Shown here: positions 1-64,000 of the stretch, one piece after another
Numbering within the stretch: position 1 is the first letter of the stretch
Layout of the letters: each line of letters starts with the position of its first letter
NCBI GenBank assembly: GCA_026874595.1
Contig: CM049309.1
Span: forward strand, 51,620,079 to 51,684,078
Source of the DNA: Sipunculus nudus
Lineage: Eukaryota; Annelida; Sipuncula; Golfingiida; Sipunculidae
DNA: 64,000 nt
Reading direction: 5' to 3'
Made by a program: the position numbers and the translations under genes
Notes under the pieces: model-generated
Told to the model about the DNA's origin: nothing
Seen by the model: the letters and a program-made list of their open reading frames with translations, nothing else
Databases searched by the model: none

Positions 1-610
1 GATACATGCAGACATTGTCTGTTTGTCATACAGTACAATATGTGGCTAAGGTTAAACTGAGAGAGATAAAATCTAACACACGGAACATTTGGCTGTCACC
101 TGATCATGTTTCTGAACCATTAGCCCCTTGTGGGATCCGATCTTGAGAGAGCTGCCCGCTTCGTTAAACAATTATTGACCAGAATTCATGGAGCGTCAGA
201 CTGCTCTTATAGATGTGCCCAAATGGTATGGGCAAACACTGCAGTGAGCCGTGTGGTAAAGCGTGAGAACGATCTTGGATAAATAAGTATAGTGTCAAAT
301 GGGCCGGGCTTTGGCAGAAATGGAAAGTCAAAGTATACGTCCCGAAAGTAGGACAAAATTTGTGTCCGTAAATTGGCCGTTTTGTACATCTGGCTTGGGT
401 TGCTCTTTTCATAATTTTCCCCCCATTTTAACAGGTGTCTGGGACCATATCCCATGCATGGAACGTAGATTTTTGCATATAATCGGAAAATATTATAAAT
501 ATTTAACTCAGTTGAAATTGTAACTACATGTATGACGTAATTTATTGCTTCTCTTGACGGCCTTGTACTGGATACCGCCTTCACTGTGTCCCCCTCTATT
601 TCTCTCTCCC

Positions 611-618
<8 letters not shown>

Positions 619-676
<58 letters not shown>
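619..676. repeat. Compound microsatellite (TC)n(AC)n
   Basis: About 16 TC units run directly into about 13 AC units. Confidence 0.98.
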
Positions 677-681
<5 letters not shown>

Positions 682-1311
682 GCGTCCTAGCGTTCGATAC
701 GTTCCTTTAACCGTACCCTTTAGTTCGTCTCTCCAGTGAAGCCAACAAGTAGTATTGAAAGCGTTGGTTTTATACTGACGCAGAGGGCGGCGGTAATGTA
801 TAGATTGTTGTGGCCCGACAGCTGCTGACAGCAAAATTGGTACAGAGGTTAAAATCGATGCTGATAGATGTATCCAGGAATAAATGCTAGATTCCTAGAC
901 ATGATATCCCAATGCAAGATATGTTGGTCTTCAACGCGGCACATCAAAGAGACCGACCCAGGCGCTTTATCCATTCGTCGCATTTCAAGAGTCCTGACTG
1001 CCTTGTATTAACCTTACATATTAATACTGTCCTCTGTGAAGTGGTCTTTCTTTTTATGATTTCCGATGTGGACATTGTTTTTTTCTGTAATCCTTAATCG
1101 AATTCCCTGGGGATTACGTTTAATGTTTTTCATGTAGTACACGGTATCCATGTCCGGTTTCATTATTTAGCCTTTTTTATAGGAAACATTGCGCCTCATT
1201 TTATGTCCGTGATATTTTTAGGATTGCTGTTGTATTTATCAGTATATCTCTATCCTTTAAGGTTTATATTTATCCGGTCTTTTTCTGGAATGGTGACGTA
1301 TATTCAAAATT

Positions 1312-1314
<3 letters not shown>

Positions 1315-1361
<47 letters not shown>
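1315..1361. repeat. (CT)n microsatellite
   Basis: About 23 uninterrupted CT units. Confidence 0.98.
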
Positions 1362-1363
<2 letters not shown>

Positions 1364-2544
1364 CTTCCATATAATAATAAGAACCTTATGACAAACATAT
1401 GTCCAGGGTGTGTTTGCTAGAGTCTTGTTGCCAGGCCATGGACAAAAGAGAAAAAAATGACAATGTTCAATTTATAACGGGATGTTACCTGGCCTTTAAA
1501 AATACAATATTAACTTTCAGCATGAATATAACAGCCCAGACATAAATAGCAATAAAGCATAAGGAATATTGACATAAGTGTCCGGCAGTTTTGTTCATGG
1601 GATGGGAGATCATTCCGTTAGACTGGTACTCAGCTCTGTCGTGACTGCCGACATAAATCAACGCAGGATAATCCAGAGTGGAGCAGAAGCCAGTCTACCG
1701 TGCACTGATCCAAAATGACGGGTAAAATAACCCAGCAGACTCCCTGCCTTCTTGGGAAGGTCGACGGATCTGCCTTCGTATCAGATTATCAGATCTGAGT
1801 CTGAAAAGTCAATCCATGCATATTGCACATATCCATGCCGTATGACCTGACGGCGGCTAGATTGACAATATACTGTTTACATCTATTTCCGCCCCAGCTT
1901 CATCTAATACAGGTGTCTTCCGGTGGTCTGACGCCATTTCCGGCACATGACAATCATTGATAGTCGGGTTGGCTCTTCCGCTTTTCCGGCAAGTAATTCA
2001 CTCGTCTAGGACATTACAGAAGTTGATCCAGGACAGACGAACAAGACAGCGATCTTAAATGCTTGAAGCGCCCAATGGGACACAAGCGATGAACAAGCAA
2101 AGCAAAGAATGGACACTTGAGGCTTTGAGAGACCTCCCGCTAATTTCACCCATTTGTGACCAAATCGATTGCATAAATTGGGTTTCAATGAAGTGTTGCA
2201 ACGAAAGGCTTGTTCCTCATGGGGTTAGGTCCCCGAAGCTTACACATGCCATTAGCAAACCTGCAACACCGCCTGGCCATGCTAGACCCTCGGCCCGCTC
2301 AAAGGTCCATGGTTAATAACCTCCCTCTTCATTCCAATTAAGAGAAAGTGAAAAGGGCCTGCAAGCGAAATTGCCATGTACTGGACTATAACTGGAGGGT
2401 AGCTCGGTGCTCATCTTGGTACTTTTAGTGTCCTTCACACACCGGCCCAAGGTTAATTCATTTATCGATACCTGTCACATCGTGACGAGGTGTCACGTTG
2501 GACGATCAGTCGATGAACTCTGATTGACCTAGCAAGTGAACGAT

Positions 2545-2748
2545 CGGCGGTGGATCCAAGATTTAGGAAACGGAGTGGTCCAACCCATGGCACGAGAACA
2601 AATGACAAAACCTAGAAAAGGTCCCCAGGTCGGGAAAATTGGGATCAAGGCCACCAAAAAATGGTCTGAACCCCTTAAATAAGGTTGCAGGGACTGAAAG
2701 GGGAAGACGGGTCCAGACCCCCTCTCCTCCCCACTGGATCCGATTCTG
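2545..2748 (+). mobile_element. Short inverted-repeat element, 5-bp TSD family, copy 1
   Basis: 204-bp diverged copy of the element at 9519-9720. Shared landmarks in order are GGATCC(A)AGATTTAGGAAA at the left, a 'gg(c)cac(c)aaaa' and 'tgaacccctt...aa' middle, GGTCC(A/G)GACCCCCT, and an end like CTGGATCCGATTCTG. The termini are imperfect inverted repeats. It is flanked by ACGAT (2540-2544) and ATGAT (2749-2753), a 5-bp target duplication with one change. No coding capacity; a MITE-like element. Confidence 0.7.
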
Positions 2749-5180
2749 ATGATAATTTAATAAATCTCCGTGTCATACAAGTGGCTTCCACAATTTGTTT
2801 ACCTATCTTTTACAAAAGTTTACATATTCAAGTAAAGCATGGACGTATTTACGCAAGAAGTATTTTTTTCGTTTTCTATGCTCTTTAACGAATGTATTGG
2901 AAATGTTCACAAAATGCAGTATAGCGAAAAATCTGCATAAAAAAACAAATCAGAATAGAAGATGGTTTCGCCGTTTTATTTGATCACCATGAACCGCTAG
3001 TGTTTAACAGTTTTATGTCCACGATTCGGAATTTTAGGTCTCTATAGACACGTTTGCCTGATAATCATAGTACTGAAAGAAGTGAAATCTACACCAGCCT
3101 CATAAATCCGGGTGTATCATCATGCAGAGTATTAATATGTTATGTCATGTTCTATTACTTATTTAATTCTGACGGTGTCGTGTTGTATACCGTGCCATAT
3201 ATAGCTATAATACCCGTGCAGTATACATCATTCAGTTTCTTTCTGAGATATCATCAACTTCAATCGGCTTCTGCAAATCCCTCTAACCCGGAACGACGGC
3301 TCTGCCCGCACAGCTAATTTAAGCAGTGATCTGTAGGCTAAGAAGTTGTAATTAACCAAATCAATCTGAGCAACAAAGGATAATATTTTATCTCTTCCGT
3401 TCAAGGTCGACTAACACTGAACCAAATAAAAGACAATAACAGATATTTTGAATGAGTGTGGTTACTTCACAAGATTAACCATCGATCGTTCACTTCCCAT
3501 TCAGCCTCCTTTATATAACCATTAATGTAATGTATTTTTGCACCGAGACGGAAGGAGCCAATAACTCAGGCCTGCAGGTCAGTCTTTGTCGGTTTTTGTG
3601 GCATCATTTGATCGAGTAGATAGCTCTAAAAATTAATGCTGACTGTATCAGCCTTTCCTCTCTCTGTAGTCTTTTGAAGTTGGTTTATTAATAAAGAAAC
3701 TAGGGTCCTGAGGCAAAGCTCATTTAATATCATCAGAATCTTAGTTAATGATTTATTCTTAAGAGTACAGCAAACACTGGTCGAAATACTGTCCTAATTC
3801 GTTCTTTCTGGTCTCGCATAAGTTGACAATTCTAAGTAGGATTTTATCCCAGGTTTCGTCTGCTAATACAAATAAAACTCCCCATAATAATGCTTTTATA
3901 TTTCCCCAGTCACAAACCCGTAGAGTATTCTTGAGGTCCTTTCTTATGGCCAGCATCAGGGCTGCACTTAACTAGCTTGGTGGATCGATGTTGGTTGCTT
4001 GAGACAGTTGACCTGTTCTGGGATTATCTCTTTGGTAAAACAGATGGTTAGTGGTGAAAGGTATTAGTGAAAAGCACCAGTGCAGCCATGCGCATGCGTG
4101 ATTAGGAGGTAGTAAACTTCCGGTGAGACGTTAAAGCTACACACAAAACGGTGTTAAAAGCCTTGCGGAGCAGGGAAGAATGATTGAACGAAACCTTAAT
4201 GCATCTGTCATATAGAGGCTTGGTCCAGGCAGCTTATCCATGTTGGGCCAGGACCCAATGTTGTAGGCGGCCCTGCAGATCGTGTTCCAGCGTGACATGA
4301 CCAAAGCATGAAGTGTCGCGGATTAATTTGGCTTGGCCGGGAGGCGTGTTTAGATTTATCACCAGAACATGATACCCATGGGTTTCTCCACAACAGAAGA
4401 AGACGAGCTGTGTTCAGTGAAGGGACAATTTCATCTCTGTCCATCATATAGAAGATGGTATGATATATACCCGCAAATCAGCTTTCCCAAGGGCTGGATG
4501 ATATTACAGACTTTGTAATTAGCTCTCTCAGATTAGAATCAAATTGCCTACCTCGCAGACAATATGTCGTTCGAGTCCTTAGAGGTAACTGTACTATAAA
4601 AACTAAGATGAATGAAAATTATTATATATCGTCTTGTGGCAAACCTAGACGAAACATATTAACATAAGTTACAGGTGCACAACTGATGGTATATAACGGG
4701 ATCTAAATAGGTAGCATCAATCAAACATATATCTTCGTATGAAATACCATCAACAGGAAAAATATTGATTAATTGCAATAGATGGGGTATTTATTTATTT
4801 CTCCTGATTATGTCCCTTTAAGCGTATATCGTTCTATGGCCCCTGAACCCCATTAGATATTATCGTAAGATCCTGTTGGGGTTTGTTAACATGAAAATTA
4901 TCTATTTTGTGTCATGGATGGTGACGGCGGCGAGACGTTCACATTTCAAAGATTGCGGTTCCTTTGTAATCCGGATGAAAATGCGCATTGTACTAGAGCA
5001 CCCGGATGTACTCGCCAAGCATAACTATTTTACCAAAGCGAGGTACGCGAAATACATAAGAATATCCATAACTCTGCACCATGAAAGCTAAGCAAGAGAA
5101 ATATCGGTCGGAAAATGGTTTGTAATTTAATCATGATTTTTAAGTGCCATATGTCAAATATGAAGGACAATCTTATAAAA

Positions 5181-5344
5181 GAATGCAGTCTGATGGGTCA
5201 ACTGATGTGGCTGCAAGTTCGGGATACTGTATGTATAATCAATGCTAAGAATGCAGTCTGATGGGTCAACTGATGTGGCTGCAAGTTTGGGATACTGTAT
5301 GTATAATCAATGCTACTCAGCTTGACGAAAACTTGCAGCCACAT
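5181..5344. repeat. 68-bp tandem duplication with inverted partner
   Basis: 5181-5248 is repeated at 5249-5316 with essentially one difference (TTCGGG versus TTTGGG). Just after it, AACTTGCAGCCACAT (5330-5344) is the exact reverse complement of ATGTGGCTGCAAGTT inside each copy. Either copy can therefore pair with the downstream arm. The near identity indicates a recent duplication. Confidence 0.9.
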
Positions 5345-5401
5345 TTTTAAATCAAATGTAAATCATGATTTCATAGCGTTGAAATCTGAGCAAAAATAGT
5401 T

Positions 5402-5404
<3 letters not shown>

Positions 5405-5450
<46 letters not shown>
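5405..5450. repeat. (TA)n microsatellite
   Basis: About 23 AT units without interruption. Confidence 0.98.
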
Positions 5451-5454
<4 letters not shown>

Positions 5455-7103
5455 GGTAATATGAAGGTAATATGTCAATATTCAAAGTGTGATGTCATTT
5501 AGTGATTGCTCTAGCTTTCTTACACGTCACTCAACATTTCATGTTTCATGATGCTACGTTTTGTTCAATTATCATTTACCTCGTGTAAAAGAAATAATCA
5601 TTAAAAAGACAAAGGTAAGAATGTTTGCTGAATTGCAAACACATAAAAAACATATACTGCTTACGTTCATGGTGAGACTTCAATCTGTCGTTTGATAATG
5701 TTTTTGTAAACTTTTTTTTCACAGGAAGATGCGACATACGTCACACACCAGTTAACTAACACGCGTTATTGTTACACCGATCAGTGTAGATGGATCGAAA
5801 TGATTATCGATGGCTCTGGCTTAAGTCAGTACCGTAAAATATGCATAATATATAAACTGGTACCAGAGTTTATTGTGATGATTTTAACATGTATGGCAAG
5901 GAAGACACTGTATAAGGGGTAACAAAGGTCTATCTGGGTATACTAGTATTGTATGGTAAATTAAAAGCAGTGAAAACAATTAAAAATTAATTTTGGCATC
6001 AGATTGGATTTTATTTTGTGTAGTTTGACAGCTCGGAGTGTTAGCTCACGCTAAATCACCAGAGTGTCGCAGAATATGATATAAACCAGCATAAATTAAC
6101 GCCTACCAGACTGAAGAAATATCATTTATTCTGAGCTGAACATAACAATCGCACTTATTATCATCAGGGAAATAATAAACGCAGTGTTGAAGGTACTCAA
6201 TGGCCCGTTAATCCACTCCTTGTTCCGACTGGCAAGAAAAGTGTAATTTATTCTTGGAGTTGCTTGATATTAAATTATGCATATCACGTCCGTTACCGTT
6301 CCAATCTCAAAATGCGCCCGCTTCTTGATGTAAGAAACGTCCTAGTGTGAGAAAAAAAACGTTAATATTATAATAGATCTATTAATGGGGATGGCTGTCT
6401 GGTGCTATTTATTCAGCAGAGAAGGCTTTAGCTGTGTGTGGACTTTAATGATAAGACAGCACTCTGACCGTCAATTTCTGTCGGCTCTGGCGGATGAAAA
6501 AAACCGTCTGTGCAAGTTATAGAATGTCTGTAGGTAAAAACCGAGGCAGATTCGTCAATATAAACGGACGCCCGGTTACTGACTTTAGAATCCACAGGCA
6601 CCAGCTGCTATTGACTCTCTGGTGTACGTGTACCCAAATCCTCAGGCTGTTAGATGAAACAAGGAAAGGTCCGTGCCTCAGTAACCTACATTTGTTGTGG
6701 TTTTATTAGAACTCATCTGAGCATTATCCGTTGTAGTTTAACGACGTTAAACCTGATATTAACAACATTAAAAAATGAAAAATCTTATATGGAAGAAAAG
6801 AGTTGAATCAGATATTATACATACATATTTTCTCATGAATTATATAAGGTAATTTTCAATTGGATTTTAAGCTAAAATCGTCTTGATGACATTTAGGCTA
6901 GTAGGATAACAAATAGCGATGGCTAAACCCGCTCAACCCGGGTTTTTTTTGCATAGGATCTCTTTATAATACAAAATCCTTTTATAAAACAAAATAGAAA
7001 CGGTAAGTATTCTCAGACTGTATACATTACAATCAAACTTTTTATTCAGTCACCCAAAAGTGATTTCAGGCTGACCCTGATGTCTCGCCCCCGGGAAGTT
7101 TAC

Positions 7104-7983
7104 CTAGAATACAGGTCGTCGACAAGCGACTACGTGTATCCGCCAAAATCAGAGTAGGACGGGTAAAGTGAGGCATGGATTGAGTGGCAAGGGGAAATAG
7201 AGTTAGAAGTGTTACATATTAGCATGGATGTCTGCCACATTACATGATTGTAGGTGGCGCCAGCTGTTATTTGAATGAGAAACTGTCCAAATTGTATACA
7301 CATACTAAATTTCAGGTGAATAAGTCAAACCACTGCCGAGATATGAGTGATATTAGCCCAAGTCCAACGAATAGATGGACCCTGTGCACAAATGGTTGCA
7401 GGTGGCGCCAGCAGTTTCTTGTATGATAAAGAGCTATGTAAGATCTAAACACCTGCAAATTTTCAGGAAGATACGTCAAACCAGTCTGATGATATAAGCA
7501 TAGATGTCTGCAGCGTGAACGTGAATGTAGGTGGCGCCACCTGTCATAAAATCAAGAAAGCTTCCTGGGATGTATACGCCTGCCGAATTTCAGGGGAATT
7601 AGTCAAACCACTGCAGAGATATGAGTGATTTTAACCCAAGGCAGACGAACAGATGGACGCTGTGCAAAAATGGTTGCAGATGGCGCCACCATTTTTGTGT
7701 ATGTTATAAAGCTATCCAAGGGCTACATTTGTACATTTTTTTTCCTGATTGGTCAAACAAGTCCGAAGATATGTGGGTTAATGTGTCAAAACAGACGCAC
7801 AGATGGACGCACTGGAGAGAGGAAAAGTCAGAGGTCAACACCCGATGTGACCCGATAATTGGTGTAAGTTTCGGTAAAATTGATCCAGTAGTCTCAGAGG
7901 AGTTCTCCGGAAATGAATACGGCGGCGGCGGCGGATCCCGGTCAAAAAACATAGTATCCGCAAAACTTTATTTTGGCGGTTAC
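7104..7983 (-). mobile_element. Hairpin-ended element with palindromic tandem core (family H), complete-looking copy
   Basis: Left end is CTAGAATAC followed by a hairpin (arms 7115-7121 and 7127-7133, one mismatch), then GTATCCGCCAAAATCAGAGT (7136-7155). The core is four half-units of about 129-150 bp, each centred on a GGTGGCGCC-type palindrome (7253, 7400, 7530, 7680). Right end has a CGG run (7921-7936) and the subterminal repeat GTATCCGCAAAAC (7954-7966) facing TTTTGGCGGTTAC (7971-7983). Read on the minus strand, the order is subterminal repeat, tandem core, inverted subterminal repeat, hairpin, CTAG. This is the order of Helentron-type non-autonomous elements. Frames through it encode nothing recognisable. 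Confidence 0.6.
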
Positions 7984-8970
7984 AGTTATTTGCGCGATAG
8001 GCTGGACAGGGCAAACGGCGAAAATAACCTGCCCGCAGAATGTCGGACATGGGCTATTCCGCGGTAATGCACACTACCTGTAGGGAGTAGCTTGGTCGGG
8101 ACAACCTTTTTGGGCGAAAATAGAGGAACGTAGCACATATACCTGTTAGTTCCTCAGTGCATCGAATAGAAATAGATTTCAGCTTAATGTTTAGAAAACC
8201 TAGAAAAACCAGATTTTTTTAAAAATGTGTTTGCCTTATACTATTTATATCTGATAAATATATGTGTTATCTAGACTCAGTAAGGCCAGATAATACAAAA
8301 ATACCGTAACTTGCCTTTGTTTTAGATCTATATACATATTTGATTCGTTTGTCCCGGGAAGACTATTGTTGGATTTCCTCTGTTTATTTATAGAGGTTAA
8401 ACGCAGCCATGCATATTTTACAGTAACATTAACATAATAGAAATTTAGATGGTGTATGTAACATAAGGTGCTTCGGTTCATCAAACTCCGTTACCAGTAT
8501 AAATTTTGGACTTAGAGGTGTCAGATAAAATGCCCTTTCACGATGCTGCCAAAGATGTTTTTCATCTAGTGTGACAAAAAGGGCACCAAATCTTCTCTTG
8601 TTCTCCGGGTCCGAAGATATCGGCAGCCGCCATGCCTGACTTTACATTAATTGGGAATAAAAATATTTGTGTTGTGGTGCAAGATGAACAATGTTTGAGT
8701 GTTTAATATTCAACACGCGGTGCACTTGACAATGCAATCCCATTTAAATGATGTGCTAAAAGCAGAATAATGCACCAGCGTCATTCTTCTGTCAAAAACG
8801 GTTGAGTTTATATATTTGATGCACCGTTCCTTCACAACATTGTAAATCTTAAAAATCTTCTGCCTCATACGCAATAGGATAAAACACTGTTTCATAATTT
8901 ACAGGACCCAGTCCCGCTGGTTTATTCCACCCCGTGCGGTTTCAAATAAAAGAAACTCGGTGACACTTAC

Positions 8971-8996
8971 GTCGATTTTAGCAAAGCCATTCCCAT
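8971..8996 (-). CDS. Possible minus-strand first coding exon (speculative)
   Basis: On the minus strand an ATG at 8996-8994 opens MGMALLKS and runs into a perfect GTAAGT donor (8970-8965). It lies 39 bases from the consensus CRE at 9035-9042. No downstream exon was recognised and no family can be named. It could equally be chance. Confidence 0.15.
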
Positions 8997-9025
8997 TGTT
9001 TGATCCGTGCAGAGATCACATCACC

Positions 9026-9307
9026 ACGTGATGCTGACGTCAGATCTTGATTGGCTCAATTTGGCTGTGGTTTATAACCCTTCGGGGCCCCGTGCTACAC
9101 GGATACGTCCAGTGCCCGATGCGTGAAGCTGATTTAAAAGGCGGTGGAGACAACATGTCTGCTCACTGAACCTTCCCGTCCTCCTCAGGGTCCCGAGGCC
9201 ACCCTGGTTTAACCAGTTGTAACTCACACAAGACCTAGTTTGCTCTGTCCTCCATCATGTCCGGCGCTGCTGCAGAACATATCTCCTTGACCTCGTTCGT
9301 GAAATAA
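9026..9307 (+). promoter_or_regulatory. Candidate promoter with short first ORF
   Basis: Within 30 bases lie an E-box CACGTG (about 9026), a perfect CRE TGACGTCA (9035-9042) and an inverted CCAAT box (ATTGG, about 9050). A TTTAAAA motif follows at about 9132. An ATG at 9257 opens MSGAAAEHISLTSFVK and stops at 9305; a GTGAAA at 9299 could be a weak donor after TSF. The stretch is richer in GC and CpG than its surroundings. This is compatible with a real, possibly divergent, promoter. The downstream gene is not identified. Confidence 0.3.
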
Positions 9308-9518
9308 GGCAATTTATTTAAATCCCGTAATATCCCCCCCCACCCCAATAACTGACTTAAATCGTGTGCACCGGACACACTGCCATTCTCTCATAAAGAA
9401 AGGGGAAATAGGTAGACTTCCTGCAGAAGAGATATTTTACATTTTAGGACATGTTGCGCGTATTTTTAAAGTGAAACCAAACGCACCTACGCGGTCCGTT
9501 CATATATATAGCACGTAA

Positions 9519-9720
9519 CAGGGGCGGATCTAGGATTTAGGAAAAGGGGGGTCCAAATAAGGAGGACTAATAAAAAAATTAAAAAAAAGACCACCAGGTC
9601 CGGAAAGGGGAGTGGGGGTGCAGGCCACAAAATATTGTTTGAAACCCTTGATAAAGCTTGCAGCGGATGAAAAAGTGGGAGGTCCGGACCCCCTGAACCC
9701 CTCCCCTGGTTCCGCTTCTG
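9519..9720 (+). mobile_element. Short inverted-repeat element, 5-bp TSD family, copy 2
   Basis: 202 bp with terminal inverted repeats CAGGGGCGGATCTAGG at the left and CCTGGTTCCGCTTCTG at the right (reverse complement CAGAAGCGGAACCAGG). It is flanked on both sides by CGTAA (9514-9518 and 9721-9725), a perfect 5-bp target duplication. It is the second copy of the 2545-2748 family. Non-coding. The 162-codon minus frame across it is an accident of its G-rich strand. Confidence 0.85.
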
Positions 9721-12700
9721 CGTAAATTCGTCGAACGGTTTTCTTGTTGCAGCAAAGATAAAGTCAAAAGTATGAAGAGTGGAAGATATGTTTTCTAGTT
9801 CTTTGATTTGATATACAGGCACCCTCAGCTTAATCATTATATCAAGATTATTATTCAAACAAAAATGCGGGGTATACACCAAGGGGACATGCCTTGAATA
9901 ACCAGTTGCAAGATTCTTAGAAGTAAACGCGAAGTTAATGTATGGGTAAATATATTTCCCTACGCCGCAGAACAAAAGACATAACTAATGAGTCATTTAG
10001 CAATCATTGCTACTCTCAGCAAATAAACGGCAGCATATAGAATGATTCACCGAACCCACTCCATGTGTAGATTTCATAAATATTGTCATAATTGCAATTA
10101 CCATGACAACCACTTTCATCCTGAAAATATGATTCCTTCATTTGCCGTCAGGGTTTAACTAAGGTGTATCAACCGCTGTTGAATCGGCTTATTAAATCGT
10201 GATAGATATTACACTGGTTCCTAATCGTAATAATGGTCCTGCAGTTGCGCCTTCCTCACCTTCTCCAGTGGTCGATCTGACTCCTATATATTTCCTGGAT
10301 TTCCATATATTTTCATATGGTAAAATTGTCTCCAATAATTTCCTACTTTTTTCGGCATTTGGACTTTAATCTCTTATTTTTTCCTATAGTTTTTACTGCA
10401 AAATAATGTTTCTGGTATAACTTTTTTACTGAATAATTATTGATTAAATACATACTATATGGGTTTGTTATGTACAGCTTCATGCCACTTAAGCTTAGAT
10501 TCCTTATATGAACTGAATGTAGAATGCGGCATGCGAAATGGGTATTGAGAGATTTCATATGAAACTGCATAGCGGCATGCACGTTTTTATGTGTTGCCCC
10601 TGGATACCATCCGGAACCTTCAGAAATCGCTACTTGTAGCGATTCGTTTTTCCGGATGCGCACTCCGCATTTCCGATCCGCGCATTAGGAATCTTACCTT
10701 ATTTATTTAGTCAATACCGATGTTATACACATTCCGCATTCCGTACTTAAGGAATCTTAGCTTTAGTCATTGTTATGACAGTTTCGTTCCCTCATATCAG
10801 CGGATTTCATCAGACTGCGAGACCTTTACTTATATTAGTGGACGATACTGTCACAACAACAAGTAAGTCGCTGTGCAAAAAAAAAGTGATTTATACTGCA
10901 CCAGCCATATGCAATTGTTCAGAAAATAAGTGTTATATATAAACCTATTAATATGAAAATATTTAGTTCTTTTGTAGAACTGAGCATGTAAGTGTTGAAG
11001 TCATACAAGTGCAGCCATCTTAACAAATTAAACAGACATTTAGTAGCTGTTTGGAAAACATCTGGCCATCTTTAGTTATTGTGAAAAACACGATTGCAAA
11101 GTATTTCTCATATTGTGGCTTAAAATTTTTATAAACTCCCATATTTTTGTCTCAAGTGCTCCTATAAAATTCCTGCATTTCTTCAGGAGCCCTGCTTACT
11201 CACTTAACTTATTAATCCTGAATACAGCAGTTGGTATTTAGAAACTGTGGCCTCACCGATAACTCTTCCTCACAATTTATTTGGGCCAGCATTGAGCAGA
11301 AATGCATAGTTTATGCTTAAAGTCAAAACATAAAATTTACACACAATCATTGTGTATTCCATTTCATCTTTGGTAAAAAAAATTGAATTTAAAAAAGTTC
11401 ATTGAGATGATTAGGAAAATATGCAGAATAAAAAGTATGATGGCCAGCAGATACAAACAATCGTGTCTGAAATGGTCTTATATTGGTACCGCAATGCAGT
11501 ATTTCCAAGTTCCGATGGGATAAGATATGAGATGAGCATATATGGATAAAGTCCCACGGGGTAGTTCTTTTCCGACGTTTCAGTTTGAGGTATATATTAC
11601 GATTGTTTCTCCCGAATGAGTCACAAGTCGCGCTGTCACTTTCACTGGATTTATAGGTCTTCTTTCTTCTCCGCCCCGTCCGCTTACCAGTGTATGCCGG
11701 GTATTTACATGAATACAGGTCTGTTCCCTGGAGATATACGGGAAAGCCGATGTACTGGAAATTACAGGCTTGTATGTGGTATAATGGCAGATTTGGCTTG
11801 TGACAGACTTTGAATGAGAGAGTATTTATATAAATGGGAAGATGTGGGAAGGACAAGCTTAATCGAGACACTGTATACTTGATCGAGGATGTACGTTTGG
11901 GCGACTGTATAGGGTTAGGAGGATAACGGACTACATGTGATATTAAAGCCCGGTTTGTTTCTCTAAGTGGAGACATCTATATATAGATATTGAAGATTCA
12001 AGTGGGAAGATCATAAAGTCTAGTAAACAGAATATATACTTTATACATTTCGAAGTCGAGTCTTATGTGTTAGAATTAAATCAAAATGGTTAATTTTCTG
12101 TTCAATGGATTTTTTTTCTGCCGTATACAGATAGCCAACTTTTCTGTGGTCTGCTCTGGTCAGTCCTGTTTAATGCAAAGATATATTCATACCATTCGAA
12201 TATATTGATGACAAGGTTGGTGAGGACCTAAATCAAACTATCTTCTTTGTATAATATAGCCCTCTATAGATAATAGAACCAGTATATGCACATAAAATTT
12301 ACATTATATATACGAAGGAATAGGTGGTGACAATTTACCTGAACTATTTTATCAATTTATATGCTTTCATTTTTTATATAATTTTAGTTTGTTTATATGA
12401 ACACAATCTAGACGCTAACAAAAACTGAGCAAATTCCGGTTTAATATTCTGAAACAGAACGAATAAATGACTGATCAGCTGTACACCCGTCAAAGTTTTC
12501 TGTTCTCATTGGATATCAAATCACTTGTGATGCTTCATATTACTAATAATGTATATTGGCTATGAGCAGGATTTCGCAGTGACAGTGACGGTATACTACA
12601 TTAAGGAACGCCATGCGGTATATGTTCACCCCCGGCTCACACGACGTCAAAAATATAATGGATTTTATGTATTTTAATGTATTCATTTCGCTCAACATCA

Positions 12701-13790
12701 TCAGCCGTGGGATGTTGTGAACCCCACAGAGGATGCATGCGTGTCCCGAAGCTTAACAAAGATACTGCAAAAAAACCGTATCAGCCATCGCTCGGAAAAT
12801 TGTCTGTTTGTCAAACAAGAAATCCAATCGGCGGGGTAGCATCTCAGAGCAAAAGTGGACTATTAAATCATTATGCGGCTGGAAGGGAAATTGCAGCCAA
12901 TAGAATGGGGTGAAAACAGACCAAGGCTGGTCCATATCACGCTGTAGACCGATCTCTCACGGGGACTCGGACAACCCGGTGAGACATTCTGGCTCAGGTA
13001 TCTGAGATCTCGATTTCTGTCGTGATTTCTGTCCACAGATGACCATCCATAGCTTAGGTACACGGCTTTAATCTTGCAACATCAATAGAAGTCTATGCGT
13101 CCTGTGTTTGGCACCGGAAACCCGCTGATCAATACGTTGTTTAGCCAGACCGCGGCCAGGATTAATAGTTCGCATTCTCGCTGCGTGTTTCCGACCAGAT
13201 ATCGTGATTTCTCGCGGATTGTCGCGCGCTATTGAACACGAAGTGCTCTGAGAGTTAATGAAAGCCAAACGGCCAGTCGATCACTGGCTGGGGCTCAGGC
13301 ACGCATGCTAATAAATTTGGAACGGAACAATGCATAAAATGCTCGCAGTGTTTTCTCAAGAGCCAATTCAGTCGATATAACCTGATTTTCGTACACAGCT
13401 GGGTTCAGTAATAGAAATAATAAACTTAGTTCAACAGGAATTTGGTTCAACAGTAATGCAACTCATGATACAGTTTATTATTGTCTTGAGTATAAAATAA
13501 GAATTTCTAACAAAAAAGGACAATTAAATGACAGTGTAGGTTGAAAGAAGATGATTTTGGGTTCTTATAAAAAAAACAGAACTATGTGAAACTGTGAAAT
13601 GGTGCTGAGTAAAGTTTCAGCCATGAGAAGAACGTATTTCTGTGGCAGTAGATTGTAATTAAGAGGAGAATAATGTCGAGTTGCGTCTTGAGACAGACAA
13701 TACCGAGGTACCGCTGGTCTACAGTAATTCAACCCGGTTGTTTAATTAATGAGGCAGGCGATGTGCTGTGGCAAAAGGGCTTAGTTAAAA

Positions 13791-13878
13791 CTCGTGTGCC
13801 CTTGTTCTATTTAAACAAGATTTAACACGATTAATGGCTCGTATGCCCTTGTTATATTTAAACAAGATTTAACACGAG
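13791..13878 (+). repeat. Direct duplication of about 40 bp, 48 bp apart
   Basis: CTCGTGTGCCCTTGTTCTAT and the following TTAAACAAGATTTAACACGA (13791-13830) recur at 13839-13878 with two base changes. Confidence 0.9.
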
Positions 13879-14003
13879 GTTTCAGTAATCGATCTTATCT
13901 TGAAAAACGCAGAATAAACTATATTTAAACTGAAAGAAAAACAGTATGATCTAGAAGTTTTTAATTAATTTGTCTATCAAGATATACCTGAATTCAAATC
14001 TGA

Positions 14004-14006
<3 letters not shown>

Positions 14007-14065
<59 letters not shown>
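14007..14065. repeat. (TA)n microsatellite
   Basis: Uninterrupted TA repeat of about 59 bp. Confidence 0.98.
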
Positions 14066-14068
<3 letters not shown>

Positions 14069-14618
14069 ATATTATATACATATTGAATTAATACAATCTT
14101 GCCAATCATACCCCATTAAAATATCTTCATACATATATAAACGCGATCACATGTACGCTTAGGACAATAACACATGGGAAACCACCTCTGGTCCTTATTT
14201 TAATTCTTTAGACCGGGGTAAATTTCCTGTAACATTTAATATGCACAATTTTTTTTTCTTTTCACGTTTTCATAAAGCAGGAGATTCAAGGATTCTTTGG
14301 TTCTTCGATGTATATAGTGCAGTGACCGTCTCGGTCTGTCTGAACATGCATGATGTAAGGTGATACCTCAACACGGGTAGATGTGTGAGTCCATACAGAG
14401 CCTACATCTGGCGAATGAATCAGCATGCAGAAAACACACAAAAACTGGGGTGCGTTTTGTGAGGGCGCTGACCCTTCTCCCGGCATGCCCTCCTGGATTA
14501 TATACACCCAAACTATCTCCATTCCTCCCTTTCTCATATTGCCTGAATAAGAATATCAATATGGTGGACTTGTTGATCAGCTCACTATTAATTCACGTTT
14601 GTTTTGAGTGTATAAGTA

Positions 14619-14625
14619 ATATATA

Positions 14626-14695
<70 letters not shown>
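14619..14695. repeat. (TA)n microsatellite with one GTGT interruption
   Basis: TA repeat of about 77 bp, interrupted once near 14631. Confidence 0.97.
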
Positions 14696-14699
<4 letters not shown>

Positions 14700-16401
14700 T
14701 GTTCAGAGTTCATGTACAGTTATACGAAGTAAAATAACAGTGTAAGTGACGCTTATTATAATCAGTGCGTGTGCGACAAAGAAATAGGTCTACGTTCATT
14801 ATATATCAGGATATCCTGCTCCCTCTTAAACACAAAATGGCAGCTCCCAGGAGCAGTTTAGAAATTTTTACGAGGTAAGGGTTTGATGAGCTTATGGAAA
14901 TACGATGGGAAAGTACTCCGGGGACAGTCTAAAGGTGGGAATTTTTCTGCGGGAGAGAGTTCGGTGGCCGTTAGACGCGTAGAAGCCTGAGGAACTCTCT
15001 GGGGTTGACCACGCCCGCACCGATAATTTGTAGTAGGATATCAATACGTTAAGCACCAGCTTAGGATTACAGACCAAACGGCCTGTGTGCTACATGATTG
15101 ATTTACTATGGATGACTGAAGAACTAACAGGCAAACTTCAGACACTTTAGCTGTCCCTGTAACATCTAAAATTCCTATAGATAGACTCATACTTGTCTTA
15201 ATTGTTTTCCTATTTTCTTATATATATGCGGTATATACGGCTTTTGATTTTTAAAAGCCAAACGCTTAACCACTATATCTTCATATTTGATAATATATTT
15301 TCTAATAAGCATGCATGAACGAGATGGGACACAGTCTAAAGGTACGCTATGAACTTAACACGTGACCGGAACCATTCCACGATTATGTAATTGTGACCAG
15401 TGCATGAAAAAATCTGAAATGTCTTGTATTTACGAACAGGAACATGTACACGTATGAGAACGTGACTTTATTTGTTGCCGGCACTTTGACGCCAGCACAC
15501 ATAATAAGAACAAGATATGGTTGGATGCATACACGTACGACATATTTGGGTGTATTAGGACGTAATAAAATATGGTAAATGTCTTTCTACTTAATCTGTA
15601 CTGAAAATATGGTGGTACTATACATGTATCGTACACATATAGGTAAAGCCTGCATAGAAATGGATTTAACTCCTGTAATATATGAAGACCATAAATAGAA
15701 AAGGTCTTCCAGTAGGAAATTGGTTTTGGCCATGAAGAATATGTGATAATCAATTTTCTACAGCCACGTGCATTATGTGATAATATGGTGGGAAATTGAA
15801 TACGCTTGGTTGAAATCAGTCGAGCTGAGCGGAGCCGAAATAGTGCAATGGACCAATCTTGTTCATATTTAACAGCGCGGGGTACCAAACTTCAATCAGT
15901 CATAAATGAATATCGACTTTAAAAATAACAGTAAAAAGGACGAATAGTTAGTTATTTGTTACCACCAGAGCTCTTTACCAATCACTCCCCTACTTGTCTG
16001 TTCATGTTACTGGCATAGCTGAACTGTCCTAAACCTTTTATACAGCTTAGGTTAATATTATGAATAAAATTAAACGGGGAAAACAGGTGTGCAACGACAC
16101 TGGCGGCATGTAATATTTTAAAATTTTATTTAAATATATTGAAAAATATTTACATTTTTATCGTATGTGGGAAAAATGCCGAACAATGCTGACATCTAGT
16201 GAGTAGATTGGTAACTACTCACATATCAATCCCACACAATGCATGCACATGTATAACACAAACATGTTATTTTTATTGCGTAAGCAGAGCAGAATTTTTT
16301 TTTTTTTTTTTTTTTTTTCTTTTTCGCCGTTTGCTTCAGATTTTTTCAACCACCTGTGTAGTATTAACGGTGAATTTGAATTACCATATCCGATGTGCTT
16401 G

Positions 16402-16404
<3 letters not shown>

Positions 16405-16445
<41 letters not shown>
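16405..16445. repeat. (TA)n microsatellite
   Basis: TA repeat of about 41 bp, 90 bases after a 24-base poly-T. Confidence 0.97.
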
Positions 16446-16447
<2 letters not shown>

Positions 16448-17323
16448 TCTTACCTCCTTTCAACTTTTTTGTGCATGGTGGCATTTCTGTATTTTTATTA
16501 CAGTAAATTGCATGAGAAGTTTGATTTGCAAATCTTATATTATATTTTTCGCTTCATTTTATACAGATCCTCGAGACTCGAACATCATAATTTTATATCA
16601 TTTACATTATTATTTTTTTTTTTTTTTTACAAAGAAATGTTTAATATTACAGGGATATTGACCGTGCCGCATATTACCATGTCTCATTTGCTCTTCAGTG
16701 GCTTACCTCAAGATAGTCTTTGAATGCAGGATGACACCATGGCTCTCTTTTGACAGCCTAACTTTTATTTTCAAATTGGCCAAAGACGTGGAAGGTATAA
16801 AATGGCTCAGCACTGTAAGTAAATAATCGCATGTGGTCCTTGACATTCAATTGCATGCATACATCTAACAGAATCACATTCTGCTCATAGCAAGTTGGAG
16901 CAGGTTTTGATCATTATAAACATATCCTAGGGGTGAAATTTATGGGGCAATTCCTGACAGGAAAATACTGGGCACGTGTCGTCTGCTGGTGTGACCTTGT
17001 ATGAAAGGATTCCTTGCGCATGCCGAACAAGACTTCCGTTATACGAGTCGCTTGAAAAAAGTGATGTTGAATAAGAGGCGCACTGGGTTATAGTGCTAAC
17101 GGCATCTGGCGTGTGTTGGAAAAACTACTTTTTCATGTCAGCTCAGTATCTGTTGGGGGTGAAGCGAACCGGTCGCAGCAGATGCCAAGGAGAAACTATG
17201 CACGAACAAGAGCGCCATCTGATGCCAGGTTTTGGAGTCTTCTATTGTACCTTCTACAAATAAGATTCCTTCAGCGTTTGCGTCCTATGTTAGGTCGATC
17301 ATGTTTTAAAGCTATCTAAATTC

Positions 17324-17325
<2 letters not shown>

Positions 17326-17380
<55 letters not shown>
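17326..17380. repeat. (TA)n microsatellite, left flank of an insertion
   Basis: TA repeat of about 55 bp that abuts the left end of the element at 17381-17843. Confidence 0.97.
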
Positions 17381-17381
<1 letters not shown>

Positions 17382-17835
17382 GGTGGTTCCCTTTAAATTC
17401 GCAACGGTTTTACTTTAGCGATATTGGCGAATGGGATATAATCGCGAATATGAAACCCTAGGGAATATGATGTCCATCAACCAAGATGAACAAATGAGGC
17501 TTGTGCAACTGCACAATCGTATATATAAGCTTTCACACATCTAGAAACATGGTTCGTTAATTGGCAGACCTTATCTGTAATAATATCGGAACTGGCATAT
17601 GCATACACGAATTAATTATTGTTAAACATGCGGTGACATCGTGGATATATTAACTGTGCGACAGGTCTTAACAGAATGACTCTGACACAAATGAGTGAGA
17701 TGTTATGGATTTTGTTCTGATGTCATAATAATTGCAAATACTGCTGATTTAGATGATATATATTCTTGTGCATTCGAGAAAATAAAACCAAATCGCAAAA
17801 AAAAAGAAAAATGTCAGCCTCGCGAATATAAAGCC

Positions 17836-17843
<8 letters not shown>
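17381..17843. mobile_element. MITE-like element inserted in a TA microsatellite
   Basis: 463 bp between two long (TA)n tracts. The left end CGGTGGTTCCCTTTAAATTC and the reverse complement of the right end, CTGTAGTTGGCTTTATATTC, match over about 21 bases with a few mismatches. Flanking TA on each side is consistent with a TA target duplication, as in Tc1/mariner-type MITEs. The interior carries 'cgcgaatat' motifs and no gene. Confidence 0.55.

Positions 17844-17921
<78 letters not shown>
17844..17921. repeat. (TA)n microsatellite, right flank of an insertion
   Basis: TA repeat of about 78 bp, the longest in the window. Confidence 0.98.
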
Positions 17922-17922
<1 letters not shown>

Positions 17923-19249
17923 TGAACAGTTCTTGTTACAACCAGATATTGTTCACATCTGGGGCGTGTTTTTTTTATTCCATGAACATGTTCCATGAAC
18001 ATATTCCTGTCCATGAAAAAAGACTGGTTTTTGTTCACGAATACTCATATTCCTGTTCATCGTTCAAGGAAGGCATTACCAACTCTTGGAGTCGGTTACA
18101 CCACCAGGGGTTGCAAGAATGAGGTAAAGGCTAGTAAGACTGGCGGGATTATCGGAAATGCCTACACATACTTGGACTGTTCATTTTAATTTTATTGACC
18201 GATATAACGTTAAATCTGTCATTATTTTCAAATGCATCTCATTTATTTGGTTAACATCAATAGGATCAAAATACATACACCATTGATTGGTAATCTAAAG
18301 GTACATTTGTGTATGAGAACATTGCTTTTACAGAAAAATGTTCCTGTGTCCATCATGTTTGCAAACACAGAAACATGATCTTAGATAAAAAAAAAAAAAC
18401 ACCCCTTGTGTCAAATCAAGCCAAGCAACTTGCCATTGTTCTCGCAGCCGCCGACAGATGGCGTGAGGTATCAACGCCTTGCGCCAACCTCGACCGTTTT
18501 CAGGCCATCGATTTGCCAGCGGTCGTTGTCCTCTCGTTGCGGCCTTGTGATCATCTTTGTGCAGTTTATATTTATTTGTGACCTAAAATTTTTCCCCTGA
18601 GATGCAAATTGATTTAGCGTCGACGTTGATAGCTTGTGTCTGTGTAAATGCATAAAAACAAACGATGAATGGTCTAACGACAAAGGTCTAACCATCTCAG
18701 GGAATGGCCTAACAATTTTATTCGAGGCTTCAGCTTGGGTCTCCATCAGTTTTAAAAGCCCCTGTGATTTTTACCTTGCAGAGATAGGTCCAAAAGGACC
18801 GTTTACTAAGAAGATTGGGGAAATATATATTTAATAACAAACGAGCACCAGTCGTTTAACAACGGAGGGCATTGTCTAGCCCGATAGAACTATCACATAA
18901 TTAGTTTACCGAAAAATGATAAGCGTCATTCTCTGTATATGAAAACCGTTTCACTCATAGCTCACATACATAGCCTGTGTTTACTCTGTGCTTTGCTGTC
19001 TTTTCTGAGTTATTATTTCACATGTGCAACTTATAAATGTCGACGGTAATTTATACTCAGAGTGAATAATTCACATGTCATTTTGGCAAGACTCGTTTGT
19101 TGCAATGCGCGTAAATATATCAACGTGTGATATAAGGCTGAAAAACACGTCCCGCCATGCGTGACACCATGTCGTCATCAAGCGCTTAAAAACCAGGCCT
19201 GAAGGATAATTCCTAAGGTTTAGATGTTATAACAAACGCATGACTGGGT

Positions 19250-19252
<3 letters not shown>

Positions 19253-19293
<41 letters not shown>
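19253..19293. repeat. (TA)n microsatellite
   Basis: TA repeat of about 41 bp. Confidence 0.97.
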
Positions 19294-19295
<2 letters not shown>

Positions 19296-19819
19296 TGGCT
19301 TACCATGTGCCATGATGCCAACATAATCGTGTTTGGTTGTCACGCAACCGACTTGTTCATATCGTTATTTTATTTGCACCTTAAGCGTCATAGCATCAAA
19401 TTAGGAGCAAGCTCACGCATGCGTGTTATTTTAATGAAATCTTTAATTAGAGGGAGGAGCAAAACAATATCCGTGCTTTAACCTGCTCTCCCGAGCATGA
19501 AATAAACGTTTTCTGTGTGTACTGTTTACTCTGTTACGCACGGGAGGGAGTTTATCTTTAATGCATGTGACGTCATTAGAACACCCAGTAATGGTTTCTA
19601 AAATAAACATTGGCTCTATTTATATCGTAAAAGCACGGTGCAAGGAACGGTTTCTGCACTACCATATATTTTCGCTTTATTTCGTGTCTTGAAAAAAGAA
19701 TACGAAATCAACGTCAGTGTTTCGAGGACACTGTCGTTAGCGTGGAAGTGTCAGCTGTGAAAGTGTATACCTTATTACTATAAAAGAAAGTTTTGCTCCC
19801 TGCACTGTTATTATCACAG

Positions 19820-19914
19820 ATATCATGTGGAACGGTTCTATATAATTACCTGCACGAAATGACAGGTTATGCGAACAGATACGCATATGGTTGGTCTATT
19901 CTGAGTATTCTGGC
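19820..19914 (+). CDS. Weak candidate exon encoding a membrane-like segment
   Basis: After an acceptor-like CTGTTATTATCACAG, the open frame reads ISCGTVLYNYLHEMTGYANR then YAYGWSILSILA, up to a GTAAGT at 19915. If read on, the frame continues hydrophobic (VSVLFFSPFVFLG) to about 19978. A YGWS motif leading into a hydrophobic helix resembles the third-to-fourth helix region of PMP22/claudin-type tetraspan proteins. I see no neighbouring exon, so this is a lead only. Confidence 0.15.
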
Positions 19915-20163
19915 TGTAAGTGTGCTATTTTTTAGCCCTTTTGTGTTCTTGGGTGAGCTTGAAAGTAGCAAGGTATAAATTTGTTCGACACACCGGCAAG
20001 AGATGTGATATGATCACTAGCGATAATATATATACTCAGAAACCACACCACGCTTCCATCAGAGCTATTTTTAGATATAATTAGCTATACATATATTACT
20101 GATTGGTGTCCACACATAAATTTACAATGTATATTTGCATGTGCAATTTATACAAGTGATTTT

Positions 20164-20165
<2 letters not shown>

Positions 20166-20208
<43 letters not shown>

Positions 20209-20222
20209 CATATATATATATA
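20166..20222. repeat. (TA)n microsatellite
   Basis: TA repeat of about 57 bp with one ACATACA interruption. Confidence 0.96.
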
Positions 20223-21930
20223 CAATGGTGGCAGGTTGTTCCAGACTTTCGCACACAAACTTCTCAAGTACCGCCGTGACCAAGCACCGTATAAGTTGAG
20301 GTTATGTCGAAAACACGACGTAAGTGACGAGTCCAATAAACTTGGGAGCTTGTTTGTACATGAGACCGTTAAGAGGGTCTGGCCGCATATATTATATGTA
20401 CAGTAACTGTGGTCATGCGATCCATGCATGGCCATTCCATGCTAGTTGCTAGCGCGACTAAGTCCTGTCCTTGCTGAAACACAGTTTTCATTGTGCCGGT
20501 GTGGAGAATTAGGTTTCTAGAGGTTTTGCGGTGGCCGTGACTGTCCAGTGAGCGTGACGACAAGAGGTTCACCACCATCCAGTGGGCAAAACAAGGAATG
20601 GACAAAGTTTCACCCACTGCGAAACGGTCACGCAGTGCAAAAGTTCTCTCTGCATTGGTTTGCGTTAAGTGGCGCCGCGCATCGTGCGTGAGCATGCCGT
20701 CCATTCTGATTAGCGTAGAAAGTGTACAACAAGCCGGATAGTGTTGTAGTGTGCTATACATATATGCACAGCCCATAACACCCACGGCGCTGTGGTAACC
20801 TTGTCGGATTTGACCGATTCGCTGTTAGCTTGGTGACCCGGGGCCCTCTTAAGCGACAATTACACCATTCTTTGTGCCGAAAAATTGAGTTCAAGCAGCC
20901 AGGATACCTATCTTCCTTTCACTTAACTGCACACGGATATCACTAACGTAACCAGCAGCTGGAGCCGCCGATATGAGTAAGAAGAAAGATAAAGAAACCA
21001 CGGAATCATTCTGTAAGTTTTATCAGTTTTCCTAACTCCATCGTTAATAAGAGAGAGTACACAGCTCTGGCGTTTTTGAGTCGGCACTAATGATATAGGA
21101 CGATTACATTTTTTTTTCATGATTTGAATGTGACACCTTAATTTTTATTGCTATGCAGCTTACCAGGATGGTAGACCTAAATTAATCGGTATGCACGTGT
21201 CCCATCAGCCAGATGTTTAATAGTTTAATACTTTTACAAGGATGGAGCGATTAGTGCAGAAGTATAGAGGGAGGGGGTTGGTTTTGGCAATTTGTATGCA
21301 TGCATGAGCTTATGTGTGTTGGGGGGGGGGGTTATATAATTGACCGTAGGTTTACACTTTCTCCAGTGTTTACAGTACCGTGACTTGTAAACACCGCATA
21401 CGGGAGCTCGGGTAAAGAGTAATAAAGTACAGTGTAATAAGATACTATGATAGCTCCTTGTCAGCCATACAAGTTATTGCCTCCTTGAGTATTATGCTCC
21501 TCAGGCTTTCACCATGGCTTTCAGATGCCGGTCTCTGAAGGCTTATTGTGTAGATATGATTCAGACTACTTTCTGGTAATGTTAGGTTGTTAGGACCGCA
21601 CATGGCCCCAAAGAGCGGATTGCAATATAACAACTATAGCACTTGGTCCTGAATAATGGGGTACAATACAACACTCATAGGGAACGATACAGCAGTATAA
21701 GGACCCGTATGCAAACAAATCCTCTTCTACACACTTTCAGTCCAGTACATCAGTATAAAGGATTATGTCGGTGTATTCAGATTTTGAAAGTGTAAAGAGT
21801 GGAGTATATCATATGTAAGCCATATTTAGGTATATTTGTGACCGTGGTGTGGGGTTACCACATCTACACGTTAATTTGAGACCTAGTTCAGTTTTAATAT
21901 CTTTACGGTAGTATGTTTCATTGTATCCCC

Positions 21931-23300
21931 AGACAAATTCGGGATACTATGGTTTAAGCACGGTCGCGCCGCCGCTGCCGCCGCCGCCGATATTTCTATC
22001 AGGCGAGATAACTCGAAAAAATATTTCACAGTTCTTTACCAAACTTGACATGTCCGTAGATATGGGTGAGAGAACGAAGCCTATTTAATATGGGGTCATA
22101 AGCTTTACTAGGAGTGTGACCTTGATCTTGAAAGGTCCATTTTGGGGGAAATCACACAAATTCTTAAATACCCAAGAAATATTGCATGGATTGATCAAAT
22201 ATCAAGTTGACCGAAGATCTTGGATAGTGTTGTCATTTCCCGGAAACTGGTGGCGCCACCTATTATCCTTTTCTTGTTTTCGTGCCGTTTTATACCCCCA
22301 GCGATGCCACTTGACAGTACTGTGATCATGAAAAGTCAAAAGCCAATGGACAGATTTCTTTCTTATTATGGGTAGACATAGGTATGGGTTATGGAATAAT
22401 GTTTATTTAAATTGGGGTCATGACCTTTCCCATGAGAGTGACCTTGACCTTGAATATTGCCATATATGGTGAAAATCTCTCAATAAGGGATGCATGGATT
22501 GGTCAAAGAATCAAGTTGACCGAGGATCTTGGATAGCTTTATTTCCTGCAAAAGACAGGTGGTGCCACCTTCTGTGCTTTTCGTGTTTTCTTCTAATACG
22601 CCTTCTAATACGCCTTCAGACTGGGCTTAAATTGTGCATATCGATTGACCTTGGATACTTCCATCTTGTATTCAAGACTGGTGGCGCCATCTGCAATAGT
22701 TTTCGTGTGGTGTCCATCCGTACATTTGCTTAAGGTGGAAATTGCTCTAAGGAGTGGTTCAATGTATTGGTCTGAAATTTGGCATGTACAGCCATCTTGA
22801 TAAGTTTTCTCGTAAAGCAGAAGGTGGCGCCACCTACCTTACCGTTTTCATCGTATAAATTAAGGCCCTTTTCAAGGGATGATTTGCCGTATTGTGCCTG
22901 CAATTGTGCTTGTCCATAGATCCTGGATACCTCCATCTTGTATTCAAGACTGACGGCGCCATCTGCAATAGTTTTCGTGTGGTATCCATTCGTACATTTG
23001 CTTAAGGTGAAAATTGCTCGTAACTCAGGGGTGGTTCACTATATTGGTCTGGAATTTGGCATGTACGTCCATCTTGGAGAGTTTTCTCATAAAGGAGAAA
23101 GGTGGCGCCACCTGCCTTAACGTTTTCATAGTATAAATTTATCAAGAGTGATTTACCAAATTGGCCCCCATATTTGGTGCAAAAATATTGTTTCTCAAAT
23201 TGATAGATGGAAGAAACCATGGTTGCTTGCCACGTGTCAGTATATGCTGCTGAATATGGGGGCCTGTTCTTTAAGGGAGGGGGTAGAGGGGGGGGGATTT
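21931..23300 (+). mobile_element. Repeat block with GCC run and palindromic cores (family F3)
   Basis: Begins with a GCC-rich stretch (about 21967-21989) followed by 'atatttctatcaggcgagataactcg', written here only as a landmark by position 21989-22015. It continues as diverged tandem units. Palindromic GGTGGCGCCACC or variants occur at 22249, 22559, 22681, 22822, 22953 and 23100. One segment containing GGCGCCATCTGCAATAG is repeated 272 bp apart (22683, 22955), close to the 278-bp period of family H. GGGATAC(T/C)ATGG occurs at both ends (about 21950 and 23308). Boundaries are approximate. Non-coding. Confidence 0.55.
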
Positions 23301-24499
23301 ATTGTCTGGGGATACCATGGCACTTGCGGTGTCAAGAAATGTCTAGTTACAAAATGGTTTGTTGAAATGTTGGCTCTCTCACTATAATTCGAGAACAAGG
23401 AAGATTCCAGGTCGCTTGTTTCTACTCATAAATGGTTTGTATTTTGCCATTAGCTACAGAAACAAATGACATCAGCATTAGGGTAAGGATAGAACCAGTT
23501 CATAAAAGCCACTTTTTTATCTGTATTAATGTAAAATAGATGGTTCATGTTTCTACTAGATATTGGGAAAAGAAATGTTGTCCTGTACAGTATACACGCG
23601 GATGGGACTTTATATCTCCGTTTTATATAAATGAGACAATGACTGAATTGCTTGTCACATTTTGTCTCATATTACTATCTGCATAATAGAGTGGTATATC
23701 CGTATACCGGAAGCCAGCGATAAAGAGGTAGTATACTCTTATCGCCTGCCCAGGCCTTATATAGTGAAACCCTTATATATACCTCGATTAAAGGGACCCA
23801 TTCACATACGAGTCATGTTAAAATTACTTTAAGTATCGTGTTTTTACCTTAAAATATTATGATGTCTGCCAATATTTCATTCTAAAACTGTTTGCTTACT
23901 GCTCTACAAAAGTGGAAATAAGATTTCATCGAAAGCGATCAGTAGCCAAAACCATAAACAGCGCGCACGCCACCTGGTAGCCGTATAACATGAATTCACA
24001 AATCAAATTGTTTCAAACTTCTAGCCGGCATTTCTTCAGTGTCCTCCCTCCAGTTTCTCTTTCTTGTTTATAAGTTGTCGCACATGCGCAAGATCAGACC
24101 TCTAGTCACGCAGTATTGTAATGATAAACAGACACAGGAACGGACTCTGACTTTCACTTGAAACCTGGTAGTGTGGACTCGACTACATCAATGCAAAGTT
24201 GAACAAGGTACCCATGAGAGTAAAAATATAAACATTATCTGAATCATAACGTGACCAGTATTTCAATTGGTACCTAAATGCAGAGGAACGGAGTAACACG
24301 GCAAGGAATACCGATGTCACCCACGACGCCTTGTGAGGTATTCTGTGAAATTCACCGCTAAAGTCAAATCGAATATATCATCTGCTTAAGCCTCATTGTG
24401 TTTTAATGTTTAAAAAAACCGCATCATATGGCTACGCGGTTAGATTTATAACCGCGATAAAGAGAATATGTTACGTGTCAGCATACTGTACCAAACGGC
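23301..24499. other. Intergenic, possible repeat end only
   Basis: At 23788 TTAA is followed by AGGGACCCATTCAC, and CATGTT follows at about 23817. This resembles the left end of the TTAA-flanked element at 33471. A matching right end was not found. Nothing else is recognisable. Confidence 0.3.
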
Positions 24500-25162
24500 A
24501 AAGTGAGATTATCTGGGAGCCCAAGGAAAGAGTCTTGGTGGGCCCGGAAGTCTCGAGTAAGTGAGATGAGCTAGGAGCCTAGTGAATGAAAATTGGCACC
24601 GGAAGTCTCGATGGCAGAGTAAATGAGATGAGCTACGCGCATAGTGAATGAAAATGGGCACCGGAAGTCTCGTGAGATGTGCTAGGTGCCTAGTGAAGGG
24701 AAATGGGCCCCGGAAGTCTCGAAGCCAGAGTAAGTGAGATGAGCTACGAGCCTGGTGAATGAAAATGGGCCCCGAAAGTCTCAATGCCAGAGTAAGTGAG
24801 ATAAGCTAGGGGCCTAGTGAATGAAAATGGGCACCGGAAGTCTCGATGCCAGAGTAAGTGAGATTAGCTTGGAGCCTGGTGAATGAAAATGGGCCCCGGA
24901 AGTCTCGAAGCCAGAGTAAGTGAGATGAGCTAGGAGCCTGGTGAATGAAAATGGGCCTCGAAAGTCTCAATGCCAGATTAAATGAGATTAGCCAGGAGCC
25001 TATAATGAATGAAAATGGGCCCCAAAAATCACGGTGCCAGAGTGAGTGAGATGAGCTACGAGTATAGTGAATGAAAATGGGCACCGGAAGTCACGGTGCA
25101 AGAGTAAGTGAGATAAGCTAGGAGCCATGAGTGAATGAAAATGGAAATAGGAAGTCACGGTT
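24500..25162. repeat. Minisatellite, about 11 units of 62 bp
   Basis: The motif (G/A)TGAGAT recurs at 24503, 24561, 24623, 24672, 24734, 24796, 24858, 24920, 24982, 25046 and 25108, giving a 62-bp period with one 13-bp deletion. The conserved part of each unit includes AGTGAATGAAAATGGGC and GGAAGTC(T/A)C. Long minus-strand frames with recurring 'GPFSFTR'-like peptides are translations of this array, not a gene. Confidence 0.95.
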
Positions 25163-27156
25163 ACGCAATGCTCAATCTCACTCAGAAAGTGTGATAGGAA
25201 TATCACTGTTTATTATCCGGACATGATGATCTTCATGTGAGGTAGGATTGAGACCCAGAGGTCACCAGGAGTTAAATCTGATGTCAAGCCAAACGATCTG
25301 TATTTTATACTCATCGGAAAGCATTTAAAGTTGATGTTACGATCACACTCGCCAACTGTTGAATTTCAAAAAATTAGAGAATAGAAAAGGTGGGTTTAGA
25401 TTATGTGCAAGTTAAGGATATCACGCTGACGAGGACAGTCAGGTAAACGTTATCCGATGTATGCAGTGCCAAATGACATATAACTCCGCTTTTGTAGTAC
25501 AAGCACTTAAGAAGGCTTAGCAAACATGACCGTGGAGAGCGCTTTTGTATTTTGTAAATATACTGTTTGCAGAGTCAACACGGGATATGGGTCTACACCT
25601 GATATTGATTCGAGGAAAACATTCAACGTAGTTCTTATGTATTCAGGTGATTTAACCTTTAAGTTACAGGGTTTCTACGGATGGAAATTTGATGTTCAGT
25701 TATACTTTAAGTCATTTGATGCTTCTTACATGTAAGGCCTTGTAGTTTAAGATCACGGATCTGCAACTAATCAAGTGTTGTTTCTCAAGATAAACCCTCT
25801 ATAAAGGCTCTGTCATATCAGAAATCGAGTTTTTTTTTTCTTTTTTTTATCACGTATACTCAGGTTCGTGCTTTTAGATATGTTCAAACCCAAACTCAAT
25901 CAGTTTGTGTATGTTTGTGTGTGAAAGAAAGAGTTGTCGATAGTTTTAGGAGTTCAGTCACCATAGATTTTTGTAATATAAACATCAATATGAATTTGTA
26001 TCAAGTATACGGATCACCTGTAAACGCTTAATTACGATCACGTGACCTGATAACGTTAATCGGAAAGATTGCAGAGGTCAGGTTTCTGGGGACCGGGATG
26101 TATGAAAATGCCCTGAGGTTTACAGATAAATGTTTATAATGCCTCGTGGCGATGATGTTACACATATACATGTATCACAGTCAGCTGGTGACCTCAGTGG
26201 TAACAGAACTCGGTCTCTCAGGTCAACACCGAGCACTATGACTATCGTATTACAAGTTCAACAAAACGTGACTATGCATATTTCAATTTATGCTAAGCAC
26301 TGCTGCAAATTGCAGAGCACTGCCACAAGAGTGAGATTTATTTATCAAATATCTCATTTTAATTGGGGGTAATCATTGACAATATCTTAAGTTTTGATTC
26401 GTCTTATGGCACGCTCAACATGTATGCATACACAGGCACATGTTACACAATGGCAGCATCATAGATGGACCCAGGATAAAGTTTAGAAACAAAGATGAAG
26501 CTTAGCATAATCCAAACAAGCATTTGGAATGTATTTGTTTATAATTGGACAAAGTACCTCTCTGTGTCATTGGTCCAAATGGCTTTTCTACTCTAAAGTT
26601 CCGTGTGGTTAATGATGAACCTTGTTTGTTAGGTCAAAATGATACATGTAGATAGCCTTTACACTGGGGGTTTGAACACTTAGGCAAGTAAGTTCAATCA
26701 GATGATGAAAATCCTGCAACATGAGCTTGGGATTATAAAAAAAGCCAGAAAATGAGATTTGTGATATGCACAAGTGTCACCAGAAATTCCAAAAAGAGAG
26801 TTTTGTTCTTTTGCATATATATATACCTTTAGCAGACCCTCCCCATTTAATTATAACAGTTGGTAAAACAACAAACAATGGACAGCATGCAACAGACACA
26901 CACACACTACAGGGCTGCTTCATGTATGTATGGGGACATATTGACCAGTAGCTCAGTCCAGCAGAGTGTTTGGGCCCACCCCAGCATCTGGCACCCTGCC
27001 AGCAGCTTAGCCGAAGTGCCCCTATTGACAGCATATATACATAATATCAAGTATAATTTACCCACGGACTAGTCAAATCACATGTAACCCTAACGGGTTT
27101 GTTCATTAGTGAGATATTCTCAGTTGAAAACAAATATTTGCCAAATCTTATTTTTG

Positions 27157-27232
<76 letters not shown>

Positions 27233-27984
27233 ACTGAAAGAAATATTTAATTATATGGGGTCACAATTTTTTACCCACTTGTAACTTTGATCACTTTACC
27301 CTTAAAATATAGCGCACTGAAGGAGGAAGAATAGTTCTATTCTAAATACTAAGTTATTATATAGATAAAGGTTCACCCAGCAAACTGATACCAGAGTCCA
27401 CATAAGTATGCCGCTGTCCCTGGATTGACCCGAAAAAACACGCAGAACACAAACTGCAGAGGTAACATTATTATCTAATTTATTGTATAAACAATAATTA
27501 ACATGCACACTAGATAAACACGTACGATGTAATAAATAGTTATAACTTGTTAAAAAAATAAAGGCCAGCTCAGTGGAATTCAGGGTTTCATTTTCAAGAA
27601 GCACTTGTCTGAGAAACAACGCGTTCAGTAAAAATATCAATGATTATAATCTTTATTAAGAGCACAGGCTGATGACCCCCATAACTAAAGCACCAGTGTA
27701 TGAATAAAAAAAACTTCAAAAGGTAAACAATACCTTTATTTTATTATATATTCCAAATATTTCCAAAGTTTCCCACAAGATGTGTAAAAAACCTGTAACT
27801 GTTTCTTTTAAAGTGATGTGCTACTACTGCTACTACTAAACTACTGTTACTACTTCGTTACTACTTCTAGTGTACTACTAGAACTAATGATAATTATAAT
27901 AATGATAATAATAATAACAGAAAAATAATGATCTTAAATACACAGCTTGGCCCGGTTAAATCAATCCTCCTTTCCTCGGGACCA
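25163..27984. other. Intergenic, no gene recognised
   Basis: Contains a T-rich run at about 25829 and a 73-bp (TA)n tract (27158-27230). No coding or RNA gene is recognisable. Confidence 0.45.
27158..27230. repeat. (TA)n microsatellite
   Basis: TA repeat of about 73 bp with one early AA interruption. Confidence 0.97.
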
Positions 27985-28935
27985 GTCTTTAAAACGCCAA
28001 TCATATTCTCGAATTACCCAGTCGCTTACACCATGCAGCGTCATCACAGGATCGTATGAACCAGTCACTCACACAGGCCTAATCATATGACACAGTTTCT
28101 CACAACAGAATTATCACTTGGATATTATGAGCCAACCGCTAACACAAGCCTGATCATTGGATAATTAAACCCAGTCGGTCTCTCCAGCCCACACAAGCGC
28201 CATCATGTATAGGATAGTATGTGCGATTGGCTCATACCGAAGGATTATGTGACCCAGTGGCTGTAACGGCGTGATCGTAGGATTATGTGACCCCATGGCT
28301 GTAACAACGTGATCGTAGGATTATGTGATTCAGTGGCTCATACCGGCGTGATCGTAGGATTATGTGACCCAGTGGCTGTAACGGCATGATCGTAGAATTA
28401 TGTGACCCAGTGGCTCATACCGGCGTGATCGTAGGATTATGTGACTCAGTGGCTCATCCCGGCGTGATCGTAGGATTATGTGACCCAGTGGCTGTTACGG
28501 CGTGATCGTAGGATTATGAGACTCAGTGGTTCATCCCGGCGTGATCGTAGGATCATGTGACCCTGTGGTTGTAACGGCTTGATCGTAGGATTATGTGACT
28601 CAGTGGTTCATACCGGCGTGAGCGTAGGATTATTTGATCCAATGGTTCATACAGGCGTGATCGTTTGATTATGTGACCAGTGGTTCATACTGGCGTAATC
28701 GTAGAATTATGTGACCAAGTGGTTCCTACCGGCGTGATCGTAGGATTATGTGACCTAGTGGTTCCTACCGGCGTGATGGCAGGATTATGTGACCCAGTGG
28801 TTCATACCGGCGTGATCGTAAGATTATGTGACCCTGTGGTTCATACCAGCGTGATCATAGGAATATATAACCAAGTCAATCACACCAGCGTGATCGTAGG
28901 AATGTATAACTCGGTCAACTAGACCAGCCTATTCA
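27985..28935. repeat. Minisatellite, about 24 units of 38-39 bp
   Basis: Consensus includes GATCGTAGGATTATGTGACC, then CAGTGG(C/T)T and a variable CATACCGGC or GTAACGGC ending. Unit starts at 28273, 28311, 28350 and 28388 fix the period. Units are very similar at 28.25-28.85 kb and decay toward both edges. A 13-residue repeat in the + frame at 28680-28922 reflects 39-bp units and is not a protein. Confidence 0.93.
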
Positions 28936-30601
28936 TCATATTATGTGACGTCACGAGTGTAAGCGTAAGTTAACGGAGCTTCCCAGGGAGCATACAATTT
29001 CCAAAGACAAAATCTGCACACATGCAGAGCGCCATGCATTGAAGGTCAAATAAATCAAGAACCACACACAAACACATCCAGGCAGATTACGTACATATAC
29101 CGTGTATTACATAATGAGGTAAATGCCACGTGCCGGGGCCTGATCTCTCTAGCAGCTGTTTGACAAGGAGAAACCACATATTTTTGCTCCCTTGATGGGT
29201 TTTCCTACTTCACTTCAGCTATATTCTTCATGTTAGTAACTGTTTTATCCAAAATCCACACTGTTAAAATAGAGATAGCATGACGGTAACGCCTTTGAAA
29301 CAGACCTGCACTGTTTATCTTGAACATTAAATTAAAGGAAGACTGGCAAACAAAATAAACTCGGCTGCCGGGTTATAGCTCGTTTGCTTGCATACAAATA
29401 TATTGAAAGAAAACACATAGCAGTAACACATGTATGCACTTGCAGACGGTATTTAAGGTAAATAGAAAAAAAACCAGTAATGATAACATTATTATTATCA
29501 AATATGATAATTCAATAATAATAAGAATTATTATAGAAACAATACTATTAAAAGTAATTCTGTTAATGTTTCTTCATTTTTTTTAAGCTTACCCATCATA
29601 ATATGACGTATTACATAAACAAGCTACCTATATATGTATATAGTTGTACACATCACTCAAAGCTTTGAGAAATTTCCTTATAAGGTTTTCTGTTTAACAG
29701 AGACGAGGATAAGCGTCATATTTGGATATTTAGTCTGGTTTGAAGTGCTATGATGGACAAGCGAATTTTCGCATATGTTGTATGCAACGGTCGTAGGGGA
29801 AAAATGCAAGTCTAGCTATGTCATGAAATGCCATTTGTTGCCACAATGTTTTGGCGGCTTTTTCGAGAACTTCGGCCAAACATTTCCAAAGTGTATGAAA
29901 AATTTGTGATATGATTCGGAGTTTGCTTTGGCGTGGATGATACCAAGAAGATTTAGTATATTTTCTTTTCACCTTCATTCTTGGTGTGCCTTTAATATCA
30001 ATTTAAATCAAGTTGCTCTTGACTTAGAATTATTGTTCACCCGTCGAATTCAGAGCGGTAATCCACTTTTCTTTTTTCATGGATTTTTGTTGTCCAGGTT
30101 TATATGTGACGTCACTTTCACTGACATAAAATATCGTCACTCTCTTGCACAGGTCGCAAGGCCAGTGAATCGCAAATTTACGACCGAATATGTAATGCAT
30201 GAATGCAAAGAGGTCGAGAAGTCGGGAAGCTATATACGTGCCGCTGTCCGCGTATATATACCAAAGTGTACCGGAATACACTTGTTTTTAAAAGCAACCG
30301 AATTACAAATAATGCATGAGTATTTATCATGCATAAACAAACGTTTCTGCTCCGAAAAGCAGGAAATATATGAAGGAAAAAAATATAATTAAAGCATTAA
30401 ATCAGCCATATTGTTTCAGTGAAATGTCTGACTGATCCGTGTTGTATCATATATATATACTGTATAATGCATACCTGTTTGTTATCATATAGGATTATTT
30501 AAACTTTTTACTCCTCTGTGGAACAGATAATGATTATAAGTTTAATTTTGTATTGGGTATTGCATGGGTATTCAACATGCCCTCAATAACAAATACCTAT
30601 A

Positions 30602-30647
30602 TATAAAGTTGGCATCCGTGAAACTGGGCCAAACTGCCAACTTTATA
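30602..30647. repeat. Perfect 13-bp inverted repeat
   Basis: TATAAAGTTGGCA (30602-30614) pairs exactly with TGCCAACTTTATA (30635-30647) across a 20-base spacer. Could be a cruciform or a remnant of element termini. Confidence 0.85.
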
Positions 30648-31987
30648 GAGGTGAACAATATATTTTTGCATGGCCGTATAAAGAAATAATGAAAAAAAGG
30701 AGAAAATATTGGGAACTTCAAAGACTGCATGCCCACAAAATAGGGGACTGTATATTAACTCCTTGATATCGTATAACGGCGCCAAATTGGCGAGTCATTT
30801 TGTAAAATGTATTTATTTGAAATCAAATTTGATATTTTCTTGATAATTATCTGAAATAAAACTATAACTGTCATTTTAAGGTAAAACGAATAGAGTTATA
30901 CTGTTTTTGGCTGAAAGATATGAATTAGTACTATATAACACACGATACAGTTTTTGTTATATATAATATATAAAACAGGTGCACATGAGGATGAAGAGGC
31001 TTAATCCACGGTTTGATCGAGCAGCCACATTCAGATGCGGTTAGCCAATCTATCATCCCCCGTGTTTTTTTCCCAGGGTTTCTGCGCGCACCTGTTGTTA
31101 CTAAATACCTTAGGTTCTTTATTAGATATTTTTAGCGGGACTTGAGATATTTATCAAATAGCGAGTATATCTGTTTGTCAGGGCACGAGTCAACATAAAG
31201 CCCTCTGTGTGTATATGCCCCTAAGATCCTGCCGCCCGCACCATGCTCTGGGTATCGGGATACGACTGATACACCTGTTGAGCAAATCACGGTCTGTTTA
31301 ATCTAATCTCGCCTGAATATCACTACGTGAACCCGGAGATGTAAATCATAGCCGGGCGCCTCATCTTTTGCCGTTTTTATTTATGACGGTAGTCGCTCTT
31401 GTGGCCGTACCAACACGATTTAAGCGTGTTGTATATACCGCGAAGCCATAGGTCACCTCTTGGCCTTCTGAAAAACGTGCTGCGTAAGACACCCTGTGTT
31501 ACTAGAATTCCCTTGTCTGTGGTTGGCTAAATTAGCGAACCAAAAACAAGCAAATTCTAGTAGATTTGTGCAAATTACAACAAACTTTCAGTTCGCATTC
31601 GCGGGAGGTACCAAGATACGTATAAGATATCAAGCAAAAGAACAAGTCAGAAAGGATACACATAAATTATAAACATTATCTGAAAACTACATCGAATCTA
31701 CATGTGTTATTTTTTTGTGTTATTGTTGTAGTTTTCCTCTAAATGGATGAGAGGTAACTTCGAAAGGTATTCATGATGGCATTTCCATTTGTCTTTGGGA
31801 ATATTTGAATCATGTAGATGGATTTCATACATTTTCCGATTTGATAAAAGAATGTATTTTTTAAGCTTTTTTATGATCGTAAGCTCGGCAAATTATTTCA
31901 AAGAGAGAAATTTTCTTAAATTCTCACAATCTTTTAACTAGAAATAAAAATGTAACTAAAAAAATGCTTAGAAAGCATATCTAATAT

Positions 31988-31991
<4 letters not shown>

Positions 31992-32047
<56 letters not shown>
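31992..32047. repeat. (TA)n microsatellite
   Basis: TA repeat of about 56 bp. Confidence 0.97.
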
Positions 32048-32050
<3 letters not shown>

Positions 32051-33470
32051 CCTTGTGAGAGCCAGCGTGCAATATACAAAAAAAATCATCTAACATGAAA
32101 ACAGGTTAAAGGTCAGAGAATGAAAACTATCCTTTGCACGTATACCATTGATAAAAATAGAAGAGTTGAACTGGTCATATATATTTAGTTTTCTATATAC
32201 AGCATGTTTTATGTGATATGATATCAGTTCATCTCATATACAATGGCGCTTTATCCGGAGAATAATACTTTCCTATTGTGGTCAGATAGAGATCGTAATA
32301 TGAAGCCTGCACCATGCACGTAGGTTTATCATGCATCGTGAAGCTGGCCTGTTACTTGTTGCATTGACCTATTGACCATTATTTTAGACCACCTAGCAGG
32401 GGCTTCAGTATTAATCAGTAATAAGACCATGGACCTTGTTTCGTGAAGAATTGTTGTTACATTAACACAAGCAATCATTATTGTTCCAGGGTTTCTTTCA
32501 GTAAGACATACCATATCATTTCACTTATATACCAGACAAAATTAGCCTACAGATATTGTCTGTCATGCAGTCGCGTGGTATAATCTCATCTGTCAAACTG
32601 TGAGCAGTCATTATTAATACATTTCCACTGTATTGTCGGCTAAATATAACTGATATTCAGAACTTCTGTAAATTTAAGCAAAGCTATGTCCGGTTTTCAA
32701 AATTGTACTTCTGTCGTGGCGCCGGCAAAAGAGGGCCATGGCTCAGCCATGGGAAGCCAAGCGACACATCGCTAAAACCCATCAAGACGACGTCTGTGCC
32801 CCGGTTGAATAAGAGTTCTTGGCTCTCGGCGGGTTTTCATAACAAGAGCTCTTGTGTCAAGCTATCATATTTGCTAAATCAAATCGCCCGAATGGAAGAG
32901 CCATTGACAAAGAAGACTTGCATTCACCGAGTGCCTGCTATCAGCCACCTCCGGTTGGTTGCCGCCTTAATGGAAATGGATATTAGGAAAGGTTTCAGGC
33001 CTTTAGGTAGCACTTAAGTGTTTATTGGATGTCATTTTGTGGCCAGGCACTAAAAGAACACAGGTTATGTATGTTAATTTCCCATACACGACTCGAGCAT
33101 TTGACGGCCGACATGTTCCCCACAGGGCAATGTGTAACCATGTATATGAAGAAAACTTAAAAACAGGCGGACCAGTGTAGCGGGATGAGATCACCGTAGC
33201 GACTAATATCATGAAAAGAGGTCCTTCATATCTCGCATAAGAGCCGGCCGTTGTGAACACAAATAAACCGCTGCAACAGTTATCTATTGATAGCGTGGAT
33301 AGTCTGGGCTCTGTGTTATTCAATGTATAATATTTGCTGGCATGCATGACAAGATATCGTCGCCAAATCAAAAATATACATGGAAATTTACACATAACAG
33401 ATAGGAAAACCCGATGTACAGATATAAATTATGTGAAGGTATCAAGTGATAAAATAGGTTTTTCTTTTAA

Positions 33471-34565
33471 AGGGGCCCAATCACCTTTATAGCATGTTGA
33501 ATTAACATAAAAAAATGCTTCTTTCCGTTCAAATAAATCTGGACCAGCAAGAATTTTGCCTTGAAACCGTTTGATTACTCCTGTAAACGAGTGTTAAAAA
33601 GTGGACCGGGCGCGACCGCACAGACCGTGGGGCCGTGTGCATCGTGGAGCCACAATACAATCAAACAAAAATACAATCAGGAGATGTCCTGACTGACTTG
33701 GCCCAAAAGTATAACACATGCATCCGCTGGCTTAAACCCCGCATGTTGCGGCTCACAGTCGGACCTCCGGTCATACGGCCTTGTTATGGTGAACAGACAC
33801 ATGTGGACTGAGTTTACCAACACTCAGAGCCATAACAAGGTGTTAAAACAGTCGTAAGCGATGTACTGAGATTGTGTGCTGGGATGGTTTTGTTGTGCAA
33901 CTTTTGTTTTAAGCAAAACTGAATTGATAGTGTGAAAGTAGAACAGGCATATAATATTGCTCCTGATTATGTCTCTGTAATACAGGCGGTTCTCATCATG
34001 AACTACCATTGCAATTCCTATGCGCGTTGTGTTTATTTTTTTCGGGAGTACATGCTTAAAGCCAGCTATTCGCCTGCCTTATTCATAGAATTCATTTGAT
34101 TTCCGCCTAATACTTCACCTTCATATTAATAAACTGGTTATTTCCCGAGAAAGGTTAGAAAAACGTTCCCATGAAGGAAATACGAGCTACAAGGTGTCAG
34201 TAAACACTATATACATGTGCTCATGTGGACAAATAGAATATATATAAGTATGTAAACGTGGTAGTTGACTGCACATGCTTGTGCAGAAGTTGAAAAGTCA
34301 CTGATTATTGGTGATAATAATATATGAAGACTCTTTTGTCATTTTCAAAACTCTGGTTTGTCTGTTTGCCCCTAGATGTCCTCGTCACAGTTGTTTTGGT
34401 GGTTTGCCCATTTATTCGGGGTCCCATCATGTAATAAACACTTAGATATAAACACAATATGACTGTCTGTGCAACGTGAGATAGGCCCTTTTTTTGCTTT
34501 TTTTTCTATTAAAAGTCCAGGAATAATCTTTATTTAATAGACATCAGATAACGGGACAGGCCCCT
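33471..34565. mobile_element. TTAA-flanked inverted-repeat element (tentative)
   Basis: TTAA (33467-33470) is followed by AGGGGCCCAATCACC. On the right, CGGGACAGGCCCCT is followed by TTAA (34566-34569). The inner ends are short inverted repeats (AGGGGCC). A TTAA duplication is typical of piggyBac and Kolobok elements. About 1.1 kb with no transposase frame. The pairing of ends is inferred and could be coincidental. Confidence 0.35.
33779..33840. repeat. Nested inverted repeat
   Basis: CCTTGTTATGG (33779-33789) pairs perfectly with CCATAACAAGG (33830-33840). Inside, CTGAGT and ACTCAG form a second short stem. Confidence 0.85.
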
Positions 34566-35001
34566 TTAAGAAGACTAGCTTGTATTATTGTGTGTTGAAG
34601 TATATATAGAACGTGGATCTATCAATATCGGACTATGAGGATTTTGTCAAAATAGCTGGAAATCTTACACAGGCGTTTGAATACATGGTTATGTTTGGAG
34701 TTATTGTAAAATATGAGGATAATAATGAGCGGGATAACGAATAGCATGCATTTAAGGCAAATGTATAATCATTATATGTATTTCATATATTGTATATATT
34801 ATATATATACGTTTATCATAATGTAGTTGCCCCATTTTCATTATATTATAAATAATCATAATATTGATCTCAATGTTTTTGACTCATTTATTTCATATCT
34901 GCCAGGGGGCGATATATTAAATTTTCCCCTTACTTCGTTACAAGGTTTGTCTGTTAGAAACATAACGCAAAAGTTAAGTAATGAACAGATTCCGATTATT
35001 T

Positions 35002-35040
<39 letters not shown>
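35002..35040. repeat. (GT)n(AT)n microsatellite
   Basis: About 7 GT units followed by about 12 AT units. Confidence 0.96.
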
Positions 35041-35041
<1 letters not shown>

Positions 35042-35339
35042 GGCTATTTCTAGATCTTCGAAGTCGCGTCTCTTTAATTATTCCTCCATCACGCCACGTA
35101 GCGGTATATTATGGAATTAATTATAGTTAATAAAAGTTATGTTTTGTCAAGGGGTACTCCTTGTATTAGCCGTATTTATTAGGGTTATTCTTCTTTCCTC
35201 TCATGATTTTGCAAAATTTATGTACTCAATGATAATATATGAAAGGAAAACTTTCGTGAAGTTTCCAAGAAATTTCTTAAAACATATGTATGCATTAATG
35301 TTTGATATTTACTTATATATAACAGACGTTACACATATC

Positions 35340-35342
<3 letters not shown>

Positions 35343-35384
<42 letters not shown>
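35343..35384. repeat. (TA)n microsatellite
   Basis: TA repeat of about 42 bp. Confidence 0.97.
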
Positions 35385-35387
<3 letters not shown>

Positions 35388-36468
35388 TTTATTGCTTTAC
35401 CTGAACCGAACATAAGCCAATTAAACCTTTCATCATTATTATACTTCGTACCGCATGCATTGAGCGCTTCCAAGTTGACACGTTGACGTTTATGGCATGA
35501 CCTGTTCATGAAGCAGAAGTTATATAAAGAACTGACCCTTTTTCCGAACCAAAGAAATGAAACGCTACGGTACCCAACCCAGACACTGTCATGCAACGAG
35601 TACGTTGCTTCCGTGCACTTTTAAGTGCAATTTTTAGTGGTAACGCGGCCTGCAGAGTCTCTCAGATAAAACCTTGAAGATAACAAGTCTAGACAATAGG
35701 GGGTCCGTTATTTTTAGAGGATATGGACTACTCTCTGATGGATTTTGTTTTTCTTGAACAGCTATGTAAGTACCATGATGAACTGTCTTTGTTTTCTACA
35801 ATATGTGAAGTACTGCTTGACAAACATTGCAATTTTCTGACTTGTTTGTCGGTTTTGCAACAAGAGCTTGATCTTGTTTATTAATTATTGCATTAACATA
35901 AATGTTTATTTATTAATTTATATTATTTCTTCGATATGTCTTATGTCTTCAAGCAGTACTTTTTAGGATAGGTATACCTAGCATTTATAATTATGCTTTC
36001 AGTGTATCATTTTATATATATATATATATATGTATGGAAACGCTTCCCCTTCAATAATTAGTTATGTGATCGAAGGAAAGATGGCGCTGTATACTTTCCA
36101 TATAAACTTAAATCTCTTATCAAGTACGTGCGTGCATTACATATCGGAAATAATAGATTTTAATATTTTCGACTGATGACGAACGCATGTACTTGAACCA
36201 TATGCATTTAAATATGCAGAGTCACATTTGAAACCAACCCTTTATTAGAAGTATTCATATCAATGCTCATATTATTACATCGGCCCATTTGTGCATTGTA
36301 CGTAAATTTCTCATGCACGTGGCCAAGGACACGTTTATGTTTTACTCAAACTAAGCAATCAAAGTAACCACGGGGCACTTACGTTCTGATTTTTCTCCTG
36401 ATAACTGGGTTAGATTTCTCTTAAAAATCACAGCAAATGTTATTGCATTTTTTTAGCCAAATACGTCT

Positions 36469-36471
<3 letters not shown>

Positions 36472-36532
<61 letters not shown>
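36472..36532. repeat. (TA)n microsatellite
   Basis: TA repeat of about 60 bp, followed by a short GT run. Confidence 0.97.
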
Positions 36533-36534
<2 letters not shown>

Positions 36535-37377
36535 TTGTGTGTGTGTGAGCTACAGTGAATGGTCGGTATATACACGATTAACTGAAACGTTTAGGAAATA
36601 TATGTAATTACTCAATTACTCAGAGACTCCATGTATTACTTTAAAAATCATCGAAAATTAATGTTTTTTTTTAATTTTAAAGACAAGAATTTTATGTATT
36701 TACTTATATAGGAACACAGACAACAGTCTAATCGTATCGCATATTTATGAATCTATTTCGATCATTAGAAAATAAAATATGTATTATCATTACAACACTA
36801 TACCCATCAATAATATAATAAAATCCCAGCAGCAAAAGTGTTAACACAAGATTCCAGCATTACACTTGACTTTGGATCCCCGTTGATTTCTTTTCTATTT
36901 ATTGGTATAATTTAGGTTACTGTAACAAAATTTTTAATTAAGCACTTGCAACGATATGTCCGACACTCCTAACTGCCGTTTCGGTTACATTTAGTCAGTC
37001 TTTTACCACTAGGTGTATATTAGGAATTCCCAGCAGGCTGCATTGTGTCATTGGTCTTGACGTTGAATCAAGTATACTTCAGTCATGAATCCTGATCTTT
37101 AAATATCAATACAGAACGGCTCCATCCAGTCGCAAATTCAATGGCGCCATCTGGTGTCATATTTCGGTCCTTGCTTCAGACCTATTTTTTTCATTATCAC
37201 ATGCATTGGCGCTGATATAACGGTTTTAAAAAGTCGTATTTCACAATCAAAGGCATTTTTACTGGCATCAGGAGGCCTGTTTTACACAGTCTCGAAATAA
37301 TACTTCAGTTGATACTAGAATTTTATGTTATGTTTGAAGGCATATCACGTGGACCTACTTTCGATAAAAAAAGTTAA

Positions 37378-37378
<1 letters not shown>

Positions 37379-37424
<46 letters not shown>
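37379..37424. repeat. (TA)n microsatellite
   Basis: TA repeat of about 46 bp. Confidence 0.97.
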
Positions 37425-37430
<6 letters not shown>

Positions 37431-37540
37431 TTCCATGAACGACACTTGTGTTATAAATAGTTATTTTACTATTTTTAGTTTCAACTGATAAATATCAAGT
37501 TATCTAAATGTTGCCGGCCACTGTAGTATATATGTGTGTG

Positions 37541-37545
<5 letters not shown>

Positions 37546-37596
<51 letters not shown>
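37546..37596. repeat. (TA)n microsatellite
   Basis: TA repeat of about 50 bp, preceded by a short GT run. Confidence 0.97.
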
Positions 37597-37601
<5 letters not shown>

Positions 37602-38112
37602 AATCTTACTTTTCATTTATAATTTCGAGACTAACTGATAAAACACTGTCTGTTCAAAGGGTTTTTTCCATTGTTTTATAATTGTATATGTTTGCATAAA
37701 ATATAATAAAGATCATCTTTCTTCAAGTAAATAATTATATCATCCGGTTTATTTTATCGGAGGTAACGATTTCGATACGGGTGTAACCTTCTAAAAAAGG
37801 TTTATATGCTATGTATTGTTCTTTTGCATGATGTTCTAAACTATTGAATGAGATCTTAATATAACATGAGACAATTTCAAAGGTTATTTAATGTTTCGTT
37901 GAAAATGTGATTTAATATTTTAAACAAGAAAATCCCCTGTTCTGAATTGTGCATGCATGGTGGAGTTTTTATTGGGGATTTAAAGAACTGTTCCTCATGT
38001 ACGATTAAACCATGGCAATTTAGAAAAAAAAACGAGAAAAGGAACAGGATTTTCTTACCATGTGTGACCTACAAAGCGCATAAGAGCAGGATGTGTAAGG
38101 CTAAAAAAAAGG

Positions 38113-38406
38113 TTTGGTTCTCGGGCACTTTTTATCAGAAATCAGTGGATGGGGGCGAGCATTTTTTTTTTTTTTTTTTTTTTTTTACCATTTCTTGTCT
38201 GTTTCGAGAAAAATGTCATATGATAAGGGAAAAGCATGATAGGAACAGGTTTAATTTGCAAAAGAGGTAAAAGCAATACATAACAAAGGAAATCTTATCA
38301 AAATTGTATTATTTTATCTTCTTGAAAGATGAAAAACATAATTAAAATGTTTGATGCGGGGGGGGGGGGGGGTAAAAATTGACGCGGGTGGTGCCTGAGA
38401 ACCACA
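38113..38406. mobile_element. Inverted-repeat element F4, copy 1
   Basis: About 294 bp. Left end TTTGGTTCTCGGGCAC and right end GTGCCTGAGAACCACA form an inverted repeat with two mismatches. The body matches 60261-60560 in many blocks, for example AAAGCATGATA, ACATAACAAAGGAAAT and ATTTTATCTTCTTGAAAGA. It carries a 25-base T run and a 14-base G run. Non-coding; peptides shared between the two copies are not a protein family. Confidence 0.8.
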
Positions 38407-39371
38407 TATTTTTCTTTTTAGGATGCTCAGCGGATTGAGCCTTTCTTTGAAAAAACATACACCTGCGGTAGGGCCTACAGCATATCCAATATGTAAATGA
38501 GCTTATTGATTCATTTAGACAATTGATTAAACTTTCTTTCAATTTTCAATTTGAAAGATAGATCATATAAAGAAAATGATGATATACGAAGTATTTATAC
38601 AGTCTGTCTTGATTTGATTATATATTTGTTGACGATTACACAAAAAGAGAACCCTTTTTATACAGTTCGTTATTTAATAGAGGTATTATATTATACATTT
38701 ATATAGTATATTATATTAATATTGTATACTTGCCTATCAATAAAGCTTTCAGTAGTTATAATAAAACTGTTTAAAAAATTAAGATAATCATATAGATGAT
38801 CAAAACATGTTACCCTAAAATGAAAATAACATGGACCAACCGAAACATAAAATAAACAAATTAAAAAAAATATAATTAAAAAAACATGTTTAAATGCTAC
38901 AAAAACAATCTAAGAAGTGAAATCTGTTCAAATAAAATGAATAAGAAAACTAAGGTAGTTGCTTAGCTGCTTAACTAATTACTTAATCTTGTATTTCATT
39001 GATGTATTTCAAATTATTTATGATTATTTTATATACGTAAAAATACATCGGCATCAGCTATTAACATATGCAGCCTGAAGGCAGCCCTGGTCAGCCTGGT
39101 GAGTAATGCGCCATCTTTGGACTAACACGTGAACTAAAACAGCCCATAATAGTCAAAAGACTTTATTTTGTATTTATACGCCATGCAACCAAGTACTCTA
39201 TGTTCTTATATTGTTCAGTATTAATCAATAGCAGTTAAACTCTAAGGTCATTTTCTCAGAAATTCATTAAAACAAAATCCAGGAGTCATAATAAATAGAC
39301 AAAATGAGATCGGTAAGAAATTTCTTGTCCGTCATTATACAAAAGTAGTTCTCATGTTCAGCAATATTATT
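38407..39371. other. Upstream flank of PKA-C, nothing recognised
   Basis: AT-rich sequence with no identifiable promoter element or gene. Confidence 0.4.
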
Positions 39372-39443
39372 GCACCCGAATGACCGTCCTTCATCGGGTG
39401 CGTTTTGTTGACAGATACTCTTGTGTCTTCCTCGCCTTAAAAC
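39372..39443 (+). promoter_or_regulatory. PKA-C leader region with a small hairpin and Kozak context
   Basis: GCACCCGA (39372-39379) and TCGGGTGC (39394-39401) form a perfect 8-bp stem with a 14-base loop, 42 bases upstream of the PKA-C start. Between hairpin and ATG is GTTTTGTTGACAG, which could be a splice acceptor for a non-coding leader exon. The start context AAACATGGG is favourable. No TATA box or transcription start can be fixed from the sequence. Confidence 0.4.
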
Positions 39444-39486
39444 ATGGGGAATGCTGCTACAGCAAAGAAAGGAGATCCTGAGAACG
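39444..39486 (+). CDS. PKA-C: PKA catalytic subunit, coding exon 1 (N-terminus)
   Basis: First coding exon of the cAMP-dependent protein kinase catalytic subunit, the serine/threonine kinase released from regulatory subunits by cAMP. It reads MGNAATAKKGDPEN plus the first base of a Val codon, and ends at a GTATGT donor. The start is supported by A at -3 and G at +4, and by the match to the conserved vertebrate start MGNAAAAKKG. Gly2 is the N-myristoylation site of the family and the following Asn is conserved. The exon is one codon shorter than mammalian exon 1. The position of mammalian Ser10, an autophosphorylation site, is Asp here. The phase (1) fits exon 2 exactly, 11 kb downstream. Certain as PKA-C. 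The organism and the number of alternative first exons are unknown. Confidence 0.96.
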
Positions 39487-42400
39487 GTATGTCCCGCTTA
39501 TAGGATTGAGTTTAGTCCATGTAGTCACCGATTTAAGCCCCAATATGGTTGTGATAATAGGTTGCCAAGTGCGATTGCTGCAGCCGGTGGCCTGGACAGA
39601 TCACACACTGACATGGATCAGCCCATGTAAATGGCAAAACAGTAGTCCAATGTTACGAATAAGACGCGTTTAAATGAAGGACAGAGACCTTAATTTTGAC
39701 ATATACTGGCTCACCATAAAGCTTACTTATACTCCTGTGATATTTTATATCTTTGTTGGGGTGGTGTGGAGTCCAAGACAGGAATGGCCAGAAGTCTGGC
39801 CATGTCTGTTTTAATACGGCTGAAGCAACAGTGACCCTGACAGCAGCCCTACTTCGGTTAACTGTTGCTGTCATTTCAGAAACCATAAGAACTGTGTGAA
39901 TCAGCATGTTTTCCCATTTTTAATTGCATCTTGTGTTTTAGAAACTCTGTGTGCCTGTATTGATATTAGGGTGGGCTTATATTACTGAATAGTATTTGTC
40001 ATTTTAGTACATCATGACATGTGACATCCTGCAAAGTCTTACAATTTTTTGATTTATTCCGAGGAAAGGTTAGCTTAGATCAGTCATGGTTTTGGTCTCT
40101 AAATTATATTAATATTAATCTTTATGAAATTAATAAGATTAGGAAATAGCACTCAAACCAAGTATAAAAGGGTTAAGAGGTAATCGTCATTAGAATTTAT
40201 GGTATGACACTGATTAAAAATGATTTTTATTGCAACAGAACTCCCTAATGTATTTGAACTTTAATCTGACAGACCATGACTTGTAGTTGAAATGGTCAGT
40301 CTGACTGAGTCATTGTTTGTAACAAGGCTCATTGTAGAATGCCAGAACATAGTGTTATGACTTCACATGGTTGCTGAAATACTGCTATATATGAAACAAA
40401 AGACCAGCTTTAATACATAAACAGGATTTGAATGCATGTTTGAATGATGCAGGCTTAGTTTTAGGTCATGCATTCATGTATATATTTTTTAATTCAGCAA
40501 AAGGATATTACTAGAATGAGGTTCATCTGAGAGCTTTGTTTGAAGCTCTGTGCATTTCATTGCATTCTTATACAAATAAACAATTGGTTAATAATTCCGA
40601 GTAAATGATATATCTTGATTAGATGCAAAAAAAAAAGCAAGTTATGCCACAATATGAACTATAGTATGTCATTGTGACAGTGTATATGTATATATCAAAA
40701 GCACACCATGTGAACGATTTTATCGGAACATCCCTTTAATTATTACGATGAGGTAGTACAGGCCAAGATTTGCAGGCAAATATCACATCAGCACTGATCA
40801 CCAAATGTTGCAGCTGATCATAGGTTTCAGGTGGTGGCTAACAGGCCCAGTATTTAATACATATGCCGATATTGTCAGTTCAGTGAGTGGTAAAATAATT
40901 GACGTTTTGCCCAGCTTCCTAAATGGGTCATATGGTCAAATCATTACTACAGAACTAAGAGGCACAGTTCATCATATGTGTTTTTTTTTTTCACCTTTTG
41001 GTAAAAAAAAATCATGAATTATTTAATCTTACATTGTCAGGTCCACATGTACAAGATCAGCACAACATTCAAGAATCATTTTCTAGATATTTTATAAAGT
41101 TCCTTTCACGATTATTTTCATTACGTAAAGGGAGTTCTGGATAGGTGTGTATGGGGGGAGGGGCATCTTAGTCTACCAACAAAATTGGTTTTTGACAAAT
41201 GATATTCATAATTTTCACTAAATATTTTATCTTCCGCATATCTTTCTCCTTGGTAACCAACCATACATTTCAGTTGTTTATAAGATACAGACAGATGGCA
41301 TAATTTACAGGTGTTCAGACATTCAGAGCTCCAGAGAATTTTGCTTATTTCAGACAATTATTTACCTTAAAAAGATACAGAAATGTTAGGTTTTGCTGTG
41401 AATTAAGCTTTTGACTTTGTTTCTTTTTATCCCGGTATAAATATTGATTTTATTTTGGGCTTGTTTATTTTCAACTGTCTTATTCAACAAGTATCTGCTT
41501 TAATGCAGAAAATTTAAATATGTCAAACTGTAGTAAATATTTTCAATTGTTTAATATTGTACTTCTTGGTTTGAGCTGCCATTCAAAAGGTGGACTGTAA
41601 TTTAACTGTTCAGTTTACCTAAACACAGGCATAAAGATTGCTGTTATTGCTATACTTTCCATGTGACCTGCAGACATTTGGAGAATTCAAGGGGAGGGTA
41701 AAAGCAATCAGAGGCAGTGGCCTGGCACAGCTCTGTTTAACAGCTGCTAAGTTTAGTACAACATGCAGCCAACACTTCAGGAGCTGACCTTTCCTCCTAT
41801 CAGCAAACACAAGCTGATATCCAGAATCCTGATCATTACTGATACACAGCGTTAAGATACCAAGATAGTTACATGTTGACACAGCTGCTGTGTCAGGCTG
41901 ATAAATCCTCACAAAACTTCAGCAGTAGGTGGCAAATCTGTTATCAAGGGGGGCCGAAAATTTCCTGGATCCGGTAAACCACCACTGCTGCTTGTGACAC
42001 ATTATGTCAGTGCTTCACTGGTTGTAAAGATTTCAGCAGGTACAATAAATAGTAAATTTACAAGGAAGGAAAGCATCTGGGTCTTATCATCAAATTGTTT
42101 TGCATAAACTGTCAGAATGTTTCCAAGTTCCTGCAAGGTGACTCAGTTATAATGAAATGTGAGAGCTCTCAAGACAGTTATGAGAGTGTTCTCCATTTTG
42201 GGAAATGATGACCTCTGTGTTTGTTTTCACTGAAGTTTTGTATCCTTATTAAACATACTAATAACACTTGTTATTCTGCTCCCATGTTGTTCACTTGATC
42301 TGATGCTGATGTGTGTGGAATCTGTACTGATTCATAGCTTTATTAAATTGAAGCCTATAAATACTCCAGTGCAGTTTTGAATTTGGGATTCCAGGATTTT

Positions 42401-42769
42401 GACCACTGTTCTTGTTCAGCAGTATTTTATGACATAGATTCTGTGTTTATAAATATACACTGGCACTCTGGTGATATAATTAAATATATATAAGTTATGA
42501 GGATATCAGATGCCAGCAAAATCTTTATTATGTGGGTCTGCTGGGTTGTTGTCAGTATGATGTAAATTATTGATGAGAAGTGATGTGATCAGTTATTCAC
42601 CAGAAACTCTGCACCTTCATCCTTACTTATGAAATACAAATTGGGACATATCTTGTTTCTGTCTCAAAGGTATGAATTAAATTCTAATGTAATTGTAAAT
42701 GTCAAGGCCCAGTTCCTGATTGGAGGATAGGCATTTTTGGTCTGGAGCAATGGCTAATTGGTCCAGACC

Positions 42770-42880
42770 AATTCCCAGTTGGTCTGGACCAAATCCTGAT
42801 CTGGATAATGACCTGTCCAAACCCGATCTGGATTATGACCTGTCCAAATCTGATCTGGATCTGGTCCGGCCCAAATCCTG
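42770..42880. repeat. Short degenerate tandem repeat
   Basis: GATCTGGAT(A/T)ATGACCTGTCC followed by AAA(C/T)C recurs about every 29 bp, with related 'ggtctggaccaa' motifs just upstream. Confidence 0.75.
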
Positions 42881-45159
42881 ATTCAGACTGTTAGTTGACA
42901 TAATACTTGATCAGATAACATCTTCAGCAAATATTTAATCTAATTTGGTCATGGTTAAATTTTATTTTTAAATGCCATGTCAAACTTCGAATGCATAGTT
43001 GGTTGAACAAGTGAATATTAGTGAAACAGATACCTGACATGAAGAATAATTTGATGGAATAAAAGGATACTACTGACTTTTGTGGCACAGCTTTACCTTT
43101 GTAAACATTTAAAATATGTTAAAATTGATGTATAAACATTTTTCTGGCTTGTATTATCTAGAATGCATCATATATGTAATATGTATGAATCAAAATAATT
43201 AAATTCCATATCTTAACTAATAAAAAAAAACATTTTATAATTATACAAATTTTTTTTTTACATTGATAATTAAAAAGAGCCTTGTGGACATGGAAGTCGG
43301 CAAGTAGTTTAGATACAGTTGTGAGCTTGATCAGGGGTATGGATAGCCATAACCTTTAACTGATTAGACAGGAACTCATTCTCTTTGTTATTAATTGAAG
43401 TTCTGAATTCAGACAGAACCAATGATAGGTCCAGATTGGGATCGGGGCCTTGACATAAACATATGATTCAGTTAGAAGCCCTTTAGAATTGATAAAATTA
43501 AGTGAAATGTGTGCCTTCTTGATAAGACTATTGTTAGAGAGTATGTATTGCAGTGACATCTTTATTTCCTTGGTCATGTGTCTGAAATTTGTGTTTTTAA
43601 CTTCTCAGTGTGTTAAACATAACCCCCGAACCCCATATGCTTTTGTGGGTAGTCCCTGTAACTGTCAAAAGGACTAAAATCTGTGTCGGTGAATGGTCTG
43701 TTTATATTTGAATGAGTTTGTGCAATCAAGTATTAAGTCTTCCTGAAATAAGGTTTACAATTAGAGCAGGTTTAATGGGCAAGACTTGATAATATCAAAC
43801 AGAAGGTGGGATTATGATAATGCTAGATGTAATATTGACAGATTATTATTATTAATGCCAGGTCAGTGTGTCTTCAGGATGAAGTGCGTGTACAGGTACA
43901 TTTTGATCCTGATATCAGGCACTCAGCAGTGTTTACCTGGTATATATTTATTTGAGTGATTGTGAAAGGTGACCGTATCCCAGGTGCCAGTAGATCCTGG
44001 TAGGCCACAAAACTATTTGCCAAGGGCATAGGTGTGTGCAATAGAGGCAAGCTCTTTATAGGTGATGAGTACTACATGAAGGCCCACACATCTTTACAAC
44101 ATTGGTTGATTCTACAAGTGTGACAGTACATGCAGTTGTAGTAACCACAAAATGCTTAGTCAACATTCTTGTTGACTTTATCTTTGTCTTGTTTCTATTT
44201 ATAGCCAGAGATCACATTCCAAGTCCCTGCTAAATTGGCACCACTTAGTTGTCAGACCTGGAGGCTTGTGATACAGTGTAGTCAGGCATGGCAAGTTGTT
44301 TTTGTTGTCACCAAAAACACTGCCTGAGTTATTGTCTAGTTATGTATTGTATATTTAACCCTAGGTGTTCCAGACTGACTGTTACTGTTACAGTAACTTA
44401 CAATATATACCATTGTTTGGGGTAATCATTGTAGAAGAAATTTTGTTTGCTGTATTTCTTTGAAGAGTGTACGTCTGTGGACTAATATAATAATAATGCC
44501 CCAGACCATAATATTGATTAGTATTTTACATTTTGGACATACAGAAAAGTCCTGAGAAAAATGATGCTTGTGTGTTGGATGAATCTTGTTATTATTGCTA
44601 TCATTTGTATCGATTTTAAATAGACAATTTTGAACTCAACTTTATAATTACAAATCAGGCAGCATTGATTTAATTGTGTCAATGGAGCCAGTCAGTTTTG
44701 CCTAGAACTACTGGCAATGTTACAGTCATGAATATTTGGCTCTCTGTGGCTATATAAAGACGACTGTACATGGATTATAATTGACTGGTATCTATACTCA
44801 ACTTAATTCAAGAATTTGCCATCAATGAGATGTATCTGTATTATAATTTTGCATTCAGTATGCATCTGTAATAATTTTTCATATATTCCTGATTCCTTCT
44901 TTTTTTTTTAAAGTCAGCTGAAAAGCATTTTGTATTGGGAAAATTTATTTCAAAGTTATTTAAAGTAGGGACCACTTTGTGAACAGATGGACGCACTTGG
45001 TTTACCATTGGCAGATTGCCTGTGCCTTGATGTTGGCCATTAGCCAAGATGATGTCAGCTCTATAAATAGTTTTAGCACAGTGCCAGGATTGGAAGAAGT
45101 GCAGCCAGGTATAGGTCATTAGTTCACTCAGAGCAGTAGCTGCATTCTTTTTATAGCTT

Positions 45160-45345
45160 TGGCAGACTGCTCACTGCATTATATTTGGCACCAAAGTTCA
45201 GCCTGAATCTATTTATAGCTTTGGCAGACTGCCAACTGTGTCAGATTATGCAACAGGTCAAGAATTCACTCAATGCAGCCAGGTACAGGTCAAAAGTTCA
45301 CTCAGTCTAGCCAGGTGCAGGTCAAGAGTTCACTCAGTACAGAAG
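45160..45345. repeat. Short tandem repeats before the intron 1 repeat cluster
   Basis: ATAGCTTTGGCAGACTGC occurs twice (about 45157 and 45217). CAGGT(A/G)CAGGTCAA followed by (A/G)AGTTCACTCAG recurs at about 32-bp spacing between 45253 and 45340, with an earlier diverged copy near 45105. Confidence 0.8.
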
Positions 45346-45394
45346 CTTGAGGCAGAAATTTGTCACAGGTCACTCAGTGGCAACTGCCTAAACA

Positions 45395-45700
45395 TTAGCC
45401 TAAAATTGGGCATGTTTATACATATTGGGTAGCTCTTGGTGTACAAGACTGGTGGTGCCACCTACAATAATTTTTGCACAGTGTATGTCCCTGCTAATTT
45501 CACAGGAGGGGTTTGACATATCAGTCTGACATTGGGCATATGTATATATCTTTTCCTTGTATATAAGACTAGGTGCCAGCTACAATCATTGTATCCGCCA
45601 AAACAGAGTTTTGCAGATACTATAATTTCAGTTGGACGCTGACGCTGCTGCCATCGCCGCATAGGTTTCTGGAGAACTCCTCCATAACCACTGGGCAGAA
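45395..45700 (+). mobile_element. Family H fragment
   Basis: A diverged half-unit with GGTGGTGCCACCT (about 45463) is followed by the subterminal hairpin GTATCCGCCAAAAC (45591-45604) facing GTTTTGCGGATAC (45608-45620). The end module TGGAGAACTCCTCC matches, in reverse, GGAGGAGTTCTCCGGA at 48490 and the like sequence at 7900. It stops abruptly where the next element's hairpin begins. Confidence 0.65.
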
Positions 45701-48350
45701 TTTTTAGCTCAGCTGACTATAAGTCATCTGAGCTATAGTCGTGGTCCATTGTCCGTCGTCCGTCCGTCTGTCCGTCCGTCCGTCCGTAGATGTGGCACGT
45801 TTTGAAACCGTAAGACCTAGGAATCCAAAATTAGGCATAATGTTAGATGTCCCCAAGATCTCTTACCAAGCCGAAAACTGGGTCTTTGCGACTTTGTTCC
45901 TTTGAGAAATTAAAGAAAAACCTCAATTTTTTATTAAAAACCTATTTTTACACTTCAGGACTGCCTAATATCAAAACCACTCATCTGTTTTTCCTCATAT
46001 TTACCATAGTTATTCCTCTATATAGTTCCTATGTACATGCCAGAAATTATGTCTGTATTATAAAAATTTAAAAAGTTATGGGCCTAAACATAATGATTTG
46101 TGTAAAAAATCAGGAAAGATATTTGATCACTTAACACAAAATATGTTAAAGCTATAAACTTTTTTTCCAGTAATATAACTTTAATTAATCAAAATTAAAT
46201 TGTATACCCAAAATTAGATCAAAATCTTTTAAATTTTTTAAAATATTAACAAAAATAAAAAATTAGTACCTTAAATTTTGCCCAACTTTGACCATGGCAC
46301 ATTTTTTCCCTGTAAGTACTGTGGATTTAATTTTCACAGCATGTTTTTTTTTAGCATTTTGTCTGTAAACACCAAAAATTTGAAACCAGTTGATCAAAAA
46401 CTGTAGATTTTATTCAAGCTTTCAAGCACCATGTAACATATTGTTTACATCAAACTAGTGTCATGCAGTTTGCAAGTGCTCAGCTCCCCAACTTCAGCTC
46501 TCAGTTCCTAAAATTTGGCATACAATTAGATGTCTCAAAAATCCCCTACCATGCCAAGAATTTGATCACTAGGACTTAATACCTTCGAGATATTAATGAA
46601 AATCTTCATTTTTCCAATAAAAATACATTGTTACACTTCAAAACAGCCTAATATCAAAACCACTGATCTGACTTTAATCATATATAATATACATATTTTT
46701 CTATATATTCTCTATGCACATGCCAGAAATGATGTCAGTATTGCGTAATTGTTTTAAGTTATGGGCCCAAACATAATGCACTTTGTAAAAAATCAAGAAA
46801 TATATTTACTCCCTTAACAAGAGGATTGCTGAAGCTAGAGATTTTTTGTCAGGGATGTAACATTATTTAATCAGGATTCAATTGAATACCCAAAATTAGT
46901 TCTGAATTTTTCAAATTGTATAAGTTATTAGTATAAATATAAAATTAGTACCTTAAATTTTGCCCAACTTTGACCATGGCATGTTTGTTTCCTGTGAGTA
47001 CTGTTGATATAATTTTCATATCATGCACACATAAAGATTTCAGCTTTTTAGTTTGAAAAGCTGAAAGAAATTGGCCAAAAATTGTAGCTTTTATTAATGT
47101 TTTTATGAGACCATGTCAGACCTTGGCTCTCTGTAGCACCTCTTGAGTCACCTGTATGTTGACCTGGTTGAACTTTCAGCAAATTATGCATGCTTGAGGC
47201 GAGACATAAACTGGGGCGTCCAGGCAGCTTTATATATATTGGCCAGCCACAGTTGATCTAGGTGTCCAACCCAACTCATCTAGTAGTTTTAACCAACAAC
47301 ATAACAATAAACAATAAATTAATAAATTTTTATTGGTTTTTAATAACAAATTAAAGAAAAATAGAAAAGGAATTTGTTAGTTGATAATAACAGGAAATTA
47401 ACTTGCAGTTACCGATGATATAAGAATCTTGTATCGATGGGTAGAATGTCATGTATTCCAAATAACACCATGCAGTCACCTATGGTAATTTTCAGTTCAA
47501 TTTTAATGATAAAAAAATAAATCATATTATTCATTGCTAATCATTAGGGATCATATGAAGGAAATTAATGATAGACAAAGATGCAGTTGATAATATTAAT
47601 CTATATTCCTACTGTGTCTAGTGTTTACATTGATGTGAAATTAGTCTAGAATGAATATATTACATTTATTTTTTTAATATAAATAAAAGCCATGAAACCA
47701 GGTACTTATGATCATTATTTAAATGTGTGAATTTTGTATATTCTGGATTCTCAACATCATTGTTTGGTTAAAACTGAATAAATACCAGACATGGTGCGGA
47801 TACTTAGCAAATTTATTTGAATACAAATATGAATATATACTCCATTATAAAATTTCTTGCATCAGAATAGGAATTCAGGTAAAAATTAAAGTATATGAAT
47901 ACCAGTGCAAATACTTTCGAAATGTATTCATGAATGCATTCATGAATATATTCTATAATATTATTTTAATAATCATTTCAGTTATATTTTATTTTTAAAA
48001 AATCATATGATTCTCTTATTATTTTTAATAAAAATTATATTTGGCACAATATTTGTTATTAAATTTTAATAAATAGTTAAACTCTTAAATTATATGTTTT
48101 GCTTATATTAGTTATATGGCCAAGTCAAAATCTGTGTGACAATAGCACTCCATTTGTTAATAAAATAAATGAAATTAATCCTCTTTCCTGTCTCCAAAGG
48201 TACTATCAAAATCATACATAAGCTAAACAACAACAACTCATAATACAGCTTATTTTTATTACCATATAAAACCAGCATGTGCCTCATTTCTAAATCATAT
48301 TTTTTTATCATATATATCAGCTGAGCGCCGTGACCCATAGGTCCCTTGTT
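45701..48350 (+). mobile_element. Hairpin-ended element F2, copy a, with a duplicated 682-bp core
   Basis: Starts TTTTT then AGCTCAGCTGACT (45706-45718) pairing with AGTCATCTGAGCT (45722-45734), one mismatch, 3-base loop. A GTCC-rich microsatellite follows (about 45750-45789). The core contains two diverged copies of a 682-bp unit: 'aattagtaccttaaattttg' begins at 46261 and again at 46943. The end is CAGCTGAGC, a small GACC/GGTC stem and CTTGTT (ending 48350). The terminal CAGCTGAGC is the inverse of the start. 47.2-48.3 kb is not recognisable core. Same family as 55545-57451 and 61142 onward. Assigning this right end to the left end is an inference. Confidence 0.6.
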
Positions 48351-48368
48351 TAAAATTCAGAATTATGA

Positions 48369-48600
48369 TCAGTCACATGTGAACTGCTGCGCCCTAATTT
48401 TTGGTTGACCTCTGACCTTTCCTCTCTGCCCAGCGTCCACATGTGACCCGAACATAATCATGGCTTTCGTAAAATTCCGCCCAGCAGTTACGGAGGAGTT
48501 CTCCGGACACCTACGCGGCGGCCGCAGCCGCGGGCTGAAAACAAAGTATCCGCAAAACTCTGTTTTGGCGGATACAATTACACATACATCACTGCTGCAA
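48369..48600 (+). mobile_element. Family H end module
   Basis: Matches 7840-7983 in order: ATGTGACCCGA, GTAAAATT, GGAGTTCTCCGGA, a CGG/GCC-rich stretch, then GTATCCGCAAAAC (48546-48558) facing GTTTTGGCGGATAC (48562-48575). This is a truncated copy that ends 55 bases before the next H end at 48630. Confidence 0.65.
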
Positions 48601-48629
48601 TTCTGGCATGGGTGCACACAACACAAAAA

Positions 48630-50052
48630 CTAGAATATGGGTAGTCAACAAGCTACTACATGTATCCGCCAAAATCAGAGTAGGAAAGGTTAGTAAGTCA
48701 TTGATTGAGTGGCAAGGGGAAATAAGAGTGAGGTGTGTTGCATAAAAGCCTGGATGTCTGCAGCCGAAATGTGTATGTAGGTTGCGCCACCTACCACAAA
48801 GTCCAGAAAGCTGTCCAAGATGTATAAACATGCGAAAATTTAGGCAGATAAGTCAAACCACTACTGATGTAGGTGACACCACCTGCCACAAATCCAGAAA
48901 GCCATCTAATATGTATAAACCTGCAAAATTTTAGGCAGATAAGTCAAACCACTACTGAGATATGAGTGGTTAAAATCACTCATATCTCTGCAGTGACTTC
49001 ACTAATTCATCTGAAATTCGGCATGCGTAAACATCCTGGATAGCTTTTCTGATTTTATGACAGGTGGCGCCACCTACATTCACGTTTACGCTGCAGACAT
49101 CCAAGCTCATATCTCTGGAACCGTTCGACCGATCAGGAAAATTTTTTTGCACAAATGTAGCCCTTGGAGAGCTTTATAACATACACAAAAAATGGTGGCG
49201 CCACCTGCAACCATGTTTGCACAGTGTCCATCTGTTCATCTGCCTTGGGTTAAAATCACTCATATCTCTGCAGTGACTTGACTAATTCACCTGAAATTCG
49301 GCATGCGTATACATCCTGGATAGCTTTTCTGATTTTATGACAGGTGGCGCCACCTACATTCACGTTTACGCTGCAGACATCCAAGCTCATATCTCGGGAA
49401 CCGTTTGACCGATTGGGCCAAAATTTTGCATGTGTATAGATCTCACATAGCTCTTTATCATACACAAAACTGGTGGCGCCACCTGCAGCCATTTTTGCAC
49501 AGCTCCTGTCTGTTTGTCTGCCATGGGATAAAATCACTCATATCTCGGCAGTGGTTTGACATATCTGCCTAAAATTTTGCAGGTTTATACATCCCGACAG
49601 CTCTCTTGATTTTATGACAGGTGGCGCCACCTGCATTCTAGTTTATGCAGCAGACATCCAAGCTCATATCTTGGGAACCATTTGACCGATTTGGCCAAAG
49701 TTTTGCATGTGTATAGTTCTCACATAGCTCTTTATCATACGCAAAACTGGTGGCGTCACCTGCAACCATTTTTGCTCAGCGTCCATCTGTTTGTCTGCCA
49801 CGGGCTAAAATCACTCATATACATGTAGTGGTTTGACTTATCTGCCTTAAATTTTGCATATGTATACAACTTGGACGGCTTTCTGGATTTTGTGGTAGGG
49901 GGGGCAACCTACATACACAATTTGGCTGCAGACATCCATGCTAATATGCAACACTCTATTTCCCCTTGCCACTCAATCCATGCCTCACTTCACCCGTTCC
50001 ACTCTGATTTAGGCAGATACACGTAGTCGCTTGTCGACTACCCGTATTCTAG
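48630..50052. mobile_element. Family H inverted (fold-back) copy with dimeric 278-bp tandem array
   Basis: Both ends carry the same terminus facing outward. CTAG (48630-48633) opens the left terminus, whose hairpin is degenerate. At the right, GTAGTCG (50023-50029) and CGACTAC (50035-50041) form a perfect stem ending ATTCTAG (CTAG 50049-50052). Orientation flips at 48958-48987, where AGATATGAGTG meets CACTCATATCT. Right of this, a 277-280-bp unit repeats from 48971, 49251, 49529 and 49806. Each unit is two related halves, each with a GGTGGCGCCACCT palindrome (49062, 49194, 49342, 49472, 49619, 49749). No coding function. Confidence 0.75.
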
Positions 50053-50559
50053 TTTTGATTGAGCTTGATCCTAGAAATTCTTAAAACCAAAATAAAACAT
50101 CATTCATCAGCTCCCTATAAAGTATGTGTTGTATCCTCAAGCTAAGTTCACGTAGACCTGGCTTTTGTACACTATAACTTCTGGTGTTTACTATATATTT
50201 ACTACTGTATTTATAGATACATGTTCTCATAGACAAAGATGCGCCAACAGCATATGGTGTGGGGGACTTGGTTATTTCCGAGACATTAAATGCAACTTGA
50301 AACCTCAATTCAAGCCTCAGGAGTCCCAGTGCAGCTGCACTTGTATCATAGAAACTTATTTTATGTGATCACCTTAGTTGTGTCCCTGTCAATACCTGTG
50401 TTAACACAACTTTACATCTCAGGTCTCAAGAACTAGTACTTTTTAGATGGATGTTCTGTGAGGGTTTCTCTTACTGTTCAGTGCATGGTAACTACATTGT
50501 CAATTTGTCATCATAAAGTATATGTCCACAAATTAATTGTGTTCATTTTTTTGTTGCAG

Positions 50560-50621
50560 TCAAAGCATTCCTGGCACAAGCCAAGGAGGAATTCAACAAA
50601 AAATGGGATGAACCACCTTCA
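50560..50621 (+). CDS. PKA-C: PKA catalytic subunit, coding exon 2 (A-helix)
   Basis: Second coding exon, bounded by a TTGTTGCAG acceptor and a GTAAGT donor. With the G carried from exon 1 it reads VKAFLAQAKEEFNKKWDEPP then S, matching the amphipathic A-helix of PKA-C (vertebrate VKEFLAKAKEDFLKKWE). The Trp that packs against the kinase core is kept. The exon is 62 bp, which I recall as the length of the corresponding mammalian exon, so the structure appears conserved. Phase is 1 at entry and 0 at exit. It stands alone between introns of about 11.1 and 9.2 kb. Confidence 0.96.
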
Positions 50622-53548
50622 GTAAGTTGATTTACCATTTATGGTGCATATAATCTCCTATATTTCCTTTCCTAAATTAAAATATACTGGAATCATGCAA
50701 GTGTTTAATTCCTAGTATTTTGACATTAAAATTCATGGGTACACTGGTAATGCATTCATGAGCATGTATTAAATTTTATATGTTAACCAGATTTTATTTC
50801 CTCATACTGTAGTTTTAATATTCTCTTCCCCTACTGTTTTTATAATCAGCAAATAGCAAAATACATGCACCAGCCTCAGATCTGCTCTTTAAAATTATAT
50901 TTATGGGTTTTCATAACTCTTCATGTTTTTTTTTTTTTGCTGAATAAGTAGACAGTGAATAGGTATTAACTTTATCTCAGCTGATTTCAGCTAGTGTTGA
51001 GCCAATAACCCATCTTAGTCAGGTTCAAGATTGATTTTGAGACCCACAAGTGACAACTGACATTGATGTGACGGTTTTGATTATGCACATATATATTTGT
51101 CTGACTTTGGATAATAAAATTGATATGTAGAGAGTACATCTGTCAGATATGTATATTAGTTAATTATCATTAAGAGTTTGAAGCATATCAAAGTTGTGAC
51201 TAACAAATGTATCGTTTAAAAAAAAAATCAGTCAGTTTCAAGTACAAATTTATTACAATTAAAAGTCATACAATATTTCACAGTGAATAATCATATTTTG
51301 CAATTTACTATCAGAAAATATTCTTTAATTAGATTACAATATGTTTCTGTCATGCAAAAATGTGGAGAAAATTGCTGAACAAGTTCTTCCAAAATGTGTT
51401 AAAACTAGCCAGGGTTGGTTTTCTTCCGGAAGAAATACCGAGACATTGGAAGAAAATGGAGGAAATGGGGTTTCTTCTGGAAATAATGGATGAAAGTGGA
51501 ATTTAGTGGACGGTAAGAGTAAACTTTAAGAAAGGAAGGAATATAATGATACCATACAGTTGTCCCACTTTCAGTTCAGCTTAACCATGGCTCAAAATTA
51601 TCTGGCTAGATGCTCTCCCAAGGAGTGATCCTCTGAGGTCATTGAGTATACATTGTGTTATGCAGCAGCAGCAGTACTGCTATGGGCGTAGGAAAGACAG
51701 CAAGCGGCTTAATCAATTTGGGCCAGACCAAAATCAATATTGGAGAGTATTAGTCTTGCCCTGTACAACCAGGAGAGGACTGCAGACTTGTTTACCTGAA
51801 TCAGGGCTACCCAAGCATGGCCAGCCACCAGGGAAAATGTTGTATAGAATATGATGACGTCAGTAGTATCATTGTAATGGTGTTATCATCAGCAGGAGCT
51901 GTAGTAAACAACCATGGGTCCTGCACTTTGAGGACAAATAAGGGACTCTTGTTGTTTTTATCATCACTGAGCTTCCTTGGACTTAATAAGTACTTACTGT
52001 TGACATTTTGTGGAGGTTGCAGTAATATTCAGTACCATATCTCAGAACATCACAGGGGTGGAAATTGGTGAAGAATTGCTCATCCCAATGTAGCCTGTAT
52101 ATTAAAGGTTCTGCTGGTCCACAAAAGAAACCACATCTCCTCCCCGTTTTAACTTTAAAGACAACAAAGTGTTGATCATTCATTTGTCTTTAATTGCCCT
52201 TAAGCATGAAATGGGTGTGAAAGGTTGTAGTATCTATATTTTTTAGAGGATTTCTATTCTTAAAGGTCCCTGAAATTTGCATGGAAACCATGCACACCCA
52301 GGAACCATCTGACAAAAGTATATTTTCTACTAGTATGCCAAGCCTATAAATTTGTTAAATGTCACATAATTTATGGCCTGCACCTAAAAATACAAGTCTA
52401 GGGCTTGTGAGCCCCTTATGATTTCAGTTCCTGTTGCAGATGAATGTACCATGTTGTCCTCTGTCCCTGAGTGGGCTCAGACCCTGCCTTGTTCAGTCAA
52501 GTCATTGTGTGTACTGATTAACTAATACCACCAGCTCTTGTGCCATAGCCGCAATTACTGGTCACCATGACCGGTTTGGACCCGGATCCATTCCTCCTAG
52601 TCATCAACCTGGCAGGCAATATGAACCTACAGAAGGTCAGGCATCTGAGAGGTTTACAGATTGCTGGTCTCTGGGGTCAGAGGTCCTGCCTTGTAAAAGA
52701 TGTACACCCCCACAAATCAAATATTTGAGTCAAAATATACTTAATATTAACCCTATTTTCTATTTTGATCACTCTTGATATTTTTTGTCTAAATGTTTTA
52801 TTATTAAAACAGCTATTGTGGTACAGTTCCTAGTATCCTGTTATTCCCATATTGAACTGATGGGAAGGGGATGCTTACATTTACTGAGGTTTTGCTCGTC
52901 ACAAATATTTTTTATCCAACTTGTCAGATCAGAAGCCACTATTTGTAACAGCTCAACTTGCTATGAGACTTCACCCGTTTTGTATTTTTTTTGCATGAAC
53001 CTGCACATGAACTTAGTGGCATTTTGTGTTGATTCCATAATTTTGCAGGGGCATGTTGAATGTTGTTGCTAGAAACCAGGGTGTCAGGTCCCCAAAAAAA
53101 GGTTAACACTTGCCATTACCCTGTCAGGCTGTCACTGTCAGTTTATAAGAGGATTATTGTTCAAACTGATACTAGTTTAGTAAATACATGAAATGTAATT
53201 TCTATTTTTTTTCTGGTTTTAATTATTGTTAAATCTGGGAACATAATGGCTTACCTGTAACCACACCCTTGAGATAAATAATTTGATACCCTAACCATAT
53301 TATTCAGTTGCAGTGTTAACTGAAAAATAAATACCATGTTTCTTATGAACCAACAAAAACCTTGCCCTTTTGGGTTTATGGACATGTAAACAACATTCCA
53401 GAGCCTCAAGTTTCAGTGACAACTGTACTTGAAGACAATAAATGTGTCACGTCTGTCCTCCTAGTATCTTGTTTACCTCAGGCATGGGATTTCACACACC
53501 TGTGCTTATAATATAACTATTCTTTTTTATGTTTTATGATTATAGTTA

Positions 53549-53587
53549 TGTGACAAAGGATCAGCTAAATTTATACCCTTTGTCACA
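53549..53587. repeat. Perfect 11-bp inverted repeat in intron 2
   Basis: TGTGACAAAGG (53549-53559) pairs exactly with CCTTTGTCACA (53577-53587). Confidence 0.8.
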
Positions 53588-54424
53588 ACAGAAATTTTAG
53601 ATAGATTCACTTTTTATTCCGATAAATAAATGTTTTATATCAGTTCAATATTGACAGAAGGAGGATAGTCATTTTATTGCATAAAGCACTGGTGATAGTC
53701 AGCAGTTACTAATGAAATAGTCAGTGTCCATGATGATAGGTTGATCACTCTTGGGGCTACCTTCTGTGCTCATATTTCACCGTGAGTGTACAGTGATAGG
53801 CTTACACCTCAGTGATGCTGTTCTAATTGTATCAATGTTTGCTAATGGCTGGCTATTGTAACTGTAAATAGCTCTTAATATGTCATACACTGTGTTTGAG
53901 GCGATTCATATAGTAAGATCCTTCAAGCATAGCTACAGTTGAGTGTTGAACATGGTCCAACTATTGTGAAATAGATTGTTTCAAGTGTGTAGAGTATATA
54001 TATATTTATCTAAAGAAGTCCAGGGCTGAGTTATTTATAGAACATTGACAATGAGTTTTTCCTATGATAGCCTTGTTACTTTGTAATGAAACCAGGCCAC
54101 CTGTTAGTGTCTTTCAATATTACATTGTGTACCCTGGTATACTGTTTCTCTCCATCAGGGTTGCCAGTTTGTTGATTCATGGCCAGATATCTCAGATTTT
54201 GCCATTTTAAACTCCCATTGGCTGTCAAAAATTTGTTTGGTCATACAGGAAAAATGGCAGAATTTTGGCCAAATCACATGGTTTTCAGGAATTTCCTGAT
54301 AATCCTAGAATTCTCATTCATATTCACGTCGCTGTTTAAGGTAATGACATCAGATCAACAACTGAAAGGTCAAAGGTCCATGAAGGAGTATGACTGTGCT
54401 TGTTATGTGTGGACATTGTGTGAC

Positions 54425-54837
54425 TAGGGCTGAAACGGGTACAAAATTTTGGACTCGAGTACCCGATAGGCATTACCCGACTCGGACTCGAGTACTCGTT
54501 ACTATGGCAACGCTGTAAAGTTTAACTGACATGTTTATCGATGCAAAACATACATAAATTTGACTTCGTGACTCCAAACTAAGGAATAGATATAGATACT
54601 AAAATTTAACAGAGTGGAAAAATCCATTCGAAAACATATAACTAATAAATGTGAGTCTCTTCAAAATAAACTGTACAGTATGATAATTACTTCGATAATG
54701 AATAAATAGGCCGAGACTTCCAGTAAATTTACAGTAATATTCATATATGCGTGTACATACACAAGTACTCGAGTCCAAATTTTGAACTCGAGTACTCTGT
54801 AAGTATTACCTGGACTCGAGTACTCCTTTCAGCCCTA
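54425..54837. mobile_element. hAT-type MITE with perfect 8-bp TSD
   Basis: 413 bp. Left end TAGGGCTGAAACGGGTAC and right end GTACTCCTTTCAGCCCTA are inverted repeats with few mismatches. It is flanked by TGTGTGAC at 54417-54424 and 54838-54845, a perfect 8-bp duplication. The TIR style and 8-bp duplication are those of hAT elements. The palindrome ACTCGAGT appears five times near the ends. No transposase frame. Confidence 0.92.
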
Positions 54838-55544
54838 TGTGTGACACCAGCAGTTAATGGTATCTGGTCATCTTGCTTTATAGGGGAATGTTCAAGGGAT
54901 CTAACAGGTCTTCCCAAAAAAAAAAAGATGCTGGGGTGGCCTTGTTTTACCAGGAATCCATGAGTTCATATAAACCCTATGTATGAAAAACTTAAAACAA
55001 CTTGTTCATTTGTCGAAATACACTCAGGCATATATATACTTATGGTCACATGAATCACAGCATTAAAATATAAATGAACATTTTTTCATACATATACACA
55101 TATATTAAAGTGCACATGGAAACAGCTTGTTTCTTTCCCTACAAACACTGTATGGGCCTCCTTTTATGCATGAATTAATTTAAAAAAAATGAATTTTTTA
55201 TACTGAATAGATTACTTAAATTATTTTCTGTTTTTCATTATGTGTGTAAATTACATATTTTACCGCTGTCCATTTCTGACTGGAAGACTGCAAAATGAAA
55301 ATATGAATATCAGGATACCATGCTTCACCAGTGTTCTTGTCTGTTGTCATCCATTGTGTCACAGCTGAAGTACCAAGGAGTAATGCCAATATTATTAATG
55401 TACAGTGAGCTTCACAGTTCAAATAATTGTTATTAAGGATTGATTAAACACACCATAACTCAGGCTGTTTTCAGTTTTAGGCCTGCCTTCTTTAATCTTG
55501 AAGATATCTAACAGTACCCTTCAGTTACTTGTGACCACTAGGTT

Positions 55545-57451
55545 TTTAGCTCAGCTGACTGTAAGTCATCTGAGCTATAGCGATCACTCTTTGTCCGTCT
55601 GTCCGTTGGTCCGTCCGTCCGTTAACCTGGCACAAATCGTAACCGCTGGACCTAGAAACTTGTAACTTGACATTCTGAGAGGTCCATGAAAAATCTCCTT
55701 GGAAACCAAAAAATTAGGTCTCTGTTACCAATATCCTCCAAGTTATGGGGCCCCAAAGTACCCCCTCAGAATAGTCAAAAATTTCATACAAAAACTTCAA
55801 TATCTCATTAACTACATCACTGATGGTCATGATTTTTGGCATACATATTGATCATGAGATGTTTCATCAGTTTCTGCAGACTGGTGGCGCCACCTGTATT
55901 TTTCAATTTTTTTACGAATTATTTTCTCTATTTTTGAGACCTTTAAAAATATGAACATCTGTTAACAGGGCACAAATTGTAAAGACTGGACCGAGAATCT
56001 TCATTCTTGACACAGTGAGAGTCCTATGAAAAGTCTCCATGAAAACCAGAAATAAGGTCTCTGTTACCCATATCCTTTGAGCTGTTGGGCTCCCAATTAC
56101 CCCCCCCCCCCCCCAGAATAATGGAAAATTTGATTAAAAAAAAAAAACTGCAACATCTCAATGACTACAACACTGATGCTCATGATTTTTGGCATACATA
56201 TTGATGAAGAGGTGTTCCATCAGTTCCTGCAGACTGGTGGCGCCACCTGTTTTTTTTTTTCAAATTTTTACGAATTTTTTTTCTCTTTTTTTTGAGACCT
56301 TCAAGGATGTAGATATCTGTCAACTGGGTAATGACTGGACCTAAAATCTTCATTCTTGACACACAGGGAGACCCATGAAAAGTCTCCATAGAAACCTGAA
56401 ATTAGGTCTCTGTTACCCATATCCTTTGAGCTATGGCACTCCAAAGTACAGCTCAGAATAATGGAAAGTTTGATACAAAAGCTGAAGTATCTGAACAACT
56501 AATGCAGAGATCACCATAATTGTTTGCATGGATATTGATCATTGAGTGTTTTATCAGTTTCTGCAGACTGGTGGCACCATCTGTATTTGTTCAGGTGTTT
56601 TTACAAATTTTTTTCTCAATTTTCGAGACCTTTAAAGATATGAACATCTGTTAACAGGGTACAAATCATAACAACTGGACCAAGAATCTTCATTCTTGAC
56701 ACACAGGGAGACCCATGAAAAGTCTCCATGGAAACCTGAAATTAGGTCTCTGTTACCCATATCCTTCAAGCTGTATGGCTCCAAAATACCCCCCAGAATA
56801 ATGAAAAATTTGATACAAAAACCACCATATCTTGATAACAATAACACTGATGTTCATTAATTTTGCCATACATATTGATCATGAGGTGTTACATCAGTTT
56901 CTGCAGACTGGGTGTGCCACCACTATTTTTTTTCAAATTTTTATGATTTTTTTTCTCTGTTTTTTTAGACTTTTAAAGATGTTGTTATATGTCAACAGGG
57001 TACAAATCCTATCAACTGGACCTAGATTCTTCATTCTTGTAATACAAGGAGGCTTATGAAAAGTGTTTGTGGAAACCTGAAATTAGGTCTCTGTTACCTG
57101 TATCCTTCAAGCTATAGGACTCAGAAGTACCCCCCAGAATAATGGAAAATTTGATACAAAAGCTGAAGTATCTAAACAACTAATGCAGAGATCACCATGA
57201 TTCTTTGCATGGATATTGACCATGTGTTTTTATTAGTTTCTGCAGACTGGTGGAGCCACCTGTATTTTTTTAAAGTTTGTGCATTTTTTCTCTATTTTTG
57301 AGATATATAAATACAGACACAATCTTGGCCTGATGGTTAATCTGTTTGATGCTTCAGTATAATGGGTATATACTACCATTCAGATGATAAAATTTCCTTT
57401 TACGAATCTCTTCCCAGTCAGCTGAGCGTCATGACCCATGTGTCACTTGTT
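55545..57451 (+). mobile_element. Hairpin-ended element F2, copy b, with five tandem cores
   Basis: Starts with the AGCTCAGCTGACT (55548-55560) / AGTCATCTGAGCT (55564-55576) hairpin and a GTCC tract (about 55590-55623). Five tandem cores of about 335-353 bp follow, each with a palindrome or its decayed form after CAGACTGG: 55883 and 56236 exact, then about 56571, 56909 and 57246. The end is AGTCAGCTGAGC, a TGAC/GTCA stem and CTTGTT at 57451. AGTCAGCTGAGC inverts the start. Short frames inside share peptides because the units are tandem, not because they encode protein. Confidence 0.8.
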
Positions 57452-59297
57452 ATATCTATCAGTTAACACAGACCTGTGTCAAGAGAACTTGTGTTAGGCT
57501 GATTTACTCAGCAAAGTGACCATATTCCATGAGTCCAGAAGTAAAGCTCTGAGACATCTAATCGAGCAAGGGTCAGGCTTCTATATGCTACCAAGATACC
57601 TTGCTTCATTGAACCACTATGAATCTATTTAGATGGAAATTCATAAAATTTTCATGAATAATAAACAAGCCTGCACATGGGGCTGGCATCACAACTGCCA
57701 ATTAAGTACAACAAACCAGATGTAAACAATATGCTGATCACACCCCATCTGCCCGGCAACACATGCACCAGATAAAGGATGGGCTTATTAGGCTTTATTT
57801 GATTCGATGGATTCTCGATACCCTTCTGACAAAGCTAAACATTTAGATCTGAAAGTGTATGCCATTCATATGATTAGTTCAGTTATTCATTATTCATGAA
57901 ATAAACTCAAGAGTGGCTTGCTGGAGCAAGGTACCTTGGTAGGGTAAGGCGGCCAGATCCTTGCTTTTAGGGAGGTGCTCTAGGAATGGGAATTACCACC
58001 CAGGGTGTGCATTCTCATGTTCCTGAGGAGAACCTAAAATTCTCCATTACCAGTTTACTCATGTAATCTTATTGCTCTGTTACATAATTCCATGTTGTTT
58101 CATGGACTCCTTCAGAGGAAAAAGTCCTCACTGAGGTGTCTGCCTGATATTCTTTAAAGGTCACACAAACCATTTGCTCACCAGCTGTCAACAACAGTTT
58201 TACCTGGAATGTGCTGGTGCCTAGGTTGTTTATGTCTGTGAAACTACTAGTTACTCACCAGTTCCTAGAAAGCTTATGTTCTGTGGTTCTTCTAAATGTT
58301 ATTGCCAAGGATTGCCTGCTATAAAGCACCATGTTGATGGATGTTTCTGCAACATTTATCTGGGTTAGCTGTAAGAATAGCTTTCTGTCTGTGTCATGTC
58401 AAGAGACTTCAACTGTTAAAGAATTGAAAATTAAAAAAAGTTCTCATTTTCATACTTTCTGAAGCTCTTTATATGATTAAATATTTGTTACGACATGGAA
58501 AGCCGAAAAATTTTAATTATATTTGAAGAGGTAGATTTTTTTTTTTTTTTCATGAATACCTGAGTATATGGTTCAGTTCAGGTTGTATTCAATATGATTT
58601 AAACAAATGTACAATTGCAACAGTAATAGGTATAGAGTAATGATATTAATAATTTTGATAAAGTTAAGCATGTAAGGACATCTTTACAGACTAAAAGATG
58701 TGACTTTTTTTTTACTAGCTTATCCAGAGTCATCCATTTATTATGATTTGTAATATTATAATAATATAGTGCTCAAGAAATATTTTCACAGACAAGCATT
58801 TTGAAATATTTAAGATATGAATATAAAAAATTAATTGTGATATATAATTTACCTTATTGGTCTAATATTAACTTGAGTGTGTAAAGCATTTGTTCTCACC
58901 TCCTTTTTTTTTCTGACTTTACTCATAAAATATCTTAAAATTTAATCACAATTTATTTCTGAAACCTCTCTGTTTGAAAGAGGTAGGCTTTAGATTTATT
59001 TTACAGTAAATCAGAGAGAGAATAATGTGCATCAGAATTAATGTGTCTCTATTCATGGTTTGTATCACACAAATCGTGAATGTATACTAGTCTGTTCATG
59101 TATATGATAGTGATTAAAGAATCCATATAACAAATCTATAGCATATCATTGTTTCCCTTGATGTGATTGATTTTCCTCTGTATTCAGTGGGGGTAATATA
59201 AATACCGGTATGCAGGTATTGTTTTGGTAATGTAAGTATCCAGACCTTACCGGGGGAGAAAGCAAAGAAAACAGTGCTTAATTACTCCTTGAGATAA

Positions 59298-59720
59298 CAG
59301 GGCTCGACATTAACTTTATAAGGTACCTGTCCAGTTTGGCAAGTTACTTTTAGCTTTTACTTGTCCCACATGAATTATTACTTGCCCTCCAAAATCAGTG
59401 ATAGAAGCCACACACACAAAAAAGTTTCATATAATTTTGATGTGTGTTTTATTGCATGTTAGACAAGAAATATATTCAGATATTTGTTAATAATATTATC
59501 TTTAGCAAATCCACAGATAAAAGCACAAGTAATTAAGATAATGCGGTATTGTCAATGTATGATTCCATTTCTCCAAGAAGGAAAAAGACTTTTAATTGAA
59601 AATTTGTCTAAAGATTCTGGCCTTTAGCTGATTAAGGGGCAAATTTTGGGTGTCTTGCCACCATTTTCAGGAATTTTTACTTGCCCTGCACAAGTAGTTA
59701 ACAGTTAGTATCGAGTCCTG
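59298..59720. mobile_element. Inverted-repeat element next to exon 3
   Basis: 423 bp. Left end CAGGGCTCGACATTAACT and the reverse complement of the right end, CAGGACTCGATACTAACT, agree over 18 bases with few mismatches. The CAGGG start is hAT-like, but I see no clean flanking duplication, so the copy is probably old. It ends 75 bases before exon 3 and lies across the region where the branch point is expected to begin. Confidence 0.7.
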
Positions 59721-59795
59721 AAGAAGAAAACCAATAATTAGATGAAAGTGGTAACATTAAAACTGGTACTTTCACTATTAATAATGTCTTTTTAG

Positions 59796-59924
59796 AATAC
59801 AGCCGGTCTGGATGACTTTGACAGAATCAAGACCCTAGGTACAGGTTCCTTTGGTCGAGTGATGCTAGTACAACACAAAGCCACAAAAGACTACTACGCT
59901 ATGAAAATACTGGATAAACAGAAG
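59796..59924 (+). CDS. PKA-C: PKA catalytic subunit, coding exon 3 (glycine loop and ATP lysine)
   Basis: Third coding exon, 129 bp, after a TTTTTAG acceptor and ending at GTAAGA. It encodes 43 residues, starting [20 protein letters not shown] and ending [11 protein letters not shown]. The nucleotide-binding glycine loop GTGSFGRV lies at residues 50-57 of the joined protein. The ATP-anchoring Lys (Lys72 in PKA numbering) is in AMKIL, at residue 72 counting the initiator Met. This is strand 1 to strand 3 of the kinase N-lobe. Phase is 0 at both ends. The next expected exon (VVKLKQIEHTLNEKRIL region) was not found before the window ends, so the gene is truncated by the window edge and not by mutation. 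Confidence 0.97.
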
Positions 59925-60260
59925 GTAAGATATATATATATATATAATCCCTACATATTGTTCACAAGAATGTGGTCCAGGTTAATTTGTGCCTTTTATA
60001 TACCCATCTGAGAGGGGTCATATTCTGGTATGGGCAGCATCTATCTGTCCATTTGTTGGGGAATTAAATGGATTTAAATGAAACTTAATGGAAACATTAA
60101 GCCATATGATATTTCGCCTGAGTTAGATTCTAGGAAAAATGCACTCATATTTAAGGAGTTCAGAGGTCCCAAAAAATTGATGAAGTCATGATGACTAACC
60201 ATAATTTGACAGAATTTTGTGGAACTCGCTATATAGATTTAGGCCAAAATAAAAATGAGG

Positions 60261-60560
60261 TATGGTTCTCAGGCACTTTTTTTCAGATATCAATGCGGGC
60301 GGGCATTTTTTTTATTTTTAATTTTTTTGGTATGTTTCGATATAAATGTCAAATGATAAGAGAAAAGCATGATAATAACAGATTTATTTTGCTAAACAAG
60401 TAAAAGCACTACATAACAAAGGAAATTGTATGATTTTATCTTCTTGAAAGAAATGTCCGAGGGGCTGCAGCTCAAAATAGGTAAGTTTCTATTGAAAATC
60501 AAAATAAAAATGTTTGATGCGGGGGTTTAAATTTGATGCGGACGGTGCCTGAGAACCATA
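60261..60560. mobile_element. Inverted-repeat element F4, copy 2
   Basis: 300 bp with a perfect 16-bp terminal inverted repeat, TATGGTTCTCAGGCAC (60261-60276) and GTGCCTGAGAACCATA (60545-60560). The outer TA on each side could be a TA target duplication, as in Tc1/mariner MITEs. Homologous to 38113-38406. Non-coding. Confidence 0.88.
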
Positions 60561-61141
60561 TTTTTTTATTTTTTATGGCCTTACTAAAAGAGTTTCTATC
60601 CTGAATTAATTCTTGGGAAAAATTTTGCATATCTTATGAGGTCAGAGGTGAAATCATACATCAGGCTTTGTCACTTTTGTGGTGCTCTCTTTTACAGTTC
60701 AGACAACGGGATATTTAGAAGCAGTTAATGCATGCCAGGGTTCCTCAGGTGCTTGACCCAGATGTTTCCTTCTCTGATGTAAACAATTAACATTTGTTCC
60801 AAACAGCTGCATGGCTTTGGTGTTTGGGAAACTGAAACTGAGAGAACCCATTTTATACCACTTTCACATATGCTTGTTCCCTGTTGTTCACTTTTACATA
60901 TGCATATATATTTTACATGTCTGAATTAGTTTGTTTTTTTTTTTTTTTTTGCTAGTACTGAGTATGGTATAGTGTTACCTTATACTAAGGCTTACTAACA
61001 TATACTGTCTTAACCTACTATGGTTAACTAAAACAGACAAACAATATACCGGTAAGCATTTTTACCAAATGAACGGGATCAAGCCTGCTTTTATGAAGTT
61101 ATTACCTAATACAATGAGAAAACGTGATCTTAAATTGGTCA

Positions 61142-64000
61142 GTTTTTAGCTCAGCTGACTGTAAATCATCTGAGCTATAGCGATCACTCTTTGTCCGTAG
61201 TCCGTCCAGCCATCTGGCTGTCTGGCCATCCAGCAGTCTGGCCGTCTGTCTGTTAACAGGGCACAAATCGTAACCACTGGATCTGGAATCTTCTGAATTT
61301 ACATCCAGAGAGGTTCATGAAAAATCTCTTTGGAAATCTGGAATTAGGTCTCTGCTGTGTTTCCGCTAGCCATTCGCCACATCGCCAATGGCTAATAAAA
61401 ATTGTGTGTGGTGAAAATTTGCTCACCAGCATCAGCCACGATGGCGAAAGTGAATTTTCCTGCTACCATCGTATCTGATATCATGACTGCTCAATGAAAG
61501 GCTGAATGTAAAATAATGTCACACTTGTAAATGTTTTATTTCATGGTTGATTCTGCTATATATTTAGTCACTTTAAATAAAGTGTTTGAAAATAACTAAG
61601 CGTGCGCGTGTTGTTGTCTTGGTTAACTCGTCAATGTCGGTGTCGAATCAAAGGGAATATCGCGTTTTTTTGGACTGCGATCATGTGCGGTACACAAGCT
61701 AGAACCAATTTTGTTGTGAGAACATAAAGATTTTAACAGGCAAAACAATAACGATGTATTTCTATGCAGCCAATTTAATTTAAAGAATTTTCTCTACAAG
61801 TGAAGATGGAATATGGCTTCTCAGTTCCTGTCTTTTGCGAGCCATGAAACAGATACACGGAGGCGATGTTTCTGACAAAACCAGGCCAGCTTTCTAGGGG
61901 TCTGAGGTCATCCTGACTTTTTAACTCAGAACACAGAACTTTATTACACTCAAGACTCATGAAAGACATATAGTTTTTCATACACAGTAACTAAGGAAAC
62001 GTTAATTCATGATTATAACTGCCCTCTGTTGTCTTTAACAAACAGTAAAATAACCATACATAACGATGTCTGGACATGAAAATCCAATGGCCAGGCGGTC
62101 TATAATTATTTGCAACTAGGTCACCAGCTGTGGCCATGTGGTACGCGGGGAAAGTTCGGACATGCCCTAAAGTTTCTTCGCTGCCGGAATCACTTCCTGT
62201 GGGTGACCATCTATGCAGCAAAACAGGGCTTAAACATTGTTGGAAAAGTATAATAATTCATACATCGTTTTTTTTTTTACATGAGAAGTACATCGGCGCG
62301 CCGCCCTCATAGAATTTGACATCGTCGTTGTAGCCTATGCTCTCATTTTTTACCGCCATTATAAATAAGTACCATCCCCCCATAAAAACTATGATTACCA
62401 TATGTTACCGCTAAATTTGCGTTAAACTTTTTGTTAAATGACAGTCAAACTTTCATTTAATTGTTCGTTTTTACTCCTGCAAACACCCGAGCGTCAGTTC
62501 AAGTGTCAGAACGAATACGGGTACACATGTACCCGAATTGATAACACGTCCTGTCATTGGTTCATTTAAACTCATTTGCATAGGCCGAGACGGCACTCTT
62601 TCCGAATATTGCCGACGAGCTACCGTGCATACAAGCGGGCCATTAATGTTGCCAAACGGGAAACACAAATTTTCGGGCGACGTACATGTCGAACTATAGA
62701 TCTCATTTCAGTTCATAGAAGCGTTACGGCTGTCAGACATTCGCGGCAGAGGCCATGTTCTTAGCCTGGGAGCTGCTTATTTCTCCACTGAAACATTTTA
62801 AATATTTATGCGCTTTCTATGGAGTATAAACCCCGCGTAATAAAAGCTGTTGCACAAAACTGCTTTCTCAGCTGACGAATCCACTCATGCATAAATGACC
62901 GTCCACCAATGCACGTGATTTTCGCGGGCATACTGGATTATGGTTCTTGATACAAGTGTACCGGGATGGATGTTACTTCGCACATTTCTCCAAGCATGCC
63001 GTGAATTTTACATGAATGAAATATTTATTAAGAAATATAAGGCCTCAGTCACCCAGTTCCATAAATACATATATCATACAATAAAAATAAAAATAAAAAT
63101 AAGATAAAAATAAGAACATCATTTACATCTACTCGTGTGCAACCAAGGAATTTTCAACAGGAGGTCATATGTTGGTATAAAGTTTTTTTCAACAAAGTAA
63201 TTTTTTTATGACAAATGAAAAGGGAACAGAGAAAGGTTTACAGTTAATTTATACAGTGTTTACAATGCCTAAAATATAATATGTTTAAGAGAAAGTAATT
63301 TTCATTTTTAATTCTTATTTCTTTAAACCATTTTCACCAGGTGTTTGTGCTTTTATTTTTCATCTGCATTTTGCTAAAACAGTAATACAATCTATTCATT
63401 GTTTTATTTTCATTGAACATTTACTTTGCTAAAATGCAGAAACAAATTTCTTTATCTTGTGCAGAATGCTGAACATTGTATGATAGATGGTTTAATTCAA
63501 TGGCATTTGTTGAAAACCAAGCATGTTTACCACACGAGTGTCATTCAGTCAGACAAAATTGTCGCCAAATGTGTGGCTAAAGTTAATTTGGTGTGGCTAA
63601 AAAAATCAGACACCCTTTAGCCACAGTGGCTAAAAAACAAAAACCCCAAGTGGAAACACAGCTCTGTTACCCATATTCTTCCAGCTATGGGGCTCCGAAG
63701 TACCCCCCAGAATAATGAAAAATTTGATACAAAAGCTCAAGTATCTGAACAACTAATGCATTGATCACCATGATTTTGTGCATGGATATTGATTATGGAG
63801 TGTTTCATCAGTTTCTGCAGACTGGTGGGGCCATCTGTATTCTTTCGATTTTTTTACGATTTTTTCTCTATTTTTGAGACTTTCAAACATGTTGTCGTCT
63901 GTTAACAGGGCACAAGTCATAACCATTTGACCTTGGATCTTCTTTCTTGACATCCCAGGAGGTCCATAAAAAATCTCCATGGAAACCTGAAATTAGGTCT
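61142..64000 (+). mobile_element. Hairpin-ended element F2, copy c, interrupted and cut by the window edge
   Basis: The hairpin AGCTCAGCTGACT (61148-61160) / AATCATCTGAGCT (61164-61176) is followed by GTCC-like sequence and the first part of a core unit, broken at 61354 by the 61355-63661 insertion. The unit resumes at 63662 with CTCTGTTACCC and continues to the window end with a decayed palindrome after CAGACTGG (about 63824). Confidence 0.8.
61355..63661. mobile_element. 2.3-kb TIR element nested in F2, 5-bp TSD
   Basis: Left end CTGTGTTTCCGC and right end GTGGAAACACAG are inverted repeats (10 bp perfect: CTGTGTTTCC). The uninterrupted F2 copies read AGGTCTCTGTTACC. Here CTCTG appears on both sides (61350-61354 and 63662-63666), so the target duplication is 5 bp. 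TGGCTAA-type motifs recur near both ends. The middle (about 61600-62990) is clearly richer in CpG than the flanks. No transposase frame is seen, so it is non-autonomous, or an older element with other DNA inserted. Confidence 0.88.

Follow-up and report, generated by a model that had tools for sequence, protein, structure and literature searches.

Why does one short palindrome recur, often letter for letter, in three repeat families whose surrounding sequence otherwise differs? The window analyzed here, a 64-kb stretch of DNA, contains 11 exact copies of the 12-bp motif GGTGGCGCCACC, compared with a mean of 0.01 in 100 shuffles, and all 11 lie where the initial annotation placed them. GGTGGCGCCACC is the window's most frequent 12-bp palindrome when AT repeats are set aside. 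The 14-bp palindrome is exact at only six places, while the 14-mer with at most two mismatches has 21 matches in the window (shuffle mean 0.05). Two further copies, at 45451 and 63824, were missing from the initial annotation. Excluding 10 of 36 motif matches, which carry two or three mismatches and lie outside arrays, leaves a set of 26 window units with the following motif copies:

7253 to 7264, minus strand: one mismatch, E1 array
7401 to 7412, minus strand: one mismatch, E1 array
7530 to 7541, minus strand: exact, E1 array
7679 to 7690, minus strand: one mismatch, E1 array
22249 to 22260, plus strand: exact, E3 array
22558 to 22569, plus strand: one mismatch (CpG to TpG), E3 array
22680 to 22691, plus strand: one mismatch, E3 array
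22823 to 22834, plus strand: exact, E3 array
22952 to 22963, plus strand: three mismatches, E3 array
23101 to 23112, plus strand: exact, E3 array
45451 to 45462, plus strand: one mismatch (CpG to TpG), remnant X
Start at 48780, minus strand: one mismatch, E2 inverted part
Start at 48872, minus strand: two mismatches, E2 inverted part
49063 to 49074, plus strand: exact, E2 direct part
49194 to 49205, plus strand: exact, E2 direct part
49343 to 49354, plus strand: exact, E2 direct part
49472 to 49483, plus strand: exact, E2 direct part
49620 to 49631, plus strand: exact, E2 direct part
49749 to 49760, plus strand: one mismatch, E2 direct part
49898 to 49909, plus strand: three mismatches, E2 direct part
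55883 to 55894, plus strand: exact, E4 array
56236 to 56247, plus strand: exact, E4 array
56570 to 56581, plus strand: two mismatches, E4 array
56910 to 56921, plus strand: three mismatches, E4 array
57249 to 57260, plus strand: one mismatch, E4 array
63824, plus strand: two mismatches, E5 unit

Judged by the architecture of their ends, the arrays look as if they form the centers of non-coding HINE-like elements, that is, non-autonomous Helentrons of the rolling-circle type. Their parts are given below, where the pairings of subterminal inverted repeats (subTIRs) and 5' inverted repeats are the best near-matches within a chosen stretch, taken without a shuffle control:

7115 to 7133, minus strand: 3' hairpin of E1 (family H), 7-bp stem with one mismatch
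7135 to 7149, minus strand: 3' subTIR of E1, pairing with 7970 to 7984 (14/15)
7216 to 7773, minus strand: central array of E1, four motif-bearing units, motif spacing 148/129/149
7920 to 7934, minus strand: (GCC)n microsatellite in the left flank of E1
7954 to 7965, minus strand: 5' inverted repeat of E1, complementary to the 5' subTIR (10/12)
7970 to 7984, minus strand: 5' subTIR of E1, pairing with 7135 to 7149
21919 to 21936, plus strand: 5' subTIR of E3 (family F3), pairing with 23302 to 23319 (17/18)
21941 to 21951, plus strand: 5' inverted repeat of E3, complementary to the 5' subTIR (10/11)
21967 to 21989, plus strand: GCC-rich microsatellite of E3, limits approximate
22167 to 23150, plus strand: central array of E3, six units
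23302 to 23319, plus strand: 3' subTIR of E3
45370 to 45590, plus strand: remnant of an array (X), made up of two H-like units, of which the second has a decayed motif
48641 to 48674, minus strand: left end of E2, an H-type 3' subTIR and hairpin (5-bp stem) in reverse orientation
48739 to 48967, minus strand: inverted array part of E2, two units
48978 to 49950, plus strand: direct array part of E2, seven units
50012 to 50041, plus strand: right end of E2, a 3' subTIR and hairpin with a perfect 7-bp stem
55549 to 55561, plus strand: 5' subTIR of E4 (family F2), pairing with 57415 to 57427 (13/13)
55564 to 55579, plus strand: 5' inverted repeat of E4, complementary to the 5' subTIR (14/16)
55593 to 55623, plus strand: GTCC-type microsatellite of E4
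55621 to 57303, plus strand: central array of E4, period about 340, five motif positions
57415 to 57427, plus strand: 3' subTIR of E4
61142 to 61205, plus strand: left end of E5, a second F2-type element
63740 to 63879, plus strand: motif-bearing unit of E5

Several traits of HINEs recur among these elements. Subterminal inverted repeats at both ends, a 5' inverted repeat complementary to the 5' subTIR, and a left-flank microsatellite are present in E1, E3, and E4. The orientation of the array relative to the ends is constant in E1, both halves of E2, E3, and E4, and it also agrees with the ends for arrays at the loci L044, L046, L058, L059, L060, and L087. A palindrome following the 3' subTIR is clear in family H (E1 and E2); no clear one was found in E3 or E4. 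Of the 16 open frames of at least 75 aa that overlap E1, E3, X, E2, and E4, nine were searched in Pfam, with no match over the cut-off.

H, F3, and F2 had been described as three different families, a separation that holds only in part. Around the motif, H and F3 are related: the motif-masked H profile matches F3 units (best E 2.2e-9), the motif-masked F3 profile matches H units (best E 1.3e-8), and the last two motif intervals in F3 (129 and 149 bp) equal the alternation seen in H. The link to F2 is weak on its own, with the F3 profile finding one F2 unit at E 0.14. The three look like remote relatives derived from one old tandem-repeat unit, with F2 the less firmly attached, rather than one recent family.

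The motif is far better preserved between these families than the sequence around it. Between-family identity is 0.83 in the 14 motif columns and 0.849 when the two CpG columns are left out, compared with 0.431 in the flanks and 0.573 in the best other 14-column block. Across seven subfamily consensuses, 8/12 core columns are invariant, as against 8/128 flank columns and 0/45 flank columns with a G/C majority; ties in two-row subfamilies were broken alphabetically, which in F3C hides the common GGTGG arm, so that 8/12 is a low estimate. Within H, the flank blocks that match the conservation of the core number 1/106 for type A and 6/106 for type B.

A motif-blind sample of 25 arbitrarily placed 10-kb stretches yielded 80 units from 9 of the stretches, of which 7 with an incomplete core were dropped. 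The core is exact in 30 of the remaining 73 units and carries one change in 27, two in 10, and three in 6. Conservation in this sample is 0.918 for the core and 0.715 for the flanks, with 0/102 flank blocks reaching the core, for units that are non-independent within an array and a flank profile trained on window units. In five of 66 recruited units, no motif (up to three mismatches) lies inside the match or within 20 bp of it, and the F3 profile recruits one unit with seven motif mismatches.

Within F2 alone, the motif does not clearly exceed its flanks. Changes affect 8/72 motif positions and 115/752 flank positions in the first comparison, where 33/105 flank blocks are equally conserved, and in the motif-blind sample 12/95 F2 flank blocks reach the motif's level. 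The proposal in the initial annotation that the palindrome outlasts its decaying surroundings is therefore borne out between families (83% versus 43%) and in the motif-blind sample, and is unclear for F2 taken by itself; equal divergence of motif and flanks is not what the families display overall. Since the excess persists with and without the CpG columns, it is likely that the site is in use.

The conserved segment is larger than the palindrome. It is a box of about 16 bp, GGTGGCGCCACCT(G/A)(C/T)A, with the palindrome as its core and one box per unit. In the 26 window units, the left arm retains 142/156 matches and the right arm 146/156; position 1 is A in 11 units and T in 15, so symmetry does not extend to the whole 14-mer, and position 14 is T in 25. 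T14 and A17 are each found in 73/74. The suggestion of a site for a symmetric dimer fits the 12-bp core, which is symmetric, but not the full conserved block, which extends on one side only.

The box is not confined to this window. Exact GGTGGCGCCACC occurs 111,729 times in the whole genome (1.43 Gb), compared with 14 occurrences of a reversed control, and the motif with any center occurs 169,977 times, compared with 614 for its control. Among 96 copies with at most one mismatch, 86 lie inside recognized units; in the sample's first 200 kb the motif is twice as frequent as in the genome (31 copies, with 15.7 expected). Other families elsewhere in the genome also bear the motif. In the F4 context, T14 is present in 12/12 copies and the full TGCA in 10/12, and in the F5 context TGCA is present in 2/2 copies; motif-masked profiles found neither F4 nor F5 units at E 1. 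Because both contexts were chosen by the motif, the conservation figure for F4 is biased and was set aside.

With a probability of roughly 0.6, the box is a protein-binding site that is kept while the elements multiply and decays neutrally after insertion. Some protein, supplied by the host or by an autonomous partner, would bind the box, and element copies that retain a row of good boxes would multiply better. The bound protein might open chromatin, promote the element's transcription or replication, or load replication machinery. Selection would act among multiplying copies, and each inserted copy would then decay neutrally, fastest at its CpG. In most discussions, HINE central repeats figure as passengers and as seeds of satellites. 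A box that stays nearly fixed while family flanks diverge to about 43% identity turns the idea that central arrays serve the element into a testable claim, and it offers a ready probe with which to fish out the bound protein. A more far-reaching version, which we consider distinctly unlikely, is that a rolling-circle transposon superfamily has spread a site for a single host protein, of the chromatin or architectural (CTCF-like) kind, in more than 100,000 nearly identical copies, with roughly 3 to 11 of them in a row at a fixed spacing of 129/149 bp or 340 bp, near the nucleosome scale, the site being held through deep flank divergence by selection on the elements.

Which protein might bind is the point on which two alternatives differ. 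The box could be recognized by the host's CTCF or by an architectural protein with multiple zinc fingers that resembles it, so that the elements would spread insulator-like sites. Transposons are known to carry CTCF binding sites, and here too a G+C-rich AGGTGGCGC core sits on a mobile repeat. The strand opposite to the unit reads T(G/A)(C/T)AGGTGGCGC, which fits the last 11 positions of the 14-bp CTCF consensus, CCASYAGRKGGCRS, in 36/71 sampled units; the 9-bp core is found on that strand in 40/71 and on either strand in 48/71, and a one-sided extension of the conserved block suits a multi-finger protein better than a symmetric dimer. The full 14-bp consensus, however, is present in 0/71 sampled units, which sets the box apart from such transposon-borne sites, and the left arm, with 142/156 matches against 146/156 on the right, is conserved almost equally well, which a CTCF site would not need. 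A full-text literature search for AGGTGGCG in connection with invertebrate CTCF motifs returned no match, and dCTCF and AGGTGGCGC never appear together among the literature matches listed. We hold this identification to be doubtful, if credible. An equally doubtful candidate, suggested by analogy, is the Rep/helicase or an accessory protein of an autonomous Helentron, which could bind the box and aid mobilization, since rolling-circle replicons have repeated Rep sites (iterons). The arrays of rolling-circle-type elements hold most copies, in fixed orientation, and the genome does contain Rep-coding elements: scoring 150 of 195 candidates gave at least 143 matches to PF14214, the Rep domain, of which seven fall in open frames longer than 2,000 aa. 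Against this, the ends of H and F2 differ in sequence, so these families may not share a transposase, and the one Rep locus of the 143 that was examined around its frame, an autonomous one, has no motif with up to two mismatches in its surroundings. Its matches to the element ends are weak and chance-like (E 0.011 and 0.083), and its own ends were not located.

There are two further explanations. The box could act in recombination, as the initial annotation suggested, or in amplification, as a signal by which tandem units are made or exchanged; it would then recall the CENP-B-box-like motifs proposed for other satellites. One shortened interval, with motifs 92 bp apart (48780 and 48872), would suit this explanation, as would the palindromes and conserved motifs near bivalve satellite junctions discussed in the text portions of PMC5139131. 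The six array ends that can be placed in E1, E2, and E4, however, all fall outside the motif, at 33, 37, 38, 51, 83, and 265 bp from the nearest copy, and the center of the E2 inversion, judged by eye, is about 90 bp from one. Such a signal is therefore improbable. We consider it very unlikely that the box has no function and owes its apparent conservation to low mutability or to homogenization by gene conversion. The small difference between motif and flanks in F2 agrees with that explanation, but within an A+T-rich genome faster mutation would be expected of a block that is rich in G+C and bears a CpG, G/C flank columns are less conserved between families than A/T ones (0.38 versus 0.459), and gene conversion would be expected to homogenize neighboring bases too.

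Several described repeat systems resemble these elements. In the oyster Crassostrea gigas, Cg_HINE elements carry satellite-like central arrays, and the text portions of PMC7492417 describe a subTIR, an inverted repeat, and a microsatellite in the left flank, a subTIR and a palindrome in the right flank, and a constant array orientation, as in the present elements, where the palindrome is clear in family H. Monomers there average 140 to 180 bp (PMC7492417), whereas spacings of about 129 and 149 bp alternate here and other units measure about 340 bp. As a further likeness, the CL4 monomers of Cg_HINE share only two conserved segments with those of CL1, 2, 10, and 13; the box goes unmentioned in those text portions of PMC7492417, whose consensus sequences stand in figures and supplements. 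The portions of PMC4067079 on DINE-1/HINE similarly list subTIRs, a 5' inverted repeat (in DINE-1), a microsatellite, optional central repeats, and a 3' stem-loop, a likeness of description rather than of sequence. BIV160/Cg170/pearl is an old repeat family of bivalves that has two conserved motifs and kinship to element-borne repeats, and a conserved palindrome is reported near the repeat junction of DTC84, according to parts of PMC5139131, PMC7348941, and PMC5874043. At their best positions in the window, the BIV160 primers given in PMC5139131 have seven (bivF) and five (bivR) mismatches, so membership in BIV160 finds no support from these two primers, the sole query.

Searches beyond the repeats were largely negative. 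Motif-with-context scans returned 8, 7, and 0 loci in viral contigs and 20 in genome contigs, 35 loci in total; at E 0.1 none matches the unit profile with the motif masked, five match weakly when the motif is left in (best E 6.6e-4, L031), and the loci were taken as chance matches in phages and bacteria. The E2F site, TTTSSCGC, is present in 0/71 sampled units and was set aside. Rfam gave nothing over the gathering score, a tRNA scan found none, and Pfam searches of 20 of the 96 open frames of at least 75 aa, plus ten in or near the elements, gave no family over the cut-off; below it lie FAA_hydrolase_N (E 0.083) and GTF2I (E 0.053). Full-text literature matches to the motif and its pieces include, by title, no mollusc or transposon work among those listed. 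One match is a silkworm guide sequence, and another, kept as a lead from part of a mouse alpha-globin insulator study, is a guide sequence containing GTGGCGCCACCT.

All eleven exact copies of the 12-bp palindrome GGTGGCGCCACC reported in the initial annotation are present where it placed them, against a mean of 0.01 in shuffled windows. With up to three mismatches allowed, 36 places in the window match the motif, 26 in repeat units and 10 outside arrays; the latter were excluded from the unit set. Across the genome (1,426,538,692 bases in 153 contigs, the window being C4:51620079-51684078), the exact motif occurs 111,729 times, while a control of the same letters reversed, also a palindrome with a CpG, occurs 14 times. 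Copies with intact arms and two free central bases number 169,977 versus 614 for the control, so that about two thirds of intact-arm copies retain the CpG. Single changes in the two arms account for 5,842 and 6,018 copies at the outer G, 5,942 and 6,068 at the fourth base, and 3,966 and 3,756 at the fifth.

The claim that the palindrome outlasts its surroundings holds between the three tandem-repeat families H, F3 and F2, within H and in a motif-blind genome sample, also when CpG columns are excluded, but F2 alone is not exceptional. Between families, window units are identical at 0.83 over 14 motif columns (the palindrome plus one base on each side; 0.849 without CpG columns), compared with 0.431 in flanks, 0.38 in flank G/C columns and 0.573 in the best other block. 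Within H, motif changes affect 7/96 positions in type A (flanks 195/1,020; 1/106 flank blocks equally good) and 3/60 in type B (flanks 99/637; 6/106 blocks). Within F2, the corresponding values are 8/72 and 115/752, with 33/105 flank blocks equally good. Because these units were initially gathered via the motif, a motif-blind search was run as a check; it recovered all 26 units and one more with a decayed motif (45496-45590).

Twenty-five 10-kb stretches, placed at round coordinates, made up the genome sample. The first 20 contain 31 exact motifs versus 15.7 expected, making the sample richer than the genome average. The masked profile found 80 units in 9 of the 25 stretches; seven of these units were dropped from core scoring for an incomplete core, and the remaining 73 comprise 30 with an exact core, 27 with one change, 10 with two and six with three. 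The majority base reaches a mean frequency of 0.918 in the core (0.939 when CpG is left out) versus 0.715 in flanks, and 0/102 flank blocks reach the core value. The H and F3 profiles alone give 0/105 and 0/104, the latter recruiting one unit with seven motif mismatches, whereas with the F2 profile alone 12/95 flank blocks equal or exceed the core. Five of 66 sampled units have no nearby motif with three or fewer mismatches. Since recruitment via flanks selects conserved flanks, the motif-flank contrast is, if anything, underestimated.

The conserved block extends beyond the palindrome on one side. Among the motif-blind units, 45/77 have T and 30/77 have A at position 1; T14 and A17 are each found in 73/74, position 15 is G or A in 71/74 and position 16 is C or T in 74/74, positions 15 to 17 having been unmasked in the recruiting profile. 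Genome matches to GGTGGCGCCACCTNNA number 48,160 and 47,710 by strand versus the 111,729 exact palindromes; copies that match in both directions would be counted twice, although the position table suggests that these are rare. The constancy of T14 and A17, the variable position 1 and these counts therefore define a block made up of the 12-bp palindrome and an extension on one side.

The initial annotation treated H, F3 and F2 as three different families. Masked-profile links, offsets and shared boxes lead us to read them as one old family rather than a recent one. With the 14 columns masked, flank profiles of H detect F3 units (best E 2.2e-9), as those of F3 detect H units (best E 1.3e-8). H motif spacing alternates between ~129 and ~149 bp, and successive F3 intervals are 309, 122, 143, then 129 and 149. 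In a gapless comparison of seven unit sets upstream of the motif (offsets -12 to 12), the best offset lies within three bases of zero in 19/21 pairs, the exceptions being F3A versus F2 (-6) and F2 versus the single unit X (-9). Upstream of the motif, an alignment also reveals the boxes ATATCTC, (T)TTGGCAT and ATCTTGGATAG. The F2 masked profile matched no other family, and an F2 unit was matched by other families' profiles only once (F3 profile, E 0.14). F2 is the weakest link, its kinship resting on the common offset and boxes.

The elements carrying these arrays resemble HINEs (Helentron-associated interspersed elements), non-autonomous Helentron (rolling-circle) transposons. Window elements show a 5' subterminal inverted repeat (subTIR), a complementary inverted repeat, a microsatellite, the array and a 3' subTIR, with a 3' hairpin clear in H only; these are the substructures described for HINEs in the available parts of PMC7492417 and PMC4067079. 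Elsewhere in the genome, in arbitrarily placed stretches, an H left end, an array and an H right end follow one another in L058 (11 units) and in L044 and L087 (10 and 8 units), as do F2 ends around three units in L059. Array direction is constant relative to adjoining own-family ends in these four loci and in L046 and L060. For 9 of 16 open frames overlapping window elements, Pfam gave no match over cut-off. The genome does contain elements coding for the rolling-circle replication protein Rep, with at least 143 PF14214 matches (150 of 195 candidates scored), seven of them in open frames longer than 2,000 aa. Around one Rep locus (3.5 kb upstream, 5 kb downstream) there is no motif with two or fewer mismatches; the same flanks weakly match the H (E 0.083) and F3 (E 0.011) left ends, and the Rep element's own ends were not found there.

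The motif is best read as a putative binding site that matters for the spread of the elements, as the site persists while flanks diverge and no coding part has so far been found in them. From this conservation we infer a binding protein, the candidates being a CTCF-like protein, Rep from the element itself and a dimer. A purely symmetric dimer is disfavored because the block extends on one side only, and canonical CTCF is disfavored by the absence of its full consensus from all 71 sampled units. Once inserted, copies would decay neutrally, faster at CpG. Among window units, C-to-T substitutions make up 11/24 core changes, and the CpG cytosine (position 7) is altered most often (7 times); together with the genome any-center counts, these values fit such decay.

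HINEs with satellite-like central arrays are already in print for oysters, where the available text of PMC7492417 also describes short segments common to otherwise unlike monomers. Among the papers listed by literature searches for the motif and its pieces, none was seen to print it in such a context, and the available passages on related bivalve families do not show it; supplements and figures were beyond reach of these searches, so published consensus files may contain it. The elements are of a known kind, and what stands out here is an unusually strong conserved box.

Other features of the window are:
24555-25144: tandem array of ~62/124-bp units, no motif copy at three or fewer mismatches
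28241-28901: tandem array of 39-bp units, likewise no motif copy at that threshold
45588-45779: nested element ends, with an H-type left end abutting the end of array remnant X (45370..45590) and, after it at 45701, an F2-type left end with GTCC repeats
48641-50041: composite element of H type, its two right ends oppositely oriented and no left end found between them; the array reverses direction near 48975
61355-63661: 2.3-kb insertion interrupting the second F2-type element, flanked by the 5-bp direct repeat CTCTG, with 10-bp ends CTGTGTTTCC / GGAAACACAG (by eye)

On another contig (C8), a long Helitron-like Rep frame is followed downstream by 5.4 tandem copies of a 319-bp repeat (L089:4-1751).

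The motif also occurs in two further contexts, F4 and F5. Of 96 copies with at most one mismatch in sampled stretches of the genome, 86 fall within units recognized by masked profiles, nine have F4 or F5 context (six from overlapping or neighboring loci) and one has another. Twenty exact copies chosen from the genome listing on contig C1, mostly isolated ones, comprise 11 in known units, eight in F4 and one in F5. Aligned F4 copies have T14 in 12/12 and TGCA in 10/12, and F5 copies have TGCA in 2/2. Masked profiles gave no match at E 1 to the F4/F5 copies among the C1 picks; against an F4-only database, the H profile aligns weakly and collinearly at the ATCTC box, with a best E of 3.4e-4. In L037, L044 and L046, F4/F5 copies have other repeats nearby, whose periods are 177 to 180 bp and 281 to 289 bp; these are perhaps more HINE-like elements.
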